Origin: a virus
Reading direction: 5' to 3' (one strand)
Length of the DNA stretch: 64,000 nucleotides
IMG/VR virus record: IMGVR_UViG_3300045921_000730
Location: 180,294-244,293 of that record
Part shown: positions 1 through 64,000 of the stretch, piece by piece
Layout of the letters: each line of letters starts with the position of its first letter
Numbering within the stretch: position 1 is the stretch's first letter
Notes under the pieces: generated by a model
The model's database searches: none
Told to the model about the DNA's origin: nothing
The model's input: the letters and a program-made list of their open reading frames with translations, nothing else
Position numbers and translations under genes: made by a program

Positions 1-1
1 A

Positions 2-2122
2 GGTCCATCTCAGGGTATAGGCATATCTGGTTCTCCTATTGTAACATCAGGAACAATTACACTCTCACTAACAAACGACCTCAATGCTCTTGAAGGATTA
101 ACGAGTGTTGGTTATGCGGTTCGTACAGGTGTAGATACTTGGACTACTCGTTCTATTACTGGTGCAGCAGGAGAAATCACAGTAACAAACGATAATGCTG
201 TTATAGCAGATACTGTTTTGTCATTATCAAATGTTGGTACACCTGTAACAAACAGTTTTGTAAAAATTACAACTGATGCAAAAGGAAGAGTAACGGCAAC
301 AACACCGGTATCATCAGGCGACATCACACCACTTGTAAGTGGTAATTTCTTACCGTTGTCCGGTGGTACAATGACAGGAAGTTTAATTCTCGACGGTGAT
401 CCAATACTTGCCTTTGAAGCAGCAACAAAACAATATGTTGATGCACTTGCATCTGGATTGCATCCAAAACAAGCTGTCCGTGTTGCAACGACAGGTAGCA
501 ACATTACATTATCGGGTCTTTTGACGATCGATGGTGTAACATTAAGTCCTTTAGATCGTGTTCTTGTAAAAGACCAAACAAACCCAGTTAACAACGGAAT
601 TTATGTTGCTTCTGCTGGTGCTTGGACAAGAGCTTCTGACTTCGACGGTACACCTTTTGGTGAAGTGGAAAGCGGAGACTTTGTTTATGTAATCGACGGT
701 ACAATTAATGGTACAACTTCATGGATTGTAATAACACCAAACCCAATCAACGTTGGAACAACACCGATTAATTGGTCACCATTTGGTGTTGGCGGCGGTG
801 CCGTTTCATCAGTATTTGGAAGAATTGGTGCAGTTGTTGCACAAGATGGCGACTACACATTAACACAACTTGCAGATGTAACTATTACAGCGCCTTCGCT
901 TGGACAAGTATTAAAATACAATGGCACAACATGGATAAATGATACTGATGCCACAGGTGGTTTAACAGACCCAGGTTCCAACGGAATTGTTGTTAGAACA
1001 GCTTTAAATACAACAACAGCAAGAACAATCCAAGGTACACCTTCAGAAATCAATGTAACAAACGGAAATGGTATTTTAGGTAATCCTGTACTACAACTAG
1101 CAAACGTAGGAACGCCTGGAACATATACGTCTGTTACAGTAGATTCTAAAGGCAGAGTAACAAGCGGCACAACAACACAATCATGGAGTACTATTACATC
1201 AACGCCAACAACACTTTCCGGCTATGGTATTACAGATGCTGTAAGAAATGCTCTTGGTACTCCAAGCATTACACAAGACATATTTGCTAACCGTCCAACC
1301 GCTGGTACATCTGGTAGGTTGTTTGTTGATACAACAAACAACATTATTCAACGTGATGATGGTTCTAACTGGGTAACTCTTGGTGGTGTAGGCGGTGGCA
1401 CTGTAACATCTGTTGGTATCTCAAGTACAGGTGGCTCAATTACAGTATCGGGCTCACCAATCACAACTTCTGGCACGATTGATCTGGTCGTAAATCCTGC
1501 TAACGTAAACCACAATGCACTTCAAAATTATGTTACAAACGAACACATCAATCACGCATTGGTTTTCATTAATGCAGGAGCGGGCTTAACAGGTGGTGGT
1601 GATTTAACAACAACAAGAACATTGTCATTGACAAACACTGGCGTAACACCAGGTTCTTATGGTAATGGATCTAACGTAGCATCGATTACTGTTGATGCAC
1701 AAGGTCGTATCACATCTGTAACCAATGTTCCTATAACTGGTGGCGGTGGTGGTTTACAACGTTATAGTGTTGGCGGTGGCTCGTACGTATTGGCTTCGGG
1801 TCCAGGTGTAACAATATCTATAACACCAGGAAATGCCGTGATCAATGGTGTTCCGGGAGTTGAAATTGTCAGTGCCTCAATTTATGTTAGCTCTGCTAAT
1901 GCTTCAGGTACTGCTTTCCTTATTGACATTGGTCAAAACGAAGGTACAGGTGACAACACAAGCTATGCAACAGCATCAGTACCGAATGTTCAAGCGTGGA
2001 ACGATACTTCAGGCAGAGGTTTACGCACAACGTTAACAGCAAATATAAATTCTGGTCCAAATCTTGTACAGCTTACTGGCTTAACAGCTGGACAGCCTTT
2101 CTGGGTTAAACTTGCATTCTAA
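2..2122 (+). CDS. Tail fibre protein, 5'-truncated by window edge
   Basis: The frame is open from base 2 to the stop, so the true start lies outside the window; about 706 residues are visible. It is a structural fibre: low-complexity Gly/Thr/Ser/Asn beta-rich sequence with a GGTMTGSL...AATKQYVDAL repeat module. This is followed by a conserved module (LTIDGVTLSPLDRVLVKDQT, NNGIYVASAGAWTRASDFDG) that recurs in three other fibre genes here. The last ~140 residues form a different beta-type tip. Receptor-binding or baseplate-attached fibre is inferred from these family hallmarks; the exact T4 equivalent is not clear. Confidence 0.85.
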   Translation, partial: GPSQGIGISGSPIVTSGTITLSLTNDLNALEGLTSVGYAVRTGVDTWTTRSITGAAGEITVTNDNAVIADTVLSLSNVGTPVTNSFVKITTDAKGRVTATTPVSSGDITPLVSGNFLPLSGGTMTGSLILDGDPILAFEAATKQYVDALASGLHPKQAVRVATTGSNITLSGLLTIDGVTLSPLDRVLVKDQTNPVNNGIYVASAGAWTRASDFDGTPFGEVESGDFVYVIDGTINGTTSWIVITPNPINVGTTPINWSPFGVGGGAVSSVFGRIGAVVAQDGDYTLTQLADVTITAPSLGQVLKYNGTTWINDTDATGGLTDPGSNGIVVRTALNTTTARTIQGTPSEINVTNGNGILGNPVLQLANVGTPGTYTSVTVDSKGRVTSGTTTQSWSTITSTPTTLSGYGITDAVRNALGTPSITQDIFANRPTAGTSGRLFVDTTNNIIQRDDGSNWVTLGGVGGGTVTSVGISSTGGSITVSGSPITTSGTIDLVVNPANVNHNALQNYVTNEHINHALVFINAGAGLTGGGDLTTTRTLSLTNTGVTPGSYGNGSNVASITVDAQGRITSVTNVPITGGGGGLQRYSVGGGSYVLASGPGVTISITPGNAVINGVPGVEIVSASIYVSSANASGTAFLIDIGQNEGTGDNTSYATASVPNVQAWNDTSGRGLRTTLTANINSGPNLVQLTGLTAGQPFWVKLAF

Positions 2123-2136
2123 GGGAAAAGTAAATA

Positions 2137-2673
2137 ATGAATTTATTAAATGCTAACTTGCAAATTACAAATGTTTCACCCACCCTTCAACCAGATGAAT
2201 GGGAAATAGAGAGTGATTTTTTGGATTATACTGGTTCTTTTTCTGCTCTTGATGTACAGATTGGAGATAGAATTTTTAATGATGGTACTCTTCTCGGAAA
2301 TGGAATTTATATCTATCGAATAGAGCAAATTTTACCTGGAACTAACTTTAATACGTTAGTGTGTAGAGTAAAGTGGGACAGACAACAACAACCACCACTA
2401 CCTAATGGACCATTTGAGCCTCTGGCATTTTTTGAATCGGCTGTCTGCAGTGTTATATATGATACAGCTACAATCACGTCATTTTCAGCACAAAATTTAT
2501 CAGAACCGTTTGTTAATGCTGTTCGCAACCAAGAAACGATTCGTATAAGTAGAAAAACGCAACCAGCAACAGAAACATCGCCTGGTATTGTACGATTAGA
2601 TACGCCAGCCACAAATCCAAACGATCCAATAGTTTTAACTCCTAACTCTGTAATTCAGGGGGGAAATTTTTAA
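2137..2673 (+). CDS. Small fibre-associated structural protein, unknown
   Basis: 178 residues, starting 15 nt after the upstream fibre gene, preceded by AAGGGAAAAG. I do not recognise a domain. The last third (RISRKTQPATETSPGIVRLDTPA) resembles the linker found before fibre repeats, and the protein ends in GGNF, the same four residues that end the next fibre (2768-5818). A shared C-terminal peptide suggests a common assembly partner or a duplicated tail end. Role inferred from position in the fibre operon. Confidence 0.6.
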   Translation: MNLLNANLQITNVSPTLQPDEWEIESDFLDYTGSFSALDVQIGDRIFNDGTLLGNGIYIYRIEQILPGTNFNTLVCRVKWDRQQQPPLPNGPFEPLAFFESAVCSVIYDTATITSFSAQNLSEPFVNAVRNQETIRISRKTQPATETSPGIVRLDTPATNPNDPIVLTPNSVIQGGNF

Positions 2674-2698
2674 AAACTTTAATTTTACCATATTTAAT

Positions 2699-2706
2699 AA
2701 TAAATA
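2699..2706 (+). promoter_or_regulatory. T4-type late promoter-like box
   Basis: AATAAATA lies about 60 nt upstream of the fibre start at 2768. The T4 late consensus is TATAAATA with no -35 element. The same box recurs before most structural genes in this window. Confidence 0.45.
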
Positions 2707-2767
2707 TATTCACTAAAGCTTCCAGCTTTAAACACAATAACCATTAACTTTCAAGGAGATCATAATA

Positions 2768-5700
2768 ATGGCTAATAAAATTTTACTTAAGCGTTCTGCT
2801 ACGCCAAATGCAGTTCCGACAGCAGCGCAGTTAGAATATGGTGAATTAGCAATTAACTATAACGTTGCTGATCGCAAAATATTCTTCAAAGACTCTGCTA
2901 ATAATATCGTAACATTGGCAACAGCTGATGATACACTTATCAGACTCGATAACCTTCTTGCTGCAACATCTACAAATACAATTAACAACGGCAACTATGC
3001 GCAAGTATGGAATTGGGCATTAACAGGCTCTAACGTAACAGCATTCACAATCGGTGAAAACACAGCTGCTACAAACCCAAGTACGTTATTTGCTGTTAAG
3101 ACACTTACAGGCTCTGATGCAGACCCATTCGTTGTGTCCATTGGTTCAAATCAACTAATTCGTGTCAAAGCTTCGGGTGAAATTGATATTGTGGGTCGAC
3201 CAAGCTCAGGTGCAGCTGGTGATATTATTATTGCCGCTGGTGATTCGACTGGTGGCGCTGGTGGTGATCTAAGCCTTCAAGGTGGTGATGGTGTAACAGG
3301 CGGTGTTGTTGAAATCATTGGTGGTCAAGGTTCAAACACAGCCGGTAACGTCAACATCGTTGCTGGTGCAAACACAGGTTCCAATGCCGGTGGTACATTA
3401 ACATTAGCATCAGGCACATCAACATCTGGTAACGGTGGTGCAATCAGCGTTACAACAGCAGGTGGTGTTGCTGGTGGTGCAATGACATTTACAACAGGTA
3501 ATGGTAGCACAGGTAACGGCGGTAACGTTACGTTTACAACTGGTAACTCAACATCTGGCAACGCTGGTAACTTTACAATTAACTTAGGTTCTGGTGGTGG
3601 TTCACAAGGTATATTCAATGTTGTACAGAACAACAACTCACGTTTAACTGTTGATGCTGATGGTCAAGTTGGTGTTAACATAGCAAACCCAACAGAAGCA
3701 TTGCACGTATCAGGCAACATTCGCTTAACAGGCTCTGTAAAGTTCGCTGATGGTGATCAAACAGGTTCCACACTTGGCGGCTTGAGCAACGTTGCAGCAG
3801 CTGTTGATACTGCTCCTAACCTCTCAGTACTACAGAGAGTATCTGGTCAGTGGGTTGCAACTACCAAAACAACATTGTTAGAACTTGATGATCTTACTGA
3901 TATTAACATCGGTACACCAACAACTGGTCAGGTTCTTTATTATTCAGGTACAGACTGGATCAACCAGACGCTTGTTATTGCTAACATTTCTGGTTTACAA
4001 ACAGCTCTTAATGGTAAGTTGAGCTTGTCTGGCGGTACAATGACAGGTCCATTGATCCTTTCTGGTGCTCCTTCAGATCCAAATGAGGCAACTACAAAAA
4101 CATATGTTGACAATGCTGTTGCAACAACTCAAACAAACCTAACAAACCACATTAACGATCAGGCACTACACCTAACAGCTAGCCAGAACACGTTCTTGGA
4201 TAACTTCGACTATGTTGACGTCAACAGCGCCTCTACTGGTGATGTTATTCAGTGGAATGGTACACAGTGGGTTGCAAGTCCTCCTGTAACAAACTTGGAT
4301 GGTTTGTCCGATGTTATTATTACAACACCTACAGCATCTCAAGTTCTACGTTATAATGGCTCTAACTGGGTTAATGCAGCTCTAGTTGCAGCAGACATTT
4401 CTAACTTCAACACAGCAGTAACAACACAAGTCAACTCATTGCTCGGTTCAGTAGTACAAGCTTATGATGCTGATTTGGCTGCATTGGCTGCTATTGCAAC
4501 AACAGGTATCTATGTAATTACAGGTTCAGGTACATCTGTAACACGTGATATTCTAGGTACAGCAGGCCGTGTTGTTGTAACAAACGGCTCGGGTGTTAGC
4601 GGTAATCCAACTATTGATCTAGCTGGTGTAACAAACAGTAACACAGGTACCTTCCAAAAGGTTGATGTTGATGCTTATGGTCGTGTAACTGGTCATATTC
4701 CAGTTGTTCAGGCAGACATTACAACTCTTGTTGATAGCGTATATGTAAACGCTAGCGGCGATACAATGTCTGGTATTCTTAATATGGGCAGCAACAGAAT
4801 TACCGGTGTTGCCAATGCAACTACCGGTACTGATGCCGTTTCGCGTGATTATGGTGATACACGTTATCTACAATTAAGTGGCGGCACAATGACTGGCTTC
4901 TTGACGTTGAATGCAGATCCAACAGCAGCGTTGCATGCAGCCACAAAAGCATATGTCGATGCTGTTGCACAAGGCTTAAAGGTTAAGGCAGCAGTTCGTG
5001 CAGCAACAACTGGTAACATCACATTATCTGGTCTACAAACAGTTGATGGTGTTTCGTTGGTAGCTGGTGATCGCGTCTTGGTTCGTGCTCAAACAGACCA
5101 AACCGAAAACGGCATTTACGTTGTAAGTGCAGGTACATGGACACGCTCGACAGATGCTGATACAGGTGCAAAACTAGTTTCTGCATTCGTGTTTGTTGAA
5201 TCTGGTACAATATACGCTGATGTTGGTTTTGTACAAACAACTGACTCGCCAATCACACTTGGCACAAGCCCAATCGTTTGGACACAATTCTCTGGCGCTG
5301 GTACATACGTTGCTGGTGCAGGTTTGACATTAACAGGCAACATATTTGATGTTGGTACGGCATCTCCTTCACGCATCGTTGTAAATGCTAATGACATTGA
5401 CTTGGCAACAACAGGCGTAACACCAGGTTCATACAACTATATTACAGTTGATGCATATGGTCGTGCAACAACGGCTGTAAATCGCACATTAACTGCTGGT
5501 TCATCAAAGGTCACCATTACAAACGGTAACTTCTCTGGTGATCCAACAATCGATGTAGTTGAATCTAATATTCTCATTAACAACCTTGGTGGCGGCCCAC
5601 TATCGATTGCTAATGGTGGTACAGGTCAAACTACTGCTTCTGCAGCTGCTCAAACATTCTTGGGTACAGTTCTAACCGCAAAGGGCGATCTGTTAACACG

Positions 5701-5818
5701 CACTAACACAAACAGCGTTGCACTACCGGTCGGTCCAAACGGTTATATCCTTAAAGCCAACTCAGCAACCACTACTGGTCTTGAGTGGAGCGATACTATC
5801 GACGGCGGTAATTTCTAA
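2768..5818 (+). CDS. Large tail fibre with Mtd_N-like N-terminus
   Basis: 1016 residues. RBS AAGGAG sits 11 nt before the ATG. Residues 1-45 (KILLKRSATPN.VPTAAQLEYGELAIN..DRKIFFKD) resemble the N-terminal attachment domain of phage tropism determinants (Mtd_N). Residues ~140-290 are a long run of Gly-rich repeats (GNGGNVTFTTGNSTSGNAG). There follow three GGTMTG...ATKxYVD modules, the GDRVLVRAQT/NGIYVVSAGTWTRS module, and a C-terminal GGTGQTTASAAAQTFLG segment. A tail-fibre role is established for these repeat families; the receptor is unknown. A strong terminator follows. Confidence 0.88.
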   Translation: MANKILLKRSATPNAVPTAAQLEYGELAINYNVADRKIFFKDSANNIVTLATADDTLIRLDNLLAATSTNTINNGNYAQVWNWALTGSNVTAFTIGENTAATNPSTLFAVKTLTGSDADPFVVSIGSNQLIRVKASGEIDIVGRPSSGAAGDIIIAAGDSTGGAGGDLSLQGGDGVTGGVVEIIGGQGSNTAGNVNIVAGANTGSNAGGTLTLASGTSTSGNGGAISVTTAGGVAGGAMTFTTGNGSTGNGGNVTFTTGNSTSGNAGNFTINLGSGGGSQGIFNVVQNNNSRLTVDADGQVGVNIANPTEALHVSGNIRLTGSVKFADGDQTGSTLGGLSNVAAAVDTAPNLSVLQRVSGQWVATTKTTLLELDDLTDINIGTPTTGQVLYYSGTDWINQTLVIANISGLQTALNGKLSLSGGTMTGPLILSGAPSDPNEATTKTYVDNAVATTQTNLTNHINDQALHLTASQNTFLDNFDYVDVNSASTGDVIQWNGTQWVASPPVTNLDGLSDVIITTPTASQVLRYNGSNWVNAALVAADISNFNTAVTTQVNSLLGSVVQAYDADLAALAAIATTGIYVITGSGTSVTRDILGTAGRVVVTNGSGVSGNPTIDLAGVTNSNTGTFQKVDVDAYGRVTGHIPVVQADITTLVDSVYVNASGDTMSGILNMGSNRITGVANATTGTDAVSRDYGDTRYLQLSGGTMTGFLTLNADPTAALHAATKAYVDAVAQGLKVKAAVRAATTGNITLSGLQTVDGVSLVAGDRVLVRAQTDQTENGIYVVSAGTWTRSTDADTGAKLVSAFVFVESGTIYADVGFVQTTDSPITLGTSPIVWTQFSGAGTYVAGAGLTLTGNIFDVGTASPSRIVVNANDIDLATTGVTPGSYNYITVDAYGRATTAVNRTLTAGSSKVTITNGNFSGDPTIDVVESNILINNLGGGPLSIANGGTGQTTASAAAQTFLGTVLTAKGDLLTRTNTNSVALPVGPNGYILKANSATTTGLEWSDTIDGGNF

Positions 5819-5838
5819 TTTTGAATTAGAAAGGTTAG

Positions 5839-5866
5839 AAGGGGAGCTTCTAGCTCCCCTTTTTTA
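5839..5866 (+). terminator. Rho-independent terminator
   Basis: GGGGAGCT-TCT-AGCTCCCC stem-loop followed by a run of T, 21 nt after the fibre stop. Confidence 0.85.
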
Positions 5867-5896
5867 TTGAACATTTTCGTGAAGCAGACAAAAAAC

Positions 5897-5904
5897 GATA
5901 AATA
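5897..5904 (+). promoter_or_regulatory. Late promoter-like box
   Basis: GATAAATA about 28 nt upstream of the ATG at 5932; differs from TATAAATA at the first base. Confidence 0.5.
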
Positions 5905-5931
5905 TTACACACAACTTTAAGGAGTTCAAAC

Positions 5932-8900
5932 ATGGCATATATTCCATTAAGCCGTAGAATTGTTGTACGTACAAGTGATAGTTTTGGTCAAATACCTACA
6001 ACATCTGACTTAGATTTTGGCGAAATTGGTATTAATACTGATGACGGCAAAATGTACATTAAACGTGATACTGGTGTTGTCGAAATTGTTACACCCTATG
6101 TTAATGTACCACAATCTTTAGGTTATACACCAGTAAATCGTGCTGGTGATACATTAACAGGATTTTTAAATTTACATGCAGATCCACAACTATCAACACA
6201 TGCTGCAACAAAACAATATGTCGATAGCGTTGCTCAAGGTCTACACCCAAAACAATCGGTACGAGCAGCAACAACAGCCAACTTAAGTTCACTATCTGGA
6301 CTTTTAACAATTGACACTGTTACATTAAATCCGGGCGACAGAATCCTCGTAAAAGATCAAACTACAGGCTCTCAAAATGGTATATATATTGCATCAGCAG
6401 GAGCATGGTCGCGTGCTACTGACTTCGATGGCACACCACCAAATGAAGTAGAAAGCGGAAATTTTGTTTTTGTTCAACAAGGTTCAGTAAATGGTGGTTC
6501 AAGCTGGGTCCTTATTACTCCAGACCCAATCACAATCGGCGTCACATCTTTGACATTCACACAATTTAGCGGTGGTCAAACATATGGAGCAGGCGCTGGT
6601 CTTTCATTGTCTGGAAATACATTTAGCATTGCATCGAATCCTGTAATTCCAGGTACGGGTGCCATAACTGTACCGATTGGAAATCAAGCACAGCGCCCAG
6701 GTTCACCAACAAATGGAATGATTCGTTTTAACACAGATTCGGGAAGATTTGAATTCTATGAAGCTGGCACGTGGATCAATTTTGCAACAGGTACAGGTTC
6801 ACCAGGTGGAAGCAACACAGCTGTTCAATATAATAACAATGGTGACTTTGGTGGTTCTTCTAACTTTACGTGGAATATTGGCAGCAATACATTAACAATT
6901 GGTACAAATGGTACAGTTTCGGTAAGAAATATTACAGGTCCTGCTGCTCTTTCATTAGACATTGCTGGTTCACCAGGTTTATCGAACAACGAAACAGGAT
7001 ATCCAGTAAATATTAAAGGTGGTCTTGGCGGTTCTGGTAATTCGAACACCGGAAACGTTAACATTTCAACACCAGCTCCAAACGGAACAGGCGTTGGAGG
7101 TTCTATTACCTTTGAAACAAGTGGTGTTGCTCGTGCAGCCATTACAAATACCGGCGCATTTACTTGGGGTGGTTCTGCAGGAACGAGCGGTCAAGTACTA
7201 AAAACAAATGGTAGTGGTTCTCCACCATCATGGTCTTCGTTGACAAGCGGTGACATATCCACGGCACTCGGTTACAATCCTGTAAACCGCGCTGGTGATA
7301 CGATGACAGGCTTCTTGACATTAAATGCAGATCCAACATCAGCACTTCACGCAGCAACAAAACAGTATGTCGACGAAGTTGCATCTGGCATTACTGTAAG
7401 ACCAGCCGTAAAAGCAGCAACAACAACTAATTTATCAGCAACATATAATAACGGCACACTTGGCGTCGGAGCAACTTTGAATCTTGGTCCACTTGTAACA
7501 TTGAACATCGATGGTGTGATAACTTGGTCACAAGATGATGGCATTCTTGTAAAGAATCAAACAAATGCTGCTCACAACGGTCGTTATTACATTTCGCAAG
7601 TTGGCAATGGTTCTACAGATTGGATTTTAACACGTTCTACCGTCTGTGATCAAGCAAGCGAAATTCCTGGCTCTTACGTTTTTGTTCAAGGAGGATCGCA
7701 AGTAGGCACAGGCTGGGTATTAACAGTTGCAGATCCTACAACGTTTGTTGTTGGTACAGATGCAATTACAGTGACACAGTTCTCTGCAACAAATAACCCA
7801 ACAAACATTGCGTTGAATGATATTACAGCAGCAACAACAAATAATACTATCTCAAATGGTTCAAACGAACAAGTATGGAATTGGCAACTTACAAGTGCAA
7901 GTGCAAAGGCGTTTACCTTTGGAGAATCAGCAGCATCAGTAAACGGTACAAGCAATAATCAAAATATTATTCGCATTAATACAGTAGCTGCTTCTACAGC
8001 AGCACCATTGTATGTCAATGTTAGAGGTGGGAGCGCACACTTTATAATTGAACCAACAGGTGCGTGGAATGTATTAACAAATAACTCTGATGTTACATAT
8101 AATATTGGTAATGGAACATTTCAAATTACAGGCTCTGGTGGTAGTGTCAACTTTAATAATAGTCTTGCAGAAGTTGTTGTCAATCCTAAACTTCGTACTA
8201 TCAGTAATATTGTTGCACAGGATGCAATTCAGTCACTCAACACAACATCATCTCTAACAATTGGTGGTGCCAACACTTCCAACACAGGTACTGGCGGCAA
8301 CACAACGATACAAGCAAACGCTGGTGTTGGAACAGGTAATGCTGGCGGCAACGTTATTATTCGTGGTGGTACAGCATCAGATGGCAATGGCGGTAACGTA
8401 TCAATACAAGGTCGTGACGGTGTTGGTACAAGTCGCAATGGTGGTAATGTAACAATTGCTGGTGGACAACCAACAAGCGGTGGTTCTCCTGGTACAATTA
8501 CATTTACTACAGACAATACAACACGCCTTGTAATCAATGCAAACGGTGCGTGGAATGTCGGGGGTAATACAGGTACAGCAGGACAAGTATTGACATCTAA
8601 TGGTTCAGGTTCTGCACCAACATGGCAATCGGCTCCAAACGGAACACCTGTAGGTCCTAACGGTTCGCTCCAGTACAACAACAGTGGTGCGTTTGGTGGT
8701 GCTTCGGGATTAACAACCGATGGTACAAACTTGACAATTTCAGGTAACCTTACAATTGCTGGTACAACACGTAAAATTATAGGCGACTTTACAAACGCAA
8801 CGCCAAGTAACAGAACTTTATTCCAAACATCAACACCAAACTCAGAAACGTCTGTCGGTGCACTTCCATCAGGCGTGGTCAACTCATCAAGTTTTGTTGC

Positions 8901-9711
8901 TTGGAACGAGTCAACATTATTAAACACAAGTTTCTTTGCACTGGCTGTTACAAGTTCCCAAGCACAGTTGGATTCTAGTAGAATTGGTAGTGGCTCATTC
9001 TTACCAATTGTAATGAGAACAAGCAATACAGAACGAGTACGCATTGATCCTGACGGTAACGTTGTTATTGGTGTAAATGCTTTAGCAACAAACGCAACAA
9101 ACGGATTCTTGTACATTCCAACCATGCCTGGCGTTCCAACGGGAACACCATCGTTTTATTCGGGAAAGAGCGCTTTAGTATTAGACACTACCAACGACAG
9201 ATTGTATGCATATGATCCTGTAAACAGCATATGGGTTAACACAAGTGCCGGCACACCTAGTGGGTCTAACCAACAAGTGCAGTTTAATAATAATGGTGCT
9301 TTTGGCGCAAGCGCTAATTTCACTTGGAATAACTCATCAAGCTTATTGACTGTTAATGGTACAATTGACATGGTTTCATACCGTGAAACATCAACAGCAC
9401 CAACAATTTCAAGCGGCACATTAACCATTGATATGTCAACAGGTACCGTATTTAACGTAACACTAAATGCTAATATTACAACCTTGAATATTACAAATTC
9501 GGCCCCAACAAACAAGGTGTCGTCGTTTACATTAATCTTTACATATGACGCAACACCAAGATCAGTTACGTGGCCTGCAAGCGTAAAGTGGCCAAGCAAT
9601 ACGGTACCAACTTTAACAAATGCAAATGGTGCCGTTGATATCTTTACATTCTTTACATTAAATAATGGTACCACTTGGTTTGGTGTAGTTTCAGGTCAAA
9701 ATTATATCTAA
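5932..9711 (+). CDS. Giant tail fibre, 1259 aa
   Basis: RBS TAAGGAG precedes the ATG. The N-terminal ~45 residues are the same Mtd_N-like head as at 2768 (SDSFGQIPTTSDLDFGEIGINTDDGKMYIKRD). It has two GDTMTGFLTLNADPTSALHAATKQYVD modules and two kinds of following module: the GDRILVKDQT type, and the variant (NGRYYISQVGNGSTDWILTR) shared with the fibre at 40803. Gly-rich repeats are centred near residue 800. The C-terminal ~120 residues (TVFNVTLNANITTLNI...SVTWPASVKWPSNTVPTLTNANGAVDIFTFFTLNNGTTWFGVVSGQNY) are a tip domain also found at 15425 and twice at 43582. Structural fibre, function by family. Confidence 0.88.
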   Translation: MAYIPLSRRIVVRTSDSFGQIPTTSDLDFGEIGINTDDGKMYIKRDTGVVEIVTPYVNVPQSLGYTPVNRAGDTLTGFLNLHADPQLSTHAATKQYVDSVAQGLHPKQSVRAATTANLSSLSGLLTIDTVTLNPGDRILVKDQTTGSQNGIYIASAGAWSRATDFDGTPPNEVESGNFVFVQQGSVNGGSSWVLITPDPITIGVTSLTFTQFSGGQTYGAGAGLSLSGNTFSIASNPVIPGTGAITVPIGNQAQRPGSPTNGMIRFNTDSGRFEFYEAGTWINFATGTGSPGGSNTAVQYNNNGDFGGSSNFTWNIGSNTLTIGTNGTVSVRNITGPAALSLDIAGSPGLSNNETGYPVNIKGGLGGSGNSNTGNVNISTPAPNGTGVGGSITFETSGVARAAITNTGAFTWGGSAGTSGQVLKTNGSGSPPSWSSLTSGDISTALGYNPVNRAGDTMTGFLTLNADPTSALHAATKQYVDEVASGITVRPAVKAATTTNLSATYNNGTLGVGATLNLGPLVTLNIDGVITWSQDDGILVKNQTNAAHNGRYYISQVGNGSTDWILTRSTVCDQASEIPGSYVFVQGGSQVGTGWVLTVADPTTFVVGTDAITVTQFSATNNPTNIALNDITAATTNNTISNGSNEQVWNWQLTSASAKAFTFGESAASVNGTSNNQNIIRINTVAASTAAPLYVNVRGGSAHFIIEPTGAWNVLTNNSDVTYNIGNGTFQITGSGGSVNFNNSLAEVVVNPKLRTISNIVAQDAIQSLNTTSSLTIGGANTSNTGTGGNTTIQANAGVGTGNAGGNVIIRGGTASDGNGGNVSIQGRDGVGTSRNGGNVTIAGGQPTSGGSPGTITFTTDNTTRLVINANGAWNVGGNTGTAGQVLTSNGSGSAPTWQSAPNGTPVGPNGSLQYNNSGAFGGASGLTTDGTNLTISGNLTIAGTTRKIIGDFTNATPSNRTLFQTSTPNSETSVGALPSGVVNSSSFVAWNESTLLNTSFFALAVTSSQAQLDSSRIGSGSFLPIVMRTSNTERVRIDPDGNVVIGVNALATNATNGFLYIPTMPGVPTGTPSFYSGKSALVLDTTNDRLYAYDPVNSIWVNTSAGTPSGSNQQVQFNNNGAFGASANFTWNNSSSLLTVNGTIDMVSYRETSTAPTISSGTLTIDMSTGTVFNVTLNANITTLNITNSAPTNKVSSFTLIFTYDATPRSVTWPASVKWPSNTVPTLTNANGAVDIFTFFTLNNGTTWFGVVSGQNYI

Positions 9712-9712
9712 T

Positions 9713-9967
9713 ATGGCTAATTATGTGTATATTGAGAACGGAGACGTTAAGGAAGCATATGATATTTTACCGACGAATTGGAGAAATATAAGTTATCTTC
9801 CAGGTCTTTCAGAAGAAGAAATGTTGAATATCGGATGGTACAAAGTAAAACACAACATACCATCCGAATTCAATCCTCCTTATACACAAATACAGTCGGA
9901 AGGATATGAAATAACAGATAACTCTGTTATACAACATTATAAAATAGTTATAAACAACGGGGAATAA
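9713..9967 (+). CDS. Small protein, possible fibre assembly factor
   Basis: 84 residues, starting one base after the previous stop and 4 nt before the RCC1 fibre. Sequence YVYIENGDVKEAYDILPTNWRNIS...LSEEEMLNIGWYKV is rich in aromatics and acidic residues. Short proteins with IENG...LP..W...GWYKV are commonly found beside phage fibre genes and are usually thought to be assembly factors. No catalytic motif. Assignment by position and general look only. Confidence 0.5.
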   Translation: MANYVYIENGDVKEAYDILPTNWRNISYLPGLSEEEMLNIGWYKVKHNIPSEFNPPYTQIQSEGYEITDNSVIQHYKIVINNGE

Positions 9968-9970
9968 AAC

Positions 9971-12900
9971 ATGAGACGACGTTTATTAAGTAGTCAACAA
10001 ACAGCTCCAGCACAACAACCTAATATTTTGTATACATGGGGTGGAAATAACAATGGTCAACTAGGTGATGGAACAACTGTGAGCAAATCAACACCACAAC
10101 AAATCGGGACCGAAAGTTGGAATATTGTTTCTGGTGGATCCAGTCATACATTAGCTATTCGTAATGACGGAAAATTATTTACGTGGGGTAGCAATACAGA
10201 AGGACAACTTGGTATACAATTTTTATATGCAAACGGAAGCAATTTTGGTTTGATTGGTTCAGGCATTGAAGAATTAGAAAACGTAAAAACATGGAATACA
10301 ATTTCTTCTTCATGTGAGGGTCTAACCATGGCTGGAATAGACAATGCCGGTCGCTTGTTTGTATGGGGAAGAAACAATTGGGGACAATTTGGTCAAGGGA
10401 ATCTAGAAACAGATTCAATTGGTGCCGAATGTGTGCTGCTTCCTGTAAACAATCAGTCGTGGATATCTATATCAGCCAATCGAGTACTCACTGGAACATC
10501 AACACGTCGTTTCTTTGCAGCCATTCGTAACGACGGAAGTTTGTTTGTTTGGGGTGCAAACAACCAAGGACAACTTGGCCTCGGAGACACATTAGATAGA
10601 TCTCTTCCGACCCAAGTCGGTACATCAAGTTGGACCATGGTGTCTTGTGGAAGTGAACATACTTGCGCTATTCGTAGTGACGGTGCATTGTTTGCATGGG
10701 GCTTCAATAATGCAGGTCAACTCGGTGACGGAACAACTACAAACAGATCATCGCCGGTTCAAATTGGAACATCAAGCTGGACTATGGTGTCATGCGGAGG
10801 CGCAGATGGTTTTACACATGCTATCACAAACGATGGTCGATTGTTTGCGTGGGGCGTCGGGTTGTTTGGAGTGCTTGGTGATAATACAATAAATAACAAA
10901 TCTTCACCCGTTCAGATCGGTACATCAAGCTGGACTATGGTATCTTGTGGTGTTTTACATGTAGGAGCAATACGTAGCGACGGTCTTCTATTTATGTGGG
11001 GCCAAAACCTCTTCGGTGAAGTTGGTGATGGAGCACTTACTAACAGATCTTCACCTGTTCAAATTGGAACATCAAGCTGGACCGTGGTGTCTTGTGGTGA
11101 AAGAGCTACAGCTGCTATTCGTTCTGACAATAGTTTATTTGCCTGGGGAAGAAATAACAACGGCCAACTCGGTGACGGAACAACCACAAACAGATCGTCG
11201 CCGGTTCAAATTGGAACATCAAGCTGGATAGCAGTATCGTGCGGTTCAAGCTTTGTGGCCGCCATTAGAAGTGATAATAAACTATTTACGTGGGGAAGTA
11301 ATGATGCGGGTCAGCTAGCTGATCCAACAAGCATCAACCGATCGTCTCCTGTTCAAGTTGGAACATCAAACTGGATATCCGTTAGTGCAGGAAACCAAAT
11401 GTTTGGAGCAATTGATACCAATGGTAAATTATTTACTGTTGGAAACAATTCACATTTTAATCTTGGAAGAATAACATACACAAATTCACCAGTTCAAGTT
11501 GGAACTTCGAGCTGGAATGCTGTTTCTGTTGGTGAAAGACACGTTCTCGGACTTAGAAGCAACAACAGTTTATTTGTCTGGGGAGGTAACAATTTTGGTC
11601 AACTTGGTGACACAAGCACACAAACGAGATTTTCGCCCGTTTCCCTGGGCGGAACTTGGTTGTCTATAAGTGCAGGTCAATTACACAGTGCAGCAATTCG
11701 TAATGACAATATTTTATTTACGTGGGGAAATAACTCAGAAGGACAACTTGGTGACGGAACAACCACAAACAAATCGTCGCCAGTTCAAATTGGAACATCA
11801 AGCTGGACAACTGTGAGTGCCGGTAGTTCTCACACAGCTGCCATACGTGTCAATGGTAGTCTATTTACATGGGGAACAGGAACGTTGGGAGTTCTAGGCA
11901 ATAATTCAACAACGCCTCAATCATCTCCAGTCCAAATTGGCTCTTCGAGCTGGACAGCTGTAAGTGCAGGAGCTTTACACACTCTTGCTATTCGTTTGGG
12001 TGGTTCCCTTTTTGCGTGGGGGTTCAATTCTCAGGGAGAACTCGGTGACGGAACACTTGTTAGTAAATCCTCGCCAGTACAGATTGGTTCTTCAAGCTGG
12101 ACAGCTGTAAGTGCAGGACAATCGCATTCGGTTGCTATACGCTCCGACAATCAATTATTCACCTGGGGCCAAGGTTTTGCAGGGCAGCTTGGTACTCCCG
12201 GTAACAGATCTTCACCTGTTCAAATCGGTGCTGTTGCAACGGGAGTATCCGCCGGAAACAGAAATTCAGTATTTTGGAACGCTGCTGGCGGTCACACGAC
12301 AGGAAATGCCTATCCAACTGAAACCGTGACAGCACTTACACCGTTTGTACTAGGAAGAACAATTTATAATTTTGGTCAAAATGTAAGCGTTCCAGTCCAA
12401 ATTGGCTCTTCGAGCTGGATAGCAGTATCAGGGGGAGAACAACATTCAGTAGCTATTCGTGCTGATGGTGCATTGTTTACATGGGGAAACAATGCTTTCG
12501 GACAATTAGGAAACGGCAATGCCACCACCGTTCGCTCACCAATTCAAATTGGAACATCAAGTTGGACCGCAGTAAGCGTTGGCGGTTCACACACTATGGC
12601 TATAAGATCTGATGGATTATTGTTTGCGTGGGGTGCAAACGATTGGGGACAGCTTGGCGACGGAACAACTTCACCCAAATCATCTCCAGTCCAAATTGGT
12701 TCTTCAAGTTGGTTATTTGTTGATGGTGGAAGTAACTTTACACACGCTATTCGGTCGGATAACTTATTGTTCGGCTGGGGCAACAACAATTTTGCTCAAC
12801 TTGGTGATGGAACATTTACTAGTAGAAGCTCACCGGTCCAAATTGGTTCTTCCAGTTGGGTGGCTGTTTCCTCAGGTGCTTCACACGCTGCCGCTATTCG

Positions 12901-13963
12901 CAGTGACGGCGCTTTATTTACGTGGGGAAATAACAGCTCTGGTCAACTCGGCGACAACACAACAGCAACCAGATCATCACCCGTACAAATTGGCTCTCAA
13001 AGTTGGGTGGCTGTTTCAGCCGGCAATGTGTTTACACTTGGCTTACGTTCAAATTATATTCTGTTTGGTTGGGGCAACAACGGTTGGGGACAACTCGGCT
13101 CTGGAACGACATCAAATAGATCCTCGCCAACACAAATTGGAGCAACAAGCTGGCGTCAAATATCAACAGGCGCCACTCACTCAATGGGCATTAGATTAAA
13201 TCGTGTTAATTTGCCTCTTACAATTTCCTCGGACGTTGATAATTATAATCTCTATACGGCTGTTGCTTCTAATCCTCTTTATGCATCAGGATTAACAGAT
13301 GTAACTCTAACTATCAATTCAGGTGTAAACGTTAAAAGTGCAACAACAGGTACAGCATCGCTCCGAATTCCAGCACAATTTAATGCCAATGATACAATTA
13401 CAGTTATCAATAACGGCACAATTATTGGTAGAGGTGGTAACGGAGGCAATGGCGTGGACTCAGGTAATGGTACGCCTGGTAACAATGGTGGTACAGCACT
13501 ATTAGTTTCGAGACCGGTTACATTCACAAACAACGGTACAATTGCCGGCGGAGGAGGAGGCGGTGGTGGCGGAGGTGGTGCCACAAGAACTGGGCCTGGT
13601 GGGAACCCAAAATCGCCGTCGCCTGTAACAACAACTGTTGCTGGTGGCGGTGGCGGAGGCGGTGCTGGGGGTGGTGCCGGAGGATCAACAACATCTCCTG
13701 CCGTCGGAGGCACACCGGGTCCGTTGGCCGCTGGCGGTAGTGGTGGAGCTGGAGGAACAGGCACAAATCCAGCAGGTCCTGTACAAGGTGGTGCTGGCGG
13801 AGCAGGAGGCGGACAAGGAAATACTGGCTCAACGGGCGGCAATTCTGTCTCTAGTGCTGTACCCTACACCGGTGGTACTGGCGGTGCTGCAGGTGCCGCT
13901 GTTTCAGGTAATCCATTAATTACATGGCCAGCCTTTGGTACACGTTTGGGTCCAATAAGCTAA
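9971..13963 (+). CDS. Giant RCC1-repeat fibre with glycine-rich tip
   Basis: 1330 residues. Residues ~18-1075 are about twenty RCC1-type repeats with the core LFAWGxNxxGQLGDGTTTNRSSPVQIGTSSWTxVSxGxxHTxAIRSDG. RCC1 repeats fold into seven-bladed beta-propellers, so two or three propellers in a row are expected. Residues ~1080-1150 form a beta domain (LTINSGVNVKS...FNANDTITVINNGTIIGRGG). Residues ~1150-1310 are polyglycine-rich blocks like those of T-even gp38 adhesins (polyglycine-II sandwiches), ending TWPAFGTRLGPIS. That tip recurs in the 19013 protein. Likely a receptor-binding protein; inference from domains and fibre-operon position. Confidence 0.85.
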   Translation: MRRRLLSSQQTAPAQQPNILYTWGGNNNGQLGDGTTVSKSTPQQIGTESWNIVSGGSSHTLAIRNDGKLFTWGSNTEGQLGIQFLYANGSNFGLIGSGIEELENVKTWNTISSSCEGLTMAGIDNAGRLFVWGRNNWGQFGQGNLETDSIGAECVLLPVNNQSWISISANRVLTGTSTRRFFAAIRNDGSLFVWGANNQGQLGLGDTLDRSLPTQVGTSSWTMVSCGSEHTCAIRSDGALFAWGFNNAGQLGDGTTTNRSSPVQIGTSSWTMVSCGGADGFTHAITNDGRLFAWGVGLFGVLGDNTINNKSSPVQIGTSSWTMVSCGVLHVGAIRSDGLLFMWGQNLFGEVGDGALTNRSSPVQIGTSSWTVVSCGERATAAIRSDNSLFAWGRNNNGQLGDGTTTNRSSPVQIGTSSWIAVSCGSSFVAAIRSDNKLFTWGSNDAGQLADPTSINRSSPVQVGTSNWISVSAGNQMFGAIDTNGKLFTVGNNSHFNLGRITYTNSPVQVGTSSWNAVSVGERHVLGLRSNNSLFVWGGNNFGQLGDTSTQTRFSPVSLGGTWLSISAGQLHSAAIRNDNILFTWGNNSEGQLGDGTTTNKSSPVQIGTSSWTTVSAGSSHTAAIRVNGSLFTWGTGTLGVLGNNSTTPQSSPVQIGSSSWTAVSAGALHTLAIRLGGSLFAWGFNSQGELGDGTLVSKSSPVQIGSSSWTAVSAGQSHSVAIRSDNQLFTWGQGFAGQLGTPGNRSSPVQIGAVATGVSAGNRNSVFWNAAGGHTTGNAYPTETVTALTPFVLGRTIYNFGQNVSVPVQIGSSSWIAVSGGEQHSVAIRADGALFTWGNNAFGQLGNGNATTVRSPIQIGTSSWTAVSVGGSHTMAIRSDGLLFAWGANDWGQLGDGTTSPKSSPVQIGSSSWLFVDGGSNFTHAIRSDNLLFGWGNNNFAQLGDGTFTSRSSPVQIGSSSWVAVSSGASHAAAIRSDGALFTWGNNSSGQLGDNTTATRSSPVQIGSQSWVAVSAGNVFTLGLRSNYILFGWGNNGWGQLGSGTTSNRSSPTQIGATSWRQISTGATHSMGIRLNRVNLPLTISSDVDNYNLYTAVASNPLYASGLTDVTLTINSGVNVKSATTGTASLRIPAQFNANDTITVINNGTIIGRGGNGGNGVDSGNGTPGNNGGTALLVSRPVTFTNNGTIAGGGGGGGGGGGATRTGPGGNPKSPSPVTTTVAGGGGGGGAGGGAGGSTTSPAVGGTPGPLAAGGSGGAGGTGTNPAGPVQGGAGGAGGGQGNTGSTGGNSVSSAVPYTGGTGGAAGAAVSGNPLITWPAFGTRLGPIS

Positions 13964-13986
13964 CACAGCACAATTACTTTCCGCAC

Positions 13987-14018
13987 AAAAAGAGCCTCTA
14001 TATAGGGGCTCTTTTTTT
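13987..14018 (+). terminator. Rho-independent terminator
   Basis: AAAAAGAGCC...GGCTCTTTTTTT stem-loop with T-run, just downstream of the RCC1 fibre. Confidence 0.9.
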
Positions 14019-14020
14019 GT

Positions 14021-14028
14021 TATAAATA
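14021..14028 (+). promoter_or_regulatory. Exact T4 late promoter TATAAATA
   Basis: Perfect TATAAATA, directly after the terminator. Transcription would begin near 14035, which argues that the next gene starts at the ATG at 14083 rather than at 14032. Confidence 0.7.
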
Positions 14029-14082
14029 TTGATGTCAATTGCTAAACGTTTCAACAACATCGGCTCTTCTTGTGAAAATCAT

Positions 14083-14463
14083 ATGAATACAATTACGATC
14101 AACATTATTGAATTCGATGAAAATAATAATAATATAATTGTTGGTTTTTCTCACGAAGAACTAACTAATGAAATTCGTCTTACATTTCAGATTTCTAATT
14201 TTGAAAAACCAAATGACATGGATCGTGTATTAAAAGAAATAGCTCACACAGGAATCTCTCTTGTTGAAGCAACAATAAAACAAGAACAATTAAAAAAACA
14301 ACAAGTATTAATCGAAAATTATAAAAATATTGTTGGTGTTAGAAAAACATATAATATCCCTGAACTTCAAAATTATATACAATTATTGTATTCTACCAAC
14401 GTTACCCCTGAAAACAACGCTGGTGATCCTTCATTTCAAGTCATCCCAGAAACTGACATGTAA
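14083..14463 (+). CDS. Small protein, paralogue of the 20048 gene
   Basis: 126 residues from the ATG at 14083 (an in-frame ATG at 14032 lies before the expected transcript start). It aligns by eye with the 20048-20374 product: TITINIIEFDENNNNIIVGF.../KEIAHTGISLVEATIKQEQLKKQQVLIENYKNIVG matches TITLKIHNYDPESESLIVSF.../KHIAHSGIEITEDIVKKEQYKENKQITEKYKELVG. Each follows a glycine-rich-tip fibre gene, so a fibre assembly chaperone role is plausible. No recognised domain. Confidence 0.6.
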   Translation: MNTITINIIEFDENNNNIIVGFSHEELTNEIRLTFQISNFEKPNDMDRVLKEIAHTGISLVEATIKQEQLKKQQVLIENYKNIVGVRKTYNIPELQNYIQLLYSTNVTPENNAGDPSFQVIPETDM

Positions 14464-14467
14464 TTGA

Positions 14468-14983
14468 TTATAAATTATTTTTAATGCAAAAGTCATATAC
14501 ATCTTGATACTTTATTGGTTTTTTAAATGACATTGATACCAAAAGACGCTCATTATTATAATTAATTACTTGATGACACTTTTCAGTATTGAATAACACA
14601 CAGTGGTTATCAGGATATATTAACTCAATAAATTTGTTTTTGAGCTTATATTGGCTAGTAAAATTTTCATTTTCATCAATAAACAAACACGACGATTTTG
14701 TATGTTGTAACAAAAAATTAATACAACAATCTCTATCAGCATCTCTGTGAAAGTGATAAACTTCGTATGGGTTCATTTTTACAAGAGTTGGAACATGCAT
14801 ATCAAAATTTTCATAAAACTTTTTTATAGCTTCGTTAGACACCATATCAAAAGGAAGGCCGATCACCGGAAAATCAAAACAATCGTACCATTTATCCGTT
14901 GACAAAGCTTTGATATATTCTAATAACTTATCTTTAAAATTACACGGTTGTTTTATTTGATAAAAATATTCATGCTGTTTCAT
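14468..14983 (-). CDS. Probable 2OG-Fe(II) oxygenase-like protein
   Basis: 171 residues on the minus strand, RBS AAGGAAA on that strand. A double-stranded beta-helix is suggested by YEVYHFHRDADRDCCINFLL (possible H-x-D iron ligands) and, ~60 residues later, CVLFNTEKCHQVINYNNERLLVSMSF (distal His and a basic residue that could hold the co-substrate). Family use would be hydroxylation of protein or nucleic acid with 2-oxoglutarate. It is the only minus-strand gene in the fibre cassette and sits beside mobile hairpin element A. Substrate unknown. Confidence 0.55.
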   Translation of the reverse strand: MKQHEYFYQIKQPCNFKDKLLEYIKALSTDKWYDCFDFPVIGLPFDMVSNEAIKKFYENFDMHVPTLVKMNPYEVYHFHRDADRDCCINFLLQHTKSSCLFIDENENFTSQYKLKNKFIELIYPDNHCVLFNTEKCHQVINYNNERLLVSMSFKKPIKYQDVYDFCIKNNL

Positions 14984-15002
14984 TTTTTGTTTCCTTTTTT
15001 AT

Positions 15003-15052
15003 CGAAAATTAGTTGAGAAAACCGCGAAGTATTTAGCTTTGTGGTAGTTCAT
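15003..15052 (+). mobile_element. Element A: 50-bp TnpB-type hairpin relic
   Basis: Left-end sequence (CGAAAATTAGTTGAGAAAA) fused directly to the right-end hairpin ACCGCGAAG-TATTTAG-CTTTGTGGT and GTAGTTCAT. TTAT precedes it (14999-15002). No guide-scaffold sequence is left. It lies just upstream of the RBS of the minus-strand gene at 14983. Confidence 0.7.
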
Positions 15053-15080
15053 ATAAAAAATTCCCCCCCCCCAATGTTAT

Positions 15081-15284
15081 AAATCGAGCTGAGAAAACCA
15101 CATGATTTTTAGTCGCGTGGATGAATCAGCACATTGGTATCTGGTTGGTTTGTCACCATAAATAGTAACGTCTGGTTGTGGGACGCAATCGGACATTAAA
15201 CAAAAACCGAAGGAGGCGTCGATGCTGTTAGGTCAAGTCGATGAATTCGGAAACCATGAAGTTTTTAGCTTCGTGGTAGTTCAT
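15081..15284 (+). mobile_element. Element B: 204-bp TnpB mini-element with guide-RNA scaffold
   Basis: After TTAT (15077-15080) comes a left-end imperfect hairpin (CTGAgaaaaCCACATGA...TCGCGTGGatgaaTCAG), then CATAAATA (15157-15164). The 115-nt scaffold follows from GTCTGG at 15170, ending in the hairpin ACCATGAAG-TTTTTAG-CTTCGTGGT and GTAGTTCAT. The scaffold is homologous to the 3' end of tnpB1 but is one base longer, so its reading frame is broken while the hairpin pairing is kept. Nearly identical to element D. Together elements A, B and C fill the 14984-15424 interval, which holds no gene. Confidence 0.8.
15170..15284 (+). ncRNA. Candidate stand-alone omega RNA (element B)
   Basis: In known TnpB systems the 3' end of tnpB plus the right end is the guide-RNA scaffold and the adjacent flank is the guide. 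Here the scaffold follows CATAAATA by 6 nt, the usual late-promoter distance to a transcription start. The adjacent flank that would be the guide is TCAAACAATAAAACGAATTG (15285-15304). Transcription and use are inferred. Confidence 0.55.
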
Positions 15285-15318
15285 TCAAACAATAAAACGA
15301 ATTGAATAAGTATTCAAA

Positions 15319-15326
15319 GATAAATA
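15319..15326 (+). promoter_or_regulatory. Late promoter-like box
   Basis: GATAAATA (continuing AATA) upstream of element C and of the fibre at 15425. Confidence 0.45.
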
Positions 15327-15340
15327 AATAAATTGATTAT

Positions 15341-15390
15341 CGAAAATTAATTGAGAAAACCACGAAGTCTTTAGCTTCGTGGTAGTTCAT
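15341..15390 (+). mobile_element. Element C: 50-bp TnpB-type hairpin relic
   Basis: Preceded by TTAT (15337-15340). Left-end sequence is joined to a perfect 9-bp hairpin ACCACGAAG-TCTTTAG-CTTCGTGGT then AGTTCAT. Same build as element A. It lies in the 5' leader of the 15425 fibre gene. The downstream flank contains the palindrome TGGTATATACCA (15393-15404) before the RBS. Confidence 0.7.
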
Positions 15391-15424
15391 CCTGGTATAT
15401 ACCAAATTAAAAAGGAGACGCCAC

Positions 15425-18400
15425 ATGGCCACAAAAATTAGACTAAAACGAAGTGCTGTTCCCAATAATGTTCCCACGACAAGCCAACTTGACCTTGGTG
15501 AAATTGCTATCAACACTTATGATGGTAAACTTTATATTAAAAAAGACGATGGTTCTGAATCAATAGTGTTAGTTGGTCCACAAGCCGGTAACTCTGCTCC
15601 AACAAATCAAGTTGTTTATGGCACAGGGTTAAGTTTAACTAGTTCAGCAACGTTCACATATGATCCCACGACTGGAAATTTTACTGTTAATCCAGGAAGT
15701 GTAACTTCACCATCAAGCATTTCTTTGACTGCTGCAAGCGATTCGTCAATTGGTAACGGTGGCAGTATTGAATTGTTAGCTGGTAATGGTGGTTCAACAA
15801 GTGGTGATGGTGGTAACATTACTTTAAATGCGGGTGATGCTTCTATTGGCAACGGCGGCGATGTTTTTATTCTTGCTGGAACACCAACCAATGGTAATGG
15901 TGGTGATGTAACAATTACAGCGTCTGCTGGCTCCGGTTCTAACAACGAAGGTGGTGATGTAAATATCACATCCGGTAATTCTACAGGCTCTAGTGGTGCA
16001 GGAACAATTAATTTAACATCAGGATCCAACCCTGCAGGTACGGGCGTTGGAGGAAACATTGCTTTGACAGCCGGAGAAGGCGGTTCAGGCGGTGGCAATA
16101 TTACTTTAACAGCTGGCGACTCAAATAATTCGTCTGGCAATGCAGGCGACGTTAACATTATTGGCGGAAATGCTCTTCTTAACGGATCTGGAGGAAATGT
16201 TACATTTACAACTGGTGACTCTGCAACTGGTACAGCTGGCAATGCAATATTTAATATAGGTATTGGTAATGCAACACGCGGCACTTTTGATGTTGTACAT
16301 GGTAGCTCAAATAAATTTAGAGTAGCTGCCAACGGATATATCGGAATTAATCAAGACACACCAACAGAAGTTTTACATGTTGGTGGTAATATTAGATTAA
16401 CAGGAAGCATTAAATTTCCTGGCGGCGATATTACTGATAGTTCTCTCAATGGTCTGAGCGATGTAGTTATTTCTGGACCAACTAATGGTCAATTTTTGAA
16501 ATATAATGGAACAAACTGGGTAAATTCTGCTCTTGGTGTTGTTCTTGATGATATTAGTGATGTTGATATTGGTGTACCAACCAACGGTCAAGTGTTATAT
16601 AGATCAGGATCAAATTGGATTAATCAAACGCTTGTTATTGCTGACATTTCTGGTTTACAAACATCTCTTAATGGTAAGTTGAGCTTGTCTGGCGGCACAA
16701 TGACAGGTCCATTGATCCTTTCTGGTGCTCCTTCAGATCCAAACGAAGCAACTACAAAAACATATGTTGATAATGCTGACGCTGCTAAAGTCAACAAAGC
16801 TGGTGACTCAATGACAGGCCTTCTAACGTTGAGCGGAGATCCAACGGCACCGTTGCATGCAGCTACAAAACAATACGTCGACAATCTTGCAGGAGGGCTA
16901 GTACCACATGCAAGTGTAAAAGCAGCTACAACAGTAAACTTGTCATCTTTGTCAGGATTGTTGACGGTTGACGGATACACTCTATCTGCTGGTGATAGAG
17001 TATTAGTAAAAAACCAAACCACCGGAAGTGAAAATGGTATATATGTTGCTAGTGCCGGAAGTTGGTCTCGAGCAACTGACTTCGATGGAACACCTTCGGG
17101 TGAAGTTTCTCCGGGCGATTTTGTCTTTGTTGAAAATGGTACAACTAACGGTGGAACATCTTGGATTCTAATAACACCAAATCCAATTAACGTCGGAACT
17201 ACAACATTAACATTTACACAATTTAGTGGCGGTGCCGGCAGTAATCCTGGTGGTCTTGATACACAGGTCCAATTTAATGACGGCGGAACATTCGGTGGCG
17301 ATGCGGACTTTACATGGAATAAGACAACAAATACTTTGACAGCAACAAACATAACAACGTCTGGCACATTAGATGTAACACGTTATGTTGAAACAGGACC
17401 GATTGTTTCGATTTCGTCGGGGACATTAACCATCGATTTAGCGACCGGTACATTGTTTGAAGTAAGCTTAAATCAAAACATTTCAACTTTAACAATAAAC
17501 AACGCTGCTTCTTCAGGCAAGGTGTCGACATTTAGTTTAATGTTTGTTGGTGATGGTACTCCAAGAACGATCACGTGGCCAGCAAGCGTAAAGTGGCCAA
17601 ACGATGTTCCACCTACTTTATCCGCATCTAACGGAGCTGTTGACGTGTTCACGTTCTTTACACGTAATGGTGGTACAACTTGGTATGGTATTATTGCTGG
17701 ACAATTGTTCAATGACTCACAACCCATTGCTCCACCTGACTTAAGACTTGATCAAATATTGGCTGCTCAAAATCCAAACACAATAGACAATGGAAACAAC
17801 ACTCAAACGTGGAGATGGTCGCTTGGTGGTAGTAATAATGGTTTATCAATTAGAGAACATGCTGTATCCACATCTACTGGAACCTTATTCTCGATAGATT
17901 CATTAGCATCATCGACAGTTGGTATTTTTAATGCGCGTGCCCAAAACGGTCAAGGCGGTATTACAATTGATAATAACGGTTTTGTAACCGTCAATAGTGG
18001 TACAACAAACCCAACATTCACAATTGCAACTACGTCAGGATTTATAACAAATAGTCAGTTAAGATTTACTTCATCAGCACCATCACCACAAGTTACAACA
18101 GCAACGGGTACTAACTTAACAATTAATCCTGGCAATGCCACAGTTACGGGCACTGGACCATCATTAACATTACAGTCTGGTAACGGCTTAACAACTGGAG
18201 CAGGTGGTGCAATAAACATTACAGCAGGAAACGGTACAGGCACAAACCAAAATGGTGGTACCGTAACAATTAGTGGTGGTATACCAACAGGTACAGGCAC
18301 AAGTGAAATTCTTTTACGTACAAATAATACGACTCGTTTAACTGTTAACACCAGCGGTACAATTATTATTCCTGGAAATATGACCGTTGGTACAATCACT

Positions 18401-19009
18401 TCCGGCACTTGGAATGGTACAGCTGTTGGTACAGGATTTGGTGGTACTGGTTTAACATCTATTGGTTCAGCCAACCAAATACTTGGTGTTAATACAGGTG
18501 GCAGTGCTCTTGAATATAAAACTGTTACAGCTGGTACAGGTGTGATTGTAACACCATCAGCAAATACTATTACAATTAGTTTACCACAAGCAGTTAATAC
18601 AACGTCTAATGTTGAGATTGGGTCTTTGGGTGTTGGAACACCAGCTAGTGGTACTGCAGGTGAAATAAGAGCAACAAATAACATTACAGCTTATTACTCG
18701 TCGGATAAACGTCTGAAGGAAAACATTCAACCAATAGATAATGCTCTTCAAAAAGTTGGTAAAATTTCAGGTGTGATGTTTGACTGGAGCGATGACTATA
18801 TTCAAAAACATGGTGGTGAAGACGGTTATTTCATTCGTAAGCATGATGTTGGTGTTATTGCTCAAGAAGTTGAAGAAATTATGCCTGAAATTGTTGCCAC
18901 AAGAGAGGATGGCTATAAAGCATTGCGATATGAGCGTTTGGTACCGCTCCTAATAGAAGCAATAAAAGAATTAAAAGCAGAAATTGATCAATTAAAGAAA
19001 GGTAAGTAA
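15425..19009 (+). CDS. Tail fibre with C-terminal S74 intramolecular chaperone
   Basis: 1194 residues; RBS AAAGGAG. Mtd_N-like head (KIRLKRSAVPNNVPTTSQLDLGEIAINTYDGKLYIKKDDG), Gly-rich repeats ~105-280, two GGTMTG/GDSMTG-ATKxYVD modules, the GDRVLVKNQT/NGIYVASAGSWSRATDFDG module, and a WPASVKWPNDVPPT domain. The last ~105 residues are a Peptidase_S74 chaperone: YSSDKRLKENI...HDVGVIAQEVEEIMPEIV...YKALRYERLVPLLIEAIKELKAEI. This domain trimerises fibres and then cuts itself off with a Ser-Lys dyad, both visible in SSDKRLKEN. The mature fibre should therefore lack the tail end. Confidence 0.92.
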   Translation: MATKIRLKRSAVPNNVPTTSQLDLGEIAINTYDGKLYIKKDDGSESIVLVGPQAGNSAPTNQVVYGTGLSLTSSATFTYDPTTGNFTVNPGSVTSPSSISLTAASDSSIGNGGSIELLAGNGGSTSGDGGNITLNAGDASIGNGGDVFILAGTPTNGNGGDVTITASAGSGSNNEGGDVNITSGNSTGSSGAGTINLTSGSNPAGTGVGGNIALTAGEGGSGGGNITLTAGDSNNSSGNAGDVNIIGGNALLNGSGGNVTFTTGDSATGTAGNAIFNIGIGNATRGTFDVVHGSSNKFRVAANGYIGINQDTPTEVLHVGGNIRLTGSIKFPGGDITDSSLNGLSDVVISGPTNGQFLKYNGTNWVNSALGVVLDDISDVDIGVPTNGQVLYRSGSNWINQTLVIADISGLQTSLNGKLSLSGGTMTGPLILSGAPSDPNEATTKTYVDNADAAKVNKAGDSMTGLLTLSGDPTAPLHAATKQYVDNLAGGLVPHASVKAATTVNLSSLSGLLTVDGYTLSAGDRVLVKNQTTGSENGIYVASAGSWSRATDFDGTPSGEVSPGDFVFVENGTTNGGTSWILITPNPINVGTTTLTFTQFSGGAGSNPGGLDTQVQFNDGGTFGGDADFTWNKTTNTLTATNITTSGTLDVTRYVETGPIVSISSGTLTIDLATGTLFEVSLNQNISTLTINNAASSGKVSTFSLMFVGDGTPRTITWPASVKWPNDVPPTLSASNGAVDVFTFFTRNGGTTWYGIIAGQLFNDSQPIAPPDLRLDQILAAQNPNTIDNGNNTQTWRWSLGGSNNGLSIREHAVSTSTGTLFSIDSLASSTVGIFNARAQNGQGGITIDNNGFVTVNSGTTNPTFTIATTSGFITNSQLRFTSSAPSPQVTTATGTNLTINPGNATVTGTGPSLTLQSGNGLTTGAGGAINITAGNGTGTNQNGGTVTISGGIPTGTGTSEILLRTNNTTRLTVNTSGTIIIPGNMTVGTITSGTWNGTAVGTGFGGTGLTSIGSANQILGVNTGGSALEYKTVTAGTGVIVTPSANTITISLPQAVNTTSNVEIGSLGVGTPASGTAGEIRATNNITAYYSSDKRLKENIQPIDNALQKVGKISGVMFDWSDDYIQKHGGEDGYFIRKHDVGVIAQEVEEIMPEIVATREDGYKALRYERLVPLLIEAIKELKAEIDQLKKGK

Positions 19010-19012
19010 AAA

Positions 19013-19990
19013 ATGGCAAACCTACCTTCGAGTGGTCCATTAAGTATACAACAAATTGGAACATTTTTTGGTGATACATCACCGCATGCCATGAATGAAT
19101 TTTATCGTGGTGGACCATTAGTTCCAAACATACCAGCAAATGCTTCAATACCTACATCAGGACAGATTGCTGTCGGAAATTTTTATAATGCAAGTGACGG
19201 ACGACAACTAATTACTTTGACTGTTGCAGGAACTACCAACACAAATTATAATGTCTACACAGCTGCTTCGGCAAGTCCATTATATGCACCTGGCTTTACA
19301 GATGTTGTGTTAAATATTCAATCCGGAGCACAAATAAGCTCAACAAGCACTTCAACAGCAGCACTGCTTGTTCCTAATGCTTTTAACCCAGGAGACACTG
19401 TAACAATTAACAATCAAGGAGTAGTTGCTGGTCGCGGCGGTAATGGTGGCAACGGAGGTCCGGGTGCTCCCGGTTCTGCCCCCACCATGGCTGGTGGTTC
19501 AGGTGGTGCCGGCGGTCTGGCTCTTGAAGTCCAACGTCCAGTAACAATAAATAATAGCGGAGGTATTATACGTGGTGGCGGTGGCGGAGGAGGAGGCGGT
19601 GGGGGAGCTTTCGCACAAGCATTTGGGCCACCCAAAAGCCCTACTCCAGCAGCTTCTGTTATTGGAGGCGGAGGAGGTGGAGGAGCAACCGGCAACCCAG
19701 GTGCTTCACCGTTAGTAACTTCAATTGGCGGATCACCTAACGGCAACCATGGCCTCAATAATGCGGCCGGATCTGGAGGTCCAGGAACACCAAACGCTCC
19801 CAGAGGAATAGCGTCCGGTGCCGGCGGCAATGGCGGTGCCGCAGGCAGTGCAGGTACATCAGGATCGCCAGCACCAGCCGGTCCTATAACAGGTGCAGGT
19901 GGCGCCGGTGGTTCGGCTGGTGGCGCAGTTTCTGGAAATCCATTTATTACATGGACAAACACAGGCACTCGCACAGGACCAATTTCATAG
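19013..19990 (+). CDS. Glycine-rich gp38-like adhesin / fibre tip
   Basis: 325 residues, 3 nt after the S74 fibre stop. The N-terminus (LPSSGPLSIQQIGTFFG...MNEFYRGG.LVPN....IPTSGQIAVGNFYNA) is a head common in phage tip proteins. The middle (NIQSGAQISS...FNPGDTVTINNQGVVAGRGG) and polyglycine blocks (GGGGGGGGGGGAFAQ, GGGGGGGATGNPG), ending TWTNTGTRTGPIS, match the C-terminus of the RCC1 fibre at 9971. T-even gp38-type adhesins use such polyglycine loops for receptor contact and bind the distal end of a long fibre. The S74 fibre just upstream is the natural partner. Confidence 0.75.
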   Translation: MANLPSSGPLSIQQIGTFFGDTSPHAMNEFYRGGPLVPNIPANASIPTSGQIAVGNFYNASDGRQLITLTVAGTTNTNYNVYTAASASPLYAPGFTDVVLNIQSGAQISSTSTSTAALLVPNAFNPGDTVTINNQGVVAGRGGNGGNGGPGAPGSAPTMAGGSGGAGGLALEVQRPVTINNSGGIIRGGGGGGGGGGGAFAQAFGPPKSPTPAASVIGGGGGGGATGNPGASPLVTSIGGSPNGNHGLNNAAGSGGPGTPNAPRGIASGAGGNGGAAGSAGTSGSPAPAGPITGAGGAGGSAGGAVSGNPFITWTNTGTRTGPIS

Positions 19991-20019
19991 TGTTGACAAA
20001 AACTACCACTTTGTATAAA

Positions 20020-20027
20020 AATAAATA
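20020..20027 (+). promoter_or_regulatory. Late promoter-like box, with possible TTGACA upstream
   Basis: AATAAATA 21 nt before the ATG at 20048. TTGACA (19993-19998) and TATAAA (20014-20019) with a short 15-bp spacer are also present, so a host-type promoter may overlap it. Confidence 0.4.
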
Positions 20028-20047
20028 TTTTTAACAAAGGAGTAAAT

Positions 20048-20374
20048 ATGATACCGACAACCATTACACTTAAAATTCACAATTATGATCCTGAATCAGA
20101 ATCATTAATTGTTTCATTTGCTTCCGATAAAACTAACTTTGGTCCTGACGAATACACACGCTTTGCTTATCAACCAACAGTTTATCAAGATCCATACAAT
20201 GTTAACTTTGTGTTGAAACATATTGCTCATTCAGGAATTGAAATAACAGAAGATATTGTTAAAAAAGAACAATATAAAGAAAATAAACAAATTACAGAAA
20301 AATATAAAGAACTTGTTGGGAAACAGTTTACTTTTTCTGTAAAAGAATTGTATAATTTTATTCATAATCAATAA
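20048..20374 (+). CDS. Small protein, paralogue of the 14083 gene
   Basis: 108 residues; AAAGGAG RBS. Same layout as the 14083 product (strand-rich first half, then KHIAHSGIEI and a charged helix KKEQYKENKQITEKYKELVG). As at 14083, it directly follows a glycine-rich fibre tip gene. Function unknown; possibly an assembly chaperone for its neighbour. Confidence 0.65.
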   Translation: MIPTTITLKIHNYDPESESLIVSFASDKTNFGPDEYTRFAYQPTVYQDPYNVNFVLKHIAHSGIEITEDIVKKEQYKENKQITEKYKELVGKQFTFSVKELYNFIHNQ

Positions 20375-20384
20375 TAAAAATAAT

Positions 20385-20990
20385 ATGACTATTAGCACTG
20401 ATCTTCTAAACACATACGGGGCTGTACATCTTACTAAACTAGTACCAATTGAATTTTGTTATTTTCTCACTCATATATTAATGAGAGAAAATGCTATAAA
20501 TGGCCAAGTTGGAGATCCACAAGTACCTAATTCGTTGGTGTCAGTTCATGGTAATATTGCATTTGATACGCTTCAAGAGCGGTTGTGGCCAACCATTGAG
20601 AAATGTACTGGGAAAGAATTGATACCTACGTATTCATATGCACGGTTATATAGTAATGGTGATATCTTAGAAAAGCATGCCGATCGTCCATCGTGCGAAT
20701 ACAGTGTAACAATCCAACTTGGAAGATCACATCACTATGCGTGGCCAATTTATATGGGTGATATTCGTTTTGATATGGCAGAAGGGGATGCTATAATTTA
20801 CAAAGGTTGTGAAATCGATCATTGGCGCGATAAGTGCGACGGTCCACCGAATTATTATTCGGGCCAAGTATTTTTACATTATGTTGATGCTAACGGCCCA
20901 TATACAGAATGGGCAGGCGACAAACGGTGGCAAGATCTGAAAAATTTTCCGTATCAAAAACAAAGAACATTAGTAATGGAGGCGAAATGA
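20385..20990 (+). CDS. 2OG-Fe(II) oxygenase family protein
   Basis: 201 residues. Motif LEKHADRPSCEYSVTIQLG gives the H-x-D iron ligands and GDAIIYKGCEIDHWRDK gives the distal His on a typical strand. The G-D-A-I-I-Y-x-G-x-x-x-x-H pattern is classic for prolyl-hydroxylase-like dioxygenases. Its stop overlaps the start of the next oxygenase (ATGA), so the two are co-translated. Substrate unknown; location in a fibre cassette suggests modification of virion proteins, which is inference. Confidence 0.75.
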   Translation: MTISTDLLNTYGAVHLTKLVPIEFCYFLTHILMRENAINGQVGDPQVPNSLVSVHGNIAFDTLQERLWPTIEKCTGKELIPTYSYARLYSNGDILEKHADRPSCEYSVTIQLGRSHHYAWPIYMGDIRFDMAEGDAIIYKGCEIDHWRDKCDGPPNYYSGQVFLHYVDANGPYTEWAGDKRWQDLKNFPYQKQRTLVMEAK

Positions 20991-21589
20991 TATACCAAGT
21001 TCCTTACAAAAATACATTTGGAAAAGACCAATATGCATATTGGGAAAATTTTCTTACAGACGAAGAAATAAATCAAATATTAGCTTTGCCTCAATGGCAT
21101 CAAATGACTGAAGGTCGTATAGGTGGTGCCTCCGAAGTTAATGATCTTAATAAAGAAGTTCGTAGTTCGTCAATTTCTTGGTTTTTACCTACAGCAGAAA
21201 CAAATCACATATGGAAAAAAATGACAGAAATAATATCGGAAGTAAATAGTCGTTTTTTTCAATTTGAAATCACAGGTTGTTATGAACCTGCGCAGCTTGG
21301 CTTATATAAAGCAGAGAGTGAAGATAAGTATGAATGGCATACAGACGCCATTCCTCAAGACAGAGCAGTGCCAAGAAAACTATCAATGGCATTGATGCTT
21401 TCTGATCCTTCAGAATTTGAAGGCGGAGATTTACAGATTAAAACAAACTCTGATCAAGCAATTACTTTAGAACAAAAACGTGGAAGAGCGTGGTTTTTCC
21501 CTTCGTACACTTTACATCGTGTAACACCTGTAACTAAAGGCGTTAGACGTTCTTTGGTTTTGTGGGTTGGAGGCCCTCAATTTAGATGA
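20987..21589 (+). CDS. PKHD-type 2OG-Fe(II) hydroxylase
   Basis: 200 residues from the ATG at 20987, which overlaps the previous stop and has a good GGAGG RBS; an upstream in-frame ATG at 20909 lies inside the previous gene. Motifs YEWHTDA (H-x-D), LSMALMLSDPSEFEGGDLQI, and GRAWFFPSYTLHRVTPVTKGVRRSLVLWVGGP (distal His and the 2OG-binding Arg) are hallmark for the P4Hc/PKHD family. This family is frequent in T4-like phages; targets are not established. Confidence 0.85.
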   Translation: MIYQVPYKNTFGKDQYAYWENFLTDEEINQILALPQWHQMTEGRIGGASEVNDLNKEVRSSSISWFLPTAETNHIWKKMTEIISEVNSRFFQFEITGCYEPAQLGLYKAESEDKYEWHTDAIPQDRAVPRKLSMALMLSDPSEFEGGDLQIKTNSDQAITLEQKRGRAWFFPSYTLHRVTPVTKGVRRSLVLWVGGPQFR

Positions 21590-21604
21590 TTTAACCCAAA
21601 ATCT

Positions 21605-21725
21605 ATATAGGCTAAGAGCTGGCTGAATTTACGCCTACGGAGTGGCTGATGTTAATGCCACAACGAAGCAGGAATCAAGGTTGCCGTTGGGTGACTCCAC
21701 TTCTTTTTAAGAACACGTGGTGGTT
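21605..21725 (+). pseudogene. 3' remnant of a TnpB2-type gene and its right end
   Basis: About 105 coding bases match the end of tnpB2 (54640-54747): the remnant reads IYAYGVADVNATTKQESRLPLGDSTSF against IYACGVAEVDVTLKQESRLPLGDPTCS. A CGA-to-TGA change creates a stop within it. The right-end palindrome is degraded (CCACTTCTTTTTAAGAACACGTGG). Confidence 0.75.
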
Positions 21726-21740
21726 AAGATAATAATTTAT

Positions 21741-21944
21741 AAATCGAGCTGAGAAAATCCCACGATTTTTAGTCACGTGGATGAATCAGCACATTGGTAT
21801 CTGGTTCGTTTGTCACCATAAATAGTAATGTCTGGTTGTGGGACGCAATCGGACGTTAAACAAAAACCGAAGGAGGCGTCGATGCTGTTAGGTCGAGTCG
21901 ATGAGTTCGGAAACCATAAAGTTTTTAGCTTCGTGGTAGTTCAT
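21741..21944 (+). mobile_element. Element D: 204-bp TnpB mini-element with guide-RNA scaffold
   Basis: Near-identical to element B: TTAT (21737-21740), left-end hairpin, CATAAATA (21817-21824), scaffold from 21830, terminal hairpin and GTAGTTCAT. It is inserted between the tnpB2 remnant and the RCC1 fibre gene. The interval 21590-21982 thus holds only mobile-element sequence and a late promoter. Confidence 0.8.
21830..21944 (+). ncRNA. Candidate stand-alone omega RNA (element D)
   Basis: Same architecture as in element B. The flank that would act as guide, TTTAAACATAAATAGTATAT (21945-21964), contains the late promoter box of the next gene. Confidence 0.55.
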
Positions 21945-21950
21945 TTTAAA

Positions 21951-21958
21951 CATAAATA
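21951..21958 (+). promoter_or_regulatory. Late promoter-like box
   Basis: CATAAATA 25 nt upstream of the ATG at 21983. Confidence 0.5.
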
Positions 21959-21982
21959 GTATATTATTTTCTGGAAAAAACA

Positions 21983-23899
21983 ATGTCTTTAAACAAACGA
22001 AAAAAACACACACCATTACAACCTGATAGTTTACAAAACGCTTTGTTTAGTTGGGGCGACAATAGCGTCGGTCAGCTAGGTACCAACAATTTAGTTAGTA
22101 CTTCATCGCCCGTAAACGTAAACACAGGTACAAGTTGGCAAACGATTTCTGTCGGTAGCTCTCATGCTGCTGCTATTCGTTCTGACGGTGCATTGTTTAC
22201 ATGGGGGAGAAATAATAACGGACAGCTGGGTCTTGGGGATACAATAGATCGTTCAAACCCGACACAAGTTGGTTCTTCGCTTTGGACAGCAGTATCTGCT
22301 GGTGGTAACCATACTCTTGCTATAAGAATTGATGGTCGTTTGTTTGCGTGGGGTCTTAACACTTCAGGTCAACTCGGTGACGGAACGTTAGTTAGCAAAT
22401 CATCCCCCGTGGGAATAGGAACTTCAAGTTGGGCATTTGTAAGTGCTGGCGAAAATCATTCTTTGGGTGGTAGATGGAGCCCTACCGACACAACAAACAT
22501 TGTTCGTATTGATGCGTGGGGACAAAATAATTTTGGACAGCTTGGTCTTGGTGACACAATAACCAGATCAACTCCCGTAGCTTTTGGTACAACAAACTGG
22601 AAAGAAGTTGTAGCAGGAGATTTTCATTCTGTGGGCATACGTACAGATATGACACTATCTGTGTGGGGAAGAAATGATCAGGGCCAACTTGGGTTAAATG
22701 ATACAATTAATAGATCTGCTCCAACAACACTAGGGACAAAGGAATGGTTAAATGTTAGTGCTGGCGTTTCTCGCACCACAGCTATCGATACTGAAAGAAG
22801 ATTATTCGCCTGGGGGACCAATACAGGCGACGGAACAACAATAAACAGATCATCTCCAGTCCAAATTGGTACATCGAGTTGGACGGTAACTAACACTGGA
22901 AATGTTACTCTAGCAATAGATATCAACAACAAATTATTTTCATGGGGAGAAAATTCTTCAGGACAGGGCGGCGACAATACGACAGTAAACAAATCTTCTC
23001 CAGTACAAGTTGGAACATATAATTGGAAATCAATATCAGCAGCAAGAAACAATTTTAGTTTAGGAATACGTGGCGACACAGATCCTGAATATCCATTGAA
23101 AGCAGAATTTGAAGAAGGTGATTCAGCAGTTATTCCTACTGCTCAAGCGTTCAATACGGCACTAAGATTTTTAACAATTTACAATCCATCAAAAACAAAA
23201 ACAATACAGTTGGGTGCCACCGGTGGGGCTCAAGCTTTCAACAGAGGACAAGCGGGTACGTTGTATGGCATGCCGATACGTCCACCAGGATTTACACCAA
23301 CAAACCCAACATTACTTTCAGTTCCGGCTGTAGGATGGAGAACGTTCCCTTCACAAGAACCTGTATTATTAGCTCCTCAAGAAACAAAAAAAGTAATGAT
23401 TGGCTTTAACGGAGGAAATACTGTAACCACCGGGGAAGACTATTTTGCTGTTGCATCAAGAGTCATCGGTTCAAATATATTTCGAATAACAAGAATTCGT
23501 GTTACTGCATCAAGCGTTCAAGGAATTGGATTCAATAATAACGAATACCCAATAGCCGGACAAGCAACGATAAACAATTTCAACAATTTGACTTTGTCTT
23601 CTTTGCCATCAGGAGCTTCTATTATAACACCACTTCCAAATTCTCAAGGATTAATTTTTGCGTGTACACGATTAGAAGGCGAGGGATTTCAAATACGGCC
23701 CGGTCCATGTAGCGAGGCTACATATGATTGGAGTTCAGGTGGTTTTTATGATGTGTTCAATGAAAATATAGTCACAAGTATTTGTTCTACTATACAAGTT
23801 CGTGTGGTCTCAAGTAGTCCAGGTATAAAAGTTGGCATTCTTCGATTGGGATGTAGTGATCCGTATTTTTATATTCAATTTACAGCAAACATTAGTTAA
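21983..23899 (+). CDS. RCC1-repeat fibre protein with separate C-terminal domain
   Basis: 638 residues. Residues ~20-365 hold seven or so RCC1 repeats (LFAWGLNTSGQLGDGTLVSKSSPVGIGTSSWAFVSAGENHSLG), enough for a single propeller. The remaining ~270 residues are a beta-rich domain without recognised family (EFEEGDSAVIPTAQAFNTALRFLTIYNPSKTKTIQLG...), with several Cys near the end. Likely a receptor-binding or virion surface protein. It does not carry the polyglycine tip of the 9971 protein. Confidence 0.8.
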   Translation: MSLNKRKKHTPLQPDSLQNALFSWGDNSVGQLGTNNLVSTSSPVNVNTGTSWQTISVGSSHAAAIRSDGALFTWGRNNNGQLGLGDTIDRSNPTQVGSSLWTAVSAGGNHTLAIRIDGRLFAWGLNTSGQLGDGTLVSKSSPVGIGTSSWAFVSAGENHSLGGRWSPTDTTNIVRIDAWGQNNFGQLGLGDTITRSTPVAFGTTNWKEVVAGDFHSVGIRTDMTLSVWGRNDQGQLGLNDTINRSAPTTLGTKEWLNVSAGVSRTTAIDTERRLFAWGTNTGDGTTINRSSPVQIGTSSWTVTNTGNVTLAIDINNKLFSWGENSSGQGGDNTTVNKSSPVQVGTYNWKSISAARNNFSLGIRGDTDPEYPLKAEFEEGDSAVIPTAQAFNTALRFLTIYNPSKTKTIQLGATGGAQAFNRGQAGTLYGMPIRPPGFTPTNPTLLSVPAVGWRTFPSQEPVLLAPQETKKVMIGFNGGNTVTTGEDYFAVASRVIGSNIFRITRIRVTASSVQGIGFNNNEYPIAGQATINNFNNLTLSSLPSGASIITPLPNSQGLIFACTRLEGEGFQIRPGPCSEATYDWSSGGFYDVFNENIVTSICSTIQVRVVSSSPGIKVGILRLGCSDPYFYIQFTANIS

Positions 23900-23918
23900 A
23901 AATGTTTGAAAAATATTG

Positions 23919-23948
23919 TTGACATGTAAATATTTTTGTTACTATAAT
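23919..23948 (+). promoter_or_regulatory. Sigma70-type promoter for gene 32
   Basis: TTGACA (23919-23924), 18-bp spacer, TATAAT (23943-23948): both boxes are perfect consensus. Early transcription of gp32 by the host polymerase is expected. Confidence 0.8.
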
Positions 23949-23990
23949 TAGTAGGGCTAAAAGGTAGCCTCGTATATTAAATTAACAAAA

Positions 23991-24050
23991 TAATATTAGA
24001 TAATATTAGATATTTTTAGATAATATTAGATAATTTTAGATAATTTTAGA
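23991..24050 (+). promoter_or_regulatory. 10-bp tandem repeats before gene 32, candidate autogenous operator
   Basis: Six tandem copies of a 10-mer (TAATATTAGA or TAATTTTAGA, one TATTTTTAGA), ending 19 nt before the gp32 ATG and next to its RBS AAAGGA. T4 gp32 represses its own mRNA by binding unstructured AU-rich leader repeats cooperatively. This array would make just such a leader. Confidence 0.6.
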
Positions 24051-24069
24051 TAATAAAGGAAATTATATT

Positions 24070-25011
24070 ATGAATAAACAAACTTTAGCTGCTCTCCGTT
24101 CTGCTTTTTCAAAAGATTCCGAACAAAAAAACCCCTCATCAAATAATTATTATCCTTTCTGGAATATGAAAGATGGTGAAAAATGTGTAATTCGTTTCTT
24201 GCCAGATAAGAACGATGAAAACCCTTATGGTTTTTTGGTCGAAAAGTCTGTCCACACACTTGAAATCAACGGCGAACAAAAAACTGTCCCGTGTTTAACA
24301 ATGTATGGTGAAGACTGTCCAATCTGCAAACTTTCGCAAAAATATTATAAAGCCAAGGATGAGATTAATGGTAAGAAATATTGGAGAAAGAAGCAGCATA
24401 TAGCTCAAGCACTAATTGTTGAAGATCCACTACCTCCAAACGATGCTGGTGAAACGCACGAAGGTAAAGTTCGCTTCATTACTCTTGGTTTCCAACTCTA
24501 CGAAATCATTCAACACGCTTTCAAATCTGATGATGTTCTTGATTCTATTCCTTATGATTTCGAAGAGGGATATGATTTTATTATTAAAAAGTCAAAGCAA
24601 GGAAACTATTCGACCTATGCTGTTGGTTCAAGGTTTGCACGTAAACAACGCCCTCTAACAGAAGAGCAGCTTGCTGTTGCTGAAGCAGATATGGTTGATC
24701 TTTCTACCCTTCTTCCAAAGAACCCAGGGTTCGAAAAAGTGAATAGCATGCTTGAGGCCTCACTTGTTGGTGCAAATTATTCTGACGACGAAGATGAAGA
24801 AGAGTTCGTTCCAACCAAGCCACAAAGACAAACTTCTAAGCCAACAACAAAAGTTGTAGACAATAAAGATGATGAAGATGATGAAGAATTTCAAACACCA
24901 AAAGTAGTTTCTTCTAAAAAGCCAAAAAACGAAGAACCTGAAGACGAAGAAAGTGATGATATGGATGTAGAACAAATCCTTGAATCGCTTCGTAACAACC
25001 GTCGCAGGTAA
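24070..25011 (+). CDS. 32: Single-stranded DNA-binding protein gp32
   Basis: 313 residues. Binds ssDNA at the replication fork and recruits recombination partners. The N-terminus is the short basic LAST-like tail. A zinc knuckle of T4 type is seen at H62, C75, C83, C86 (VHTLEINGEQKTVPC...EDCPIC). The core contains aromatic and basic residues typical of the OB fold. The last ~80 residues are strongly acidic (DEDEEEFVP...EDEESDDMDVEQ), the partner-binding tail of this family. It precedes uvsX, as in many T4-like phages. AU-rich leader repeats suggest self-regulation. Confidence 0.95.
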   Translation: MNKQTLAALRSAFSKDSEQKNPSSNNYYPFWNMKDGEKCVIRFLPDKNDENPYGFLVEKSVHTLEINGEQKTVPCLTMYGEDCPICKLSQKYYKAKDEINGKKYWRKKQHIAQALIVEDPLPPNDAGETHEGKVRFITLGFQLYEIIQHAFKSDDVLDSIPYDFEEGYDFIIKKSKQGNYSTYAVGSRFARKQRPLTEEQLAVAEADMVDLSTLLPKNPGFEKVNSMLEASLVGANYSDDEDEEEFVPTKPQRQTSKPTTKVVDNKDDEDDEEFQTPKVVSSKKPKNEEPEDEESDDMDVEQILESLRNNRRR

Positions 25012-25020
25012 TTCAATCTA

Positions 25021-25046
25021 GCGGACGGGGTTAACCCGTCCGCTTC
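25021..25046 (+). terminator. Stem-loop after gene 32
   Basis: GCGGACGGG-GTTAA-CCCGTCCGC, a perfect 9-bp GC-rich stem in AT-rich DNA. The T-tract is poor, so it may act as an mRNA 3'-end stabiliser as much as a terminator. Confidence 0.7.
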
Positions 25047-25083
25047 TAAAAAATTTAGACAAGTAGTAGTTCAGGAGAACACT

Positions 25084-26181
25084 ATGACAGGAAAATTAAA
25101 TTTTATTGATTCATTTATCAAAGAAGTAAACAAACTAGAAGGAATCGGAACTTCTTCGGCGCCACCTCGTTATTGGTACTCAACAGGTAACTATGTGTTG
25201 AATAAAATTATTTCTGGTTCCTTTTATAAAGGAATCCCTCAAGGAAGAATTACAAACTTTGCTGGTCCATCAGGTGCTGGTAAAAGTTTTTTGACAGCTA
25301 ACATCGTTCGTGAAGCTCAAAAATCGGGCGCAATGATTTTAATTGTTGACACCGAGAACGCTCTTGACGATGAGTTCATGACAAAGATTGGCGTTGATGT
25401 AAATGACAAATCAAAATATTTTTACTTTGGTGTATCTACAATTCAACAAGCTGTCAATGTGATTTCACAATTCCTGAAGGGCTATAAAGAAGAATATAAC
25501 AATGATGTAACTGCTCCGCAAGTTTTGATTGTTCTTGATTCTCTCGATATGATGTTAACGGAAACAGAACTTGAAAACTATGAAAAGGGTATCCAAAAAG
25601 GTGATCAGGGCCAAAAGAACAAACAACTAAAAATGATGCTAAGAACATTTACACAAGACATCAAAACATTAAATGTTGCTATGATCTGCACTTCACAAGT
25701 TTATAGAAACCAAGATATCTTAAACGGCGAAGGAGTATGGATTGTTAGCGATGCTGTAAAGTATTCAGCTTCACAAATTGTTCTTTTGAATAAATTAAAA
25801 CTAAAAGATGGGACAGAAGTAAAAGGTATTCGTATGAAGTGTGAAGGTTATAAAACGCGTTTTACAAAACCTTTTCAGACTGTTGTAATTGAAGTTCCAT
25901 ACGAAACTGGCATGGATCCATATAGTGGCTTAGTTGAAACGGCAATCAATTTAAAAATTGTTGAAAAAGCTGGTTCGCGTTATCGAATCGTTGGTAACGA
26001 CGAAACATGGTACGAACGTGATATCCATAAAGTTGCCGACAAAATTCTCACCGCTGCTGAATCAGCACAAGATGCTTTCCTCGGTATTGAAGAAATTCCT
26101 TCTAACGAAATTGATGTAGAAACTGAATCAAAACAAGAAACTATATCACGTCGCAAAAACAAAAATGTAATTGTTGAATAA
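25084..26181 (+). CDS. uvsX: UvsX RecA-like recombinase
   Basis: 365 residues; RBS AGGAG. ATP-dependent strand exchange protein driving recombination-dependent replication. Walker A GPSGAGKSF at 61-69. Walker B-like VLIVLDSLD, then a loop region ending MICTSQVYRNQ. The acidic C-terminus is usual for UvsX. Follows gp32 and precedes the uvsY-like and uvsW genes, so the T4 recombination set is together. Confidence 0.95.
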   Translation: MTGKLNFIDSFIKEVNKLEGIGTSSAPPRYWYSTGNYVLNKIISGSFYKGIPQGRITNFAGPSGAGKSFLTANIVREAQKSGAMILIVDTENALDDEFMTKIGVDVNDKSKYFYFGVSTIQQAVNVISQFLKGYKEEYNNDVTAPQVLIVLDSLDMMLTETELENYEKGIQKGDQGQKNKQLKMMLRTFTQDIKTLNVAMICTSQVYRNQDILNGEGVWIVSDAVKYSASQIVLLNKLKLKDGTEVKGIRMKCEGYKTRFTKPFQTVVIEVPYETGMDPYSGLVETAINLKIVEKAGSRYRIVGNDETWYERDIHKVADKILTAAESAQDAFLGIEEIPSNEIDVETESKQETISRRKNKNVIVE

Positions 26182-26193
26182 TCCTTGAACAAC

Positions 26194-26226
26194 GGAGATA
26201 ATATTTTATAATATTATCTCCTTTTA
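26194..26226 (+). terminator. Terminator after uvsX
   Basis: GGAGATAATATT...AATATTATCTCC, a 12-bp stem followed by TTTT. Confidence 0.8.
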
Positions 26227-26241
26227 CTTTGTGAAAAGTAT

Positions 26242-26871
26242 ATGAAAAAAGAACAACTCGACAAAACAAAATTATTAGTTGAAATGATTCTGTTAAGAGA
26301 CCACGAGTATGATAGACAAACGTCTGTTATAAAACACGTACTACAAGAACATCTCTTTCCGATACTAGCCGAATTCCTTAACACACAATCTGAAAAAACA
26401 GAATGGTATACGGTTGACTTAAGGGAAGGAATTTTATTAATTAGCGCACTGGTAACACACGACGTCGATACCGTTCCAGATTTTCTTCAAGAACTTGCCC
26501 CCATGGAAGATAATGAAGATATAGTAAGTGTGCAACGACTAATTAAAATTGTAATACCAGTAACATTATGCTTTGCACCAAAAGAAATTATTTTTGCTTA
26601 CTTAACAGAAAGACTAAAAAACCAACAAAAGACTCAAACGAGTATACCAACCATATATCTTAAACCGTCTCAAGAAGAAACAACAAACACGGACACAACA
26701 GATAATATAAACAACATCACAACTCAACTTGCCAATTTAATTGAAGAGAAACCATCCGAGACAAATTCAGTAAAAATATTTACACCAACTTTTACGGGAG
26801 AACAACTAACTCCTGAACAACTACGAATGTTAGCATTATTTGAAACAACGCAAACTAAAACTAAACAATAA
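26242..26871 (+). CDS. Unknown protein between uvsX and uvsY
   Basis: 209 residues. The N-terminal ~130 residues look helical (LLVEMILLRDHEYDRQTSVIKHVLQEHLFPILAEFL). Then follow a Thr/Asn-rich linker and a C-terminal peptide FTGEQLTPEQLRMLALFETTQ. I do not recognise it. It sits where T4-like phages place recombination or transcription accessory genes, and ends 7 nt before the uvsY-like start. The isolated C-terminal helix could be a protein-docking peptide, but that is a guess. Confidence 0.6.
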   Translation: MKKEQLDKTKLLVEMILLRDHEYDRQTSVIKHVLQEHLFPILAEFLNTQSEKTEWYTVDLREGILLISALVTHDVDTVPDFLQELAPMEDNEDIVSVQRLIKIVIPVTLCFAPKEIIFAYLTERLKNQQKTQTSIPTIYLKPSQEETTNTDTTDNINNITTQLANLIEEKPSETNSVKIFTPTFTGEQLTPEQLRMLALFETTQTKTKQ

Positions 26872-26878
26872 AAATCTT

Positions 26879-27337
26879 ATGGATTCGCCAGCCATTCTTT
26901 TCAAAAATCCTGAGAAGTTATTATTAACATTGGACGAATATCGTGCTTCAATTAAAGAAGTAGAAGCAATCTTAACATTTCAGGGCAAAACACTTCAACA
27001 AATTGATAGAGAACAAGTTGCTTGGCCTTTCTACTATGAACAAAAAAGAATTGAGCTCGAAACTTTGTTAAAGTTTGCTAAAATGCAAGAAGATAAAATT
27101 CGCAGCACGTTAGCACGAAAATATAAAGAAAACTATAGTTTTGATCTTGGTGATAGATTAAGAGATAGTTATATTGATTCGGAACCTTCATACCTTGCAA
27201 TTCATGAACTCGTAATTGAAATAGAACATGTAGTAAACTTATATAAAAGTGTGTGTGATTGTTTTCAAACAAGAGGATATACATTAAGAAATATGACTGA
27301 ACATTTTGTTAATAACATACAGGATCGAGTAATTTAA
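26879..27337 (+). CDS. uvsY: UvsY-like recombination mediator
   Basis: 152 residues from the ATG at 26879; an in-frame ATG at 26840 overlaps the upstream gene and is unlikely. UvsY loads UvsX on gp32-covered ssDNA. The C-terminal pattern VVNLYKSVCDCFQTRGYTLRNMTEHFVNNIQ matches the T4 UvsY end (a helix, then a SRGFAIKHIQDM-like segment), and the protein has the same small helical, charged make-up. Position between uvsX and uvsW supports this. Confidence 0.75.
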   Translation: MDSPAILFKNPEKLLLTLDEYRASIKEVEAILTFQGKTLQQIDREQVAWPFYYEQKRIELETLLKFAKMQEDKIRSTLARKYKENYSFDLGDRLRDSYIDSEPSYLAIHELVIEIEHVVNLYKSVCDCFQTRGYTLRNMTEHFVNNIQDRVI

Positions 27338-27340
27338 AAC

Positions 27341-28867
27341 ATGAAAGTAACCGTAAGGATTTTAGATGAAGTGTTTATGGCAGTGATCGGTCTTAAATCT
27401 GAACATATTGAAATGTTTTATGATATGTATGGACTGTATGCTCCCAATTATTTTTTTAATCCAAAGTTTAAGCTTGGACGCTGGGATGGAAAAATACGTT
27501 TTTTTCAACGTACAGCAAAAAATTCAAATTCGGGAAAAACTTATCTGTATCTTGCAGAAGAAATTTTACCAAAAATATCAAAACTTGGATATAAAATTCG
27601 TCTTGAAGATAACAGAAAGACAGAGGTTCCTTTGCCTGAAAAAATTAATGAAAATATTTTTTCGGACATTTTACATTTAGATACACAGCAACCAATCATT
27701 CTTAAACCGCACCAAGTGGATGCTGTCAATAGCTTAATTGAAGCAGGTCACGGTGTTGTTGTTGCTTCTACAGGAAGCGGTAAAACATTAATGACTTCTG
27801 CTCTCGTAAAAGCATACGACAAATATAATATCCGTTCGCTTACAATCGTACCAAACCAAGACTTAATTAAACAAACAAAAAATGAATATATCAATTGCAA
27901 ACTTGACACAGGCGAATATAGTGGAGCATACAAAACAATAGAACATAAACATGTTGTATCAACTTGGCAAGCATTAAAAAATAATCCAAGTCTTGTGGCA
28001 CACTTTCAAATGGTAATTGTTGACGAGTGTCACGGGTTGAAAGGGAACGTTCTTGGTCAAATATTAACAAACCACGCCGCTAATATTCCTTTAAGGTTTG
28101 GTTTTACAGGAACGATGCCAAAAGAAAAAACAGATGAACTTGCTGTAAAGGTTGCTGTAGGTCCTGTACGGTATTCTGTAAATGCAGATCACTTAATTAA
28201 TCAAGGCGTTCTTGCTAACCTTCAAATCGATATCTTACAACTCGAAGAAAATCTTGAAAAAGATTATCGACAATTTTTAGATGAATGTGTTGGTGATCCA
28301 ATATCTTATGAAGAGTTTAAAGAACAATATTTTCCTGATTTTTCCGCTGAAAAATCATATTTGCAAAAACAAGACAAACGAATTCGTTGGATAGCAAATA
28401 TGATTGAGGAAAGGAGAGATAACAAAAAAGGAAATACATTGTGTCTTGTTGATAGTATTTCTTTTGGAAGAAAACTAGCAAAATATATCAATAATTCAGT
28501 TTTTATTAATGGTCAAGACGTAAAAGATACAAAACAGCGTCAGTATGTGTATGATTTATTTAAAGACAATGATAATCTTGTTGTTATTGCAACTGTTCAT
28601 ATTGCAGGAACAGGATTAAACATTCGTCGTATTTTTAATTTAATATTGATTGATGTTGGCAAATCATTTATCCGAGTAATTCAAGCGGTAGGAAGAGGTT
28701 TAAGAAAAGCGGAAGATAAAGATTTTGTCAATATTATAGATGTTAGTAGCGATATGAAGTATAGTAAACGACATACTACAGAACGAATAAAATATTATAA
28801 AGAAGCAAATTATCCCTATAAAAAACACAAAATAAAATACGTTGAACAATTAAAAGAAATTGTATAG
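27341..28867 (+). CDS. uvsW: UvsW-type SF2 helicase
   Basis: 508 residues, 4 nt after uvsY. The N-terminal ~100 residues are the UvsW substrate-binding domain (YAPNYFFNPKFKLGRWDGKIRFF). Helicase motifs follow: Walker A STGSGKT 143-149, DECH 228-231, GFTGTM (motif III), HIAGTGLNIR, and QAVGRGLRK (motif VI). UvsW unwinds branched DNA and R-loops and helps the switch from origin- to recombination-dependent replication. Confidence 0.95.
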   Translation: MKVTVRILDEVFMAVIGLKSEHIEMFYDMYGLYAPNYFFNPKFKLGRWDGKIRFFQRTAKNSNSGKTYLYLAEEILPKISKLGYKIRLEDNRKTEVPLPEKINENIFSDILHLDTQQPIILKPHQVDAVNSLIEAGHGVVVASTGSGKTLMTSALVKAYDKYNIRSLTIVPNQDLIKQTKNEYINCKLDTGEYSGAYKTIEHKHVVSTWQALKNNPSLVAHFQMVIVDECHGLKGNVLGQILTNHAANIPLRFGFTGTMPKEKTDELAVKVAVGPVRYSVNADHLINQGVLANLQIDILQLEENLEKDYRQFLDECVGDPISYEEFKEQYFPDFSAEKSYLQKQDKRIRWIANMIEERRDNKKGNTLCLVDSISFGRKLAKYINNSVFINGQDVKDTKQRQYVYDLFKDNDNLVVIATVHIAGTGLNIRRIFNLILIDVGKSFIRVIQAVGRGLRKAEDKDFVNIIDVSSDMKYSKRHTTERIKYYKEANYPYKKHKIKYVEQLKEIV

Positions 28868-28896
28868 AATAGATTATTATTTAAAATAACTATGAT

Positions 28897-29388
28897 ATGT
28901 TAATTTTTGACGAAAACTCACAACCAATCATAATTGATAGCGTAAATGCTCCAATAGTAACGACCCACATTTGGGTTCTTGATTTTACTATGATGGACTT
29001 TACTTTATCACCTCTTTCAGTGATTGAAGAAACAATATGTCCAGGAATTGAAATAGAAATTCTTGGTTATCGTTTTGTTGTTCCTTCACATTGGAATATT
29101 TTAATTTATGATAAAGAAACATCTCAACTTGATGTTGCTGAAATAAAAGAAATTTTAGGAATGGAATTCACAGCTTTTATATATGGACCAAAAAAAGGTT
29201 CCCATGCCGGAGCACCAATTTCCGTAACAAATTATTTTCCAGAATATAAACACATTTCCCCTTCTTTAAATAAATTTCAAATGTTATGTCATCCAATATC
29301 TAGCGACTCGTGGGTAAACATATCCCCGTCTGATAGTTATAATAAGTATTTAAGAAATATGATTGTTAGTGACATTACAGGAACATAA
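28897..29388 (+). CDS. Conserved-looking unknown protein
   Basis: 163 residues beginning at an ATG after uvsW with no strong RBS. Features: ILGYRFVVPSHWNILIYDKETSQLDVAEIKEILGMEFTAFIYGPKKG, a compact beta-rich block, then LNKFQMLCHPISSDSWVNISPSDSYNKYLRNMIVSDI. No catalytic motif recognised. It lies 3 nt before the next gene, in an apparent operon with the PolIII-like and co-chaperonin genes. Confidence 0.6.
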   Translation: MLIFDENSQPIIIDSVNAPIVTTHIWVLDFTMMDFTLSPLSVIEETICPGIEIEILGYRFVVPSHWNILIYDKETSQLDVAEIKEILGMEFTAFIYGPKKGSHAGAPISVTNYFPEYKHISPSLNKFQMLCHPISSDSWVNISPSDSYNKYLRNMIVSDITGT

Positions 29389-29391
29389 AAA

Positions 29392-29745
29392 ATGGCAAAC
29401 GATAAACAAATAACAATTAAAGATTTCAAGATGTGGTTAGAGGGCGTTGAAGAAATGCAGGATGAAAACTGGACACCTTCCCCTACACAATGGAAACGTA
29501 TTCGTGAAAAAATTGATAGCATAACCGAAACACAGAATACATTACCGCAACAGCCAAGACCAGTACAGAGAAGTATGATGGAACCGAACAATTTCCCTCT
29601 TCCACCATCAAATCTTCCTGTTCCACCACAACCAAGTCCGTCTACTATTAATCCTTTGTTTGGGTCTCCAGATTCAGGAATACCTGCAAAAACACCTGCT
29701 GTGGATACAACAGATGGAAAACCATACAAAAGTTCATTCACTTAA
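29392..29745 (+). CDS. Small conserved T4-like protein of unknown function
   Basis: 117 residues. N-terminal ITIKDFKMWLEGVEEMQDENWTPSPTQWKRIREKIDSI is a compact helical unit that I associate with conserved hypotheticals in T4-like marine phages. The C-terminal half is Pro-rich (PLPPSNLPVPPQPSPST). Overlaps the next gene by ~32 nt. Confidence 0.65.
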   Translation: MANDKQITIKDFKMWLEGVEEMQDENWTPSPTQWKRIREKIDSITETQNTLPQQPRPVQRSMMEPNNFPLPPSNLPVPPQPSPSTINPLFGSPDSGIPAKTPAVDTTDGKPYKSSFT

Positions 29746-30265
29746 TACAAAATTAGCGGACAGAACGTTGTGGTTTGATGGAATATCATCCTTTGATCCA
29801 TCAGAAATTGATAGTTTAATATCATTATATGATATTAAATATGTTAACTATCACAACGAAGAAACGCTTCGTTACAATAAAAATGTTGATAACAAAAAAC
29901 AACTTTTAGTAAAAAATAGTTGTGAAATCCCAAAAAAACAATGGACAATACCAGAAGAATACAAAAATATTAATGTAATTGAGTATGTTGCAACAAAACA
30001 CACCAAAATTATTGAAAATTTATCAAGCGAAGAAACTCTTGGTCGTGAAACCAGATTAGCAAAAGAACTTGTTTTATACCACAAAAAACATTTGTTTCCA
30101 GTATTGCAAACGATTATTTTTATAATAAATACTTTAACAGAAAAAAATATTGTCTGGGGTGTAGGTCGTGGTTCATCAGTTTCTTCGTATGTGTTATATG
30201 TAATTGGCTTGCACGATGTTGATAGTTATGCATACAATTTTGACATAAATGATTTCATTAAATAA
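29714..30265 (+). CDS. PolIII-alpha-like palm fragment, N-terminal part (GRGSS)
   Basis: 183 residues from the ATG at 29714 (an earlier in-frame ATG at 29660 lies deeper in the upstream gene). Residues ~112-183 (ETRLAKELVLY...LTEKNIVWGVGRGSSVSSYVLYVIGLHDVDSYAYNFDINDFIK) follow the C-family polymerase stretch around GxGRGSxxGSLVAYxLxITxxDPLxxxLxFERFL. The GRGSS is at 151-155. In bacterial PolIII alpha this is followed within a few residues by the PDFDVDF catalytic motif; here the protein stops there. The matching continuation is the gene at 48920. The first ~110 residues are unrecognised. Polymerase activity is unproven. Confidence 0.65.
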   Translation: MENHTKVHSLNTKLADRTLWFDGISSFDPSEIDSLISLYDIKYVNYHNEETLRYNKNVDNKKQLLVKNSCEIPKKQWTIPEEYKNINVIEYVATKHTKIIENLSSEETLGRETRLAKELVLYHKKHLFPVLQTIIFIINTLTEKNIVWGVGRGSSVSSYVLYVIGLHDVDSYAYNFDINDFIK

Positions 30266-30355
30266 TACAATTGTCGGAAGAAAATCGAATGTTCTTTAGA
30301 CGTCTAGCAGTTGACTAAATAATACTCCAACAAAAATGAGTATAGGAGAAAAATA

Positions 30356-30640
30356 ATGCCTAATAAAGTTAGAACAGCAAGGGGCGAATTAATTGATTTT
30401 GATCTTTTGCGTATCAAACAACAAATTGCAAAAAAGCCCCCCGAAACAGAAGTTAAAACAAGAGAAAATTTTATCGATAAAAAATTTCAAAGAAGATTAA
30501 AAAAGATTAACCCTGAAAAAATTATGGTTGAACTTCCCGACGTGTCCGTAGAACCAACAGTGTTGGAAACTAATGATACTGTAAGCGAACCAACCGTCGA
30601 AGAAAAACCAACAAAACCCAAAAAACATAAGGAAAATTAA
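30356..30640 (+). CDS. Small basic conserved phage protein
   Basis: 94 residues; RBS GGAG. MPNKVRTARGELIDFDLLRIKQQIAKKPPETEV...FIDKKFQRRLKKI is a head I recall from conserved hypotheticals of T4-like myoviruses. The tail is acidic and Pro/Thr-rich, ending in Lys. Ends 1 nt before the GroES-like gene. Function unknown. Confidence 0.65.
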   Translation: MPNKVRTARGELIDFDLLRIKQQIAKKPPETEVKTRENFIDKKFQRRLKKINPEKIMVELPDVSVEPTVLETNDTVSEPTVEEKPTKPKKHKEN

Positions 30641-30641
30641 T

Positions 30642-30947
30642 ATGAAATTGCATGCAATTAGAAACCATATTATATTTCAATTTGTTGATGATATTGATAG
30701 TAAGGGACAATTCGTCTCCAAAACTTCTTCAGGATTCATACTTCCTGGACATTACGACAGCAGCGCAAAAGAAGCAAGGTGGGCTAAAGTAATTTCTGCC
30801 GGCCCCGAATGCGATGAAGTTCTCAAACGAGAGGGTTGTGAAATATTGATAGCGCCTCTTCGTTGGACAAAAGGATCAAGATTTGACGGCCAAACGTTCT
30901 GGCGCACTGATCAAAATCAAGTTTTAGGATATAAACTTCCAGAATAA
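30642..30947 (+). CDS. 31: GroES-like co-chaperonin (gp31 type)
   Basis: 101 residues. Strand pattern and conserved spots fit the GroES fold: HAIRNHIIFQFVDDIDS, a flexible mobile-loop-like segment (KTSSGFILPG), SAKEARWAKVISAGPECDEVLKREGCEILIAPLRWTKG, and FWRTDQNQVLGYK. T4 gp31 replaces host GroES so that GroEL can fold the capsid protein. The RWAKVI..G.E and W-x-T-D signature is typical of the phage version. Confidence 0.75.
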   Translation: MKLHAIRNHIIFQFVDDIDSKGQFVSKTSSGFILPGHYDSSAKEARWAKVISAGPECDEVLKREGCEILIAPLRWTKGSRFDGQTFWRTDQNQVLGYKLPE

Positions 30948-30963
30948 TTTGAAGAGAAAATAA

Positions 30964-32220
30964 ATGATTTTTATTTTAATATTAGGACTCTCGGCGTTTG
31001 CTATTGCCGGTTCAGCAGCATTCTTTAGTGTTTTTGGTTTAGCAAATACGTTTGCCGGTGTTTTCTGGTCTGTTGTAATTATGGGCGGTGCTCTTGAAGC
31101 TGGGAAACTTGTTGCAGCATCATACCTATATCGTTATTGGAAACAAACAAATTTATTGTTAAAGTCGTATTTGTTCGTCTGCATTCTTGTTTTAATGTTA
31201 ATTACATCTACAGGTATTTTTGGTTTTTTAAGTTCAGGATATCAACAAGATGTGTTGCCTCTTCAACAAATCGCCTCTCAATTAGCATTATATGAAGAAG
31301 AAAAAGTAAGAGCTTTGGAACGGAAAAAACAAATTGATGATTTGCTTGCTAGCGGTCCAACAATAAACACTCTCCAAAACGGAGATAAGATTGATGTTAA
31401 TGCTGTCCGCGCTTTAAGAGAAACACGCAGAAGTCGTGAAAGTTTAGTATCACAATACAAAGAAGAACAAAAGCAAATAACACTACGAATTGGTGAATTG
31501 GATAATGAAATTCTTCAACTAAAACAAAAACAAATTGAAAAAGAAGCGCACGTGGGTCCAATTATTTACATTGCAAAGTCTCTTAATTTAAGTACAGACG
31601 ATGCAACAAAATATTTAATTTTATTAATTATTTTTGCTTTTGATCCATTGGCTGTTTCGTTAACGCTTGCTCTGAACATTGCTTTGGAACAAAGAAACAA
31701 AAAGCCAGAGCTTTTGTTTAATGAAAAAGATAACAATGTTAAGCACGCAAATATATCTGTCGAAAACTTAAAACCACTAAATTCTGAACCTTCAGAAGCA
31801 ATAAGTAAAAAACCAGAAATTTCAGAAAATTCAGAAGTGCCAACCGAAAAGTTTGAAATGGAAAAGAGAACTACAAAAGAATTGGAACCTCTCGATTTTG
31901 AATTTTCGAAAAAGTCTGAACCACAAATAGAACCACAAATAGAACCACAAATAGAACCACAAATAGAACCACAAGCAGATAAACAACAAACTGTTTCGCA
32001 AGAAACAAAGAACCAAACAAAAACACTAAGGAACGAACGATCGCGAATTCTTTCTACGCTAAACATCGAAAAAAATGACTTGCAAACCATTCTCGATTAT
32101 TATAGAGAATTAAAACAAAAAAACGGTAACTTATCAGGCGAAGAAAGAAACTTGTTGACAACAATTGAAACCTTTTTAAGGAAAAAGGGTCTTCACATAT
32201 ACGTCTCCGATTATTTGTAA
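30964..32220 (+). CDS. Membrane protein with coiled coil and cytoplasmic tail
   Basis: 418 residues. Three or four membrane segments: ~1-45 (two close hydrophobic runs), ~65-90 (YLFVCILVLMLITSTGIFGFL), and ~218-245 (YLILLIIFAFDPLAVSLTLALNIAL). Between them lies a long charged coiled coil (YEEEKVRALERKKQIDDLL...LRIGELDNEILQLKQKQIEKEA). The C-terminal tail has four QIEP repeats near 319-334 and a charged end. Inner-membrane location is likely. Function not recognised; similar proteins occur in T4-like marine phages. Confidence 0.65.
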   Translation: MIFILILGLSAFAIAGSAAFFSVFGLANTFAGVFWSVVIMGGALEAGKLVAASYLYRYWKQTNLLLKSYLFVCILVLMLITSTGIFGFLSSGYQQDVLPLQQIASQLALYEEEKVRALERKKQIDDLLASGPTINTLQNGDKIDVNAVRALRETRRSRESLVSQYKEEQKQITLRIGELDNEILQLKQKQIEKEAHVGPIIYIAKSLNLSTDDATKYLILLIIFAFDPLAVSLTLALNIALEQRNKKPELLFNEKDNNVKHANISVENLKPLNSEPSEAISKKPEISENSEVPTEKFEMEKRTTKELEPLDFEFSKKSEPQIEPQIEPQIEPQIEPQADKQQTVSQETKNQTKTLRNERSRILSTLNIEKNDLQTILDYYRELKQKNGNLSGEERNLLTTIETFLRKKGLHIYVSDYL

Positions 32221-32221
32221 G

Positions 32222-32250
32222 TTGATTTATACTGTCACCACAGGTATAAT
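32222..32250 (+). promoter_or_regulatory. Sigma70-type promoter upstream of gene 44
   Basis: TTGATT, 17-bp spacer, TATAAT, 30 nt before the ATG at 32280. Confidence 0.65.
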
Positions 32251-32279
32251 AAACTTATACTAATATATTTGGAGATCGC

Positions 32280-33218
32280 ATGGAAAAACGACACAAGTTG
32301 TGGGTTGAGCAATATAGACCCTCTACAGTTGAAACCTTTATTTTTCAAGACAAACACCAAGAAGCAGCAATTAGGGAAATGATTAACAATCGTCAGCTTC
32401 CCCACTTACTTTTTGCTGGAACTGCCGGAACAGGAAAAACTACTTTAGCAAAAATTCTCATTAAAGAAACTGGCGTTGACGAAAACGATGTTCTTTTTCT
32501 TAATGCTTCTGATGAAAATTCCGTAGATACAATTCGAGAAAAAATTAAAAATTTTGTTTCGACATATGCTATGGGTTCTTTTAAAGTTGTTTTTCTCGAT
32601 GAGGCCGATTACTTAACAGGAAACGCTCAAGGAATTTTAAGAAACTTGATGGAACAATATGCTAACACTACAAGTTTTATTTTAACTTGTAATTACGATT
32701 ACAAAATTATAGAACCAATTAAATCTAGATGTCAAAAATTTACATTTAAAGCAATGGATAAACAAGACATAACACTCTATTGTGCTGAAATTCTTGTTGA
32801 CCAAAAAATTAAATTTTCCAAAAAAGTTCTTGAAAAGTTTGTTGCTGCTGGATATCCCGATGTAAGAAAAATTGTTAATAGTTTGCAACAATATTCAATT
32901 GGCGAAAAGCTGCAATCGCCCAACGATGAAAATATTGCTGGAGGTGATTGGAAATTCAACCTTTTGGAAATGTTAAATCGTAATGATTGGATAGAAATAA
33001 GAAAAACAATTTGTGCAAGTATTGCAGGAGAAGAATGGATTGATTTGTATCGTTTTATGTATGAAAATTTGAATGCTTGTCCTAAGTTTTCAAATAAAGA
33101 ATCTTGGGAACAAGGCATCGTAATTATAGCAGAACATTTATATAAACACTCAATTGTTGCGGATCCGGAAATTAATGCCGCATCAATGTTTATTCAACTG
33201 GGGAACGTTAATGCCTAA
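32280..33218 (+). CDS. 44: Sliding clamp loader large subunit gp44
   Basis: 312 residues; AAA+ ATPase that opens the gp45 clamp. LWVEQYRPSTVETFI is the usual N-terminal clamp-loader motif. Walker A GTAGTGKTT at 47-55, Walker B VVFLDEAD at 103-110, SRC arginine finger at 149-151. Followed within an overlapping operon by a zinc protein and gp62. No gp45 or gp43 gene is seen in this window. Confidence 0.95.
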   Translation: MEKRHKLWVEQYRPSTVETFIFQDKHQEAAIREMINNRQLPHLLFAGTAGTGKTTLAKILIKETGVDENDVLFLNASDENSVDTIREKIKNFVSTYAMGSFKVVFLDEADYLTGNAQGILRNLMEQYANTTSFILTCNYDYKIIEPIKSRCQKFTFKAMDKQDITLYCAEILVDQKIKFSKKVLEKFVAAGYPDVRKIVNSLQQYSIGEKLQSPNDENIAGGDWKFNLLEMLNRNDWIEIRKTICASIAGEEWIDLYRFMYENLNACPKFSNKESWEQGIVIIAEHLYKHSIVADPEINAASMFIQLGNVNA

Positions 33219-33555
33219 GAAAAGAAAACAACCAAACGAAACAATTGAAGAACAAAAAATACGAATGGATTTGGAGGCAATTTCAAACTATGCAACGCGA
33301 AGCGAAAAGATGTCATTTCATAGAATGATGGACAATCTTGTAAAAGCAATTGCCGAACTAAAACCAATTCAAGACAAAATTCTTGAATTGGAAACTAAAA
33401 AAATTCCTTTAGTAGACGAAATTGCAACTCTAAGAAATAAAATGGTTCGAGATTGTGTTCATCCTTATGAACATTTGGTTCATAAAGGTGATCACATTGA
33501 ATGTAAGTTTTGTAATAAAAAATTTGCGCTAACAAAATGGCAGAAAGAAGATTAG
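33211..33555 (+). CDS. Small zinc-binding protein between clamp loader genes
   Basis: 114 residues from the ATG at 33211, which overlaps the gp44 stop; an upstream in-frame ATG at 33154 is inside gp44. Helical N-terminus (IRMDLEAISNYATRSEKMSFHRMMDNLVKAIAEL, LETKKIPLVDEIATLRNKM), then a zinc ribbon DCVHPYEHLVHKGDHIECKFCNKKF with C/H...C-x2-C. Translationally coupled to gp62 (overlap 19 nt). Known as a conserved hypothetical in T4-like phages; function unknown. Confidence 0.7.
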   Translation: MPKKRKQPNETIEEQKIRMDLEAISNYATRSEKMSFHRMMDNLVKAIAELKPIQDKILELETKKIPLVDEIATLRNKMVRDCVHPYEHLVHKGDHIECKFCNKKFALTKWQKED

Positions 33556-34097
33556 ACCTATTTAAGTTGCTGGGCGAAATAAGTAAAAAAAATATAACTT
33601 ATTATGAAACTCTTTCAGAACAAGAAGTAAAAGAGTTTATTCCGTTTGTTGTTCAACGTTGGCTTTCAGGAACAACAAATAAACAACAAATTTATTTGTT
33701 GAATGAAATTGTTAATCAATGTATCTTTAACTTAGGAAACCAACACAAAAAGTTGTTGTTTGATTTATTAACAATTGCTTGTAGTGGGCGATCACAAAAA
33801 TATTATTGGAACAAATTACCAACAAAAACGGTGAATAGTAAACCTGTATCGCTCGATGTAATTTGTCAATATTACAATTATTCCAAAAAACAAGGGACGG
33901 AAGCGTTGGGGTTGATGTCGTATGACGATGTTGTTTATTGTGCTGAAGAGTTAGGAAAACAAGAAGAAGATATTAACAAAATAAGTAAAGAATGGGGAGT
34001 AAAAAATGTTAGAAAAAATAATAGTAAAGACGAAGGACAAGCAAACAACATACACAAAACAAGTAAAGGGAAGTTTGGAGATGCTTTTGAAGACTGA
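33537..34097 (+). CDS. 62: Clamp loader small subunit gp62
   Basis: 186 residues, close to T4 gp62 in length. LDLFKLLGEISKKNITYYETLSEQEVKEFIPFVVQRWLSGTTNKQQIYLLNEIVNQ...HKKLLFDLLTIACSG matches the family. It joins gp44 in the clamp loader. Its last ~30 residues are Asn/Lys-rich and overlap another reading frame that has a stronger RBS (see 34004), so the true C-terminus is uncertain. Confidence 0.8.
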   Translation: MAERRLDLFKLLGEISKKNITYYETLSEQEVKEFIPFVVQRWLSGTTNKQQIYLLNEIVNQCIFNLGNQHKKLLFDLLTIACSGRSQKYYWNKLPTKTVNSKPVSLDVICQYYNYSKKQGTEALGLMSYDDVVYCAEELGKQEEDINKISKEWGVKNVRKNNSKDEGQANNIHKTSKGKFGDAFED

Positions 34098-34197
34098 AAG
34101 AAGTTTTATAAAAACAACTAAGTCACATTGATGAACAAACAAAAACGTCTGAAACATTTAAAAGAATAACTCCAACACACCAAAAAATCTTTTAATC
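34004..34197 (+). pseudogene. Possible small gene with a +1 frameshift
   Basis: A strong RBS (GGGGAG) precedes ATG 34004, which opens MLEKIIVKTKDKQTTYTKQVKGSLEMLLKTERSFIKTTKSH and then a stop at 34130-34132. In the +1 frame the sequence continues open (DEQTKTSETFKRITPTHQKIF) to a stop at 34195-34197. Together they would make a ~63-residue Lys/Thr-rich protein. It overlaps the end of gp62. Could be a broken gene, a programmed frameshift, or chance. Confidence 0.3.
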
Positions 34198-34198
34198 T

Positions 34199-34912
34199 AT
34201 GCTAATGACTTTTGTGGCAAAAACATCTTCTTATACACCTCCGAGATATCAATGCAAATATTGCTCTAAGCTTTTTGTTAGAGAAAATATGTTTCTTCAA
34301 CACAAGTGCAAAGATATGATTCGTGCTGAAGAACTGCAAACGCCAATAGGTCAAGCAGCACTGAATTATTATGTAATGTGGATGAAAACATATAACAGAA
34401 TTGTAAAAAGACCAGAAAGTTTTGCTCACTCCAAATACTACAGAACTTTTATTGAGTTTGCTAAATTTGTAAAATCAGTAAAGTTGCCCGATGTAGAAAA
34501 GTTTCTATGGCTAATGAAAGAAAAAGATTTACCACCATCATTGTGGAAAACTGATGAGGTCTATAGTCTGTATATTGAATTTTTAGATAATCAATTATCA
34601 CCACTTAAAAAAGTAAAAATTTCTATTGACAGTTTAGTTACAAAGGCGTCTGCGTTGGATGTTGATATATCTGATATATTTTCTGCTATTTCAATAAATG
34701 AAATCTTACATATGTTAAGAACAAGGCAACTATCGCCTTGGCTATTACTAGAAAGTAAAAAGTTTAAAGAAAAATACAAAAGAGAAGCCACCGAAGAACA
34801 AAAAATTTTACTAGAAACGTTTATTAGACCAGACTATTGGATAGAAAAACGAAAAAACAATCCTAAAATTGTCGAGAAAATACGGAAAATAGTATCAGAA
34901 CTAAACATATAA
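34199..34912 (+). CDS. Zinc-finger phage protein next to the clamp loader
   Basis: 237 residues (ATG 34199 or 34205; neither has a clear RBS). Starts with a zinc finger YQCKYCSKLFVRENMFLQHKCKDM (C-x2-C...H-x-C). The rest is helical (FAHSKYYRTFIEFAKFVKSVKLPDVEKFLWLMKEKDLPPSLW...ILHMLRTRQLSPWLLLESKKF...FIRPDYWIEKR). This architecture is a conserved hypothetical in the replication region of T4-like marine phages. It probably binds nucleic acid. Confidence 0.7.
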   Translation: MLMTFVAKTSSYTPPRYQCKYCSKLFVRENMFLQHKCKDMIRAEELQTPIGQAALNYYVMWMKTYNRIVKRPESFAHSKYYRTFIEFAKFVKSVKLPDVEKFLWLMKEKDLPPSLWKTDEVYSLYIEFLDNQLSPLKKVKISIDSLVTKASALDVDISDIFSAISINEILHMLRTRQLSPWLLLESKKFKEKYKREATEEQKILLETFIRPDYWIEKRKNNPKIVEKIRKIVSELNI

Positions 34913-34973
34913 ACTACCACAAACCTGAACTACCACCTGTCTAAAGAACGTTAGTTTTTCTTCAATTTTTCTA

Positions 34974-34981
34974 TATAAATA
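34974..34981 (+). promoter_or_regulatory. Exact T4 late promoter TATAAATA
   Basis: Perfect consensus 30 nt upstream of the fibre gene at 35012; opens the third fibre cassette. Confidence 0.75.
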
Positions 34982-35011
34982 AATAAGATATTATTTATAT
35001 GGGAGAACTTT

Positions 35012-36727
35012 ATGGCATATCAGATCGACTTTTCAGATCTAACAAAGCCAAGTTTTAGCATTTCAGACTATTCGTTCAATGGACCTGGTGGGATAAGTGT
35101 AAATTCTTCTTTAAGATTATATGGACGAAATGCTCAAGAGTGGGGTGAAGCGGTCAACGAAAACCTGCTCAGATTAGCTGAAAACTGGGCAAGTGCAACT
35201 CCACCAATTAACCCAATCAACGGACAAAGTTGGGTAAAAGAAGAAATTTATTGGAGGAATTCATCAGTAATTTTATTTCCAGCACCTTCGGCGCCGGCTA
35301 CATCATTTTATAGATATAATTTTACAACAAATTCATGGGATGAAATTAGTGCAAACGTACAAGTAATTAATGGTCCTTTACCTCCTTCCGCACCAATCGG
35401 ATCCTATGTTTATAATATATTAACATCAACTTTATATCGGTATGACTCACAATACAAACAAACAACGTTTGCTTGGTTAGAGCGAAATTACAGAGTTGAA
35501 ACAACAACACCAGGACTTTCTGACAATCCACGTAACGACTTTTTAATATACAATGAAGCAGAAGCTTCTTGGAAATCATTAACGCCAAATGTTGGTATAC
35601 CAGTAACTAACCAATTTGTAAAAATCACAACCAACAACACAGGAAATATTACAGCAACATCACCAGTAACAACAACTGATGTTACACCATTGGTAGATAG
35701 TGTGTATGTTAATATAACCGGCGATACAATGACAGGCAATCTAACCATGTCAGGAGGTAGTCAAGTGCTTGGGTTGCCACCGACGCCATCTGCAACAGCA
35801 GCAGCATCTAAAGAATATGTTGATAACCAAGACGCATTAAAATTAAACTTAACGGGTGGTGTATTAACCGGCTCTTTAACATTATCTGGTCCTCCTGCTG
35901 GACCAAACGAAGCAGCAACAAAACAATATGTTGATAATCTGATTAATACTTTGAATAATACTATTTTTCCCGTAGGAATGATTGTAGATTATGGTGGTTC
36001 GGTTGCACCCGCAGGATGGTTGATTTGTGATGGACAAGCTGTGTCACGCACAACATATGCCGACTTGTTTGCTGTAATAGGTGTAACGTACGGAAGTGGT
36101 GATGGATCAACAACATTTAATCTTCCGGACGCAAGAGGTCGTGTTGGAGTTGGTGTGGGACCTGCAACGTTTGTTGAAAATTTGGTTTTACAGCCTGCAA
36201 TCGGCAACGCTGTTAGTGTAGTATCAAATACTGATACGTGGATTACTGGCATGCCTGTTATTGTATCAAACGTTAGTGGTTTTAGTGGTTTGACGAATGG
36301 GTCATGGTGGATTATTCGTGTAAATAACAATCAAATTAGATTTGCAACGTCACTAGAAAATGCTCAAAACAATATAGCACAAACCATAACTGGTACAGGT
36401 ACAGCAACCATTACATATCAAACAGATTCAAGATTATTGGGTGGACGGGGCGGAGAGTCGTCTCATGCCCAAAACATAAACGAAATTTTGAAACATGCAC
36501 ACACGTTTCCTGGTACTTTTCAAACTTTGCCGACGCTTGGTGGCGGAGGCGGAGGCGGAGGCGGTAATTACGGATATAACCCAGGGAAGACCCCGCCCCC
36601 TGGTCCACCGGTGTTGGAATCACGTCTCATAAACGTCGGTGCAACGCCTACATCACTTATAGGCAACAATGTTACTATGAATAATATGCAGCCGTATATT
36701 GTTTTAAATAAAATAATAAAGTTTTAA
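35012..36727 (+). CDS. Tail fibre with phage tail-collar tip
   Basis: 571 residues. The N-terminal ~75 residues (IDFSDLTKPSFSISDYSFNGPGGISVNSSLRLYGRNAQEWGEAVNENLLRLAENWASATPP) are an attachment domain shared with the next three fibres. Then GDTMTGNLTM...ATKQYVD modules. A tail-collar domain starts near residue 315: FPVGMIVDYGGSVAPAGWLICDGQAVSRTTYADLFAVIGVTYG...FNLPDARGRVGVG. The C-terminus has a Gly-rich loop (GGGGGGGGGNYGYNPGKTPPPGPP). Short-fibre-like adhesin by family. Confidence 0.88.
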   Translation: MAYQIDFSDLTKPSFSISDYSFNGPGGISVNSSLRLYGRNAQEWGEAVNENLLRLAENWASATPPINPINGQSWVKEEIYWRNSSVILFPAPSAPATSFYRYNFTTNSWDEISANVQVINGPLPPSAPIGSYVYNILTSTLYRYDSQYKQTTFAWLERNYRVETTTPGLSDNPRNDFLIYNEAEASWKSLTPNVGIPVTNQFVKITTNNTGNITATSPVTTTDVTPLVDSVYVNITGDTMTGNLTMSGGSQVLGLPPTPSATAAASKEYVDNQDALKLNLTGGVLTGSLTLSGPPAGPNEAATKQYVDNLINTLNNTIFPVGMIVDYGGSVAPAGWLICDGQAVSRTTYADLFAVIGVTYGSGDGSTTFNLPDARGRVGVGVGPATFVENLVLQPAIGNAVSVVSNTDTWITGMPVIVSNVSGFSGLTNGSWWIIRVNNNQIRFATSLENAQNNIAQTITGTGTATITYQTDSRLLGGRGGESSHAQNINEILKHAHTFPGTFQTLPTLGGGGGGGGGNYGYNPGKTPPPGPPVLESRLINVGATPTSLIGNNVTMNNMQPYIVLNKIIKF

Positions 36728-36738
36728 TGGAGTGATAA

Positions 36739-38493
36739 ATGTCATATACAATTAATTTTTCGGATCCACTTAAGCCAACATTTATAGTAAACACTGGCGA
36801 TTTTAATGGTCCCGGAGGAAATACAGCAAATTCTTCGTTAAGAATTTATGGTCGAAGCACACTTGAATGGGGAGAAGCTGTCAATGAAAATCAGCTCCGC
36901 TTAACTGAACATTGGGCAGGTGCAACACCACCACCTTTTCCAATAGAAGGACAGCTTTGGTACGAACAACAACTTTATATTTTACAACCAGGCACAGCAT
37001 GGTGGCGTTGGAATTTTACTGGACAAATATGGGAAGACATAACAATTAATGTGCACGGTAATACAGTAGGTAGTAACACACCACCATTAACACCATCAGA
37101 TGGTGACTATTGGTATACAGGCTCAACACCATCTCTTCCAGGAATACAACCAAACACTTTATATAGGTATGATTCTTTATATCGTCAAATACCATCGTCA
37201 TGGCTTAAACGTATCTCGGGAACATCAACAACACCTCCAAATGCACCGCCTGTTTCTCGTTTGCTCGTATGGACAGGAACAGAATGGAGAGCAAATACAA
37301 ACATTTTTACTTCTTCATCGCAACCCGAAAATCCAACTGTGGGAGATCTCTGGTTTGACGTTTCTGGTGCTCCGGTAAATGTTCTTCGTGTCTACGATGG
37401 AACGGTTTGGGAAATTGTTAATCAAAATAAATTTGATCAAAGATATGTTAATATAACTGGCGACACGATGAACGGCGTTCTTAATATGGGAAACAACAAC
37501 ATTATTAATGTCGTTGATCCGGTAAACAACCAAGATGCAGCCACAAAAGCATATGTTGACAGTGGCGATACTACAAAAGTAAGTAAATCTGGCGACACAA
37601 TGAACGGCGTTCTTAATATGGGAAACAACAACATTATTAATGTCGTTGATCCGGTAAACAACCAAGATGCAGCCACAAAAGCATATGTCGACGCTGCAAC
37701 TGCTTCTGTTACAGTTTTTCCAACTGGTGCAATACTTGATTATTTGGGCACAACTGCACCAACTGGCTGGTTACTACTAAACGGAAACACGATTGGCAAC
37801 ACAGGTTCTGGAGCAACGTTTGCAGGAGCGTTATATCAAAACTTATATAACTTGTTATGGAATCTATCGCAAGAACTCGCGCCCGTTTCTGGTGGAAGAG
37901 GCGTTTCTGCTGCTGCTGACTGGACAGCAAATAAAACGTTGGGCTTACCAAATGCTGGACAAAGAACTTTCATTGGAGCAGGCAGCGCTGCTGGTCAATT
38001 TGATAATTTCACAGACACAGCTGTTAACATAACAAACGAAAGAATAACAGTTCCTTCTAATGTTGACAAATGGATTACAGGCATGCCAGTTGTCTTTAAT
38101 GTTATTTCTGGCACATCACCAGCACCGTTGGTTGATTCCACAACATACTGGATTATTCGTATTTCAGCAACAGAAATACAACTTGCTTCTTCGTTAGCAA
38201 ATGCACAAAATCAAAATCCAATCAATTTGACAACCGCTGGTTCAGGCACATTCAGAGTTACATACACACCAAGTGGCACTAGAGCGTTTGGTACGATTGG
38301 TGGAGAATCGTCTCATGCTCAAAACATAAACGAACTATTAGCACATAATCACTCTTTTGGTGCTTTAAATACGGGTGCTGGTGCTTTGGGAACTGGTAAT
38401 ATTGTTGCATCAAATACTGGAACAACAGGTGGTAATGTTGCTATGAATATTATGCAGCCGTACATTGTAACGAATAAAATTATTAAAATCTAA
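36739..38493 (+). CDS. Tail fibre with tail-collar tip, paralogue of 35012
   Basis: 584 residues; RBS GGAG. Same attachment head (INFSDPLKPTFIVNTGDFNGPGGNTANSSLRIYGRSTLEWGEAVNENQLRLTEHWAGATPP) and a collar domain (FPTGAILDYLGTTAPTGWLLLNGNTI...). The end HAQNINELLAHNH...MQPYIVTNKIIKI matches the 35012 protein end. Contains an exact-phase tandem duplication of a 44-residue NMGNNNIINVVDPVNNQDAATKAYVD module. Confidence 0.88.
   Translation: MSYTINFSDPLKPTFIVNTGDFNGPGGNTANSSLRIYGRSTLEWGEAVNENQLRLTEHWAGATPPPFPIEGQLWYEQQLYILQPGTAWWRWNFTGQIWEDITINVHGNTVGSNTPPLTPSDGDYWYTGSTPSLPGIQPNTLYRYDSLYRQIPSSWLKRISGTSTTPPNAPPVSRLLVWTGTEWRANTNIFTSSSQPENPTVGDLWFDVSGAPVNVLRVYDGTVWEIVNQNKFDQRYVNITGDTMNGVLNMGNNNIINVVDPVNNQDAATKAYVDSGDTTKVSKSGDTMNGVLNMGNNNIINVVDPVNNQDAATKAYVDAATASVTVFPTGAILDYLGTTAPTGWLLLNGNTIGNTGSGATFAGALYQNLYNLLWNLSQELAPVSGGRGVSAAADWTANKTLGLPNAGQRTFIGAGSAAGQFDNFTDTAVNITNERITVPSNVDKWITGMPVVFNVISGTSPAPLVDSTTYWIIRISATEIQLASSLANAQNQNPINLTTAGSGTFRVTYTPSGTRAFGTIGGESSHAQNINELLAHNHSFGALNTGAGALGTGNIVASNTGTTGGNVAMNIMQPYIVTNKIIKI
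37459..37692 (+). repeat. 132-bp-period tandem duplication inside a fibre gene
   Basis: 102 bp at 37459-37560 recur at 37591-37692 with two visible mismatches. The period of 132 bp keeps frame (44 codons). Confidence 0.85.
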
Positions 38494-38501
38494 AATAAAT
38501 A
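38494..38501 (+). promoter_or_regulatory. Late promoter-like box
   Basis: AATAAATA 24 nt before the ATG at 38525. Confidence 0.45.
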
Positions 38502-38524
38502 TTATATAAACAAGGGAAAAAGCG

Positions 38525-40753
38525 ATGTCGGATTATATTATTGATTTTACAGGTACATTTGATTTAACAAGTCCAAAGACACCTTTTGTAATCAAACCGT
38601 CCACCATTGATGGACCACAAAATCCACACAACCCCTTACCTGTAAACACCGCAGCACATACCTCTTTAAGGTTACCTGGCAAAAGAGTTCCAAACTACGG
38701 CGAAATTCTTGCTGAAAACCAAGTATTCTTACTTGAAAATTTTGCAGCAACAATTCCTCCTGTTTTCCCAACGTCAGGACAATTGTGGTATGATTTAACA
38801 AACAATACAATGAAAGTTTATAATGGTAGTAGTTGGGATGCAGTCCAAATAACTGTATCACCAACATCTCCCACACTACCGAACATCGGGCATCTTTGGT
38901 ATAATACAAACACAGGAAACGTTTTGATTTGGAATGGTACAATATGGACAAGTGTTGCTGCCGGTTACTTGTTGGCTGACGGTTCTGTTCCTATGACAGG
39001 AAATTTTGATGTTGGCAATAACAGAATTATTAATTTAGCAACTCCCTTAGCACCTTCTGATGGAGCGACAAAACAATACGTAGATAACAAAAACGCTTCT
39101 CAAACACCATTCACACCAGCAGGTAATATTGTTGCAGTAACAACACAATTGGCAATAGAAGAATTAGACTTTAACAAAGTTGCAAAAGCTGGTGATACAA
39201 TGACGGGAACTTTAACACTAAGTGGAAATCCAACATTACCATTACATGCTGCAACAAAACAATATGTTGACACTGCTGTCGCAACAGCGCCAATTAGTTT
39301 AAATGACTTAACAGACGTTGCAACTACAGGAGTTAGTAATTATGATTTGTTATCATATGACACAATTACAAATCAATGGGTGAATCGTTCAATAGCAACA
39401 GCTGGCGTAGCTGCTATATCACACACACACGTTGCAACAGAAGTTAGTTTTGTTCCATATTTAACTACAGCGTCAACCAATGTTCAGGCAGCAATAGAAG
39501 AATTAACAGACGATAAAGTAAATCGCCTCGGCGATATAATGACTGGGTTTATTAATTTTGTAACAAACAGTTATCCATTATTCTCGTCACAATCAGCAAC
39601 AAAACAATATGTAGATGATAATGATTATGTTAATAAAACATATGTTGCTACCGACAATATAAATACAACATTTTCGTCGCTTCCATATGTTGTTGGTTCA
39701 AATAAACTTAATGTATATTTTTATGACGGTACATCAACAACACGCATGAGAGCCTCCTCAAATGGATATCAAACTGCTAATTTTAATCAAACAATACGTA
39801 ATTACGATTTTTCATTCACAGGTATTGATACAATTGTGGATGCACAGACTATATTTAAGGCTCAAGCTGTGGTCTCTGGTACGACGCCGTCGACAAGACT
39901 GTTCAGAATCAAAGGCGCAAATTTAGCCACATATCAACAATTAATAAATCAAATCGAAAACGGATTTATTGAACCAGTCGAGGCTATTGATGATGTTCTT
40001 GGAACAATAGAAATAAATGGGGATTATACAGATTTATTTACAGCAGGAACATTGTTTGAAGTATTAAACTCAACATCAAACAACGGTACCTACGAAACTT
40101 TAAGTTCTTCATTTTCAGGCGGAATAACAACAATTACAATCACAGGAACGTTTGCAGCGCCGGGTGTAAGTTTAGGTGTTCTTAAAGCAAATGGTCACAA
40201 TACTTTTTATACATTAACAATTCTCAACACCGACGACACTTTGAACGAATTTACAGTGCAGGGTGATCATACAGCTTTATTTACTGCTGGTTATACATTT
40301 CACGTAATTAATTCCGGCACAAACGATGGTTTATATACTGTAGATGTCGGCGGATCAACATACAGTGGTGGTTTAACTACAATCCCCGTTACAACATCTT
40401 TAACGGCCCCGGCTTTTGGTCTTGGAAGTATAAGAGGAAGTATTCTCGAACCAGCGCTGAAAGTAACAGTTAGCGGAAGAAACTTAAAGTTTGAAAATAT
40501 TGCAACATATGGAAACACATCAACTGTTACATTATCTGATGGACCGGGACCTAACAATTTATTTGCAAACTTGTTGGGGTTTGTTAATTTTTTTCCAGGC
40601 AATCCAGGAACAACCGGTGATTATGATGAAGATCATACATTTTCTGATCCGTTGGGTTATTTTGTTGGTAACCAATGGGTATCAACAACAATTACGTTTG
40701 GTTCTCCTCCTGCAACCGGAACTCTAGAAATTGTTTCTCAAGGATTGGTATAA
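38525..40753 (+). CDS. Tail fibre, third of the paralogous set
   Basis: 742 residues. Head domain IDFTGTFDLTSPKTPFVIKPSTIDGPQ...NTAAHTSLRLPGKRVPNYGEILAENQVFLLENFAATIPP...PTSGQLWYDL is a diverged version of the 35012 head. Repeats GDTMTGTLTLSGNPTLPLHAATKQYVD and YxTxASTNVQAAIEEL are typical of fibre shafts. The C-terminal ~380 residues contain two similar ~75-residue beta units (INGDYTDLFTAGTLFEVLNS... and VQGDHTALFTAGYTFHVINS...) also found at the start of the 40803 protein. No collar domain. Confidence 0.85.
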   Translation: MSDYIIDFTGTFDLTSPKTPFVIKPSTIDGPQNPHNPLPVNTAAHTSLRLPGKRVPNYGEILAENQVFLLENFAATIPPVFPTSGQLWYDLTNNTMKVYNGSSWDAVQITVSPTSPTLPNIGHLWYNTNTGNVLIWNGTIWTSVAAGYLLADGSVPMTGNFDVGNNRIINLATPLAPSDGATKQYVDNKNASQTPFTPAGNIVAVTTQLAIEELDFNKVAKAGDTMTGTLTLSGNPTLPLHAATKQYVDTAVATAPISLNDLTDVATTGVSNYDLLSYDTITNQWVNRSIATAGVAAISHTHVATEVSFVPYLTTASTNVQAAIEELTDDKVNRLGDIMTGFINFVTNSYPLFSSQSATKQYVDDNDYVNKTYVATDNINTTFSSLPYVVGSNKLNVYFYDGTSTTRMRASSNGYQTANFNQTIRNYDFSFTGIDTIVDAQTIFKAQAVVSGTTPSTRLFRIKGANLATYQQLINQIENGFIEPVEAIDDVLGTIEINGDYTDLFTAGTLFEVLNSTSNNGTYETLSSSFSGGITTITITGTFAAPGVSLGVLKANGHNTFYTLTILNTDDTLNEFTVQGDHTALFTAGYTFHVINSGTNDGLYTVDVGGSTYSGGLTTIPVTTSLTAPAFGLGSIRGSILEPALKVTVSGRNLKFENIATYGNTSTVTLSDGPGPNNLFANLLGFVNFFPGNPGTTGDYDEDHTFSDPLGYFVGNQWVSTTITFGSPPATGTLEIVSQGLV

Positions 40754-40771
40754 ATTGGAGACAAAACACAC

Positions 40772-40779
40772 AATAAATA
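40772..40779 (+). promoter_or_regulatory. Late promoter-like box
   Basis: AATAAATA 24 nt before the ATG at 40803. Confidence 0.45.
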
Positions 40780-40802
40780 TTATTGCTTTGATAGGAATGT
40801 AA

Positions 40803-43571
40803 ATGACGACACCGATTACAATAACATTATCTGATAACAACACATCATTTAATATATTTCCTTTGGAAACAAATGGTCCAAGAAACAGATCTGTTTTAAG
40901 ATCTGTTTTAAAACCAATTCTATCACCACATAACCTTGGAAATAATTATTTCGTTGTTGGCGGAGACATTTCTGCAAGGTTCACTGCTGGTTTTATTTTC
41001 GATGTAACGGACGAAAACGGTAGTTTTATAACTCCAATATCTGGAACATATACAACAAATATTAATTCAGTGTTTAATGTTTCTGCAACAGAAATCCCAG
41101 TAAATGAAACAATACCACGCGGATTCTTTGAGATTGTTGGTGTTACGTTTCCGAACATATGGATTATTAAAGGTAACTTTGCGCAAGAATTTGAATCTGG
41201 CAATTTTATTTCAATAACAGAGAATGGTGATTCAGGAGTTTTTACGGTTGCTTCAGCAACAAACGTTGGTCCTAATACAGAAATTATTGTAAGCGAAACA
41301 ATTGCTGTTACAGCAACATCACAAGGATTTCTTTCACACAGAGAATTTCCTATTTTATCGCATGTTCCTGGTCTTGGCGGATCTGTAGAAATAAATGGTG
41401 ATTTAACTAATCGTTTTCCGCCTGGAAGTAAATTTGTGTTAACACCTTCACAAACATTTACTGTACAATCTTCGGTATTTGGTGCAGGTACCACAACAAT
41501 TACAGTCGATCCAGGAGAAACTGTGCCTGTTATTACAACGGAACGCGTAAATATTACAGCACTTCCCATTGGTTTCATTTCATATACAGTTCCTGCCGAA
41601 AAAACAATACCTACTGGTGTTGCTACATCTTTTTCCTTGCCAGGAAGAGGAATGATTGAGTGGGGACAAAAACTTGAACAATCAATTGTTAGAATTGCAG
41701 AAAGTTCTGCACATTCTGTACCACCACCAGCACCACTAAATGGACAGCTCTGGTACAACAGCAATGATCAACTTATGTATTTTTATAACTCCTCGCAATC
41801 ATATCTTGGTAATTTTGTAAAAGTAATTGGTGTAAATTCTGGCCTCGGACAATGGACGCTTGAAGGAAACCAAACGTTATATATAACACCCGGATCAAGA
41901 TTTGCTGTTTTTGGAAATACTGGAATAGATGCCGATCCGCTTTATGCCAACAAACCGGTTGTTACATATGAAGTTGTAACGTCTACATTATCAGGCCTAG
42001 ATACAATTGTAACAATTAATTCATTACCGTTAAACCCTGTTGATGAACCATCCATACCTTCAACTGCAACGCCCAATGGCTTAATTTATAGTTTAAATGA
42101 TTGGACAGTTTTCTTTGACACTTCAAATCCATCATTGTTTAATAATTTAAATATGAATGGAAACTTAATTACAAACGTCGGTAATCCTGTAAATGCAGGC
42201 GACGCTTTAAATCTTGGGTTTGCAGATAACAGATATGTTAATGTAACTGGCGACACAATGACAGGTTTCTTAACATTAAATGCTGATCCCACGCTTGCAC
42301 TACATGCTGCAACAAAACAATATGTCGATAATATTGCTGCTGGCATTGTAACAAAACCAGCCGTAGAAATTGTTGCTGTATCAAATTTGGCAGCAACATA
42401 CAACAATGGTGTTTTAGGTGTTGGTGCAACACTGACAGCAACATCCAACGGTCCTTTCCCAACAATTGATGGTGTAACGTTAACAGTAACCACGCCAGGT
42501 CTAAATGGTGTTTTGGTTGCTGGTCAAACAAATCCAGCTGAAAACGGAAGATACAATCTTACACAAGTTGGCGACGGTTCCAATCCATGGATATTAACAC
42601 GTTGTGGTTTATGTGATCAAGCAAATGAGATTCCAGGATCATATACGTTTATTAAACAAGGTACAACTTATGCAGGATCAGGTTGGGTACAAACAGTAAA
42701 CGATCCATTGACGTTTGTTGTTGGTACTGACGCAATTTTTGTAACTCAGTTTACGGGCGGTTCTTCATACACGGCCGGTAACGGTTTATTATTAATCGGT
42801 AACCAATTTAATGTTTTACCGGACACAGTAACAAACACAACATTTATAAATGGTAGCAATCAAATTGCAGTAGATTTTACTGGCTTAAATCCAATATATC
42901 TTGCTTTAAATGGCTCAAACATTCCGCCAGGTGGTCTAAACTTTACTGCACCGTCAGGTAATCCTGGTGGCGATATGATTTTTAATGGTGGTGATGGTGT
43001 TGGTGTTGGATCTGGTGGTGACGTTGGTTTAATTGGAGGAGATGCGCCTGGTAGTGGGTTTGGTGGTAATTTATTTCTGTCAGCAGGAACATCTGTATCA
43101 GGAACTGACGGACAAACAGTTATAACGTCACGCGGCGGAATTAATTTTCGTGGCGATAACTTTACGTCTCCTGGAGATGCACAAACAACACTATATACAT
43201 TATTAACAGAAACGACAAATAATACTATAACTGAAATGTTCTTAGATGGAACAAGTGGTACACGAAGAATGGTGTTGCCAGATAATGGCACATGGAAATT
43301 TAGAATTGATTTAGTCGCAAGACGAACAGATGCGTCAAACGAAAGAGCAGCATACACGTTTGATGGATGTATTGATAGAATTTCTGGTCCTGCTTCTGTT
43401 ACAATAGTAGGTCCTGTTTATACAACAATTGTTGCTGAAGATATCCCCGCATGGAATGCAACTGTCGATGCCGATATAACGCACGGAAGTTTACGTATAC
43501 GTGTACAAGGCGAAACTGCAAAAGTAATTAGATGGGTTGCTTTCGTATCGACTGTACAAGTAACAAGTTAA
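40803..43571 (+). CDS. Tail fibre, 922 aa
   Basis: The N-terminus has inserted beta units (VVGGDISARFTAGFIFDVTDENG...) between parts of the usual head; the head core (FSLPGRGMIEWGQKLEQSIVRIAESSAHSVPPPAPLNGQLWYN) appears only near residue 280. Then GDTMTGFLTLNADPTLALHAATKQYVD and the NGRYNLTQVGDGSNPWILTR module shared with 5932, a Gly-rich stretch, and a ~115-residue C-terminal domain (TTNNTITEMFLDGTSGTRRMVLPDNGTWKFRIDLVARR) that is not in the other fibres and is likely the tip. Confidence 0.87.
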   Translation: MTTPITITLSDNNTSFNIFPLETNGPRNRSVLRSVLKPILSPHNLGNNYFVVGGDISARFTAGFIFDVTDENGSFITPISGTYTTNINSVFNVSATEIPVNETIPRGFFEIVGVTFPNIWIIKGNFAQEFESGNFISITENGDSGVFTVASATNVGPNTEIIVSETIAVTATSQGFLSHREFPILSHVPGLGGSVEINGDLTNRFPPGSKFVLTPSQTFTVQSSVFGAGTTTITVDPGETVPVITTERVNITALPIGFISYTVPAEKTIPTGVATSFSLPGRGMIEWGQKLEQSIVRIAESSAHSVPPPAPLNGQLWYNSNDQLMYFYNSSQSYLGNFVKVIGVNSGLGQWTLEGNQTLYITPGSRFAVFGNTGIDADPLYANKPVVTYEVVTSTLSGLDTIVTINSLPLNPVDEPSIPSTATPNGLIYSLNDWTVFFDTSNPSLFNNLNMNGNLITNVGNPVNAGDALNLGFADNRYVNVTGDTMTGFLTLNADPTLALHAATKQYVDNIAAGIVTKPAVEIVAVSNLAATYNNGVLGVGATLTATSNGPFPTIDGVTLTVTTPGLNGVLVAGQTNPAENGRYNLTQVGDGSNPWILTRCGLCDQANEIPGSYTFIKQGTTYAGSGWVQTVNDPLTFVVGTDAIFVTQFTGGSSYTAGNGLLLIGNQFNVLPDTVTNTTFINGSNQIAVDFTGLNPIYLALNGSNIPPGGLNFTAPSGNPGGDMIFNGGDGVGVGSGGDVGLIGGDAPGSGFGGNLFLSAGTSVSGTDGQTVITSRGGINFRGDNFTSPGDAQTTLYTLLTETTNNTITEMFLDGTSGTRRMVLPDNGTWKFRIDLVARRTDASNERAAYTFDGCIDRISGPASVTIVGPVYTTIVAEDIPAWNATVDADITHGSLRIRVQGETAKVIRWVAFVSTVQVTS

Positions 43572-43581
43572 GGAATAAAAC

Positions 43582-45903
43582 ATGAGCTTATTTTTTGACA
43601 ATGCAAGTGGTACAATAAGAATTACATCCAACTTTACAAATCCTACGACCGTAAAAGGCATTGGTATTCCTACACTTACAACAGCAGAACGCAATGCTAT
43701 CGCTTCACCATATCCTGGGTTATTAATATACAATTCAACAACCGAAGAACTTAACATGTTCACAACCGGCTGGACAGCTGTTGGAGGTGGTTCAACTTCA
43801 TTATCATTGATAACGCCTGCTACTACAGGAAATACTATCAACAATAACAACAATCAACAAAGATGGAATTGGCAACTTACAGCAAACGGTCAAAACGGAT
43901 TTACTTTTGGGGAAAATCTAGCTTCCACAAGCGGGTTGGGAGCTTCAAACCTTTTACAAATTGAAACAATAACAGGATCAAATGCTAATCCGTTGTTAGT
44001 TCGTGCAAGATCTAATGATGCATTAAGAGTTGGACCGTTGGGAAATATAGCAATATTGACTGGAACAGCAGGTGGACCAGCGTTAGGCTTTTTAGAAAGC
44101 CCAACTACTGGTTTTCATTTAAGAACAGTAACAACACATCCGGGCGTAGGCAACCAAGGCCTTGGTTTTGCGCTTGTAGGGTCTGAAGCTGGTTTCATTA
44201 ATAACAACGGCGCATTTGTTCAAGGACGTCCTGGCGCATTTGGCCCAACACCATCATCAACGGACGGATGGATGTATATTTCATCTTTAACAGCACCACC
44301 CACAAGCACACCAGTTTCCTTTACAAACAAATCGCCTTTGACCATCGATACAGCATCAAATACACTATATTTCCATAATGGTACATCATGGGTTGGTGTA
44401 ACAGCTGGTAGTGGTGTTCCAGGTGGATCTAATACACACGTACAATTTAACAACAGTGGTGTTTTTGGTGGTAGTGCAAATTTTACATGGGATAATGCAA
44501 CAAGTATTTTAACAATAAATGGTAGAACTGATCTGAGACAATATACAGAAAGCTATGCTACTCCAACAATAAGTGGCGGTTCACTAACTCTTGATTTAGC
44601 AACAGCTTCTGTTTTCAGAGTTTCTCTAAATCAGAACGTTACATCACTAACAATTAATAATCCAGCTAGTTCAGGTCGTGTATCTACATTTACATTAATT
44701 TTTACAGCTGATGGTACACCAAGAACAATTGCGTGGCCAGGATCAATCCTTTGGCCAAATTCTATACCTCCAACTCCAGCAGTTTCCAATGGTGCTGAAG
44801 ATGTTTATACATTCACAACATATAACGGTGGTACAACTTGGTACGGTTTAGTTGCAGGTCAGCTCTTTAACGATTCACAACCGATTGCACCAGCCGTTGT
44901 AAGACTAGATCAAATTTTAGCTGCCACAAACCCAAACACCATTAATAATACAAACAATCAACAATCATGGAGATGGACGCTGTTTGGTACTAATAACGGT
45001 CTGGATATTAATGAAACAGCACCATCTGCTGGTACAGGTAGTTTGCTTAACATAAACTCGTTAGCAGCATCAACCGTAAACGTATTTAATGCTCGCGCAC
45101 AAAATGGTAATGGTGGTATAACAATTAACAATATCGGCTCTGTTACTATTAACAGCGGTACAACAAACCCAACATTTACGACGCAGGCGCCTTTTAATAT
45201 TGCCACAAATACAGGGTTTACAACAAGTAGTTCTTTGACATTTGCTGCCCTAGCACCAACACCGCAAATTACTACACAAACGGGAACAAACATTACAATG
45301 GCTACAGGTAATGCAACCGTTGCAGGCAACGGTCCAAGCTTGACGTTTACGGCAGGAAATGCATTAACAGGTGGTATAGGTGGTGGTGTTACAATTACAG
45401 CCGGAAATGCTGCTGGTACAAACCAAAATGGAGGTACTGTACAAATATCTGCCGGTGTTCCAACAGGTGCTGGTACAAGTAATATTGTTTTAAGAACAAA
45501 CAACACAACACGAATGACAATTAATGCAGCAGGAAATGTAATAATTCCTGGACTGTTGGATATAGTTCAGTACATAGAAACATCGCCAACAGTTGCAATT
45601 ACAGCCGGTACACTTACGCTTGATTTGACCACAGGAACGTTCTTCAATGTTTCATTGAGCCAAAATATTACAACGTTGACGTTTAACGGTATCCCCGCAT
45701 CAGGCAAAGTTTCATCAATTACGATAATGTTTACAATGGATGGTACACCCAGAACGGTTACGTGGCCTCCTTCAGTACGTTGGGCCGGCGGGACGGCTCC
45801 AACGCTTTCCTCAATAGCCGGCAGAGTTGATATTATTACATTGATAACAAGAGATGGTGGTGCTAACTGGTTTGGTGTTGTTACTGGACAAAACTATTTT
45901 TAA
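43582..45903 (+). CDS. Tail fibre, 773 aa, with two WPxSVxW-type domains
   Basis: Starts 11 nt after the previous gene with RBS AAGGAA. No attachment head of the 35012 type; begins SLFFDNASGTIRITSNFTNPTTVKGIGIPTLTTAERNAIASPYPGLLIYNST, a fibre start seen on separate distal subunits. Contains QRWNWQLTANGQNGFTFGEN modules and Gly-rich GNATVAGNGPSLTFTAGNAL repeats. Two copies of the TPRT(I/V)xWP...W...NWFGVVTGQNYF tip domain are present, one central and one C-terminal. Likely the distal part of a fibre whose proximal part is at 40803. Confidence 0.85.
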   Translation: MSLFFDNASGTIRITSNFTNPTTVKGIGIPTLTTAERNAIASPYPGLLIYNSTTEELNMFTTGWTAVGGGSTSLSLITPATTGNTINNNNNQQRWNWQLTANGQNGFTFGENLASTSGLGASNLLQIETITGSNANPLLVRARSNDALRVGPLGNIAILTGTAGGPALGFLESPTTGFHLRTVTTHPGVGNQGLGFALVGSEAGFINNNGAFVQGRPGAFGPTPSSTDGWMYISSLTAPPTSTPVSFTNKSPLTIDTASNTLYFHNGTSWVGVTAGSGVPGGSNTHVQFNNSGVFGGSANFTWDNATSILTINGRTDLRQYTESYATPTISGGSLTLDLATASVFRVSLNQNVTSLTINNPASSGRVSTFTLIFTADGTPRTIAWPGSILWPNSIPPTPAVSNGAEDVYTFTTYNGGTTWYGLVAGQLFNDSQPIAPAVVRLDQILAATNPNTINNTNNQQSWRWTLFGTNNGLDINETAPSAGTGSLLNINSLAASTVNVFNARAQNGNGGITINNIGSVTINSGTTNPTFTTQAPFNIATNTGFTTSSSLTFAALAPTPQITTQTGTNITMATGNATVAGNGPSLTFTAGNALTGGIGGGVTITAGNAAGTNQNGGTVQISAGVPTGAGTSNIVLRTNNTTRMTINAAGNVIIPGLLDIVQYIETSPTVAITAGTLTLDLTTGTFFNVSLSQNITTLTFNGIPASGKVSSITIMFTMDGTPRTVTWPPSVRWAGGTAPTLSSIAGRVDIITLITRDGGANWFGVVTGQNYF

Positions 45904-45912
45904 GAGACTATT

Positions 45913-47169
45913 ATGGCATTAAATAAAGGAACATATAAAAATACTGTCGTGGGTGGGCCGCCTCCTACCCCGGTTGGTACATTATTTATGTGGGGTCAAA
46001 ATACTTACGGAGAACTTGGTGACGGAACAACTACAAACAGATCATCGCCAGTCCAAATTGGTGCATCAAGCTGGATGTTTGTAGCTGTTGCAAACCAATA
46101 CACAACATATGCAATACGCAGCGACGGTCGTTTGTTTGCGTGGGGTCGTAACACTTCAGGTCAACTTGGTGACGGAACAACTATAGATAGATCATCTCCA
46201 GTCCAAATTGGTACGTCGAGTTGGATATTTGTTGGTGTACAGCCACAGAGTGTAATAGCTTTACGACAAGATAACAGACTTTTTGCATGGGGCGCCAATT
46301 CCGACGGTCAACTTGGTGACGGAACAACTATAAACAGATCATCGCCAGTTCAGATTGGAACATCGAGTTGGACAGCAATAAGTACTAGTCAAACCAGTCA
46401 CACTTTAGCAATAAGACAGGACGGTCTTTTGTTTGCTTGGGGAAGAAATGGCTTTGGTCAACTTGGTGACGGAACAACTATAGATAGATCATCTCCAGTT
46501 CAGATCGGAACAGCAAGTTGGATATTTGTTTATGCAAGCGACATCACTTGTTCTTTTGCAATAAGACAGGACGGTCGTTTGTTTGCATGGGGAAGAAACA
46601 GCTTGGGTCAACTTGGTGACGGAACAACTACAAACAGATCATCTCCAGTTCAGATCGGTTCATCAACCTGGTCAAGTGTGCTTGGGGGTGATAGTTCTCA
46701 TACCTTAGCAATAAGACAGGACGGTCGTTTGTTTGCTTGGGGAAGAAATGATCAAGGCCAACTTGGTGACGGAACAACTACAAACAGATCATCGCCGGTT
46801 CAGATCGGTTCGTTAAGCTGGTCTTCCATTTACATTGATGATCTCTCTTCTTTTTCTATTAGAAACGACGGATTATTGTTTGCTTGGGGAAGAAATAACA
46901 ACGGCCAACTCGGTGACGGAACAACTACAAACAGATCATCACCAGTTCAGATCGGTTCATCAACCTGGTCAAAAGTGTCGGTTGGTGGTAATACAGTTCA
47001 TGCTATACGAAGCGACGGATTGTTATTTGGATGGGGTAACAATTTTAGTGGGAAAATTGGCGACGGAACAACTACAAACAGATCATCACCCGTACAAATT
47101 GGCTCTCAAAGTTGGGTTAATCTTGCTTCTGGTATTGGGTTTTTCCACAAAGGAGCAATTCGAGCATAA
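45913..47169 (+). CDS. RCC1-repeat protein (single propeller)
   Basis: 418 residues almost entirely of about seven to eight RCC1 repeats (LFAWGRNTSGQLGDGTTIDRSSPVQIGTSSWIFV). Repeats are nearly identical at DNA level to each other and to parts of the 9971 gene. The N-terminal ~20 residues are a short linker and there is no glycine-rich tip. It follows a fibre gene by 10 nt, so it may cap the preceding fibre. Confidence 0.8.
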   Translation: MALNKGTYKNTVVGGPPPTPVGTLFMWGQNTYGELGDGTTTNRSSPVQIGASSWMFVAVANQYTTYAIRSDGRLFAWGRNTSGQLGDGTTIDRSSPVQIGTSSWIFVGVQPQSVIALRQDNRLFAWGANSDGQLGDGTTINRSSPVQIGTSSWTAISTSQTSHTLAIRQDGLLFAWGRNGFGQLGDGTTIDRSSPVQIGTASWIFVYASDITCSFAIRQDGRLFAWGRNSLGQLGDGTTTNRSSPVQIGSSTWSSVLGGDSSHTLAIRQDGRLFAWGRNDQGQLGDGTTTNRSSPVQIGSLSWSSIYIDDLSSFSIRNDGLLFAWGRNNNGQLGDGTTTNRSSPVQIGSSTWSKVSVGGNTVHAIRSDGLLFGWGNNFSGKIGDGTTTNRSSPVQIGSQSWVNLASGIGFFHKGAIRA

Positions 47170-47171
47170 CG

Positions 47172-47199
47172 TTGTCTTTTTTGCAAAGTCATTTATAAT
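47172..47199 (+). promoter_or_regulatory. Possible sigma70-type promoter
   Basis: TTGTCT, 16-bp spacer, TATAAT before the gene at 47227. Confidence 0.45.
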
Positions 47200-47226
47200 C
47201 ATACTTATAACTATAAGGAGAAATAT

Positions 47227-48930
47227 ATGCATCCAATCGACCAACAGTTGGATCACATGCTTCGCGGTGAATTCGAAAAAGGTTGGCAAATATCCGAACA
47301 TTTAGAAAGAAACGGTCCTGATAACATTCCAGTCGTTCCTGGCAAAGATAAAGAAGAAATGTGGTTAAGACACAATTTCAACAGAGGTTGGTTTTTACTA
47401 AATCAAGGAAAGTTCCAAGAAGGAATGCAACTACTAGATTCCGGTCGCTTTCTTAATGTTTATGGTGGTCCACCGCTTGCTACTTCAAAACCAATTTGGG
47501 ACGGATCAGATCCATCCAGTAAAACAATTATTATCTCGTTAGAAGGTGGCTATGGTGATGAAATTATTCACGCTCGTTTTGCAAAAACGCTTGCAGACAA
47601 AGGTGCTAATGTTATTCTAGCTGCCGATCCACAACTTCACAGCCTCTTTTATAGAATTCCAGGCGTATCGAAGTGTATTACTAGAATCGATGCAAAAAAT
47701 ACACCACACGATTATTGGATTCCGGGGTTTAGTGTTGCGTGGGTTGCTGGTATTACTTTCGAAACACTACCAAACGATCCATACATTTTCCCGAATCCAA
47801 CAAGCGTTGAAATGTGGAAGAATATTATTAGTTCAGAAAAAATTAAAATTGGTATTCGTTGGTCTGGTAATCCAAAATTTGAACATCAACAATTTAGAAA
47901 ATTTCCGCCTGAGTTTTTAATAGATTTAGCAAATCGTGATGAATTTCAAATTTATTCATTGCAGCGTGACAACGATATTCAAAAATTACCGGAAAATATT
48001 ATCGATCTACAACACTTGTTGATTTCTTGGGAAGATACGGCTGCAGCAATCAGCAACCTTGATTTAGTAATTACTTCATGTACAAGCATTGCACACATTT
48101 CTGCAGCGATGGGAAAAGAGACGTGGGTAATTGTTCCGATTCTTCCATATCACACATGGACGCTTGATGCACCTCACAGCACATCATCACCCTGGTATAA
48201 ATCCGCTCTTCTTTTTAGACAAGAAGAATATCAAGATTGGACAAAATGTTTCAATAAACTATATAAAAAGTTAAATGAAAAATTTAATTTAACACCTCCT
48301 ATTAGTGAGGTAATTAAAAAACCGAAATCAACGCTGAATCTTGGTTGTGGGTTTAAAAAAATTGAAGGTGCTCTCAACGTTGATAAAGAACCTCTAGCAC
48401 GACCCGACAAAATAGTCGACCTAGAAGTATTTCCCTGGCCATTTGATGATAACAGTTTCGATGTCATCGTAGCAAAAGATATCTTAGAACATCTTGGACA
48501 AACGCCTTCTGACTTTATTAACATTTTAAAAGAAATGTATAGAATATCAAAACCAAATGCAACATGGGAGGTTGTATTCCCACATTGGAGATGTGATAAT
48601 GCTATCAATGATCCAACACATGTTCGCTTATTAACAACCGAAATGTTTAAGTTATTTGATCAGAGCGAAAACGCTTTGCAATCAAAAAAACAAACAGCTA
48701 ATAGTACTCTTGGTTTATACAATAACATTGACATTCAAATAATTGATTCAACATATGAAATTGTTGACTACTGGAAAAAGCAACTCGATACAGGAACTTT
48801 AAGTTCACAAGAATTTGAAATAAAATTCAATACATTGAACAATGTTGCCACGGCAGTTAATTTGGTAATAAAAGTACATAAACCCGGTAGAGAAATTGAT
48901 TTAATTAAAAAACTCTTACATGGACATTGA
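47227..48930 (+). CDS. GT9-like glycosyltransferase fused to a SAM methyltransferase
   Basis: 567 residues; RBS AAGGAG. Residues ~30-350 resemble GT-B glycosyltransferases of the heptosyltransferase type: IISLEGGYGDEIIHARFAKTLADKGANVILAA, KIGIRWSGNPKFEHQQFRKFP, and SNLDLVITSCTSIAHISAAMGKETWVIVP (acceptor and nucleotide-sugar regions). Residues ~370-490 are a class I methyltransferase: STLNLGCGFKKIEGALNVDKE (SAM loop), FDVIVAKDILEHLGQTPSDFINILKEMYRISKPNATWEVVFPH. Likely adds and methylates a sugar on fibre or host surface glycan; the target is not known. Confidence 0.8.
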   Translation: MHPIDQQLDHMLRGEFEKGWQISEHLERNGPDNIPVVPGKDKEEMWLRHNFNRGWFLLNQGKFQEGMQLLDSGRFLNVYGGPPLATSKPIWDGSDPSSKTIIISLEGGYGDEIIHARFAKTLADKGANVILAADPQLHSLFYRIPGVSKCITRIDAKNTPHDYWIPGFSVAWVAGITFETLPNDPYIFPNPTSVEMWKNIISSEKIKIGIRWSGNPKFEHQQFRKFPPEFLIDLANRDEFQIYSLQRDNDIQKLPENIIDLQHLLISWEDTAAAISNLDLVITSCTSIAHISAAMGKETWVIVPILPYHTWTLDAPHSTSSPWYKSALLFRQEEYQDWTKCFNKLYKKLNEKFNLTPPISEVIKKPKSTLNLGCGFKKIEGALNVDKEPLARPDKIVDLEVFPWPFDDNSFDVIVAKDILEHLGQTPSDFINILKEMYRISKPNATWEVVFPHWRCDNAINDPTHVRLLTTEMFKLFDQSENALQSKKQTANSTLGLYNNIDIQIIDSTYEIVDYWKKQLDTGTLSSQEFEIKFNTLNNVATAVNLVIKVHKPGREIDLIKKLLHGH

Positions 48931-49492
48931 CATTGATTTGCCAACGACGTTTGTGGGGAAAGAAGTTTTTCCTTCCTCCGTCCCCGCTTCGATGGTAAGA
49001 AATGAAAAGTTAACAAAACACAATTGTGGTTTTTACTTTCAAAATATTCCAGTCGATGAAATTACTGGAGTTGCTGCAATTCCTTATAAAGATGCAGAAG
49101 ATCTTGGTTATTTTAAAATAGATTTTTTGCATTTATCTTTACTTGATAATTTTACATCAAAGCAACAAATACGAGATTTGTTAAAGAAAGAACCTGACTG
49201 GAGTTTATTGTTAAATAAAGAAATAGTTGAACAATTATTTCAAGTAAATCGTGAACATTTACTATTGAAGAAAATAAAACCACGAAGTGTAGAAGAATTG
49301 GCTGATTGTATTGCATTGATGCGGCCAGGGAAACGACATTTAGTACCTGAATACATTGATAATAAAGAATTTGTCAGAAACAATAAACTTTATACAAAAA
49401 CAGATGATGGTTATAGTTTTAAACGTTCGCATGCTATCGCGTATGCCTTGACAATTATTTTACAACTCCATTTATTTTCCAACAAAAAATAA
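48920..49492 (+). CDS. PolIII-alpha-like palm fragment, C-terminal part (DIDID)
   Basis: 190 residues, overlapping the previous stop by 11 nt. In order: MDIDID (D2, D4, D6), GYFKIDFLHLSLLDNF (D68), PRSVEELADCIALMRPG (121-137), and GYSFKRSHAIAYALTIILQLHLF (164-186). C-family PolIII alpha has the same order: PDFDVDF, KFDFLGL, ALxRPGP, KSHAAAYAL. All three catalytic-Asp positions therefore have an Asp. The stretch between the first and second Asp motifs is ~60 residues, against ~150 in E. coli, so the fingers or palm are trimmed. The start falls where the 29714 protein stops. Confidence 0.7.
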   Translation: MDIDIDLPTTFVGKEVFPSSVPASMVRNEKLTKHNCGFYFQNIPVDEITGVAAIPYKDAEDLGYFKIDFLHLSLLDNFTSKQQIRDLLKKEPDWSLLLNKEIVEQLFQVNREHLLLKKIKPRSVEELADCIALMRPGKRHLVPEYIDNKEFVRNNKLYTKTDDGYSFKRSHAIAYALTIILQLHLFSNKK

Positions 49493-49534
49493 TTTTTTGA
49501 TATATGTTTGCAAAGAGCTTGTGACTGAACTTAG

Positions 49535-49553
49535 TGTTGTAAAATTATTACAA
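49535..49553 (+). other. Hairpin in the leader before 49602
   Basis: GTTGTAA-AATTA-TTACAAC, perfect 7-bp stem, not followed by T-run. May be an operator or mRNA structure. Confidence 0.4.
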
Positions 49554-49601
49554 CAGCAGTAAAATTAAAATTGTTATCATTTTTTTGAAAAAAGGACAAG
49601 T

Positions 49602-50033
49602 ATGCGCGCATATTATTTTACTAACATGTACCTTTCACCGATACAAAAAGGTATTCAAACAGCACATTGCACTGCAGAATTTTTTATCAACACAAACCCC
49701 AACAGTCCTGAATATTCCATTATTTGTGATTGGGCTCGAAACCACAAAACAATGATTGTACTTGATGGTGGGAACCATAGACAGTTGGCTGATTTGTACT
49801 TTGGTCTTAAAGTAATTCAACAGAACTATCCTTTGCCTGTTGCTATCTTCAATGAAGACGAACAAGCATTAAATAATGCTACAACTTGTGTTGGTATTAT
49901 TTTGAACGAAAAAGTTTATGAAGCTGCATCGATAGTGAGAGAAGGAAGGTTGGATATAAGAGAACTTCACTTTCTTCTTGAAGAAGAAAGATATTTGGTT
50001 AACGTGTTACTTAAATATTCTTTAGCAAGATAA
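49602..50033 (+). CDS. Pth2-like protein (peptidyl-tRNA hydrolase 2 fold?)
   Basis: 143 residues; RBS AAAGGA. YFTNMYLSPIQKGIQTAHCTAEFFINT resembles the Pth2 start (K-G-K-x-x-x-Q-x-x-H-A), followed by WARNHKTMIVLDGGNHRQLADLYFGLK and NNATTCVGII, which follow the Pth2 strand and helix order. True Pth2 releases tRNA from stalled peptidyl-tRNA. Active residues are not all evident, so this may be a diverged member. Confidence 0.5.
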   Translation: MRAYYFTNMYLSPIQKGIQTAHCTAEFFINTNPNSPEYSIICDWARNHKTMIVLDGGNHRQLADLYFGLKVIQQNYPLPVAIFNEDEQALNNATTCVGIILNEKVYEAASIVREGRLDIRELHFLLEEERYLVNVLLKYSLAR

Positions 50034-50034
50034 C

Positions 50035-50196
50035 TTACAAGATGACTCCATTACTAACTCGTTTAACGATCACATATTGAACAGCAGTAAACCCTAATCT
50101 ATGTTTTCGTTCAAACCAAAGTGCTCGTTGAAAACAGCGTTGTTTTTTAGTATGCTGAGTAGCATGGAACTTTCTGTTGTGAGTGAAGTTGCTCAT
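50035..50196 (-). CDS. Small basic protein on the minus strand
   Basis: 53 residues (MSNFTHNRKFHATQHTKKQR...ALWFERKHRLGFTAVQYVIVKRVSNGVIL). It has a strong RBS, AAAGGAGAACTCAT then ATG, on the minus strand. It fills the otherwise empty gap between two plus-strand genes, ending 2 nt after the 49602 gene stop. The composition is highly basic and could bind nucleic acid. Not recognised. Confidence 0.6.
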   Translation of the reverse strand: MSNFTHNRKFHATQHTKKQRCFQRALWFERKHRLGFTAVQYVIVKRVSNGVIL

Positions 50197-50252
50197 ATGA
50201 GTTCTCCTTTAAAGGCTTCACAACAATATTTATTATATTTTGAGGAATAGAA

Positions 50253-50618
50253 ATGAACGAAAACCAACAAAAAATAATTGCAACAAAAACAATGGTTTAT
50301 TGCACGCTTCAGTTTGAAGCAACGCACAACTGGCCCGAGTGTCCGTTTGAAGAGGTATCATATTTAAGAGTCGAACACCGTCACATGTTTCATATTAAAG
50401 CATACAAATGGGTAAATCATGATGACCGTGATGTTGAATTTATCATGCTGAAGCATCGGATTCAAGAATATTTAAATGAAACATATCCAAACCACAAGTT
50501 TGGAAAAAAGTCTTGTGAAATGTTAGGACGAGAACTAGCAGAAAAATTTGATTTGTGTCAGGTTGATGTGAGCGAAGACGGAGAAAATGGGGCTGTGTTT
50601 TTTGTAGAGGAACTCTAA
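50253..50618 (+). CDS. QueD/PTPS-like protein
   Basis: 121 residues. LQFEATHNWPECPFEEVSYLRVEHRHMFHIKAYKWVNHDDRDVEFIMLK has the layout of the 6-pyruvoyl-tetrahydropterin synthase / 6-carboxy-tetrahydropterin synthase fold: an early H (ATH) and an H-x-H pair (HRHMFHI) for zinc. Then follow a long helix (SCEMLGRELAEKF) and a strand V-D-V-S-E-D-G. Family members act on dihydroneopterin triphosphate, the FolE product, and a FolE2 gene lies ~5 kb away. The catalytic Cys between the His motifs is not evident in the usual place, so the activity may differ. Confidence 0.5.
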   Translation: MNENQQKIIATKTMVYCTLQFEATHNWPECPFEEVSYLRVEHRHMFHIKAYKWVNHDDRDVEFIMLKHRIQEYLNETYPNHKFGKKSCEMLGRELAEKFDLCQVDVSEDGENGAVFFVEEL

Positions 50619-50619
50619 C

Positions 50620-51456
50620 ATGATAAAAAAATATTGGTCTTGTTCAAAATTTGCTCTTTGGCTATTGAAAAGATATTGCATTGAAAAACCTAATGCTGCT
50701 GAAATCGGTCAATGGAAAGTATGGAAAGATGCTTCTCGGACCAAAAACAAATTTGTTTATTGGTTTGTAGAAGAATTTTTGGATTTTGCACAAGAGATAA
50801 TTTATTTTCCGTTTACAAAATTTTCTGATTTTCGTTATTATCTCATAAAGAGGTTTGTCATGAAAACACATTATCTCAATACAAAACTAACACCTGGTGT
50901 ATATCATGAAATTGATACAAGAATTCTTTATGGGTTGTTCGAAACCCTCGTTGATTTTATTGAAGTAGAAAAGGCGCGCATCGAAGTTATTTTTGATCAG
51001 GAATCGGCAAGAAAATATGGTTTTACTGGATTGACAAAATTTCTCGATTGGATTGGCATTAAGCAATGGCGATCTGCAGAAGCGGGGATCAAATATCTCG
51101 AATGGGAAATGTCTTTAACGGATGATGTTTGTTTATTTGAAGAAAAAGAATATGCACCACCAACACCACAATCACTTTCAGCAAAAGAACAATACGAACT
51201 TTATAATTGGTGGAAAAACGTAAGACCGCTAAGACCAGATCCTTATGATGCATCCGGATGGACGGAACTCTGCGAAAAGAGAAGAGGGACAAACAAAGAA
51301 CCTCTTTCCTCATTTTGGTGCGATCAAACAGATGAAGATAGAGCAGAAACTCACAAAGCACTTAATCTTTGTAATCAAATTGAACAGCAATATTTTAATG
51401 AAGATACTGAAATGTTAATTCGTTTAATAAAAATTCGTGCTAATCTTTGGACGTAA
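50620..51456 (+). CDS. Conserved-looking unknown protein
   Basis: 278 residues, 1 nt after the QueD-like gene. Rich in aromatics and charge; segments FVYWFVEEFLDFAQEIIYFPFTKFSDFRYYLIKRFVMKTHYLNTKLTPGVYHEIDTRILYGLFETLVDFIEVEKA and later WRSAEAGIKYLEWEM. I recall such proteins as hypotheticals in several large phages. No motif for function. Its stop is 1 nt from the start of the interrupted bL33 gene. Confidence 0.65.
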   Translation: MIKKYWSCSKFALWLLKRYCIEKPNAAEIGQWKVWKDASRTKNKFVYWFVEEFLDFAQEIIYFPFTKFSDFRYYLIKRFVMKTHYLNTKLTPGVYHEIDTRILYGLFETLVDFIEVEKARIEVIFDQESARKYGFTGLTKFLDWIGIKQWRSAEAGIKYLEWEMSLTDDVCLFEEKEYAPPTPQSLSAKEQYELYNWWKNVRPLRPDPYDASGWTELCEKRRGTNKEPLSSFWCDQTDEDRAETHKALNLCNQIEQQYFNEDTEMLIRLIKIRANLWT

Positions 51457-51506
51457 AATGCTATCGAAGATTAAATTGTACAGAATGTGGAAAGGTGGTA
51501 TTTGGT

Positions 51507-51620
51507 ATGAACTACCGCGTAGCTAAAGACAACGCGGTTTCCGAACTCAACGACCCAGCCAACTTCACCGGCGCCTCCTTCGGTTTTTGTTTAGAGTCCG
51601 ACTGCGTTCCACAACCAGAC
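51507..51620 (-). ncRNA. Predicted omega RNA scaffold of tnpB1
   Basis: The last ~114 nt of tnpB1 and its right end, with hairpin ACCGCGTTG-TCTTTAG-CTACGCGGT and AGTTCAT. By analogy with IS200/IS605 TnpB this is the guide scaffold. The adjacent flank (guide) is ACCAAATACCACCTTTCCAC, antisense to codons of the bL33 5' half. Confidence 0.6.
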
Positions 51621-52732
51621 ATTAAATTCAAACCTTGACGAAGTGTGTTCTTAGCTGCATTGACATCTCTGTCATGTACTTCACCACAAACAGGGCATGT
51701 CCATTCTCTAATGGAAAGATTCATGTCTTGTATGATGTGGTTGCACGAAGAACAAGTCTTACTAGATGGAAACCATCTATCTATTTGAATTACTTGTCTA
51801 CCATGCCATGCTGCTTTGTACTTCAACATCGAAACTAAACTACCCCAGCTAACATCAGATATTGCTTGTGCTAGTTTGTGATTTTTAATCATGTTCTTAA
51901 CACTAAAGTCTTCCAAACAGATTACTTGGTTATCGTTAATCAATTTGGTCGTTACCTGATGAAGATAGTTGTTTCTTTGATCTACTACTTTTTGGTGTTG
52001 TCTTGCTAGTCTGTACCTAGCTTTTGTTCTTGATTTTGTGTCTTTCTTTTTCTTAGAGAGTTGACGTTGGAGGTACTTGATCTTCTTTAGATGCTTCTTG
52101 AGAAATCGTTCGTTCTTAATCTCTGTTCCATTTGAATCGACAAGAAGAGATTTGATTCCAAGGTCAACGCCGATGATTTCACCTGTGGATTCCTTTTGGT
52201 CGATCTCAAACTCACCCTGAATGGAGGCAAAATACTTACCTGAAGCATTCATTGAAATTGTTACAGAATTCGCTTTCACTAATCGACCAGTGAATTTGCC
52301 TTTGAACTTGAATGGAACTTTGAACTTAGGAATCTTTAGGGTTTTTGCATCCCAGTCAATGACGAAATGTTGAGGTACCTTAAATAATTGTCTGCTATTG
52401 TGTTTAGATTTGAACTTTGGGAATTTGGCAATTTTACGGAAGAAGCGATCATATGCTCCATCTAAATCTTTTAGTGCTGCTTGAATTGTCTGAGAATTGA
52501 TTTCCTTTAACCATTCAAATTCAGGATTTTTCTTCATCTCAGTGACTAGAGCAGAGCAAGCATTGTATCCGATCGACTTTTTGTTTTCTAGGTATTCGTT
52601 CTTACGGATCTCAAGAAACTTGTTGAAGACGAATCGACGAGCGCCAAAATGCTTAGCCAAGAGTTCTTTGTCAGACTCTCTTGGATAAATTTGAACTTTG
52701 ACGGACTTCTGAACTATCACTTGATTTAGCAT
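51512..52732 (-). CDS. tnpB: TnpB RNA-guided nuclease (TnpB1)
   Basis: 406 residues from the ATG at 52732 (longer in-frame starts exist but MLNQVIVQKSVKVQIYP is the normal TnpB beginning). RuvC residues are complete: D190 (IIGVDLGIKS), E274 (ICLEDFSV), D356 (HDRDVNAA), closely matching the spacing of ISDra2 TnpB (191/278/361). Zinc knuckle C327, C330, C346, C349. TnpB cuts DNA next to a short TAM under omega-RNA guidance. An exact late promoter TATAAATA precedes it on the minus strand. The catalytic set suggests an active nuclease, not a dead repressor. Confidence 0.93.
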   Translation of the reverse strand: MLNQVIVQKSVKVQIYPRESDKELLAKHFGARRFVFNKFLEIRKNEYLENKKSIGYNACSALVTEMKKNPEFEWLKEINSQTIQAALKDLDGAYDRFFRKIAKFPKFKSKHNSRQLFKVPQHFVIDWDAKTLKIPKFKVPFKFKGKFTGRLVKANSVTISMNASGKYFASIQGEFEIDQKESTGEIIGVDLGIKSLLVDSNGTEIKNERFLKKHLKKIKYLQRQLSKKKKDTKSRTKARYRLARQHQKVVDQRNNYLHQVTTKLINDNQVICLEDFSVKNMIKNHKLAQAISDVSWGSLVSMLKYKAAWHGRQVIQIDRWFPSSKTCSSCNHIIQDMNLSIREWTCPVCGEVHDRDVNAAKNTLRQGLNLMSGCGTQSDSKQKPKEAPVKLAGSLSSETALSLATR

Positions 52733-52753
52733 CCTAGATTGTGTTATACTATT

Positions 52754-52761
52754 ATTTATAC
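52754..52761 (-). promoter_or_regulatory. Exact late promoter TATAAATA for tnpB1
   Basis: Perfect TATAAATA on the minus strand, 22 nt upstream of the tnpB1 ATG. Confidence 0.7.
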
Positions 52762-52837
52762 ACAAAATCTCCAAAATATAAGAAATTTTACAAAAAATTT
52801 TTCTATTGAAATGGAATTGGCTATAAGCAAAAATTAT

Positions 52838-53013
52838 CAGAATTGGGGCTGAGAAAACCACGTGATCATCAGCGATGAATCAGCCATAAATAATTTACAG
52901 TCTGGTTGTAGAACGCAGTCGGACACTAAACAAAAACCGAAGGAGGCGCTGGTGTTGTTAGCTGGGTCGATGAGTTCAGAAACCGCGTTGTCTTTAGCTA
53001 CGCGGTAGTTCAT
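52838..53013 (+). mobile_element. Element F: 176-bp TnpB mini-element inside the bL33 insertion
   Basis: TTAT (52834-52837), shortened left-end hairpin (CTGAGAAAACCACGTGA...TCAGC), CATAAATA (52885-52892), scaffold from GTCTGG (52900), terminal hairpin and GTAGTTCAT at 53013. The scaffold still reads as the end of TnpB1 ([16 protein letters not shown]...LSLATR). Confidence 0.8.
52900..53013 (+). ncRNA. Candidate stand-alone omega RNA (element F)
   Basis: 114-nt scaffold, 8 nt after CATAAATA. The flank that would be the guide is ACAACAACAACAAAAAATAA, the bL33 coding strand directly after the junction. Confidence 0.55.
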
Positions 53014-53126
53014 ACAACAACAACAAAAAATAAAAAATCGCATCCTGAAAAAATGGAAAAAATAAAATATGATCCAGTTGTAAGAAAACACGTCTTGTAC
53101 AAAGAAGCAAAATTAAAATAACCCTG

Positions 53127-53155
53127 TTGTATTTTCAAAAAAATTATGCTATGAT
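53127..53155 (+). promoter_or_regulatory. Sigma70-type promoter for tRNA-Ala
   Basis: TTGTAT, 17-bp spacer, TATGAT, about 20 nt before the tRNA 5' end. Confidence 0.55.
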
Positions 53156-53175
53156 TTAATTATAAATTAAATTAT

Positions 53176-53247
53176 GGGCTGGTAGTGATAATGAGAGCAC
53201 GTCGCGTTTGCACCGCGAAGGTGGGAGTTTGATTCTCCTCCGGTCCA
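53176..53247 (+). tRNA. tRNA-Ala (anticodon TGC), diverged D-arm
   Basis: Acceptor GGGCTGG pairs with CCGGTCC, including the G3:U70 pair that marks tRNA-Ala. Anticodon stem TCGCG-TTTGCAC-CGCGA gives anticodon TGC. T-arm GGGAG-TTTGATT-CTCCT. The D-arm is odd: only GTG/CAC pairs, with no clear GG in the loop. CCA is not encoded after the discriminator A. Possibly a phage tRNA that is diverged or partly decayed. Confidence 0.75.
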
Positions 53248-53255
53248 CAAAAATT

Positions 53256-53382
53256 GTAACGGTAAAGCATATTGTGCCAAGACCGGCTTGTTGGAACACC
53301 CTTGGGAATTATTTATAACTACAAATATAATTGATTTTGGGAACCTAAGCCTCTGTAGTACACGTCAACAATTTACCGTTAC
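53256..53382 (+). ncRNA. Candidate structured RNA, 127 nt, closed by an 11-bp stem
   Basis: GTAACGGTAAA (53256-53266) and TTTACCGTTAC (53372-53382) are perfect complements. Inside are CCAAG...CTTGG and AATTAT...ATAATT hairpins. No ORF of coding look covers it, and it lies just after tRNA-Ala under the same promoter. A long closing stem round an internal structure is the build of several regulatory RNAs. Identity unknown. Confidence 0.4.
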
Positions 53383-53468
53383 AGCTTCTTCGTGCGTAAC
53401 AAAAATTGTTAATTCTAAGAACATTATATTTCAACAAAGCATAGATTTAACATTGCACGCTCAAAAAC

Positions 53469-53526
53469 CCACTTGTTGTTAGACAAGTAAATGAAAAAGT
53501 GCTAGAATTACTAGCATTTTCACTCG
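53469..53526 (+). other. Left-end hairpins of the TnpB2 element
   Basis: CCCACTTGT-TGTTAG-ACAAGT resembles half of the tnpB2 right-end palindrome, as expected of paired left and right ends. A second hairpin TGCTAG-AATTA-CTAGCA with flanking A and T arms (53489-53526) may also terminate upstream transcripts. The rest of 53383-53468 shows nothing clear. Confidence 0.5.
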
Positions 53527-53534
53527 AATAAATA
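53527..53534 (+). promoter_or_regulatory. Late promoter-like box before tnpB2
   Basis: AATAAATA 32 nt before the ATG. Confidence 0.4.
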
Positions 53535-53565
53535 AAATAATTAACTAATAAACGCAAATACCTTT

Positions 53566-54747
53566 ATGATTAAAACGTTTGAGGTTCAATTATTACCAAC
53601 AGAAGACCAGCTGGTGCAATTAAAGCAGCACGCAGGTGCTGTTCGTTGGCTATGGAATCAAATGTTAGAAGCAAATATTCAGAAATATGAGCAAGAGAAA
53701 AAATTCATATTTCGCTTTGAAATGCAAAGGTTATTGCCTGAACTAAGGAAGCAGCATCTGTGGTTAACCGAAATAAACAGCCAATCTCTACACGAACAAT
53801 GCATTAATTTAAACAATGCACTGGTGCGAATATTTAAGAACAAGGCCGGATTTCCGCGTTTTAAGAGCAAACATGATGCTGCCGATTCATTCGCTGTGCC
53901 ACAATTTTTCAATATCTGTAATAGAAGCATTAAGTTACCTAAAATTGGCCGATTGAAATATGCAAAACAGAGATGTTTTGAAGGAAAAGCAAAGAGAATC
54001 GTTGTTAAACAAAGAGACGATAAGTGGTTTGCCCTGATTTCATGTGAATTACCTGATGTTCCTGTTCGATCCGTTGCTGAATCAGAAGTTGTTGGAATTG
54101 ATGTTGGAATTAAAGACTTTGCAATATTAAGCGATGGCACCAAGATATCTAATCCTAAACACCTTGAAAAGAGTGAAAAACTGTTAAGAACTAGACAGAA
54201 AGCACTCTCCAGAAAGGTTAAAGGATCACAAAACTGCGCAAAAGCTCGTAATTCAGTGGCTAAATTACATAGACATATAACAAATCAAAGAAAAGACTTC
54301 CAATGGAAACTGGTTGCTTCGATAGCCAAGAAATGGCAAGTTGTGGCATTGGAAGACCTGAATATTCAAGGAATGATGAAAAACCGGAGGTTATCAAAAG
54401 CAATTGGCTCAGCTGGATGGAGTTCATTTAAAAACAAACTGAACCATAAACTAGCTGAAAAAGGTGGATATGTGGTTGAAATTGGACGGTTTGCACCTAG
54501 TTCAAAAACATGTTCATCGTGCGGACTCATAAATGACAATCTAACTCTCAATGATAGAGAGTGGGATTGTGAATGTGGAGTGCATCACGATAGAGATGTT
54601 AATGCTGCTGTGAATATCAGGAATATAGGAATAAAAGAAATATATAGGCTGGGAACTGGCCGAATTTACGCCTGTGGAGTGGCTGAAGTAGATGTCACAT
54701 TGAAGCAGGAATCACGGTTGCCGTTGGGTGACCCCACTTGTTCTTAA
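53566..54747 (+). CDS. tnpB: TnpB RNA-guided nuclease (TnpB2)
   Basis: 393 residues, only distantly related to TnpB1. RuvC residues are present: D179 (VVGIDVGIKDF), E263 (VALEDLNIQ), D344 (HHDRDVNAA). The zinc knuckle has C316, C319 but then C335-x-C337, one residue shorter than the usual C-x2-C. The 3' end carries the same LPLGDPTCS tail as the remnant at 21605. No tnpA. The right-end palindrome overlaps the stop. Confidence 0.92.
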   Translation: MIKTFEVQLLPTEDQLVQLKQHAGAVRWLWNQMLEANIQKYEQEKKFIFRFEMQRLLPELRKQHLWLTEINSQSLHEQCINLNNALVRIFKNKAGFPRFKSKHDAADSFAVPQFFNICNRSIKLPKIGRLKYAKQRCFEGKAKRIVVKQRDDKWFALISCELPDVPVRSVAESEVVGIDVGIKDFAILSDGTKISNPKHLEKSEKLLRTRQKALSRKVKGSQNCAKARNSVAKLHRHITNQRKDFQWKLVASIAKKWQVVALEDLNIQGMMKNRRLSKAIGSAGWSSFKNKLNHKLAEKGGYVVEIGRFAPSSKTCSSCGLINDNLTLNDREWDCECGVHHDRDVNAAVNIRNIGIKEIYRLGTGRIYACGVAEVDVTLKQESRLPLGDPTCS

Positions 54748-54764
54748 GAACAAGTGGTAGTTCA
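54734..54764 (+). other. Right end of the TnpB2 element
   Basis: Perfect 24-bp palindrome CCACTTGTTCTTAAGAACAAGTGG followed by TAGTTCA. It is the expected 3' end of the omega RNA; sequence beyond it would be the guide. Confidence 0.65.
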
Positions 54765-54802
54765 GGAGCGAGGGGTCGCAAGTTCAAATCTTGCATCACC
54801 GA
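54765..54802 (+). tRNA. 3' half of a tRNA gene at the TnpB2 boundary
   Basis: GCGAG (anticodon stem 3' strand), variable GGGTC, T-arm GCAAG-TTCAAAT-CTTGC, acceptor strand ATCACCG and discriminator A. The element end lies in the anticodon loop. The GGA before the stem and the GGGTC variable region look like tRNA-Pro, but the anticodon is lost. No matching 5' half (CGGTGAT...) is found upstream of the element. Confidence 0.6.
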
Positions 54803-54904
54803 CAAACGTTCAGATTGTTCATTCTTGTCCTTCATTGCGTGTTGTTGTATTCACTGCTCAGTTGATATATAATAGTTTTTTAAATAGCAAAAGGATATTT
54901 TATT

Positions 54905-55489
54905 GTGCTAATTTCTATTTCAGGTTCTCAAGGGTGTGGCAAAACAACGACCCTCAATCTACTTAAACAATATGGACATACGATCGTTGAAAGAAAAACG
55001 TCGCGTTCTATTCTTTCAGATTGGAATGTTTCACTTGATCAAGTAAATCGAGACTTTGATCTCACGCTCAAGTTTCAAGACGAAATTCTTGCACGAAAGA
55101 TTGCAGATGAACAAAAATTTGTCAACACAAAAGAAATTGTCTTTACAGAAAGATCGTATGCTGATCTTTTTACATATGGCTTGATTGTTTTGGGAAAACA
55201 TAACCAATATTCTGATTGGGTCGACGAATATTATCAACGGTGTAAGCAAGCACAACAAACGTATGGTTGTGTTGTTTTTTTGAAAGGCGGATTGTTTCCT
55301 ATTCAACATGATGGTACTCGAGGTTCAAATCAACACTACCAAAAAATGGTTGATCAAACAATCTTAATGAATGTAATGTCAATGACAGATTCAAAAAAGC
55401 ACACTACAATTGAAACTGCTGATATCACTAAACGAGTACAAGCAATCGAACAGATTATCTTAAACATAAAAATATTTGGAGAATTATAA
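54905..55489 (+). CDS. P-loop NTPase / nucleoside kinase-like
   Basis: 194 residues from GTG 54905 with AAGGA 11 nt upstream. LISISGSQGCGKTTTLNLLKQYGH is a Walker A; IVFTERSYADLFTYGLIVLGKHNQYSDWVDEYYQRC follows the lid/substrate region of thymidylate- or deoxynucleoside-kinase-like proteins (D/E-R-S-x-x-D). Located 4 nt before folE2. Exact substrate unclear. Confidence 0.65.
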   Translation: MLISISGSQGCGKTTTLNLLKQYGHTIVERKTSRSILSDWNVSLDQVNRDFDLTLKFQDEILARKIADEQKFVNTKEIVFTERSYADLFTYGLIVLGKHNQYSDWVDEYYQRCKQAQQTYGCVVFLKGGLFPIQHDGTRGSNQHYQKMVDQTILMNVMSMTDSKKHTTIETADITKRVQAIEQIILNIKIFGEL

Positions 55490-55492
55490 AAA

Positions 55493-56509
55493 ATGAAATA
55501 TCGACCAATTAAACACAGACATAACGATTATAGCAAACATATGTCTCATTTGGATTTTAAATATGATAGTGAGTATTATCCAGAAGATGCAGATCTGCCA
55601 GATCCTCAAATCGACCCGTTCATACCTGGTGCAAAAGTACCAATTGATAAAGTTGGTGTATCTGGTGTAGATTTGCCTGTTCATTTTATTCGTCGTGATG
55701 GTACAATTGAAAAACTACATGCAAGAGTATCCTTATATGGTTCATTAGATAATCCGAATGCAAAAGGTCTTAACCTTTCACGGTTTCCAATCGTGATGCA
55801 TGAAGCAATTGCTAATCATTTATCAATTGATGGTCTAAAGTCCGTGTTAGATATTCTGCAAAAGAAACAAGGATCTCATAGCGTTTATTGTAAAATGAAG
55901 TTTAAATATCCTTGGACCCAACAGGCACTAAGAACGAGAAAAGAACTACCTGATGATGCACCAGACGATCAAGTATTCAAAATCGTTGAAGGAATTAAGC
56001 TTTCATACGAAAAGATGGAAGGTTTTATTTTTTATGATTGTGTATTAGAAGGACAAAAGCATGGGCACAATTATAAGTTTTATTTGACTGTTGATTATGT
56101 TTATTCATCAACGTGTCCATGTTCATTTGAACTTGCACAAGACGCAATGGTAAAACGCGGTAAGGCTGCAAATGGACATTCGCAACGAAGCATTGGTAAA
56201 ATCACTGTGGAATTCGATCCTTCGAATCCGGTATTTATCGAAGATATTGTTGAAATGGCTCGTCGTCAAGTACCAACTGAAGTTGTAATCATTTGTAAGC
56301 GAAGAGATGAACAAGCGTTTGCAGAATTAAATGGTTCAAATTTATTGTTTACTGAGGATGCTATTCGTTTATTTTATGAAGGATTAGACGAAATGTTTCT
56401 GGCAGGTAAAATTTTTGATTTTAGCGTCGTGACAGATCACATAGAAAGTTTGCATCCGTGGAGTGCAACCGCTGTTATCTCAAAAGGGATTCCGGGCGGT
56501 CTAAGATAA
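55493..56509 (+). CDS. folE2: GTP cyclohydrolase FolE2 (type IB)
   Basis: 338 residues. Converts GTP to 7,8-dihydroneopterin triphosphate, the first step to folate and to 7-deazaguanines (preQ0). Family signatures: VGVSGVDLPVHFIRRDG, KGLNLSRF at 91-98, CPCS at 208-211 (metal and catalytic Cys), HSQRS at 229-233. The N-terminal ~45 residues are an extension. In phages FolE enzymes often feed DNA modification. No QueC, QueE or DNA transglycosylase is seen here. Confidence 0.9.
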   Translation: MKYRPIKHRHNDYSKHMSHLDFKYDSEYYPEDADLPDPQIDPFIPGAKVPIDKVGVSGVDLPVHFIRRDGTIEKLHARVSLYGSLDNPNAKGLNLSRFPIVMHEAIANHLSIDGLKSVLDILQKKQGSHSVYCKMKFKYPWTQQALRTRKELPDDAPDDQVFKIVEGIKLSYEKMEGFIFYDCVLEGQKHGHNYKFYLTVDYVYSSTCPCSFELAQDAMVKRGKAANGHSQRSIGKITVEFDPSNPVFIEDIVEMARRQVPTEVVIICKRRDEQAFAELNGSNLLFTEDAIRLFYEGLDEMFLAGKIFDFSVVTDHIESLHPWSATAVISKGIPGGLR

Positions 56510-56514
56510 TCTCA

Positions 56515-58089
56515 GTGGACGATATTATCAAACAAATAAAACAAATAGTTGTGCTGCATGATGGAAGAGTGTCTCCAAAAGCAGCACAACTTCTTTTAAC
56601 GAAGAATAAACAACTATATGATTTTTTGTTTGAAAAAACAAACTTTCTCGATGAAAAAGCATCGATAACACATCGGATTTATTGTTTAGAACATAACATT
56701 ACATCACCTCCTATCTGTAAGGTATGTGGTAAAAAGACCAAGTTTCAAACATCAAAAAAACAATATAGTGATTTTTGTTCGGTTCAGTGTGCAACACGAA
56801 GCAATCAAACAATCAAAAAACGAAAACGAACAAACATTAAAAAGTATGGTAATTGTGTTCCAGCAAATGTTTTGCACAGCACGAAACAAACAATGCTTAA
56901 AAAGTATGGTGTAGAAAAACCGCTGCAAGCTATAAAGTTTCAGCAAAAAAGAAAAAATACACTAATACAAAAATATGGTACTGATAATACAAACCTTGTT
57001 CCTGAAATTCTAGAAAAAAGAAAAAATACCAGCATAAAACGTTATGGCACAGAGCATACATCACAACGATTAATCGCACATGCGATTGAATATCTAAATA
57101 ATCGTGAATGGCTTACAAAAGAACATATTACAAACAAAAAATCATGTGTTGCAATAGCAAACGAATTAAACGTTGGTGTAACAACTGTAACAAATGCGAT
57201 TAATAGATTGCAGTTATTACAAACATCCAATCGCTCTTCATATGAACACGAACTCAGCGATTTTTTGCAATCATACAATATAGAACACACAATAAACGAT
57301 AGAACTATTATCTTTCCCAAAGAACTTGATATATATTGTCAATCTTATAATCTAGCAATAGAGATATGCGGACACTATTGGCACAGTGAACTCAACGGAA
57401 AAGATAAAAACTATCATTTAAATAAAACGCTACTTTGCAATGAAAAACAAATACGACTAATACAAATATTTGAACATGAATGGGTGAATAAAAACGACAT
57501 TGTGAAACAAAGACTGTTGCATATATTCAAAAAAACAGAAACAAAAATACACGGACGCAAGTGTATTGTAAGACCGATTGAGTCGAGTGAAGCAAAAAAG
57601 TTCATCAACAAGAATCATATCCAAGGATATGCACCAGCATCTCATTATATTGGTTTGTTTTATCAACAAACGTTGGTCGGATGTGCTACTTTTGGTAAAG
57701 CAAGATATTCAAACCATCAATGGGAATTAATTAGATTGTGTTTTTCACAACCTGTGAGCGGTGGCAGCGGAAAACTTTTTTCGTTTTTTGTGAAACAATA
57801 TGCTCCACACACCATTGTCTCTTATAGTGATAAGAGATGGAATACAGGTAACGTTTATCAGCAACTTGGGTTCACACATCAGGGAACGTCTCGACCTGGA
57901 TATTTTTATTTTCATGTTTATAAACCACTTTTGTTACATTCACGGATCAATTTTCAAAAACATAAATTGAAATTGTTATTTGAAAATTACAATGATCAAT
58001 TAACAGAATGGGAGAACATGAAAAATAACGGTTATGATAGAATATGGGATTGTGGGAATGATGTATGGGTATGGACTAATCCGTGTTGA
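56515..58089 (+). CDS. Vsr-like (possibly homing) endonuclease with C-terminal accessory domain
   Basis: 524 residues from GTG 56515, just after folE2 (an ATG at 56458 overlaps it; no clear RBS for either). A Cys cluster (CKVCGKKTKFQTSKKQYSDFCSVQCA), then several KKYGxxxxxQ DNA-binding repeats typical of phage homing endonucleases, an HTH-like CVAIANELNVGVTTVTNAINRL, and a nuclease core ELDIYCQSYNLAIEICGHYWHSE...IRLIQIFEHEWVNK of the Vsr/EDxHD fold. The C-terminal ~150 residues (IVRPIESSEAKKFINKNHIQGYAP...GCATFGKARY) resemble an acyltransferase-like domain found in such proteins. Confidence 0.8.
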   Translation: MDDIIKQIKQIVVLHDGRVSPKAAQLLLTKNKQLYDFLFEKTNFLDEKASITHRIYCLEHNITSPPICKVCGKKTKFQTSKKQYSDFCSVQCATRSNQTIKKRKRTNIKKYGNCVPANVLHSTKQTMLKKYGVEKPLQAIKFQQKRKNTLIQKYGTDNTNLVPEILEKRKNTSIKRYGTEHTSQRLIAHAIEYLNNREWLTKEHITNKKSCVAIANELNVGVTTVTNAINRLQLLQTSNRSSYEHELSDFLQSYNIEHTINDRTIIFPKELDIYCQSYNLAIEICGHYWHSELNGKDKNYHLNKTLLCNEKQIRLIQIFEHEWVNKNDIVKQRLLHIFKKTETKIHGRKCIVRPIESSEAKKFINKNHIQGYAPASHYIGLFYQQTLVGCATFGKARYSNHQWELIRLCFSQPVSGGSGKLFSFFVKQYAPHTIVSYSDKRWNTGNVYQQLGFTHQGTSRPGYFYFHVYKPLLLHSRINFQKHKLKLLFENYNDQLTEWENMKNNGYDRIWDCGNDVWVWTNPC

Positions 58090-58142
58090 TTAATAACAAC
58101 ATTTACAATATAATTTAAATTTAACAAACAAAGGTTAATAAT

Positions 58143-58529
58143 ATGTTTACAATCAAAATTAAAAAAACAGAAACTGATTCTACTCGTTTTCAATTACGAA
58201 TTCCAACGCTTGGCGAATGGCTAAAAAATGTTGAAGAAATGTATAATGACAGCACCAAATATGAAGGTTATGTTGTGTACTTAGATTTTTCGGTTACCGA
58301 TATTGTTAATCCAGCTGCACTACGTCTTGCGCAATATGTAAACATTCAACATCCACTAACAGTGTATATTACAAACGAAGAAACTAACGAAACGACAGTT
58401 TTGAAAAATGTTCACCTTCGTGACGTTATTGTCTACAATAAAGAATTATATGACCAAAACTCCAAATCAATTACTATGGAGCTTGAGTTTCAAACATTAA
58501 CAAAATTATTGGAAGTGAAAGGGGGATAA
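58143..58529 (+). CDS. Unknown protein
   Basis: 128 residues; AAAGG RBS. FQLRIPTLGEWLKNVEEMYNDSTKYEGYVVYLDFSVTDIVNPAALRLAQYVNIQHPLTVYITNEETNETTVLKNVHLRDVIVYNKEL is a beta-rich, soluble sequence. Not recognised. Followed after 1 nt by a small membrane protein. Confidence 0.65.
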   Translation: MFTIKIKKTETDSTRFQLRIPTLGEWLKNVEEMYNDSTKYEGYVVYLDFSVTDIVNPAALRLAQYVNIQHPLTVYITNEETNETTVLKNVHLRDVIVYNKELYDQNSKSITMELEFQTLTKLLEVKGG

Positions 58530-58530
58530 A

Positions 58531-58716
58531 ATGACGTTTAATATTAATCAAACGGATCGTTTTATTCGATTATTAATTTCAATTATTGTAGGTTTGGGTA
58601 TAATTATTGGACAATTTCCTGTAGAATGGATTTTACTTTCGTTTGTATTATTGATAACAGCAGCATTCAAGTTTTGTCCAGCATACAAGATTGTAGATCT
58701 GTTAAAGAACCGATAA
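58531..58716 (+). CDS. Small DUF2892-type membrane protein
   Basis: 61 residues with two membrane segments ([31 protein letters not shown]). The N-terminal N-x-x-x-x-D-R-x-I-R and C-terminal CPAYKIV are DUF2892 marks. Inner membrane; function unknown. Confidence 0.75.
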
Positions 58717-58726
58717 GAGGAATATT

Positions 58727-59797
58727 ATGAGAATAATTGAGGATACCAAGCTAGATTTTAGAGATGTATTAATTGTACCAAAACGTTCCGAAAAAAATAG
58801 TCGTAAAGAAGTAGATCTGACAAGACAGTTTACTTTCAAATATAGCAAGCATCAATGGAAAGGAATTCCAATCATTGCTGCAAACATGGATACGGTTGGT
58901 ACATTTGAAATGTTATATTCATTAACATCTTACAATATGCTAACTTGTATTCACAAACATTATTCTTTTGAAAGATGGGAACAAACAATATCTGAATTAA
59001 AAAAATTAATGTTGCGAGATATATATTATCAACATATTGTGTATAGTCTTGGAACAAGTGAAGATGAGTTTGAAAAACTAATTCAAATAAACGACATCCT
59101 TTTTGATGTTCGTACCATTTGCATCGACATTGCAAACGGATATAGTCAACACATTTTACATTTTGTCGAAAAAGTAAGAACAAAATTTCCCGAAAAAATT
59201 ATCATTGCTGGAAACGTCGTAACGCCTGAAATGACAGAAGCGTTGATTTTGGCTGGTGCTGATGTCGTAAAGGTCGGTATTGGTGGTGGGTCAGTGTGTA
59301 CAACAAGAATTAAAACTGGCGTTGGATACCCACAACTTTCTGCTGTAATTGAATGCGGTGATGCAGCACACGGACTGAAAGGACATATCATTAGCGATGG
59401 TGGATGTACAAATTCTGGTGATATCGCAAAAGCGTTTGGTGGTGGTGCTGATTTTGTAATGTTGGGCGGAATGCTAGCAGGACATGATGAAGCAGGTGAA
59501 GAAAATATCGTGTATGATGGTGTAGAAATAAAAGGCGTTCGCTTCTATGGGATGAGTTCCAACGCAGCCATGGAAAAACATTATGGGGGAGTAGCAGATT
59601 ATCGTGCTGCAGAAGGGAAAGAAGTCCTGGTTCCATACAAAGGAAGCGTCAAAAATACATTACAAGATATCTTGGGTGGCGTAAGAAGCGCTTGTACATA
59701 CATTGGTGCGTCTTCAATTAAAGAAGTACCAAAAAGAACAACGTTTGTAAAAGTGCACCAACAATACAATCCAGTTTATGATAAATATATTAAATAA
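58727..59797 (+). CDS. guaC: GMP reductase
   Basis: 356 residues; E. coli GuaC is 347. Converts GMP to IMP with NADPH. Full signatures: [48 protein letters not shown] with catalytic Cys191, [57 protein letters not shown]. In a phage it would shift guanine nucleotides toward IMP and adenine nucleotides. FolE2 nearby draws on GTP. Confidence 0.95.
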
Positions 59798-59810
59798 ACG
59801 GAGAAAACAG

Positions 59811-60188
59811 ATGGATTTATTAAAAACGTTGATAAAAGAATTTGAAGACCAATCTGAAAAAAATAGTTTATTAGATACTGATCAAATTTACAAACTAATT
59901 AAATTCGATGACGAAAAAGAAACTGAGCAACAAAATCGTCAGGGTATAATTCGTCATGTACCAAATGCACAATTAGTTTATAAAAGAAAAACAGAAGATG
60001 GTACATACGAAGAATTATGGATTTATAATATCAATAATATTAAAACACAAAAAAATGTTCGTGAAGCAATCCTTGCTGGTACCGATATTGTTCCGAATCA
60101 AACGACAAGTGAAGACAACAAACAATATGCTGAAACATGGACTTCCGGAAACATTGAGCTATTAAAAATTAACGGTCTACCCAACTGA
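59811..60188 (+). CDS. Small conserved-looking unknown protein
   Basis: 125 residues from ATG 59811 with RBS CGGAGAA (an in-frame ATG at 59778 lies in guaC). Charged and Gln-rich, with AQLVYKRKTEDGTYEELWIYNI in the middle and NKQYAETWTSGNIELLKINGLPN at the end. Unknown; likely a structural-adjacent conserved phage protein. Confidence 0.6.
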   Translation: MDLLKTLIKEFEDQSEKNSLLDTDQIYKLIKFDDEKETEQQNRQGIIRHVPNAQLVYKRKTEDGTYEELWIYNINNIKTQKNVREAILAGTDIVPNQTTSEDNKQYAETWTSGNIELLKINGLPN

Positions 60189-60200
60189 AAGGGAGCACAG

Positions 60201-60455
60201 GTGAATAAGTTAGAAACATACATACAACAATATTTGCAACAGCTTTTAATTGAAGCAGCCTCGTATAGAAAAAAAGCGAACCAAAGTAAGACTCAAACAA
60301 CAAAAAATTATTATATGAAAAAATTAAACAAGCTCACACCTCAAATTCAACGATTGGTTTTACAGTTACAAACAATTCAACCAAGTACTTCGACACAATC
60401 AACAAACGAACATTCAACAAATGAAACAAACGCAACAACAGATCTCATGGCCTGA
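60201..60455 (+). CDS. Small helical protein
   Basis: 84 residues from GTG 60201 with RBS GGGAG. Mostly a coiled-coil-like helix (YIQQYLQQLLIEAASYRKKANQSKTQTTKNYYMKKLNKLTPQIQRLVLQLQTI) plus a Thr/Asn tail. Overlaps the next gene by 35 nt. Unknown. Confidence 0.55.
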   Translation: MNKLETYIQQYLQQLLIEAASYRKKANQSKTQTTKNYYMKKLNKLTPQIQRLVLQLQTIQPSTSTQSTNEHSTNETNATTDLMA

Positions 60456-60846
60456 ACTAATAATTACGGCCGAAGGACTAAAAGAACAATTTACAGAAAT
60501 TGTGATTAAAACTCTAAAACAAGCATTTATTGAAAATGTTTATGATATAGTTTGGTCAAATTTTTATAATAATCATGAAGACATAACGACAGAAAAAATT
60601 GACATAAAAGTAGAAGAACTTATACGAAACAATAAAGCACCATTAATAAGCGAATATCTTTGGAGGACTCCAGAAAATCAGATAGAAGTTGTATTGAACA
60701 AAGAAAAAATCAATGATGATGTAATATGGGAAGTGATGGAAATTATTTCTAATAATTTAGAAAAGTTATCAAACAATAACTTTGTTCCTCTCGGAAAACC
60801 GCTCTCATTTACTTCACATGAACTAGCTCACCTTTTTCGCCAATAG
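60421..60846 (+). CDS. Unknown protein, convergent with 60809
   Basis: 141 residues (MKQTQQQISWPELIITAEGLKEQFTEIVIKTLKQAF...NNHEDITTEKIDIKVEELIRNNKAPLISEYLWRTPENQIEVVLNKE). Acidic and helical. The last 38 nt overlap the end of the minus-strand gene. Not recognised. Confidence 0.55.
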   Translation: MKQTQQQISWPELIITAEGLKEQFTEIVIKTLKQAFIENVYDIVWSNFYNNHEDITTEKIDIKVEELIRNNKAPLISEYLWRTPENQIEVVLNKEKINDDVIWEVMEIISNNLEKLSNNNFVPLGKPLSFTSHELAHLFRQ

Positions 60847-61612
60847 GTTTTCTTGCTTCTCTTAGAATAATTTGCAAATACCAAATAATATCAAAGATAT
60901 TAGGAACAATTCTCTTTTTTTCTTCGCCATAATATGGTGTAGAAAACCGTTCAATTAAAGTTCTAATTTGCTCGTCTTTTTCTTTTTCGTACCAAAACAA
61001 TTTAATAATTTCAAACATTTCTTGTTTTTGTCTATCAAGTACACCGAAATATCCCGTCTCTTCTATACCAAACGTAAAGATATTTTCTGCAGGTGAATTT
61101 TTTTCACGAATAATGTAAAAAATATAATTTTCCTCTGTTAATTTTTTTGCTTCTAATAATTCTATCGGTTTATTTCCTAACCAATGATTCCAGCTAATCC
61201 ATTTTGAATAGTACATATCGGGTCTTGATGGAATATCTGGTGGTCTTTTTCCGTCATGACAAAATTGTTTCCAGTCTTCATATGTTTTTAATTGCTGCTT
61301 GTGCACAAAAGCGATTGCTTCTTCGTATGGACGATATGTTTTTAATTCACCAAATTTATTTTCTGTTCCTAAAAAGTCATTCCATGTTGTCCATTCTTTG
61401 TACACTCTTGCTGGGAAACGAGGAATATTTCTTGGTCTATTAATTTTCCACCACTCTTCATATTTGTTAACAGACGTCAACAACTCATCACGAACAATTT
61501 TTTGAGCCTCCAAAAATGGAAGAAAGTTCTTTTTCTTTCTTCCACGTTTCTTTGCGGCTTCTTTTTTTGCTCGATGTTCAGCAAGTTTTTCTTCCAATGT
61601 TTTTTTCGTCAT
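60809..61612 (-). CDS. INT_rpt-type repeat protein
   Basis: 267 residues. A basic N-terminal helix (EEKLAEHRAKKEAAKKRGRKKK) is followed by three copies of a ~50-residue unit resembling the phage-integrase repeat (YEEWWKINRPRNIPRFPARVYKEWTTWNDFLG; YEDWKQFCHDGKRPPDIPSRPDMYYSKWISWNHWLG). The C-terminal ~100 residues are not recognised. Such repeats are thought to bind DNA and occur in phage proteins without an integrase domain. Confidence 0.65.
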   Translation of the reverse strand: MTKKTLEEKLAEHRAKKEAAKKRGRKKKNFLPFLEAQKIVRDELLTSVNKYEEWWKINRPRNIPRFPARVYKEWTTWNDFLGTENKFGELKTYRPYEEAIAFVHKQQLKTYEDWKQFCHDGKRPPDIPSRPDMYYSKWISWNHWLGNKPIELLEAKKLTEENYIFYIIREKNSPAENIFTFGIEETGYFGVLDRQKQEMFEIIKLFWYEKEKDEQIRTLIERFSTPYYGEEKKRIVPNIFDIIWYLQIILREARKPIGEKGELVHVK

Positions 61613-61702
61613 ATTTTAATACCCTAAAAAATAAAAAAATATATCATATAAATGAGATATATACATTATATTTACAACAACAAAAAACAAAGATTCCGGT
61701 AC

Positions 61703-62137
61703 ATGAAAAAGATAAAACCCCCCGAACTGATTGTAGAACCACATCCTAAAGAATACAGAGGATATCCTTTCATTACATTGATAATGTATAGAAAGCATCA
61801 TATTCTTACAATTATTGATAACAGTGATCAGCAAAACATATATGGTTATGTTCTTGATTACTGTAATGCAGAAAATATTGATGAAGAAATATTGATATTG
61901 ACAGCAGCTGAATGGTTTGAGACCAACAAAACAAAATATCCGTTATCAATTGAATTTTCAAAAAGAGGATTAACAAAAAACTTCAGTAAAATCTACAAAA
62001 CGTTCAATATTGAATATGTATCAAGAGTGATTGGACCGCTTCCTCATTTTCCCATGGGAACATCTGCAATAAAATCAATAAAAAGACGAAGAAAAAAGCA
62101 GATACAACCAACAATAGAAATTATCAAAAAGTCTTAA
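61703..62137 (+). CDS. Conserved-looking unknown protein
   Basis: 144 residues from ATG 61703 (ATG 61652 is also possible; neither has a good RBS). MKKIKPPELIVEPHPKEYRGYPFITLIMYRKHHILTIIDNSDQQNIYGYVLDYCNAENIDEEILILTAAEWFE, then a basic C-terminus (KRRRKKQIQPTIEIIKKS). I recall similar short hypotheticals in T4-like phages. Function unknown. Confidence 0.55.
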   Translation: MKKIKPPELIVEPHPKEYRGYPFITLIMYRKHHILTIIDNSDQQNIYGYVLDYCNAENIDEEILILTAAEWFETNKTKYPLSIEFSKRGLTKNFSKIYKTFNIEYVSRVIGPLPHFPMGTSAIKSIKRRRKKQIQPTIEIIKKS

Positions 62138-62166
62138 AAGTTCACAAAAACAAAATTGGCAAGTGT

Positions 62167-62517
62167 TTAAAATCTTGACAAATGTTTAATCATTTTAAAC
62201 TTTTCTTTGTAAGAAACACTTTCTTGTTGTACCTTTTCCCCATCATATGCATACTTTAATCCATCTTCTGTCAATTCACCGTTTTCATCAATCAGTGCAT
62301 GGTCAATCATTACTTGTTTGCCAGAATCAGTAATTGTTGCACCTTTATTTTCATCATATGTTATTAGTCCAAGGTCAACTAAAATATCTCTTGCTGCAAC
62401 AATGTTAACATTGCCTGAAATTCTTTCACCAGCAACAACAGGCGTTTCACTTGCAACAATTGTTGTCATTACTTTTTTCTGATGGTCTGTCAATCTTACA
62501 GTCGGTAAAACGCTCAT
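62167..62517 (-). CDS. Winged-helix-like conserved phage protein
   Basis: 116 residues. MSVLPTVRLTDHQKKVMTTIVASETPVVAGERISGNVNIVAARDILVDLGLITYDENKGATITDSGKQVMIDHALIDENGELTEDG fits a winged helix: helix, turn, recognition helix (VAARDILVDLGLI), then a wing (ITYDENKGATIT). Conserved hypothetical in T4-like phages. DNA binding likely. Three nt upstream lies the 62521 gene on the same strand. Confidence 0.65.
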   Translation of the reverse strand: MSVLPTVRLTDHQKKVMTTIVASETPVVAGERISGNVNIVAARDILVDLGLITYDENKGATITDSGKQVMIDHALIDENGELTEDGLKYAYDGEKVQQESVSYKEKFKMIKHLSRF

Positions 62518-62520
62518 AAG

Positions 62521-62796
62521 TTACTCCATATCTCCTGCTCTATCTCCACTCTTTGTCATATTGAAAAACATGTTTGATACAACATAATCATAATATTTTT
62601 TGTCAGCAAACGTTTTACCTCTATTCCATTGTAAATCAGTACCATCATCATGAATATGATCATGTGGTTTACCGGGCTTTTCTTTACTTTTTACAGAATG
62701 TATTTTTTTAACAAGCTCGTTGTTTCTTTCAGTTTTTGATCTTGTCATCTTTGCTTTTTCTGTAATTATTTCCAAAAATTCTTTCAACAACACCAC
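62521..62796 (-). CDS. Small basic protein downstream of mini-element G
   Basis: 91 residues from GTG 62796 with GAAGGA upstream on the minus strand. EKAKMTRSKTERNNELVKKIHSVKSKEKPGKPHDHIHDDGTDLQWNRGKTFADKKYYDYVVSNMFF is charged and His-rich. Unknown. Mini-element G sits directly upstream, reading into it. Confidence 0.6.
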   Translation of the reverse strand: MVLLKEFLEIITEKAKMTRSKTERNNELVKKIHSVKSKEKPGKPHDHIHDDGTDLQWNRGKTFADKKYYDYVVSNMFFNMTKSGDRAGDME

Positions 62797-62820
62797 GACA
62801 TAAATCCTTCTTTTGATAAT

Positions 62821-62934
62821 ATGAACTACCGCGTAGCTAAAGACGACGCGGTTTCCGAACTCATCGACCCAGCTAACATCACCGGCGCCTCCTTCGGTTT
62901 TTGTTTAGAGTCCGACTGCGTTCCACAACCAGAC
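62821..62934 (-). ncRNA. Candidate stand-alone omega RNA (element G)
   Basis: Scaffold 4 nt after CATAAATA. The flank that would be the guide is ATTATCAAAAGAAGGATTTA (minus strand, 62820-62801), covering the RBS of the 62796 gene. Confidence 0.55.
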
Positions 62935-63025
62935 ATTTTATTTATGACTACAAATTAATTAGATATCAATAGGCCGATTCATCCATGTGATTGAAGATCA
63001 CGTGGTTTTCTCAGCCCTGAAGATG
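62821..63025 (-). mobile_element. Element G: 205-bp TnpB mini-element
   Basis: On the minus strand: TTAT (63029-63026), left-end hairpin CTGAgaaaaCCACGTGAT...ATCACATGGatgaaTCGG, CATAAATA (62946-62939), then the 114-nt scaffold to 62821 ending in hairpin ACCGCGTCG-TCTTTAG-CTACGCGGT and AGTTCAT. Closer to tnpB1 and F than to B and D. Confidence 0.8.
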
Positions 63026-63031
63026 ATAAAG

Positions 63032-63039
63032 TATTTATA
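63032..63039 (-). promoter_or_regulatory. Exact late promoter TATAAATA
   Basis: Minus-strand TATAAATA just upstream of element G; probably the original promoter of the 62796 gene, now separated from it by the element. Confidence 0.6.
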
Positions 63040-63042
63040 TTT

Positions 63043-63381
63043 TCATGATATCATTTTCAATAGTTTTTCTGTTTCTAAAAGTTTTTTGTTGTGTTCATCC
63101 TTTGCGGTTGTGAATATATCTTTCTCCCAACACCCGCCTCTTTTACTTTGAACGAATTCATGTTGCTTTTGAGAAACACGAATTTCTTTAATTTCACGTA
63201 TCTTGACAATAATATCACTGTTATTACCATCATTGATATTATATTCTGTCCTATACTTTTTTGCCCAGTTTTGCATCGATTTTTCAGAAACAAACAGCCT
63301 CATTCCTTGATACTCAAGGATGTTTTTTTCTTTATTATTTTTCCAAACTGGAAGTCCGTAAAGTACGTATATGATTGCCAT
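63043..63381 (-). CDS. Unknown protein
   Basis: 112 residues (MAIIYVLYGLPVWKNNKEKNILEYQGMRLFVSEKSMQNWAKKYRTEYNINDG...IIVKIREIKEIRVSQKQHEFVQSK). Mixed alpha/beta, basic, no motif. First gene of a short minus-strand group. Not recognised. Confidence 0.55.
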   Translation of the reverse strand: MAIIYVLYGLPVWKNNKEKNILEYQGMRLFVSEKSMQNWAKKYRTEYNINDGNNSDIIVKIREIKEIRVSQKQHEFVQSKRGGCWEKDIFTTAKDEHNKKLLETEKLLKMIS

Positions 63382-63444
63382 TTATTTTTTGTTGTTTTAC
63401 CATTCACTATTTACACAGGAAAATCCATTAATATATATTACCCT

Positions 63445-63562
63445 TTTTTTATATATCCCCGTATAGAAGTATATAACCAAAAAATAAATCTTCAATTTTC
63501 TATAGAAATTTAGTTCTCAGGAAAAAAAATTTTTTTATATATCCCCGTATAGAAGTATATAA
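63445..63562. repeat. Two 33-bp direct repeats in non-coding DNA
   Basis: 63445-63477 and 63530-63562 are identical (T-run, ATATATCCCCGTATAGAAGT, ATATAA), 85 bp apart. A third, partial version (GTATACAGAGAAGTATATTA) is at 63933-63952. Within 63382-64000 I see no gene. Confidence 0.8.
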
Positions 63563-63690
63563 TTGATACGTCAACCTTTAAAATTGTCTAGAAAAAATAA
63601 ATCTGCAAGAAAAAATTTTTTGAAAAGGGGGTAATATTAATATTGAAATGTATAACTGATGTTAAACCTTGTAAGCGATTTAGATGTATG

Positions 63691-63925
63691 TTCAATGTTT
63701 TTGTTATGTGATCAATGTTTTTGTTGTGTGATAAATGTTTTTGTTATGTGATCAATGTTTTTGTTATGTGATAAATGTTTTTGTTATGTGATCAATGTTT
63801 TTGTTATGTGATCAATGTTTTTGTTATGTGATAAATGTTTTTGTTATGTGATCAATGTTTTTGTTATGTGATAAATGTTTTTGTTATGTGATCAATGTTT
63901 TTGTTATGTGATCAATGTTTTTGTT
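63691..63925. repeat. 20-bp tandem repeat array with higher-order structure
   Basis: Eleven full units of ATCAATGTTTTTGTTATGTG or ATAAATGTTTTTGTTATGTG, plus a partial twelfth. The third base alternates C and A in a five-unit pattern (C-A-C-A-C) that repeats, giving a 100-bp super-unit at 63711-63810 and 63811-63910. C-type units create GATC at the unit joint. Confidence 0.9.
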
Positions 63926-64000
63926 GAAAAAACGTATACAGAGAAGTATATTAATGTAATTTGTGAAAAAACTGCCCCTCCACCATGATTATATGGAGAA

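What the first reader, a model, noticed from the sequence alone, without database searches (positions are those of the whole stretch)
15081..63025. Dispersed stand-alone guide-RNA mini-elements driven by phage late promoters
Four copies (15081-15284, 21741-21944, 52838-53013, 62821-63025) lack any nuclease gene but keep a ~114-nt right-end scaffold homologous to the 3' end of tnpB1, the region known in IS200/IS605 TnpB to be the omega RNA. In each, CATAAATA sits 4-8 nt before the scaffold starts (GTCTGG). That is the T4 late -10 box and spacing, and it is not present at the same place in the parent tnpB1. TnpB1 itself has an exact TATAAATA. I infer a trans system: one TnpB serving several late-expressed guides, each specific for the site where its mini-element sits, which would let mini-elements home into rival phages lacking them.
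Basis: partly seen in the sequence, partly recalled or inferred. Interest (0 to 1): 0.93.

Follow-up and report, generated by a model that had tools for sequence, protein, structure and literature searches.

The report
Phage guide-RNA genes with late promoters
A large T4-like phage carries about a dozen tiny DNA inserts, each of which looks like a gene for one guide RNA of an RNA-guided DNA cutter (TnpB) and most of which have the phage's own 'late' switch placed at the RNA's first base; unrelated phages show the same arrangement, so these are probably real guide RNAs, although no experiment has yet shown that they are made or used.

Summary
Observation confirmed and extended. The four copies are real, and the 244-kb record holds 12 such mini-elements (11 structurally intact, one decayed) plus tnpB1. 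All readable copies lie 3' of TTAT/TTTAT, nearly all end in TTCAT, and each reads different flanking sequence as a would-be guide. Their ~115-nt body is a TnpB guide-RNA scaffold: 35 homologues give four helices with very strong compensatory change, and 11 copies here score 109-124 bits. NATAAATA ends 4-7 nt before the scaffold's first paired base, as a T4 late promoter would place its start. The phage has a gp55 homologue and NATAAATA upstream of its genes. The box recurs outside this family: 4 of 16 stand-alone scaffolds in other contigs have it at 4-6 nt with unrelated upstream DNA, against 0 of 16 tnpB-linked ones (P about 4e-7). Those four also lack a recognisable left end. One splits the gene-22 late promoter of a T4-like phage, a box found in 55 of 57 relatives. 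Trans use by TnpB1 (intact RuvC triad) is likely; homing into rival phages is plausible but untested. One copy (genome 55 kb) has a restored TAM beside its own guide, which argues against constant activity. New variant of a known kind.

The parts
15081..15284 (+). mini-element m1: left-end hairpin, spacer, CATAAATA box, guide-RNA scaffold, TTCAT end; target TTAT at 15077-15080; guide from 15285
   Evidence: R1 115.2 bits
15157..15164 (+). NATAAATA late-promoter box of m1, 5 nt before the scaffold
15170..15284 (+). guide-RNA scaffold of m1
21741..21944 (+). mini-element m2; target TTTAT at 21736-21740; guide TTTAAACATAAATAGTATAT, which contains the NATAAATA box of the next gene
   Evidence: R1 116.1 bits
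21817..21824 (+). NATAAATA box of m2
21830..21944 (+). guide-RNA scaffold of m2
52838..53013 (+). mini-element m3, with an internal deletion that still leaves a CATAAATA box; target TTAT at 52834-52837; head-to-head with tnpB1
   Evidence: R1 111.5 bits
52885..52892 (+). NATAAATA box of m3, 7 nt before the scaffold
52900..53013 (+). guide-RNA scaffold of m3
62821..63017 (-). mini-element m4; target TTTAT at 63022-63018; guide ATTATCAAAAGAAGGATTTA (62820-62801)
   Evidence: R1 123.2 bits
62939..62946 (-). NATAAATA box of m4, 4 nt before the scaffold
62821..62934 (-). guide-RNA scaffold of m4
51512..52732 (-). tnpB1, 406 aa, ISDra2-TnpB-like nuclease with RuvC D/E/D aligned; the presumed partner of all the minis
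51507..51620 (-). tnpB1's own guide-RNA scaffold, overlapping the end of its reading frame; guide from 51506 downward
   Evidence: R1 120.5 bits
52753..52760 (-). TATAAATA late-promoter box of tnpB1
21604..21728 (+). stand-alone scaffold of the second (tnpB2) type, immediately left of m2
   Evidence: 85% to the tnpB2 right end
53566..54747 (+). tnpB2, with a different right-end scaffold

Best explanation
The mini-elements are non-autonomous IS200/IS605-type elements reduced to single guide-RNA genes. Each puts a T4-type late promoter (NATAAATA) at the 5' end of a TnpB guide-RNA scaffold, whose 3' end runs into 16-20 nt of flanking phage DNA that serves as the guide. Late in infection the phage's gp55-RNA polymerase would make one guide RNA per element; these would load in trans onto TnpB1, whose own copy has the same scaffold. 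TnpB1 would then cut TTTAT/TTAT plus guide wherever the element is missing (excision products or co-infecting relatives), and recombination with a filled copy would restore or spread the element. Shown by sequence: the scaffold RNA structure, the box at the right spacing and its independent recurrence, the target motif, different guides, gp55, and an intact RuvC triad. Inferred: transcription, binding in trans, cutting and homing.
For: Scaffold: 33 pairs in 4 helices, 95.7% of cells paired, covariation score 0.599 against 0.19 in shuffles and at most 0.10 in slid controls; helices 1-3 lie outside the transposon-end hairpin. The outermost pair is the first G of GTCTGG (GC 29, CG 3, AU 1). Eleven copies in the record score 109-124 bits. 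Box 4-7 nt before that G in this family; in 4 of 16 stand-alone copies elsewhere and 0 of 16 tnpB-linked, P = 3.7e-7, with no meaningful similarity in their upstream DNA. T4 boxes lie about one helical turn before the start, first base at -13 (PMC2988020), and cyanophage late promoters are NATAAATA (PMC2984593). gp55 homologue at 7.6e-30. NATAAATA upstream of 16 of 89 genes against 3 on the opposite strand. Left target TTAT in all 11 readable copies and a different guide in each. TnpB1 aligns with ISDra2 TnpB 8h1j/8bf8, about 1e-68. The L110 element lies in the gene-22 promoter, which 55 of 57 relatives have intact. Box and scaffold are more conserved among copies than the spacer between.
Against: No transcript or protein data. 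The copy at genome 55439-55656 ends in TTTAT, so it shows a full TAM next to its own guide and would be cut if TnpB1 were always active. Twelve of the 16 stand-alone scaffolds elsewhere have no box at that place. Several contigs with a stand-alone guide show no tnpB beyond the scaffold itself, though they may be fragments. The box in this one family could be inherited rather than selected. No close relative with an exact empty site was found.
Confidence: 0.64

Rival explanations
1. Plain non-autonomous transposon relics (MITE/PATE-like): the scaffold and box are passengers left over from a deleted tnpB, moved by a TnpA in trans, with no guide function.
For: Several copies are 94-97% alike, so recent spread explains much of the conservation. 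Scaffold-free single-palindrome elements exist in the same phage (15003-15052, 15341-15390, genome 73391). No TnpA in the record, so they depend on outside help to move.
Against: Scaffold structure is intact in 11 of 12 copies and scaffold and box vary less than the spacer. Stand-alone copies without a recognisable left end elsewhere keep an intact scaffold and a box at the same spacing.
Confidence: 0.22
2. The elements act as mobile late promoters or 5' leaders for neighbouring phage genes, and the scaffold is incidental.
For: The L110 element replaces the gene-22 late promoter with its own box. Decayed remnants such as genome 153540 keep box plus the first bases of the scaffold just upstream of a gene.
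Against: The compensatory base changes across the whole scaffold are unnecessary for a promoter. m2's downstream gene keeps its own box.
Confidence: 0.07
3. Guide RNAs used for regulation rather than cutting (TldR-like).
For: Phage-borne RNA-guided TnpB derivatives that regulate transcription are known (PMC13418256, seen only by its abstract).
Against: TnpB1 keeps all three RuvC residues in alignment with ISDra2 TnpB, and the guides copy the elements' own flanks.
Confidence: 0.05

Closest known systems
IS200/IS605 TnpB with right-end guide RNA (ISDra2 TnpB/reRNA; PMC8612924)
   Same: Scaffold covers the tnpB 3' end plus right end, guide is the flank, target motif equals the left flank, ISDra2-like protein
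   Different: Here most guides come from separate tnpB-less elements with their own promoter at the scaffold's first base
Palindrome-associated or MITE-like non-autonomous IS605 derivatives (PATEs; from memory)
   Same: Short, ends only, no tnpA or tnpB, same target rule
   Different: Carry a full guide-RNA scaffold and a phage late promoter; some relatives elsewhere have no recognisable left end
T4 phage homing endonuclease genes (mobB, mobC, I-TevII annotated in T4)
   Same: Selfish cutting of an allele that lacks the element would spread it at co-infection
   Different: No protein in the element; specificity would be in an RNA and the nuclease is supplied elsewhere

Membership tests
TnpB guide RNA (omega RNA / reRNA) | Structured RNA overlapping the tnpB 3' end and right end | tested here: met
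   tnpB-linked homologues
TnpB guide RNA (omega RNA / reRNA) | Guide taken from the sequence just 3' of the right end | tested here: met
   by position only; a different flank in each copy
TnpB guide RNA (omega RNA / reRNA) | Expressed and bound by TnpB | not testable with these tools
   no RNA data held
IS200/IS605 family element | Subterminal hairpins, insertion 3' of a fixed short target, no target duplication | tested here: met
   TTAT in all 11 readable copies, palindromic ends
IS200/IS605 family element | TnpA Y1 transposase | tested here: not met
   PF01797 absent from the record; so non-autonomous derivatives at most
T4-type late promoter | TATAAATA/NATAAATA about one helical turn before the start, with gp55 | tested here: met
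   motif, spacing to the scaffold and gp55; PMC2988020, PMC2984593
T4-type late promoter | Transcript start mapped there | not testable with these tools
   needs RNA 5' mapping
Homing element | Spreads into alleles that lack it | not testable with these tools
   only the gene-22 site comparison

The most novel reading that the evidence does not exclude
T4-like phages carry protein-less homing elements of about 120-200 bp: a late promoter fused to a single TnpB guide RNA, some with no transposon left end, placed in conserved late-gene control sites and spread by a TnpB supplied in trans.
Probability: 0.42. Interest if true: 0.86.

Novelty: new variant of a known kind. Interest (0 to 1): 0.74.

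Why it matters
If true, a T4-like phage runs a many-guide, one-nuclease system under its own late programme, giving very small homing elements without a protein and a way for phages to compete during co-infection. It also yields a covariance model for a guide-RNA family that Rfam lacks, so guide genes can be found where no nuclease is nearby.

Tried and rejected
Small-peptide reading of the 42-codon open frame: rejected, since several copies carry a one-base insertion in the body and some lack the start codon, while RNA pairs covary. Alignment A2 used wrong offsets and was discarded. A first translation of tnpB1 was out of frame and was redone. The ThyX neighbour of L108 gave no relative closer than 61% apart from copies that carry the same element, so no empty site. 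GenBank phages: no significant match to the elements (one search gave only 36-nt chance hits). The tnpB2-type scaffold was not found in viral contigs with the pattern used. Rfam: no family. Related T4-like contigs chosen by UvsX have no scaffold.

Full report
What is there. The window is the last 64 kb of a 244-kb virus record, a T4-like phage by gp32, UvsX, UvsY, UvsW, gp44 and gp62 homologues and gp55. The record has 12 in all, plus the matching right end of tnpB1. Eleven score 109-124 bits against the scaffold model; the one at genome 168463 is decayed (55 bits). There are seven tnpB genes and no TnpA. Only tnpB1 carries this scaffold at high score.

Anatomy. Each element starts after TTAT (usually TTTAT), followed 7-10 nt later by the GCTGAGAAAACC left hairpin, a spacer, CATAAATA, 4-7 nt, then GTCTGG and the scaffold, ending GGTAGTTCAT. 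One copy (genome 38568) has the variant TATAAATG in place of the box. The flank after TTCAT differs in every copy and its first 16 nt occur nowhere else in the sequence held, so each would make a different guide. The filled site normally shows TTCAT, not TTTAT, next to the guide, which would protect it; the copy at 55 kb shows TTTAT and is an exception.

The scaffold is RNA. A pattern scan gave 34 viral stretches and 24 in bacterial or archaeal genome contigs, some of them chance hits; many of the true ones overlap a tnpB 3' end. Thirty-five sequences give a four-helix fold with 255 cells changed on both sides against 75 in shuffles and at most 47 in slid controls. The pairs outside the terminal hairpin matter here, because a transposase that recognises the end hairpin should not need them (inference from the family). 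The first G of GTCTGG is the outermost paired base, so the predicted 5' end of the RNA is fixed independently of the promoter. The scan pattern fixed part of helix 1, but the covarying columns of that helix were left free in it.

The promoter. Published T4 late boxes are 8 bp with the first base at -13, about one helical turn before the start, and a cyanophage uses NATAAATA. In this phage NATAAATA lies within 60 nt upstream of 16 of 89 genes, mostly at 28-44 nt, against 3 on the opposite strand. In the mini-elements it would start the RNA at, or within two bases of, the scaffold's first base. Because these copies share descent they count once. The independent test is in other contigs: L042, L043, L110 and L111 have the box 4-6 nt before the scaffold with unrelated upstream DNA; expected 0.06, P = 3.7e-7. 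All 16 tnpB-linked copies lack it. gp55 is present in the phages of L043 and L111.

Origin of the box. Nearly all tnpB genes in the record have NATAAATA some 25-45 nt before their start, and one (genome 40992) also has a matching left end. The simplest origin is a deletion that joined a tnpB promoter to the scaffold. In tnpB1 the box is ahead of the gene, which explains why it is absent before its scaffold.

A case in point. L110 lies between gp21 and the scaffold gene 22 of another T4-like phage. Joining its flanks gives TTAT|AAATATATTAAACAGGAG...ATG. In 55 of 57 relatives a NATAAATA box precedes gene 22, and in one (L208) the first 12 guide bases match exactly after TTAT. The element thus splits a conserved late promoter and supplies its own box in its place. 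These copies have no recognisable left end, so TnpA should not move them; homing by cutting is the mechanism left, but that is inference.

Two programmes. The second stand-alone family, of the tnpB2 type, has TTGACA-17-TATTAT/TATAAT promoters at two of its copies. The same phage may therefore make one guide set early and another late.

Limits. Nothing here shows transcription, binding or cutting. The record may be incomplete. Trans use is the natural reading since one tnpB carries the scaffold shared by 12 elements; it was not tested. What I recall of earlier stand-alone guides and PATEs is from memory; seven searches of the held papers found none describing such guides in phages under late promoters, but that library is partial and only a few of the listed papers were opened.

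Noticed in passing
window 15003-15052 and 15341-15390: Two 50-bp single-palindrome elements (after TTTAT/TTAT, ending TTCAT, no scaffold, no box) flank m1: the bare mobile ends without a guide RNA.
   Followed up: partly
genome 55439-55656 (e55), L020: Right end reads TTTAT instead of TTCAT, restoring the target motif beside its own guide: a predicted self-target.
   Followed up: partly
window 54748-54802 and genome 40352-40490: tnpB2 and a tnpB2-type stand-alone scaffold are each followed directly by what looks like a tRNA 3' half with no 5' half nearby, so their guides read tRNA sequence.
   Followed up: partly
genome 40352-40490, 35690-35826 (L019): Second stand-alone guide family with consensus sigma70-type promoters in place of the late box.
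   Followed up: partly
genome 153540-153643 (L039): Decayed remnant GATAAATAAACAAGTCTGGTTGTGG just upstream of a gene: an element end possibly reused as a promoter.
   Followed up: no
genome 73361-73432 (L036): Chimeric mini-element with the left end of one tnpB type and the right end of another, without scaffold or box.
   Followed up: no
window 45913-47169; L042: A phage gene made of RCC1 repeats (usually eukaryotic-type); an RCC1-like gene also lies near the L042 element.
   Followed up: no
window 55493-59797: FolE2-like GTP cyclohydrolase, Mom-like modification domain and IMP dehydrogenase genes together: possible DNA base-modification set.
   Followed up: no

What the first reader, a model, noticed from the sequence alone, without database searches (positions are those of the whole stretch)
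53566..54802. TnpB2 guide would match a tRNA gene
The tnpB2 right end is followed at once by the 3' half of a tRNA (T-arm and acceptor strand intact). Its natural guide is therefore GGAGCGAGGGGTCGCAAGTT, a tRNA sequence. tRNA genes are conserved between phages and hosts, so this guide could recognise many genomes. The 5' half of the tRNA is not seen upstream of the element.
Basis: partly seen in the sequence, partly recalled or inferred. Interest (0 to 1): 0.6.

Follow-up and report, generated by a model that had tools for sequence, protein, structure and literature searches.

The report
Phage TnpB fused to tRNA half
A large phage carries an RNA-guided DNA-cutting enzyme (TnpB) whose built-in guide is the second half of a proline tRNA gene, so it should cut intact copies of that tRNA gene in other phages, but whether it does so is untested.

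Summary
tnpB2 (53566-54747) ends in a palindromic right end, TAGTTCA, at 54764. It is followed without a gap by 38 nt that are the 3' half of a tRNA-Pro(NGG) gene, broken inside the anticodon. The 5' half is absent upstream and from the rest of the 244-kb phage genome. Uninterrupted genes exist. Thirteen IMG/VR contigs and several bacteria contain TTTG|GGAGCGAGGGGTCGC; all 13 viral copies and the one bacterial copy checked are intact tRNA-Pro(TGG). All match 16/16 of the guide and four match 20/20. "Many genomes" is too strong: one of 84,980 species genomes matches over 25 nt, and none of 17 related phage records matches. I found a second case: a tnpB2-type deletion derivative with a strong promoter but no ORF (C1:40356, minus strand) abuts the 3' part of a tRNA-Thr. 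TnpB2 keeps its nuclease residues. The record has seven TnpBs, no detectable TnpA, and at least a dozen solo omegaRNA-like units. The best reading is a TnpA-less IS200/IS605-type unit lodged in a phage tRNA gene whose guide targets intact tRNA genes of competing phages, an RNA-guided analogue of T4 SegB. A passive relic is the main rival. Cleavage, the TAM and omegaRNA expression are untested.

The parts
53566..54747 (+). tnpB2 ORF, 393 aa, ISDra2-TnpB-like RNA-guided nuclease; RuvC D/E/D and zinc-finger cysteines present
   Evidence: Pfam OrfB_IS605, Cas12f1-like_TNB and HTH_OrfB_IS605; phmmer to ISDra2 TnpB 8bf8 E=2.5e-59
53468..53488 (+). left-end hairpin CCCACTTGTTGTTAGACAAGT followed by ATGAA, matching the left-end layout of other elements in this genome
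   Evidence: exact left boundary not fixed
53480..53508 (+). sigma70-like promoter TAGACA-17-TAGAAT of the tnpB2 unit
   Evidence: consensus scan 10/12; homologous to TTGACA-17-TAT(A/T)AT of the two deletion derivatives
54641..54764 (+). omegaRNA scaffold / right end, overlapping the end of the ORF
   Evidence: conserved in three copies without the ORF; four-stem consensus fold with two compensatory pairs
54734..54757 (+). right-end palindrome CCACTTGTTCTTAAGAACAAGTGG
   Evidence: compensatory changes in copy C1:35691
54765..54784 (+). natural guide of TnpB2, GGAGCGAGGGGTCGCAAGTT (may start one base later)
   Evidence: position 3' of the right end; family-B homology stops here
54765..54802 (+). 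3' half of a tRNA-Pro(NGG) gene, from the last anticodon base(s) to the discriminator
53176..53248 (+). intact tRNA-Ala(TGC) upstream of the unit
   Evidence: ARAGORN and Rfam
21590..21728 (+). fourth copy of the tnpB2-type scaffold, without ORF and with a degenerate end

Best explanation
tnpB2 is a TnpB-only IS200/IS605-type unit in a T4-superfamily jumbo phage. Its right end is fused to a tRNA-Pro gene inside the anticodon loop. Transcription through the right end would give an omegaRNA whose guide is the tRNA-Pro 3' half. The TnpB2-RNA complex would then cut intact tRNA-Pro genes preceded by TTTG. Such genes occur in tRNA arrays of other phages, and break repair from this phage would copy the unit or exclude the rival's tRNA region, as T4 SegB does by protein recognition. 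The phage itself is safe because the TTTG-side half is gone. Shown: the anatomy, the intact targets, and a second tnpB2-type unit on a tRNA-Thr. Inferred: expression, cutting, the TAM and homing. The lost 5' half is best explained by later deletion, or by recombination during homing that kept only the right junction.
For: Junction and tRNA half. Thirteen uninterrupted viral tRNA-Pro(TGG) genes read ...ACTCGCTTTG|GGAGCGAGGGGTCGC, all 16/16 in the guide and three 20/20; the five of these loci scanned lie among 7-21 tRNA genes, and two records have a distant T4-type capsid gene. A second tnpB2-type right end joins a tRNA-Thr(CGT) 3' part, with TTGACA-17-TATTAT and no ORF. Scaffold conserved without ORF, with compensatory changes in the hairpin. 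Nuclease domains intact. No Y1 or serine transposase detected, so homing would have to spread it. No self-target within 3 mismatches. Two of three intact family-B ends on tRNA sequence by chance: P about 2e-6 with present tRNA content, 2e-4 with a relative-like array. SegB precedent: PMC2988022, PMC13096335.
Against: The left flank is not tRNA, so the unit is not a clean insertion and the TAM cannot be read from it. No close relative with an empty site was found. Related phages have tRNA-Pro genes but none matches the guide. The other intact family-B unit (C1:35691) does not abut a tRNA. A third orphan 3' tRNA half (C1:63197) has no right end beside it, so halves also arise otherwise. If all about 35 right-end-like motifs are counted, chance adjacency is less remote (P 5e-4 to 3e-2). 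No expression or cleavage data.
Confidence: 0.5

Rival explanations
1. Passive relic. The unit inserted into the phage's own tRNA-Pro gene, the 5' half was deleted, and the tRNA-derived guide has no function now.
For: Related phages carry 0-69 tRNA genes, whereas this record keeps four intact ones and three 3' halves, so its array looks eroded. Many right ends in the genome are decayed.
Against: The 3' half is intact over all 38 nt, ORF and scaffold are intact, and a second unit shows the same arrangement with a near-consensus promoter.
Confidence: 0.35
2. Coincidence. A tRNA half left by array erosion happens to lie next to a right end that came by rearrangement.
For: Third orphan half at C1:63197 without a right end; the left flank is unrelated to tRNA.
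Against: Two gap-free junctions with the same right-end family; chance estimates of 2e-6 to 2e-4 for the three intact family-B ends.
Confidence: 0.1
3. The tRNA 3' half is an attP-type site for integration into a host tRNA-Pro gene.
For: Temperate phages carry such 3' tRNA ends beside an integrase (for example PMC11437467; also hit H35).
Against: No tyrosine or serine integrase detected; T4-superfamily jumbo phage genes; two different tRNA halves.
Confidence: 0.03
4. Assembly chimera at the junction.
For: The record is a metagenomic contig and no reads could be inspected.
Against: The same arrangement occurs independently at C1:40356 with another tRNA.
Confidence: 0.02

Closest known systems
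ISDra2-type TnpB with right-end-derived omegaRNA (IS200/IS605)
   Same: Protein family, nuclease residues, omegaRNA at the 3' end of tnpB, guide from the right flank of about 16 nt (PMC12477157)
   Different: No TnpA in this phage; right flank is a tRNA half; left flank does not match it; TAM would be TTTG(G) rather than TTGAT, untested
T4 SegB homing endonuclease
   Same: Free-standing nuclease gene in a phage tRNA region of a T4-type phage, reported to favour inheritance of that region in mixed infection (PMC2988022, PMC13096335)
   Different: SegB is a GIY-YIG protein reading DNA itself; here the target would be read by a guide RNA
TnpB-only IS200/IS605 elements of phages (ISCaje elements in Campylobacter phages CP220/CPt10)
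   Same: tnpB without tnpA in T4-related phages (PMC2853527)
   Different: No tRNA-derived guide reported there in the passages read

Membership tests
IS200/IS605 TnpB nuclease | OrfB_IS605 and TNB domains with D/E/D residues | tested here: met
IS200/IS605 TnpB nuclease | structured omegaRNA overlapping the 3' end of tnpB and ending at the right end | tested here: met
   (conservation and fold only; no expression data)
IS200/IS605 TnpB nuclease | RNA-guided cutting next to a TAM | not testable with these tools
   needs a bench assay
Autonomous IS200/IS605 transposon | Y1 transposase TnpA | tested here: not met
   no PF01797 match in the record; the record may be incomplete
Autonomous IS200/IS605 transposon | left and right flanks join into an empty target site | tested here: not met
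   no tRNA 5' half at the left end
tRNA-targeting homing nuclease (SegB-like role) | intact target genes exist in other phages and are absent in the carrier | tested here: met
tRNA-targeting homing nuclease (SegB-like role) | preferential inheritance in mixed infection | not testable with these tools
   needs phage crosses
Integrative phage attP in tRNA | integrase gene | tested here: not met

The most novel reading that the evidence does not exclude
A phage uses several TnpB nucleases plus separately promoted solo guide RNAs, at least two with tRNA-derived guides (Pro, Thr), as an RNA-guided system that cuts tRNA genes of competing phages and spreads or protects its own region.
Probability: 0.22. 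Interest if true: 0.75.

Novelty: new variant of a known kind. Interest (0 to 1): 0.5.

Why it matters
If true, it would show an RNA-guided version of tRNA-region homing and marker exclusion in phages, with solo guide units served in trans by a TnpB. It would also give natural TnpB guides a concrete, testable target: the tRNA arrays that large phages carry.

Tried and rejected
(1) Relatives through the downstream 194-aa gene: none in viral contigs or phages. (2) Through the FolE2-like gene: 23 loci, no tRNA nearby. (3) A 26-nt exact tRNA half in viral contigs: none, because the T-loop differs; shortened to TTTG + 15 nt it gave 13. (4) Seventeen capsid-related records for the half or guide: none within 3 mismatches. 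(5) A general link between tnpB2-like genes and tRNA halves: not seen in 11 related loci. (6) tRNA-Thr guide in viral contigs: no exact match. (7) Reading the TAM from the left end: the three family-B left ends do not agree; only C1:35691 has TTTTTG at a plausible place. (8) attP idea: no integrase.

Full report
What is there. The window is C1:180294-244293 of a 244,293-base virus record; window position = C1 position minus 180293. Its capsid, portal, sheath and DNA polymerase genes place it in the T4 superfamily, and the nearest named capsid is that of Xanthomonas phage XacN1 at 61%. tnpB2 at 53566-54747 encodes a 393-aa TnpB that aligns with ISDra2 TnpB of known structure at E=2.5e-59; the RuvC motifs GIDVGIKDFAIL, ALEDLN and HDRDVNAA and the CxxC pairs are present (and direct reading). 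Its right end is the palindrome 54734-54757 plus TAGTTCA, and the next base starts the tRNA half.

The boundary is real. Three other places in the record carry the same roughly 125-140 nt scaffold without the ORF: C1:40356 (minus), C1:35691 (minus) and C1:202021 (plus, degenerate end). Homology to the other copies ends at TTCA or within a few bases of it, apart from a weak extension in C1:35691. The consensus fold has four stems, and two pairs of the right-end hairpin change on both sides in C1:35691 while still pairing. With only four sequences this is modest evidence for structure.

The tRNA half. GGAGCGAGGGGTCGCAAGTTCAAATCTTGCATCACCGA is the 3' half of a tRNA-Pro. The only TTYG+21-nt match in 84,980 species genomes is tRNA-Pro(TGG) of a Dependentiae MAG. 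All 13 viral contigs with TTTGGGAGCGAGGGGTCGC carry it in tRNA-Pro(TGG) with the 5' half in place; all 13 agree with the first 16 guide bases and three with all 20, and the other ten differ at base 17. The break therefore lies between anticodon bases 35 and 36, or 36 and 37 if the element ends in TTCAG. Neither the flank left of tnpB2 nor the rest of the record holds the 5' half; 293 bases beside the window were not fetched.

How widely the guide would match. TTYG+16 nt occurs in 4 of 101 genomes of the Dependentiae phylum, used only because that genome gave a handle; the host is unknown. None of 17 related phage records has the guide within 3 mismatches in 18, although 17 tRNA-Pro(TGG) genes were found in stretches of such records. 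TnpB guides are about 16 nt (PMC12477157), and mismatches beyond about base 12 are better tolerated (PMC11844463). So the target set is specific tRNA-Pro alleles, not tRNA genes in general.

A second case. At C1:40356 (minus) a tnpB2-type unit without ORF has TTGACA-17-TATTAT and its TTCA is followed at once by GTAGTATTATAGCTATTTCGTAAACAGCTTACAGAGGTTTGATTCCTCTACAGAGCACCA, the D-loop-to-3' part of a tRNA whose loop TTCGTAA implies Thr(CGT) (reading by eye). Its 5' part is also missing. The remaining intact unit, C1:35691, has TTGACA-17-TATAAT by direct reading and no tRNA. Two of three on tRNA sequence by chance has P about 2e-6 with present tRNA content and 2e-4 with an array like that of a relative; counting all about 35 right-end-like motifs gives 5e-4 to 3e-2. 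The association is likely but not proven.

Background of the genome. There are seven near-full TnpB ORFs and no Y1 transposase, serine recombinase or tyrosine integrase. A second family of about 170-210-bp units (TTTAT | left hairpin ... CATAAATA ... scaffold ... GGTAGTTCA | T) occurs at least a dozen times, some copies partial, one of them at 52838-53012 beside tnpB1. These look like solo omegaRNA units, which is why service in trans is plausible.

Mechanism. The best reading is given above; expression, TAM and cutting are inferred. The T4 precedent is SegB, a free-standing homing nuclease between tRNA genes (PMC2988022) whose homologues are often near tRNAs (PMC13096335). The missing 5' half fits either later deletion or homing repair that preserves only the guide-side junction; the data do not separate the two. 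I put the function at 0.5 and the passive relic at 0.35.

Verdict. Observation confirmed; interpretation partly supported; new variant of a known kind; interest 0.5.

Noticed in passing
window 52838-53012 (plus); also C1:29955, 38570, 42450, 54641, 55448, 59573, 63653, 168465, 195576, 202236, 243115: At least a dozen solo omegaRNA-like units of the tnpB1 family, most with left hairpin, a CATAAATA late-promoter-like box, conserved scaffold and a different right flank each; those with a clear left end start after TTTAT or similar.
   Followed up: partly
window 53252-53386: A 12-bp perfect inverted repeat (TGTAACGGTAAA/TTTACCGTTACA) closes a 135-nt fold with z = -3.4 just after tRNA-Ala; no Rfam match.
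   Followed up: partly
C1:63197-63217 of the record (L008): A third orphan tRNA 3' half, broken near the anticodon loop, without a right end directly beside it.
   Followed up: partly
L167, L169, L171, L179, L180: Stretches with tRNA arrays of related phages hold a recurring GTTGCGTAG..GTTACTTC motif upstream of T-arm-like hairpins that ARAGORN does not call as tRNA.
   Followed up: no
window 51505-51628 (minus) and 52892-53015 (plus): The tnpB1 right end and a solo unit form a 124-bp inverted repeat around tnpB1, 92% alike, so two guides of the same family point outward.
   Followed up: partly
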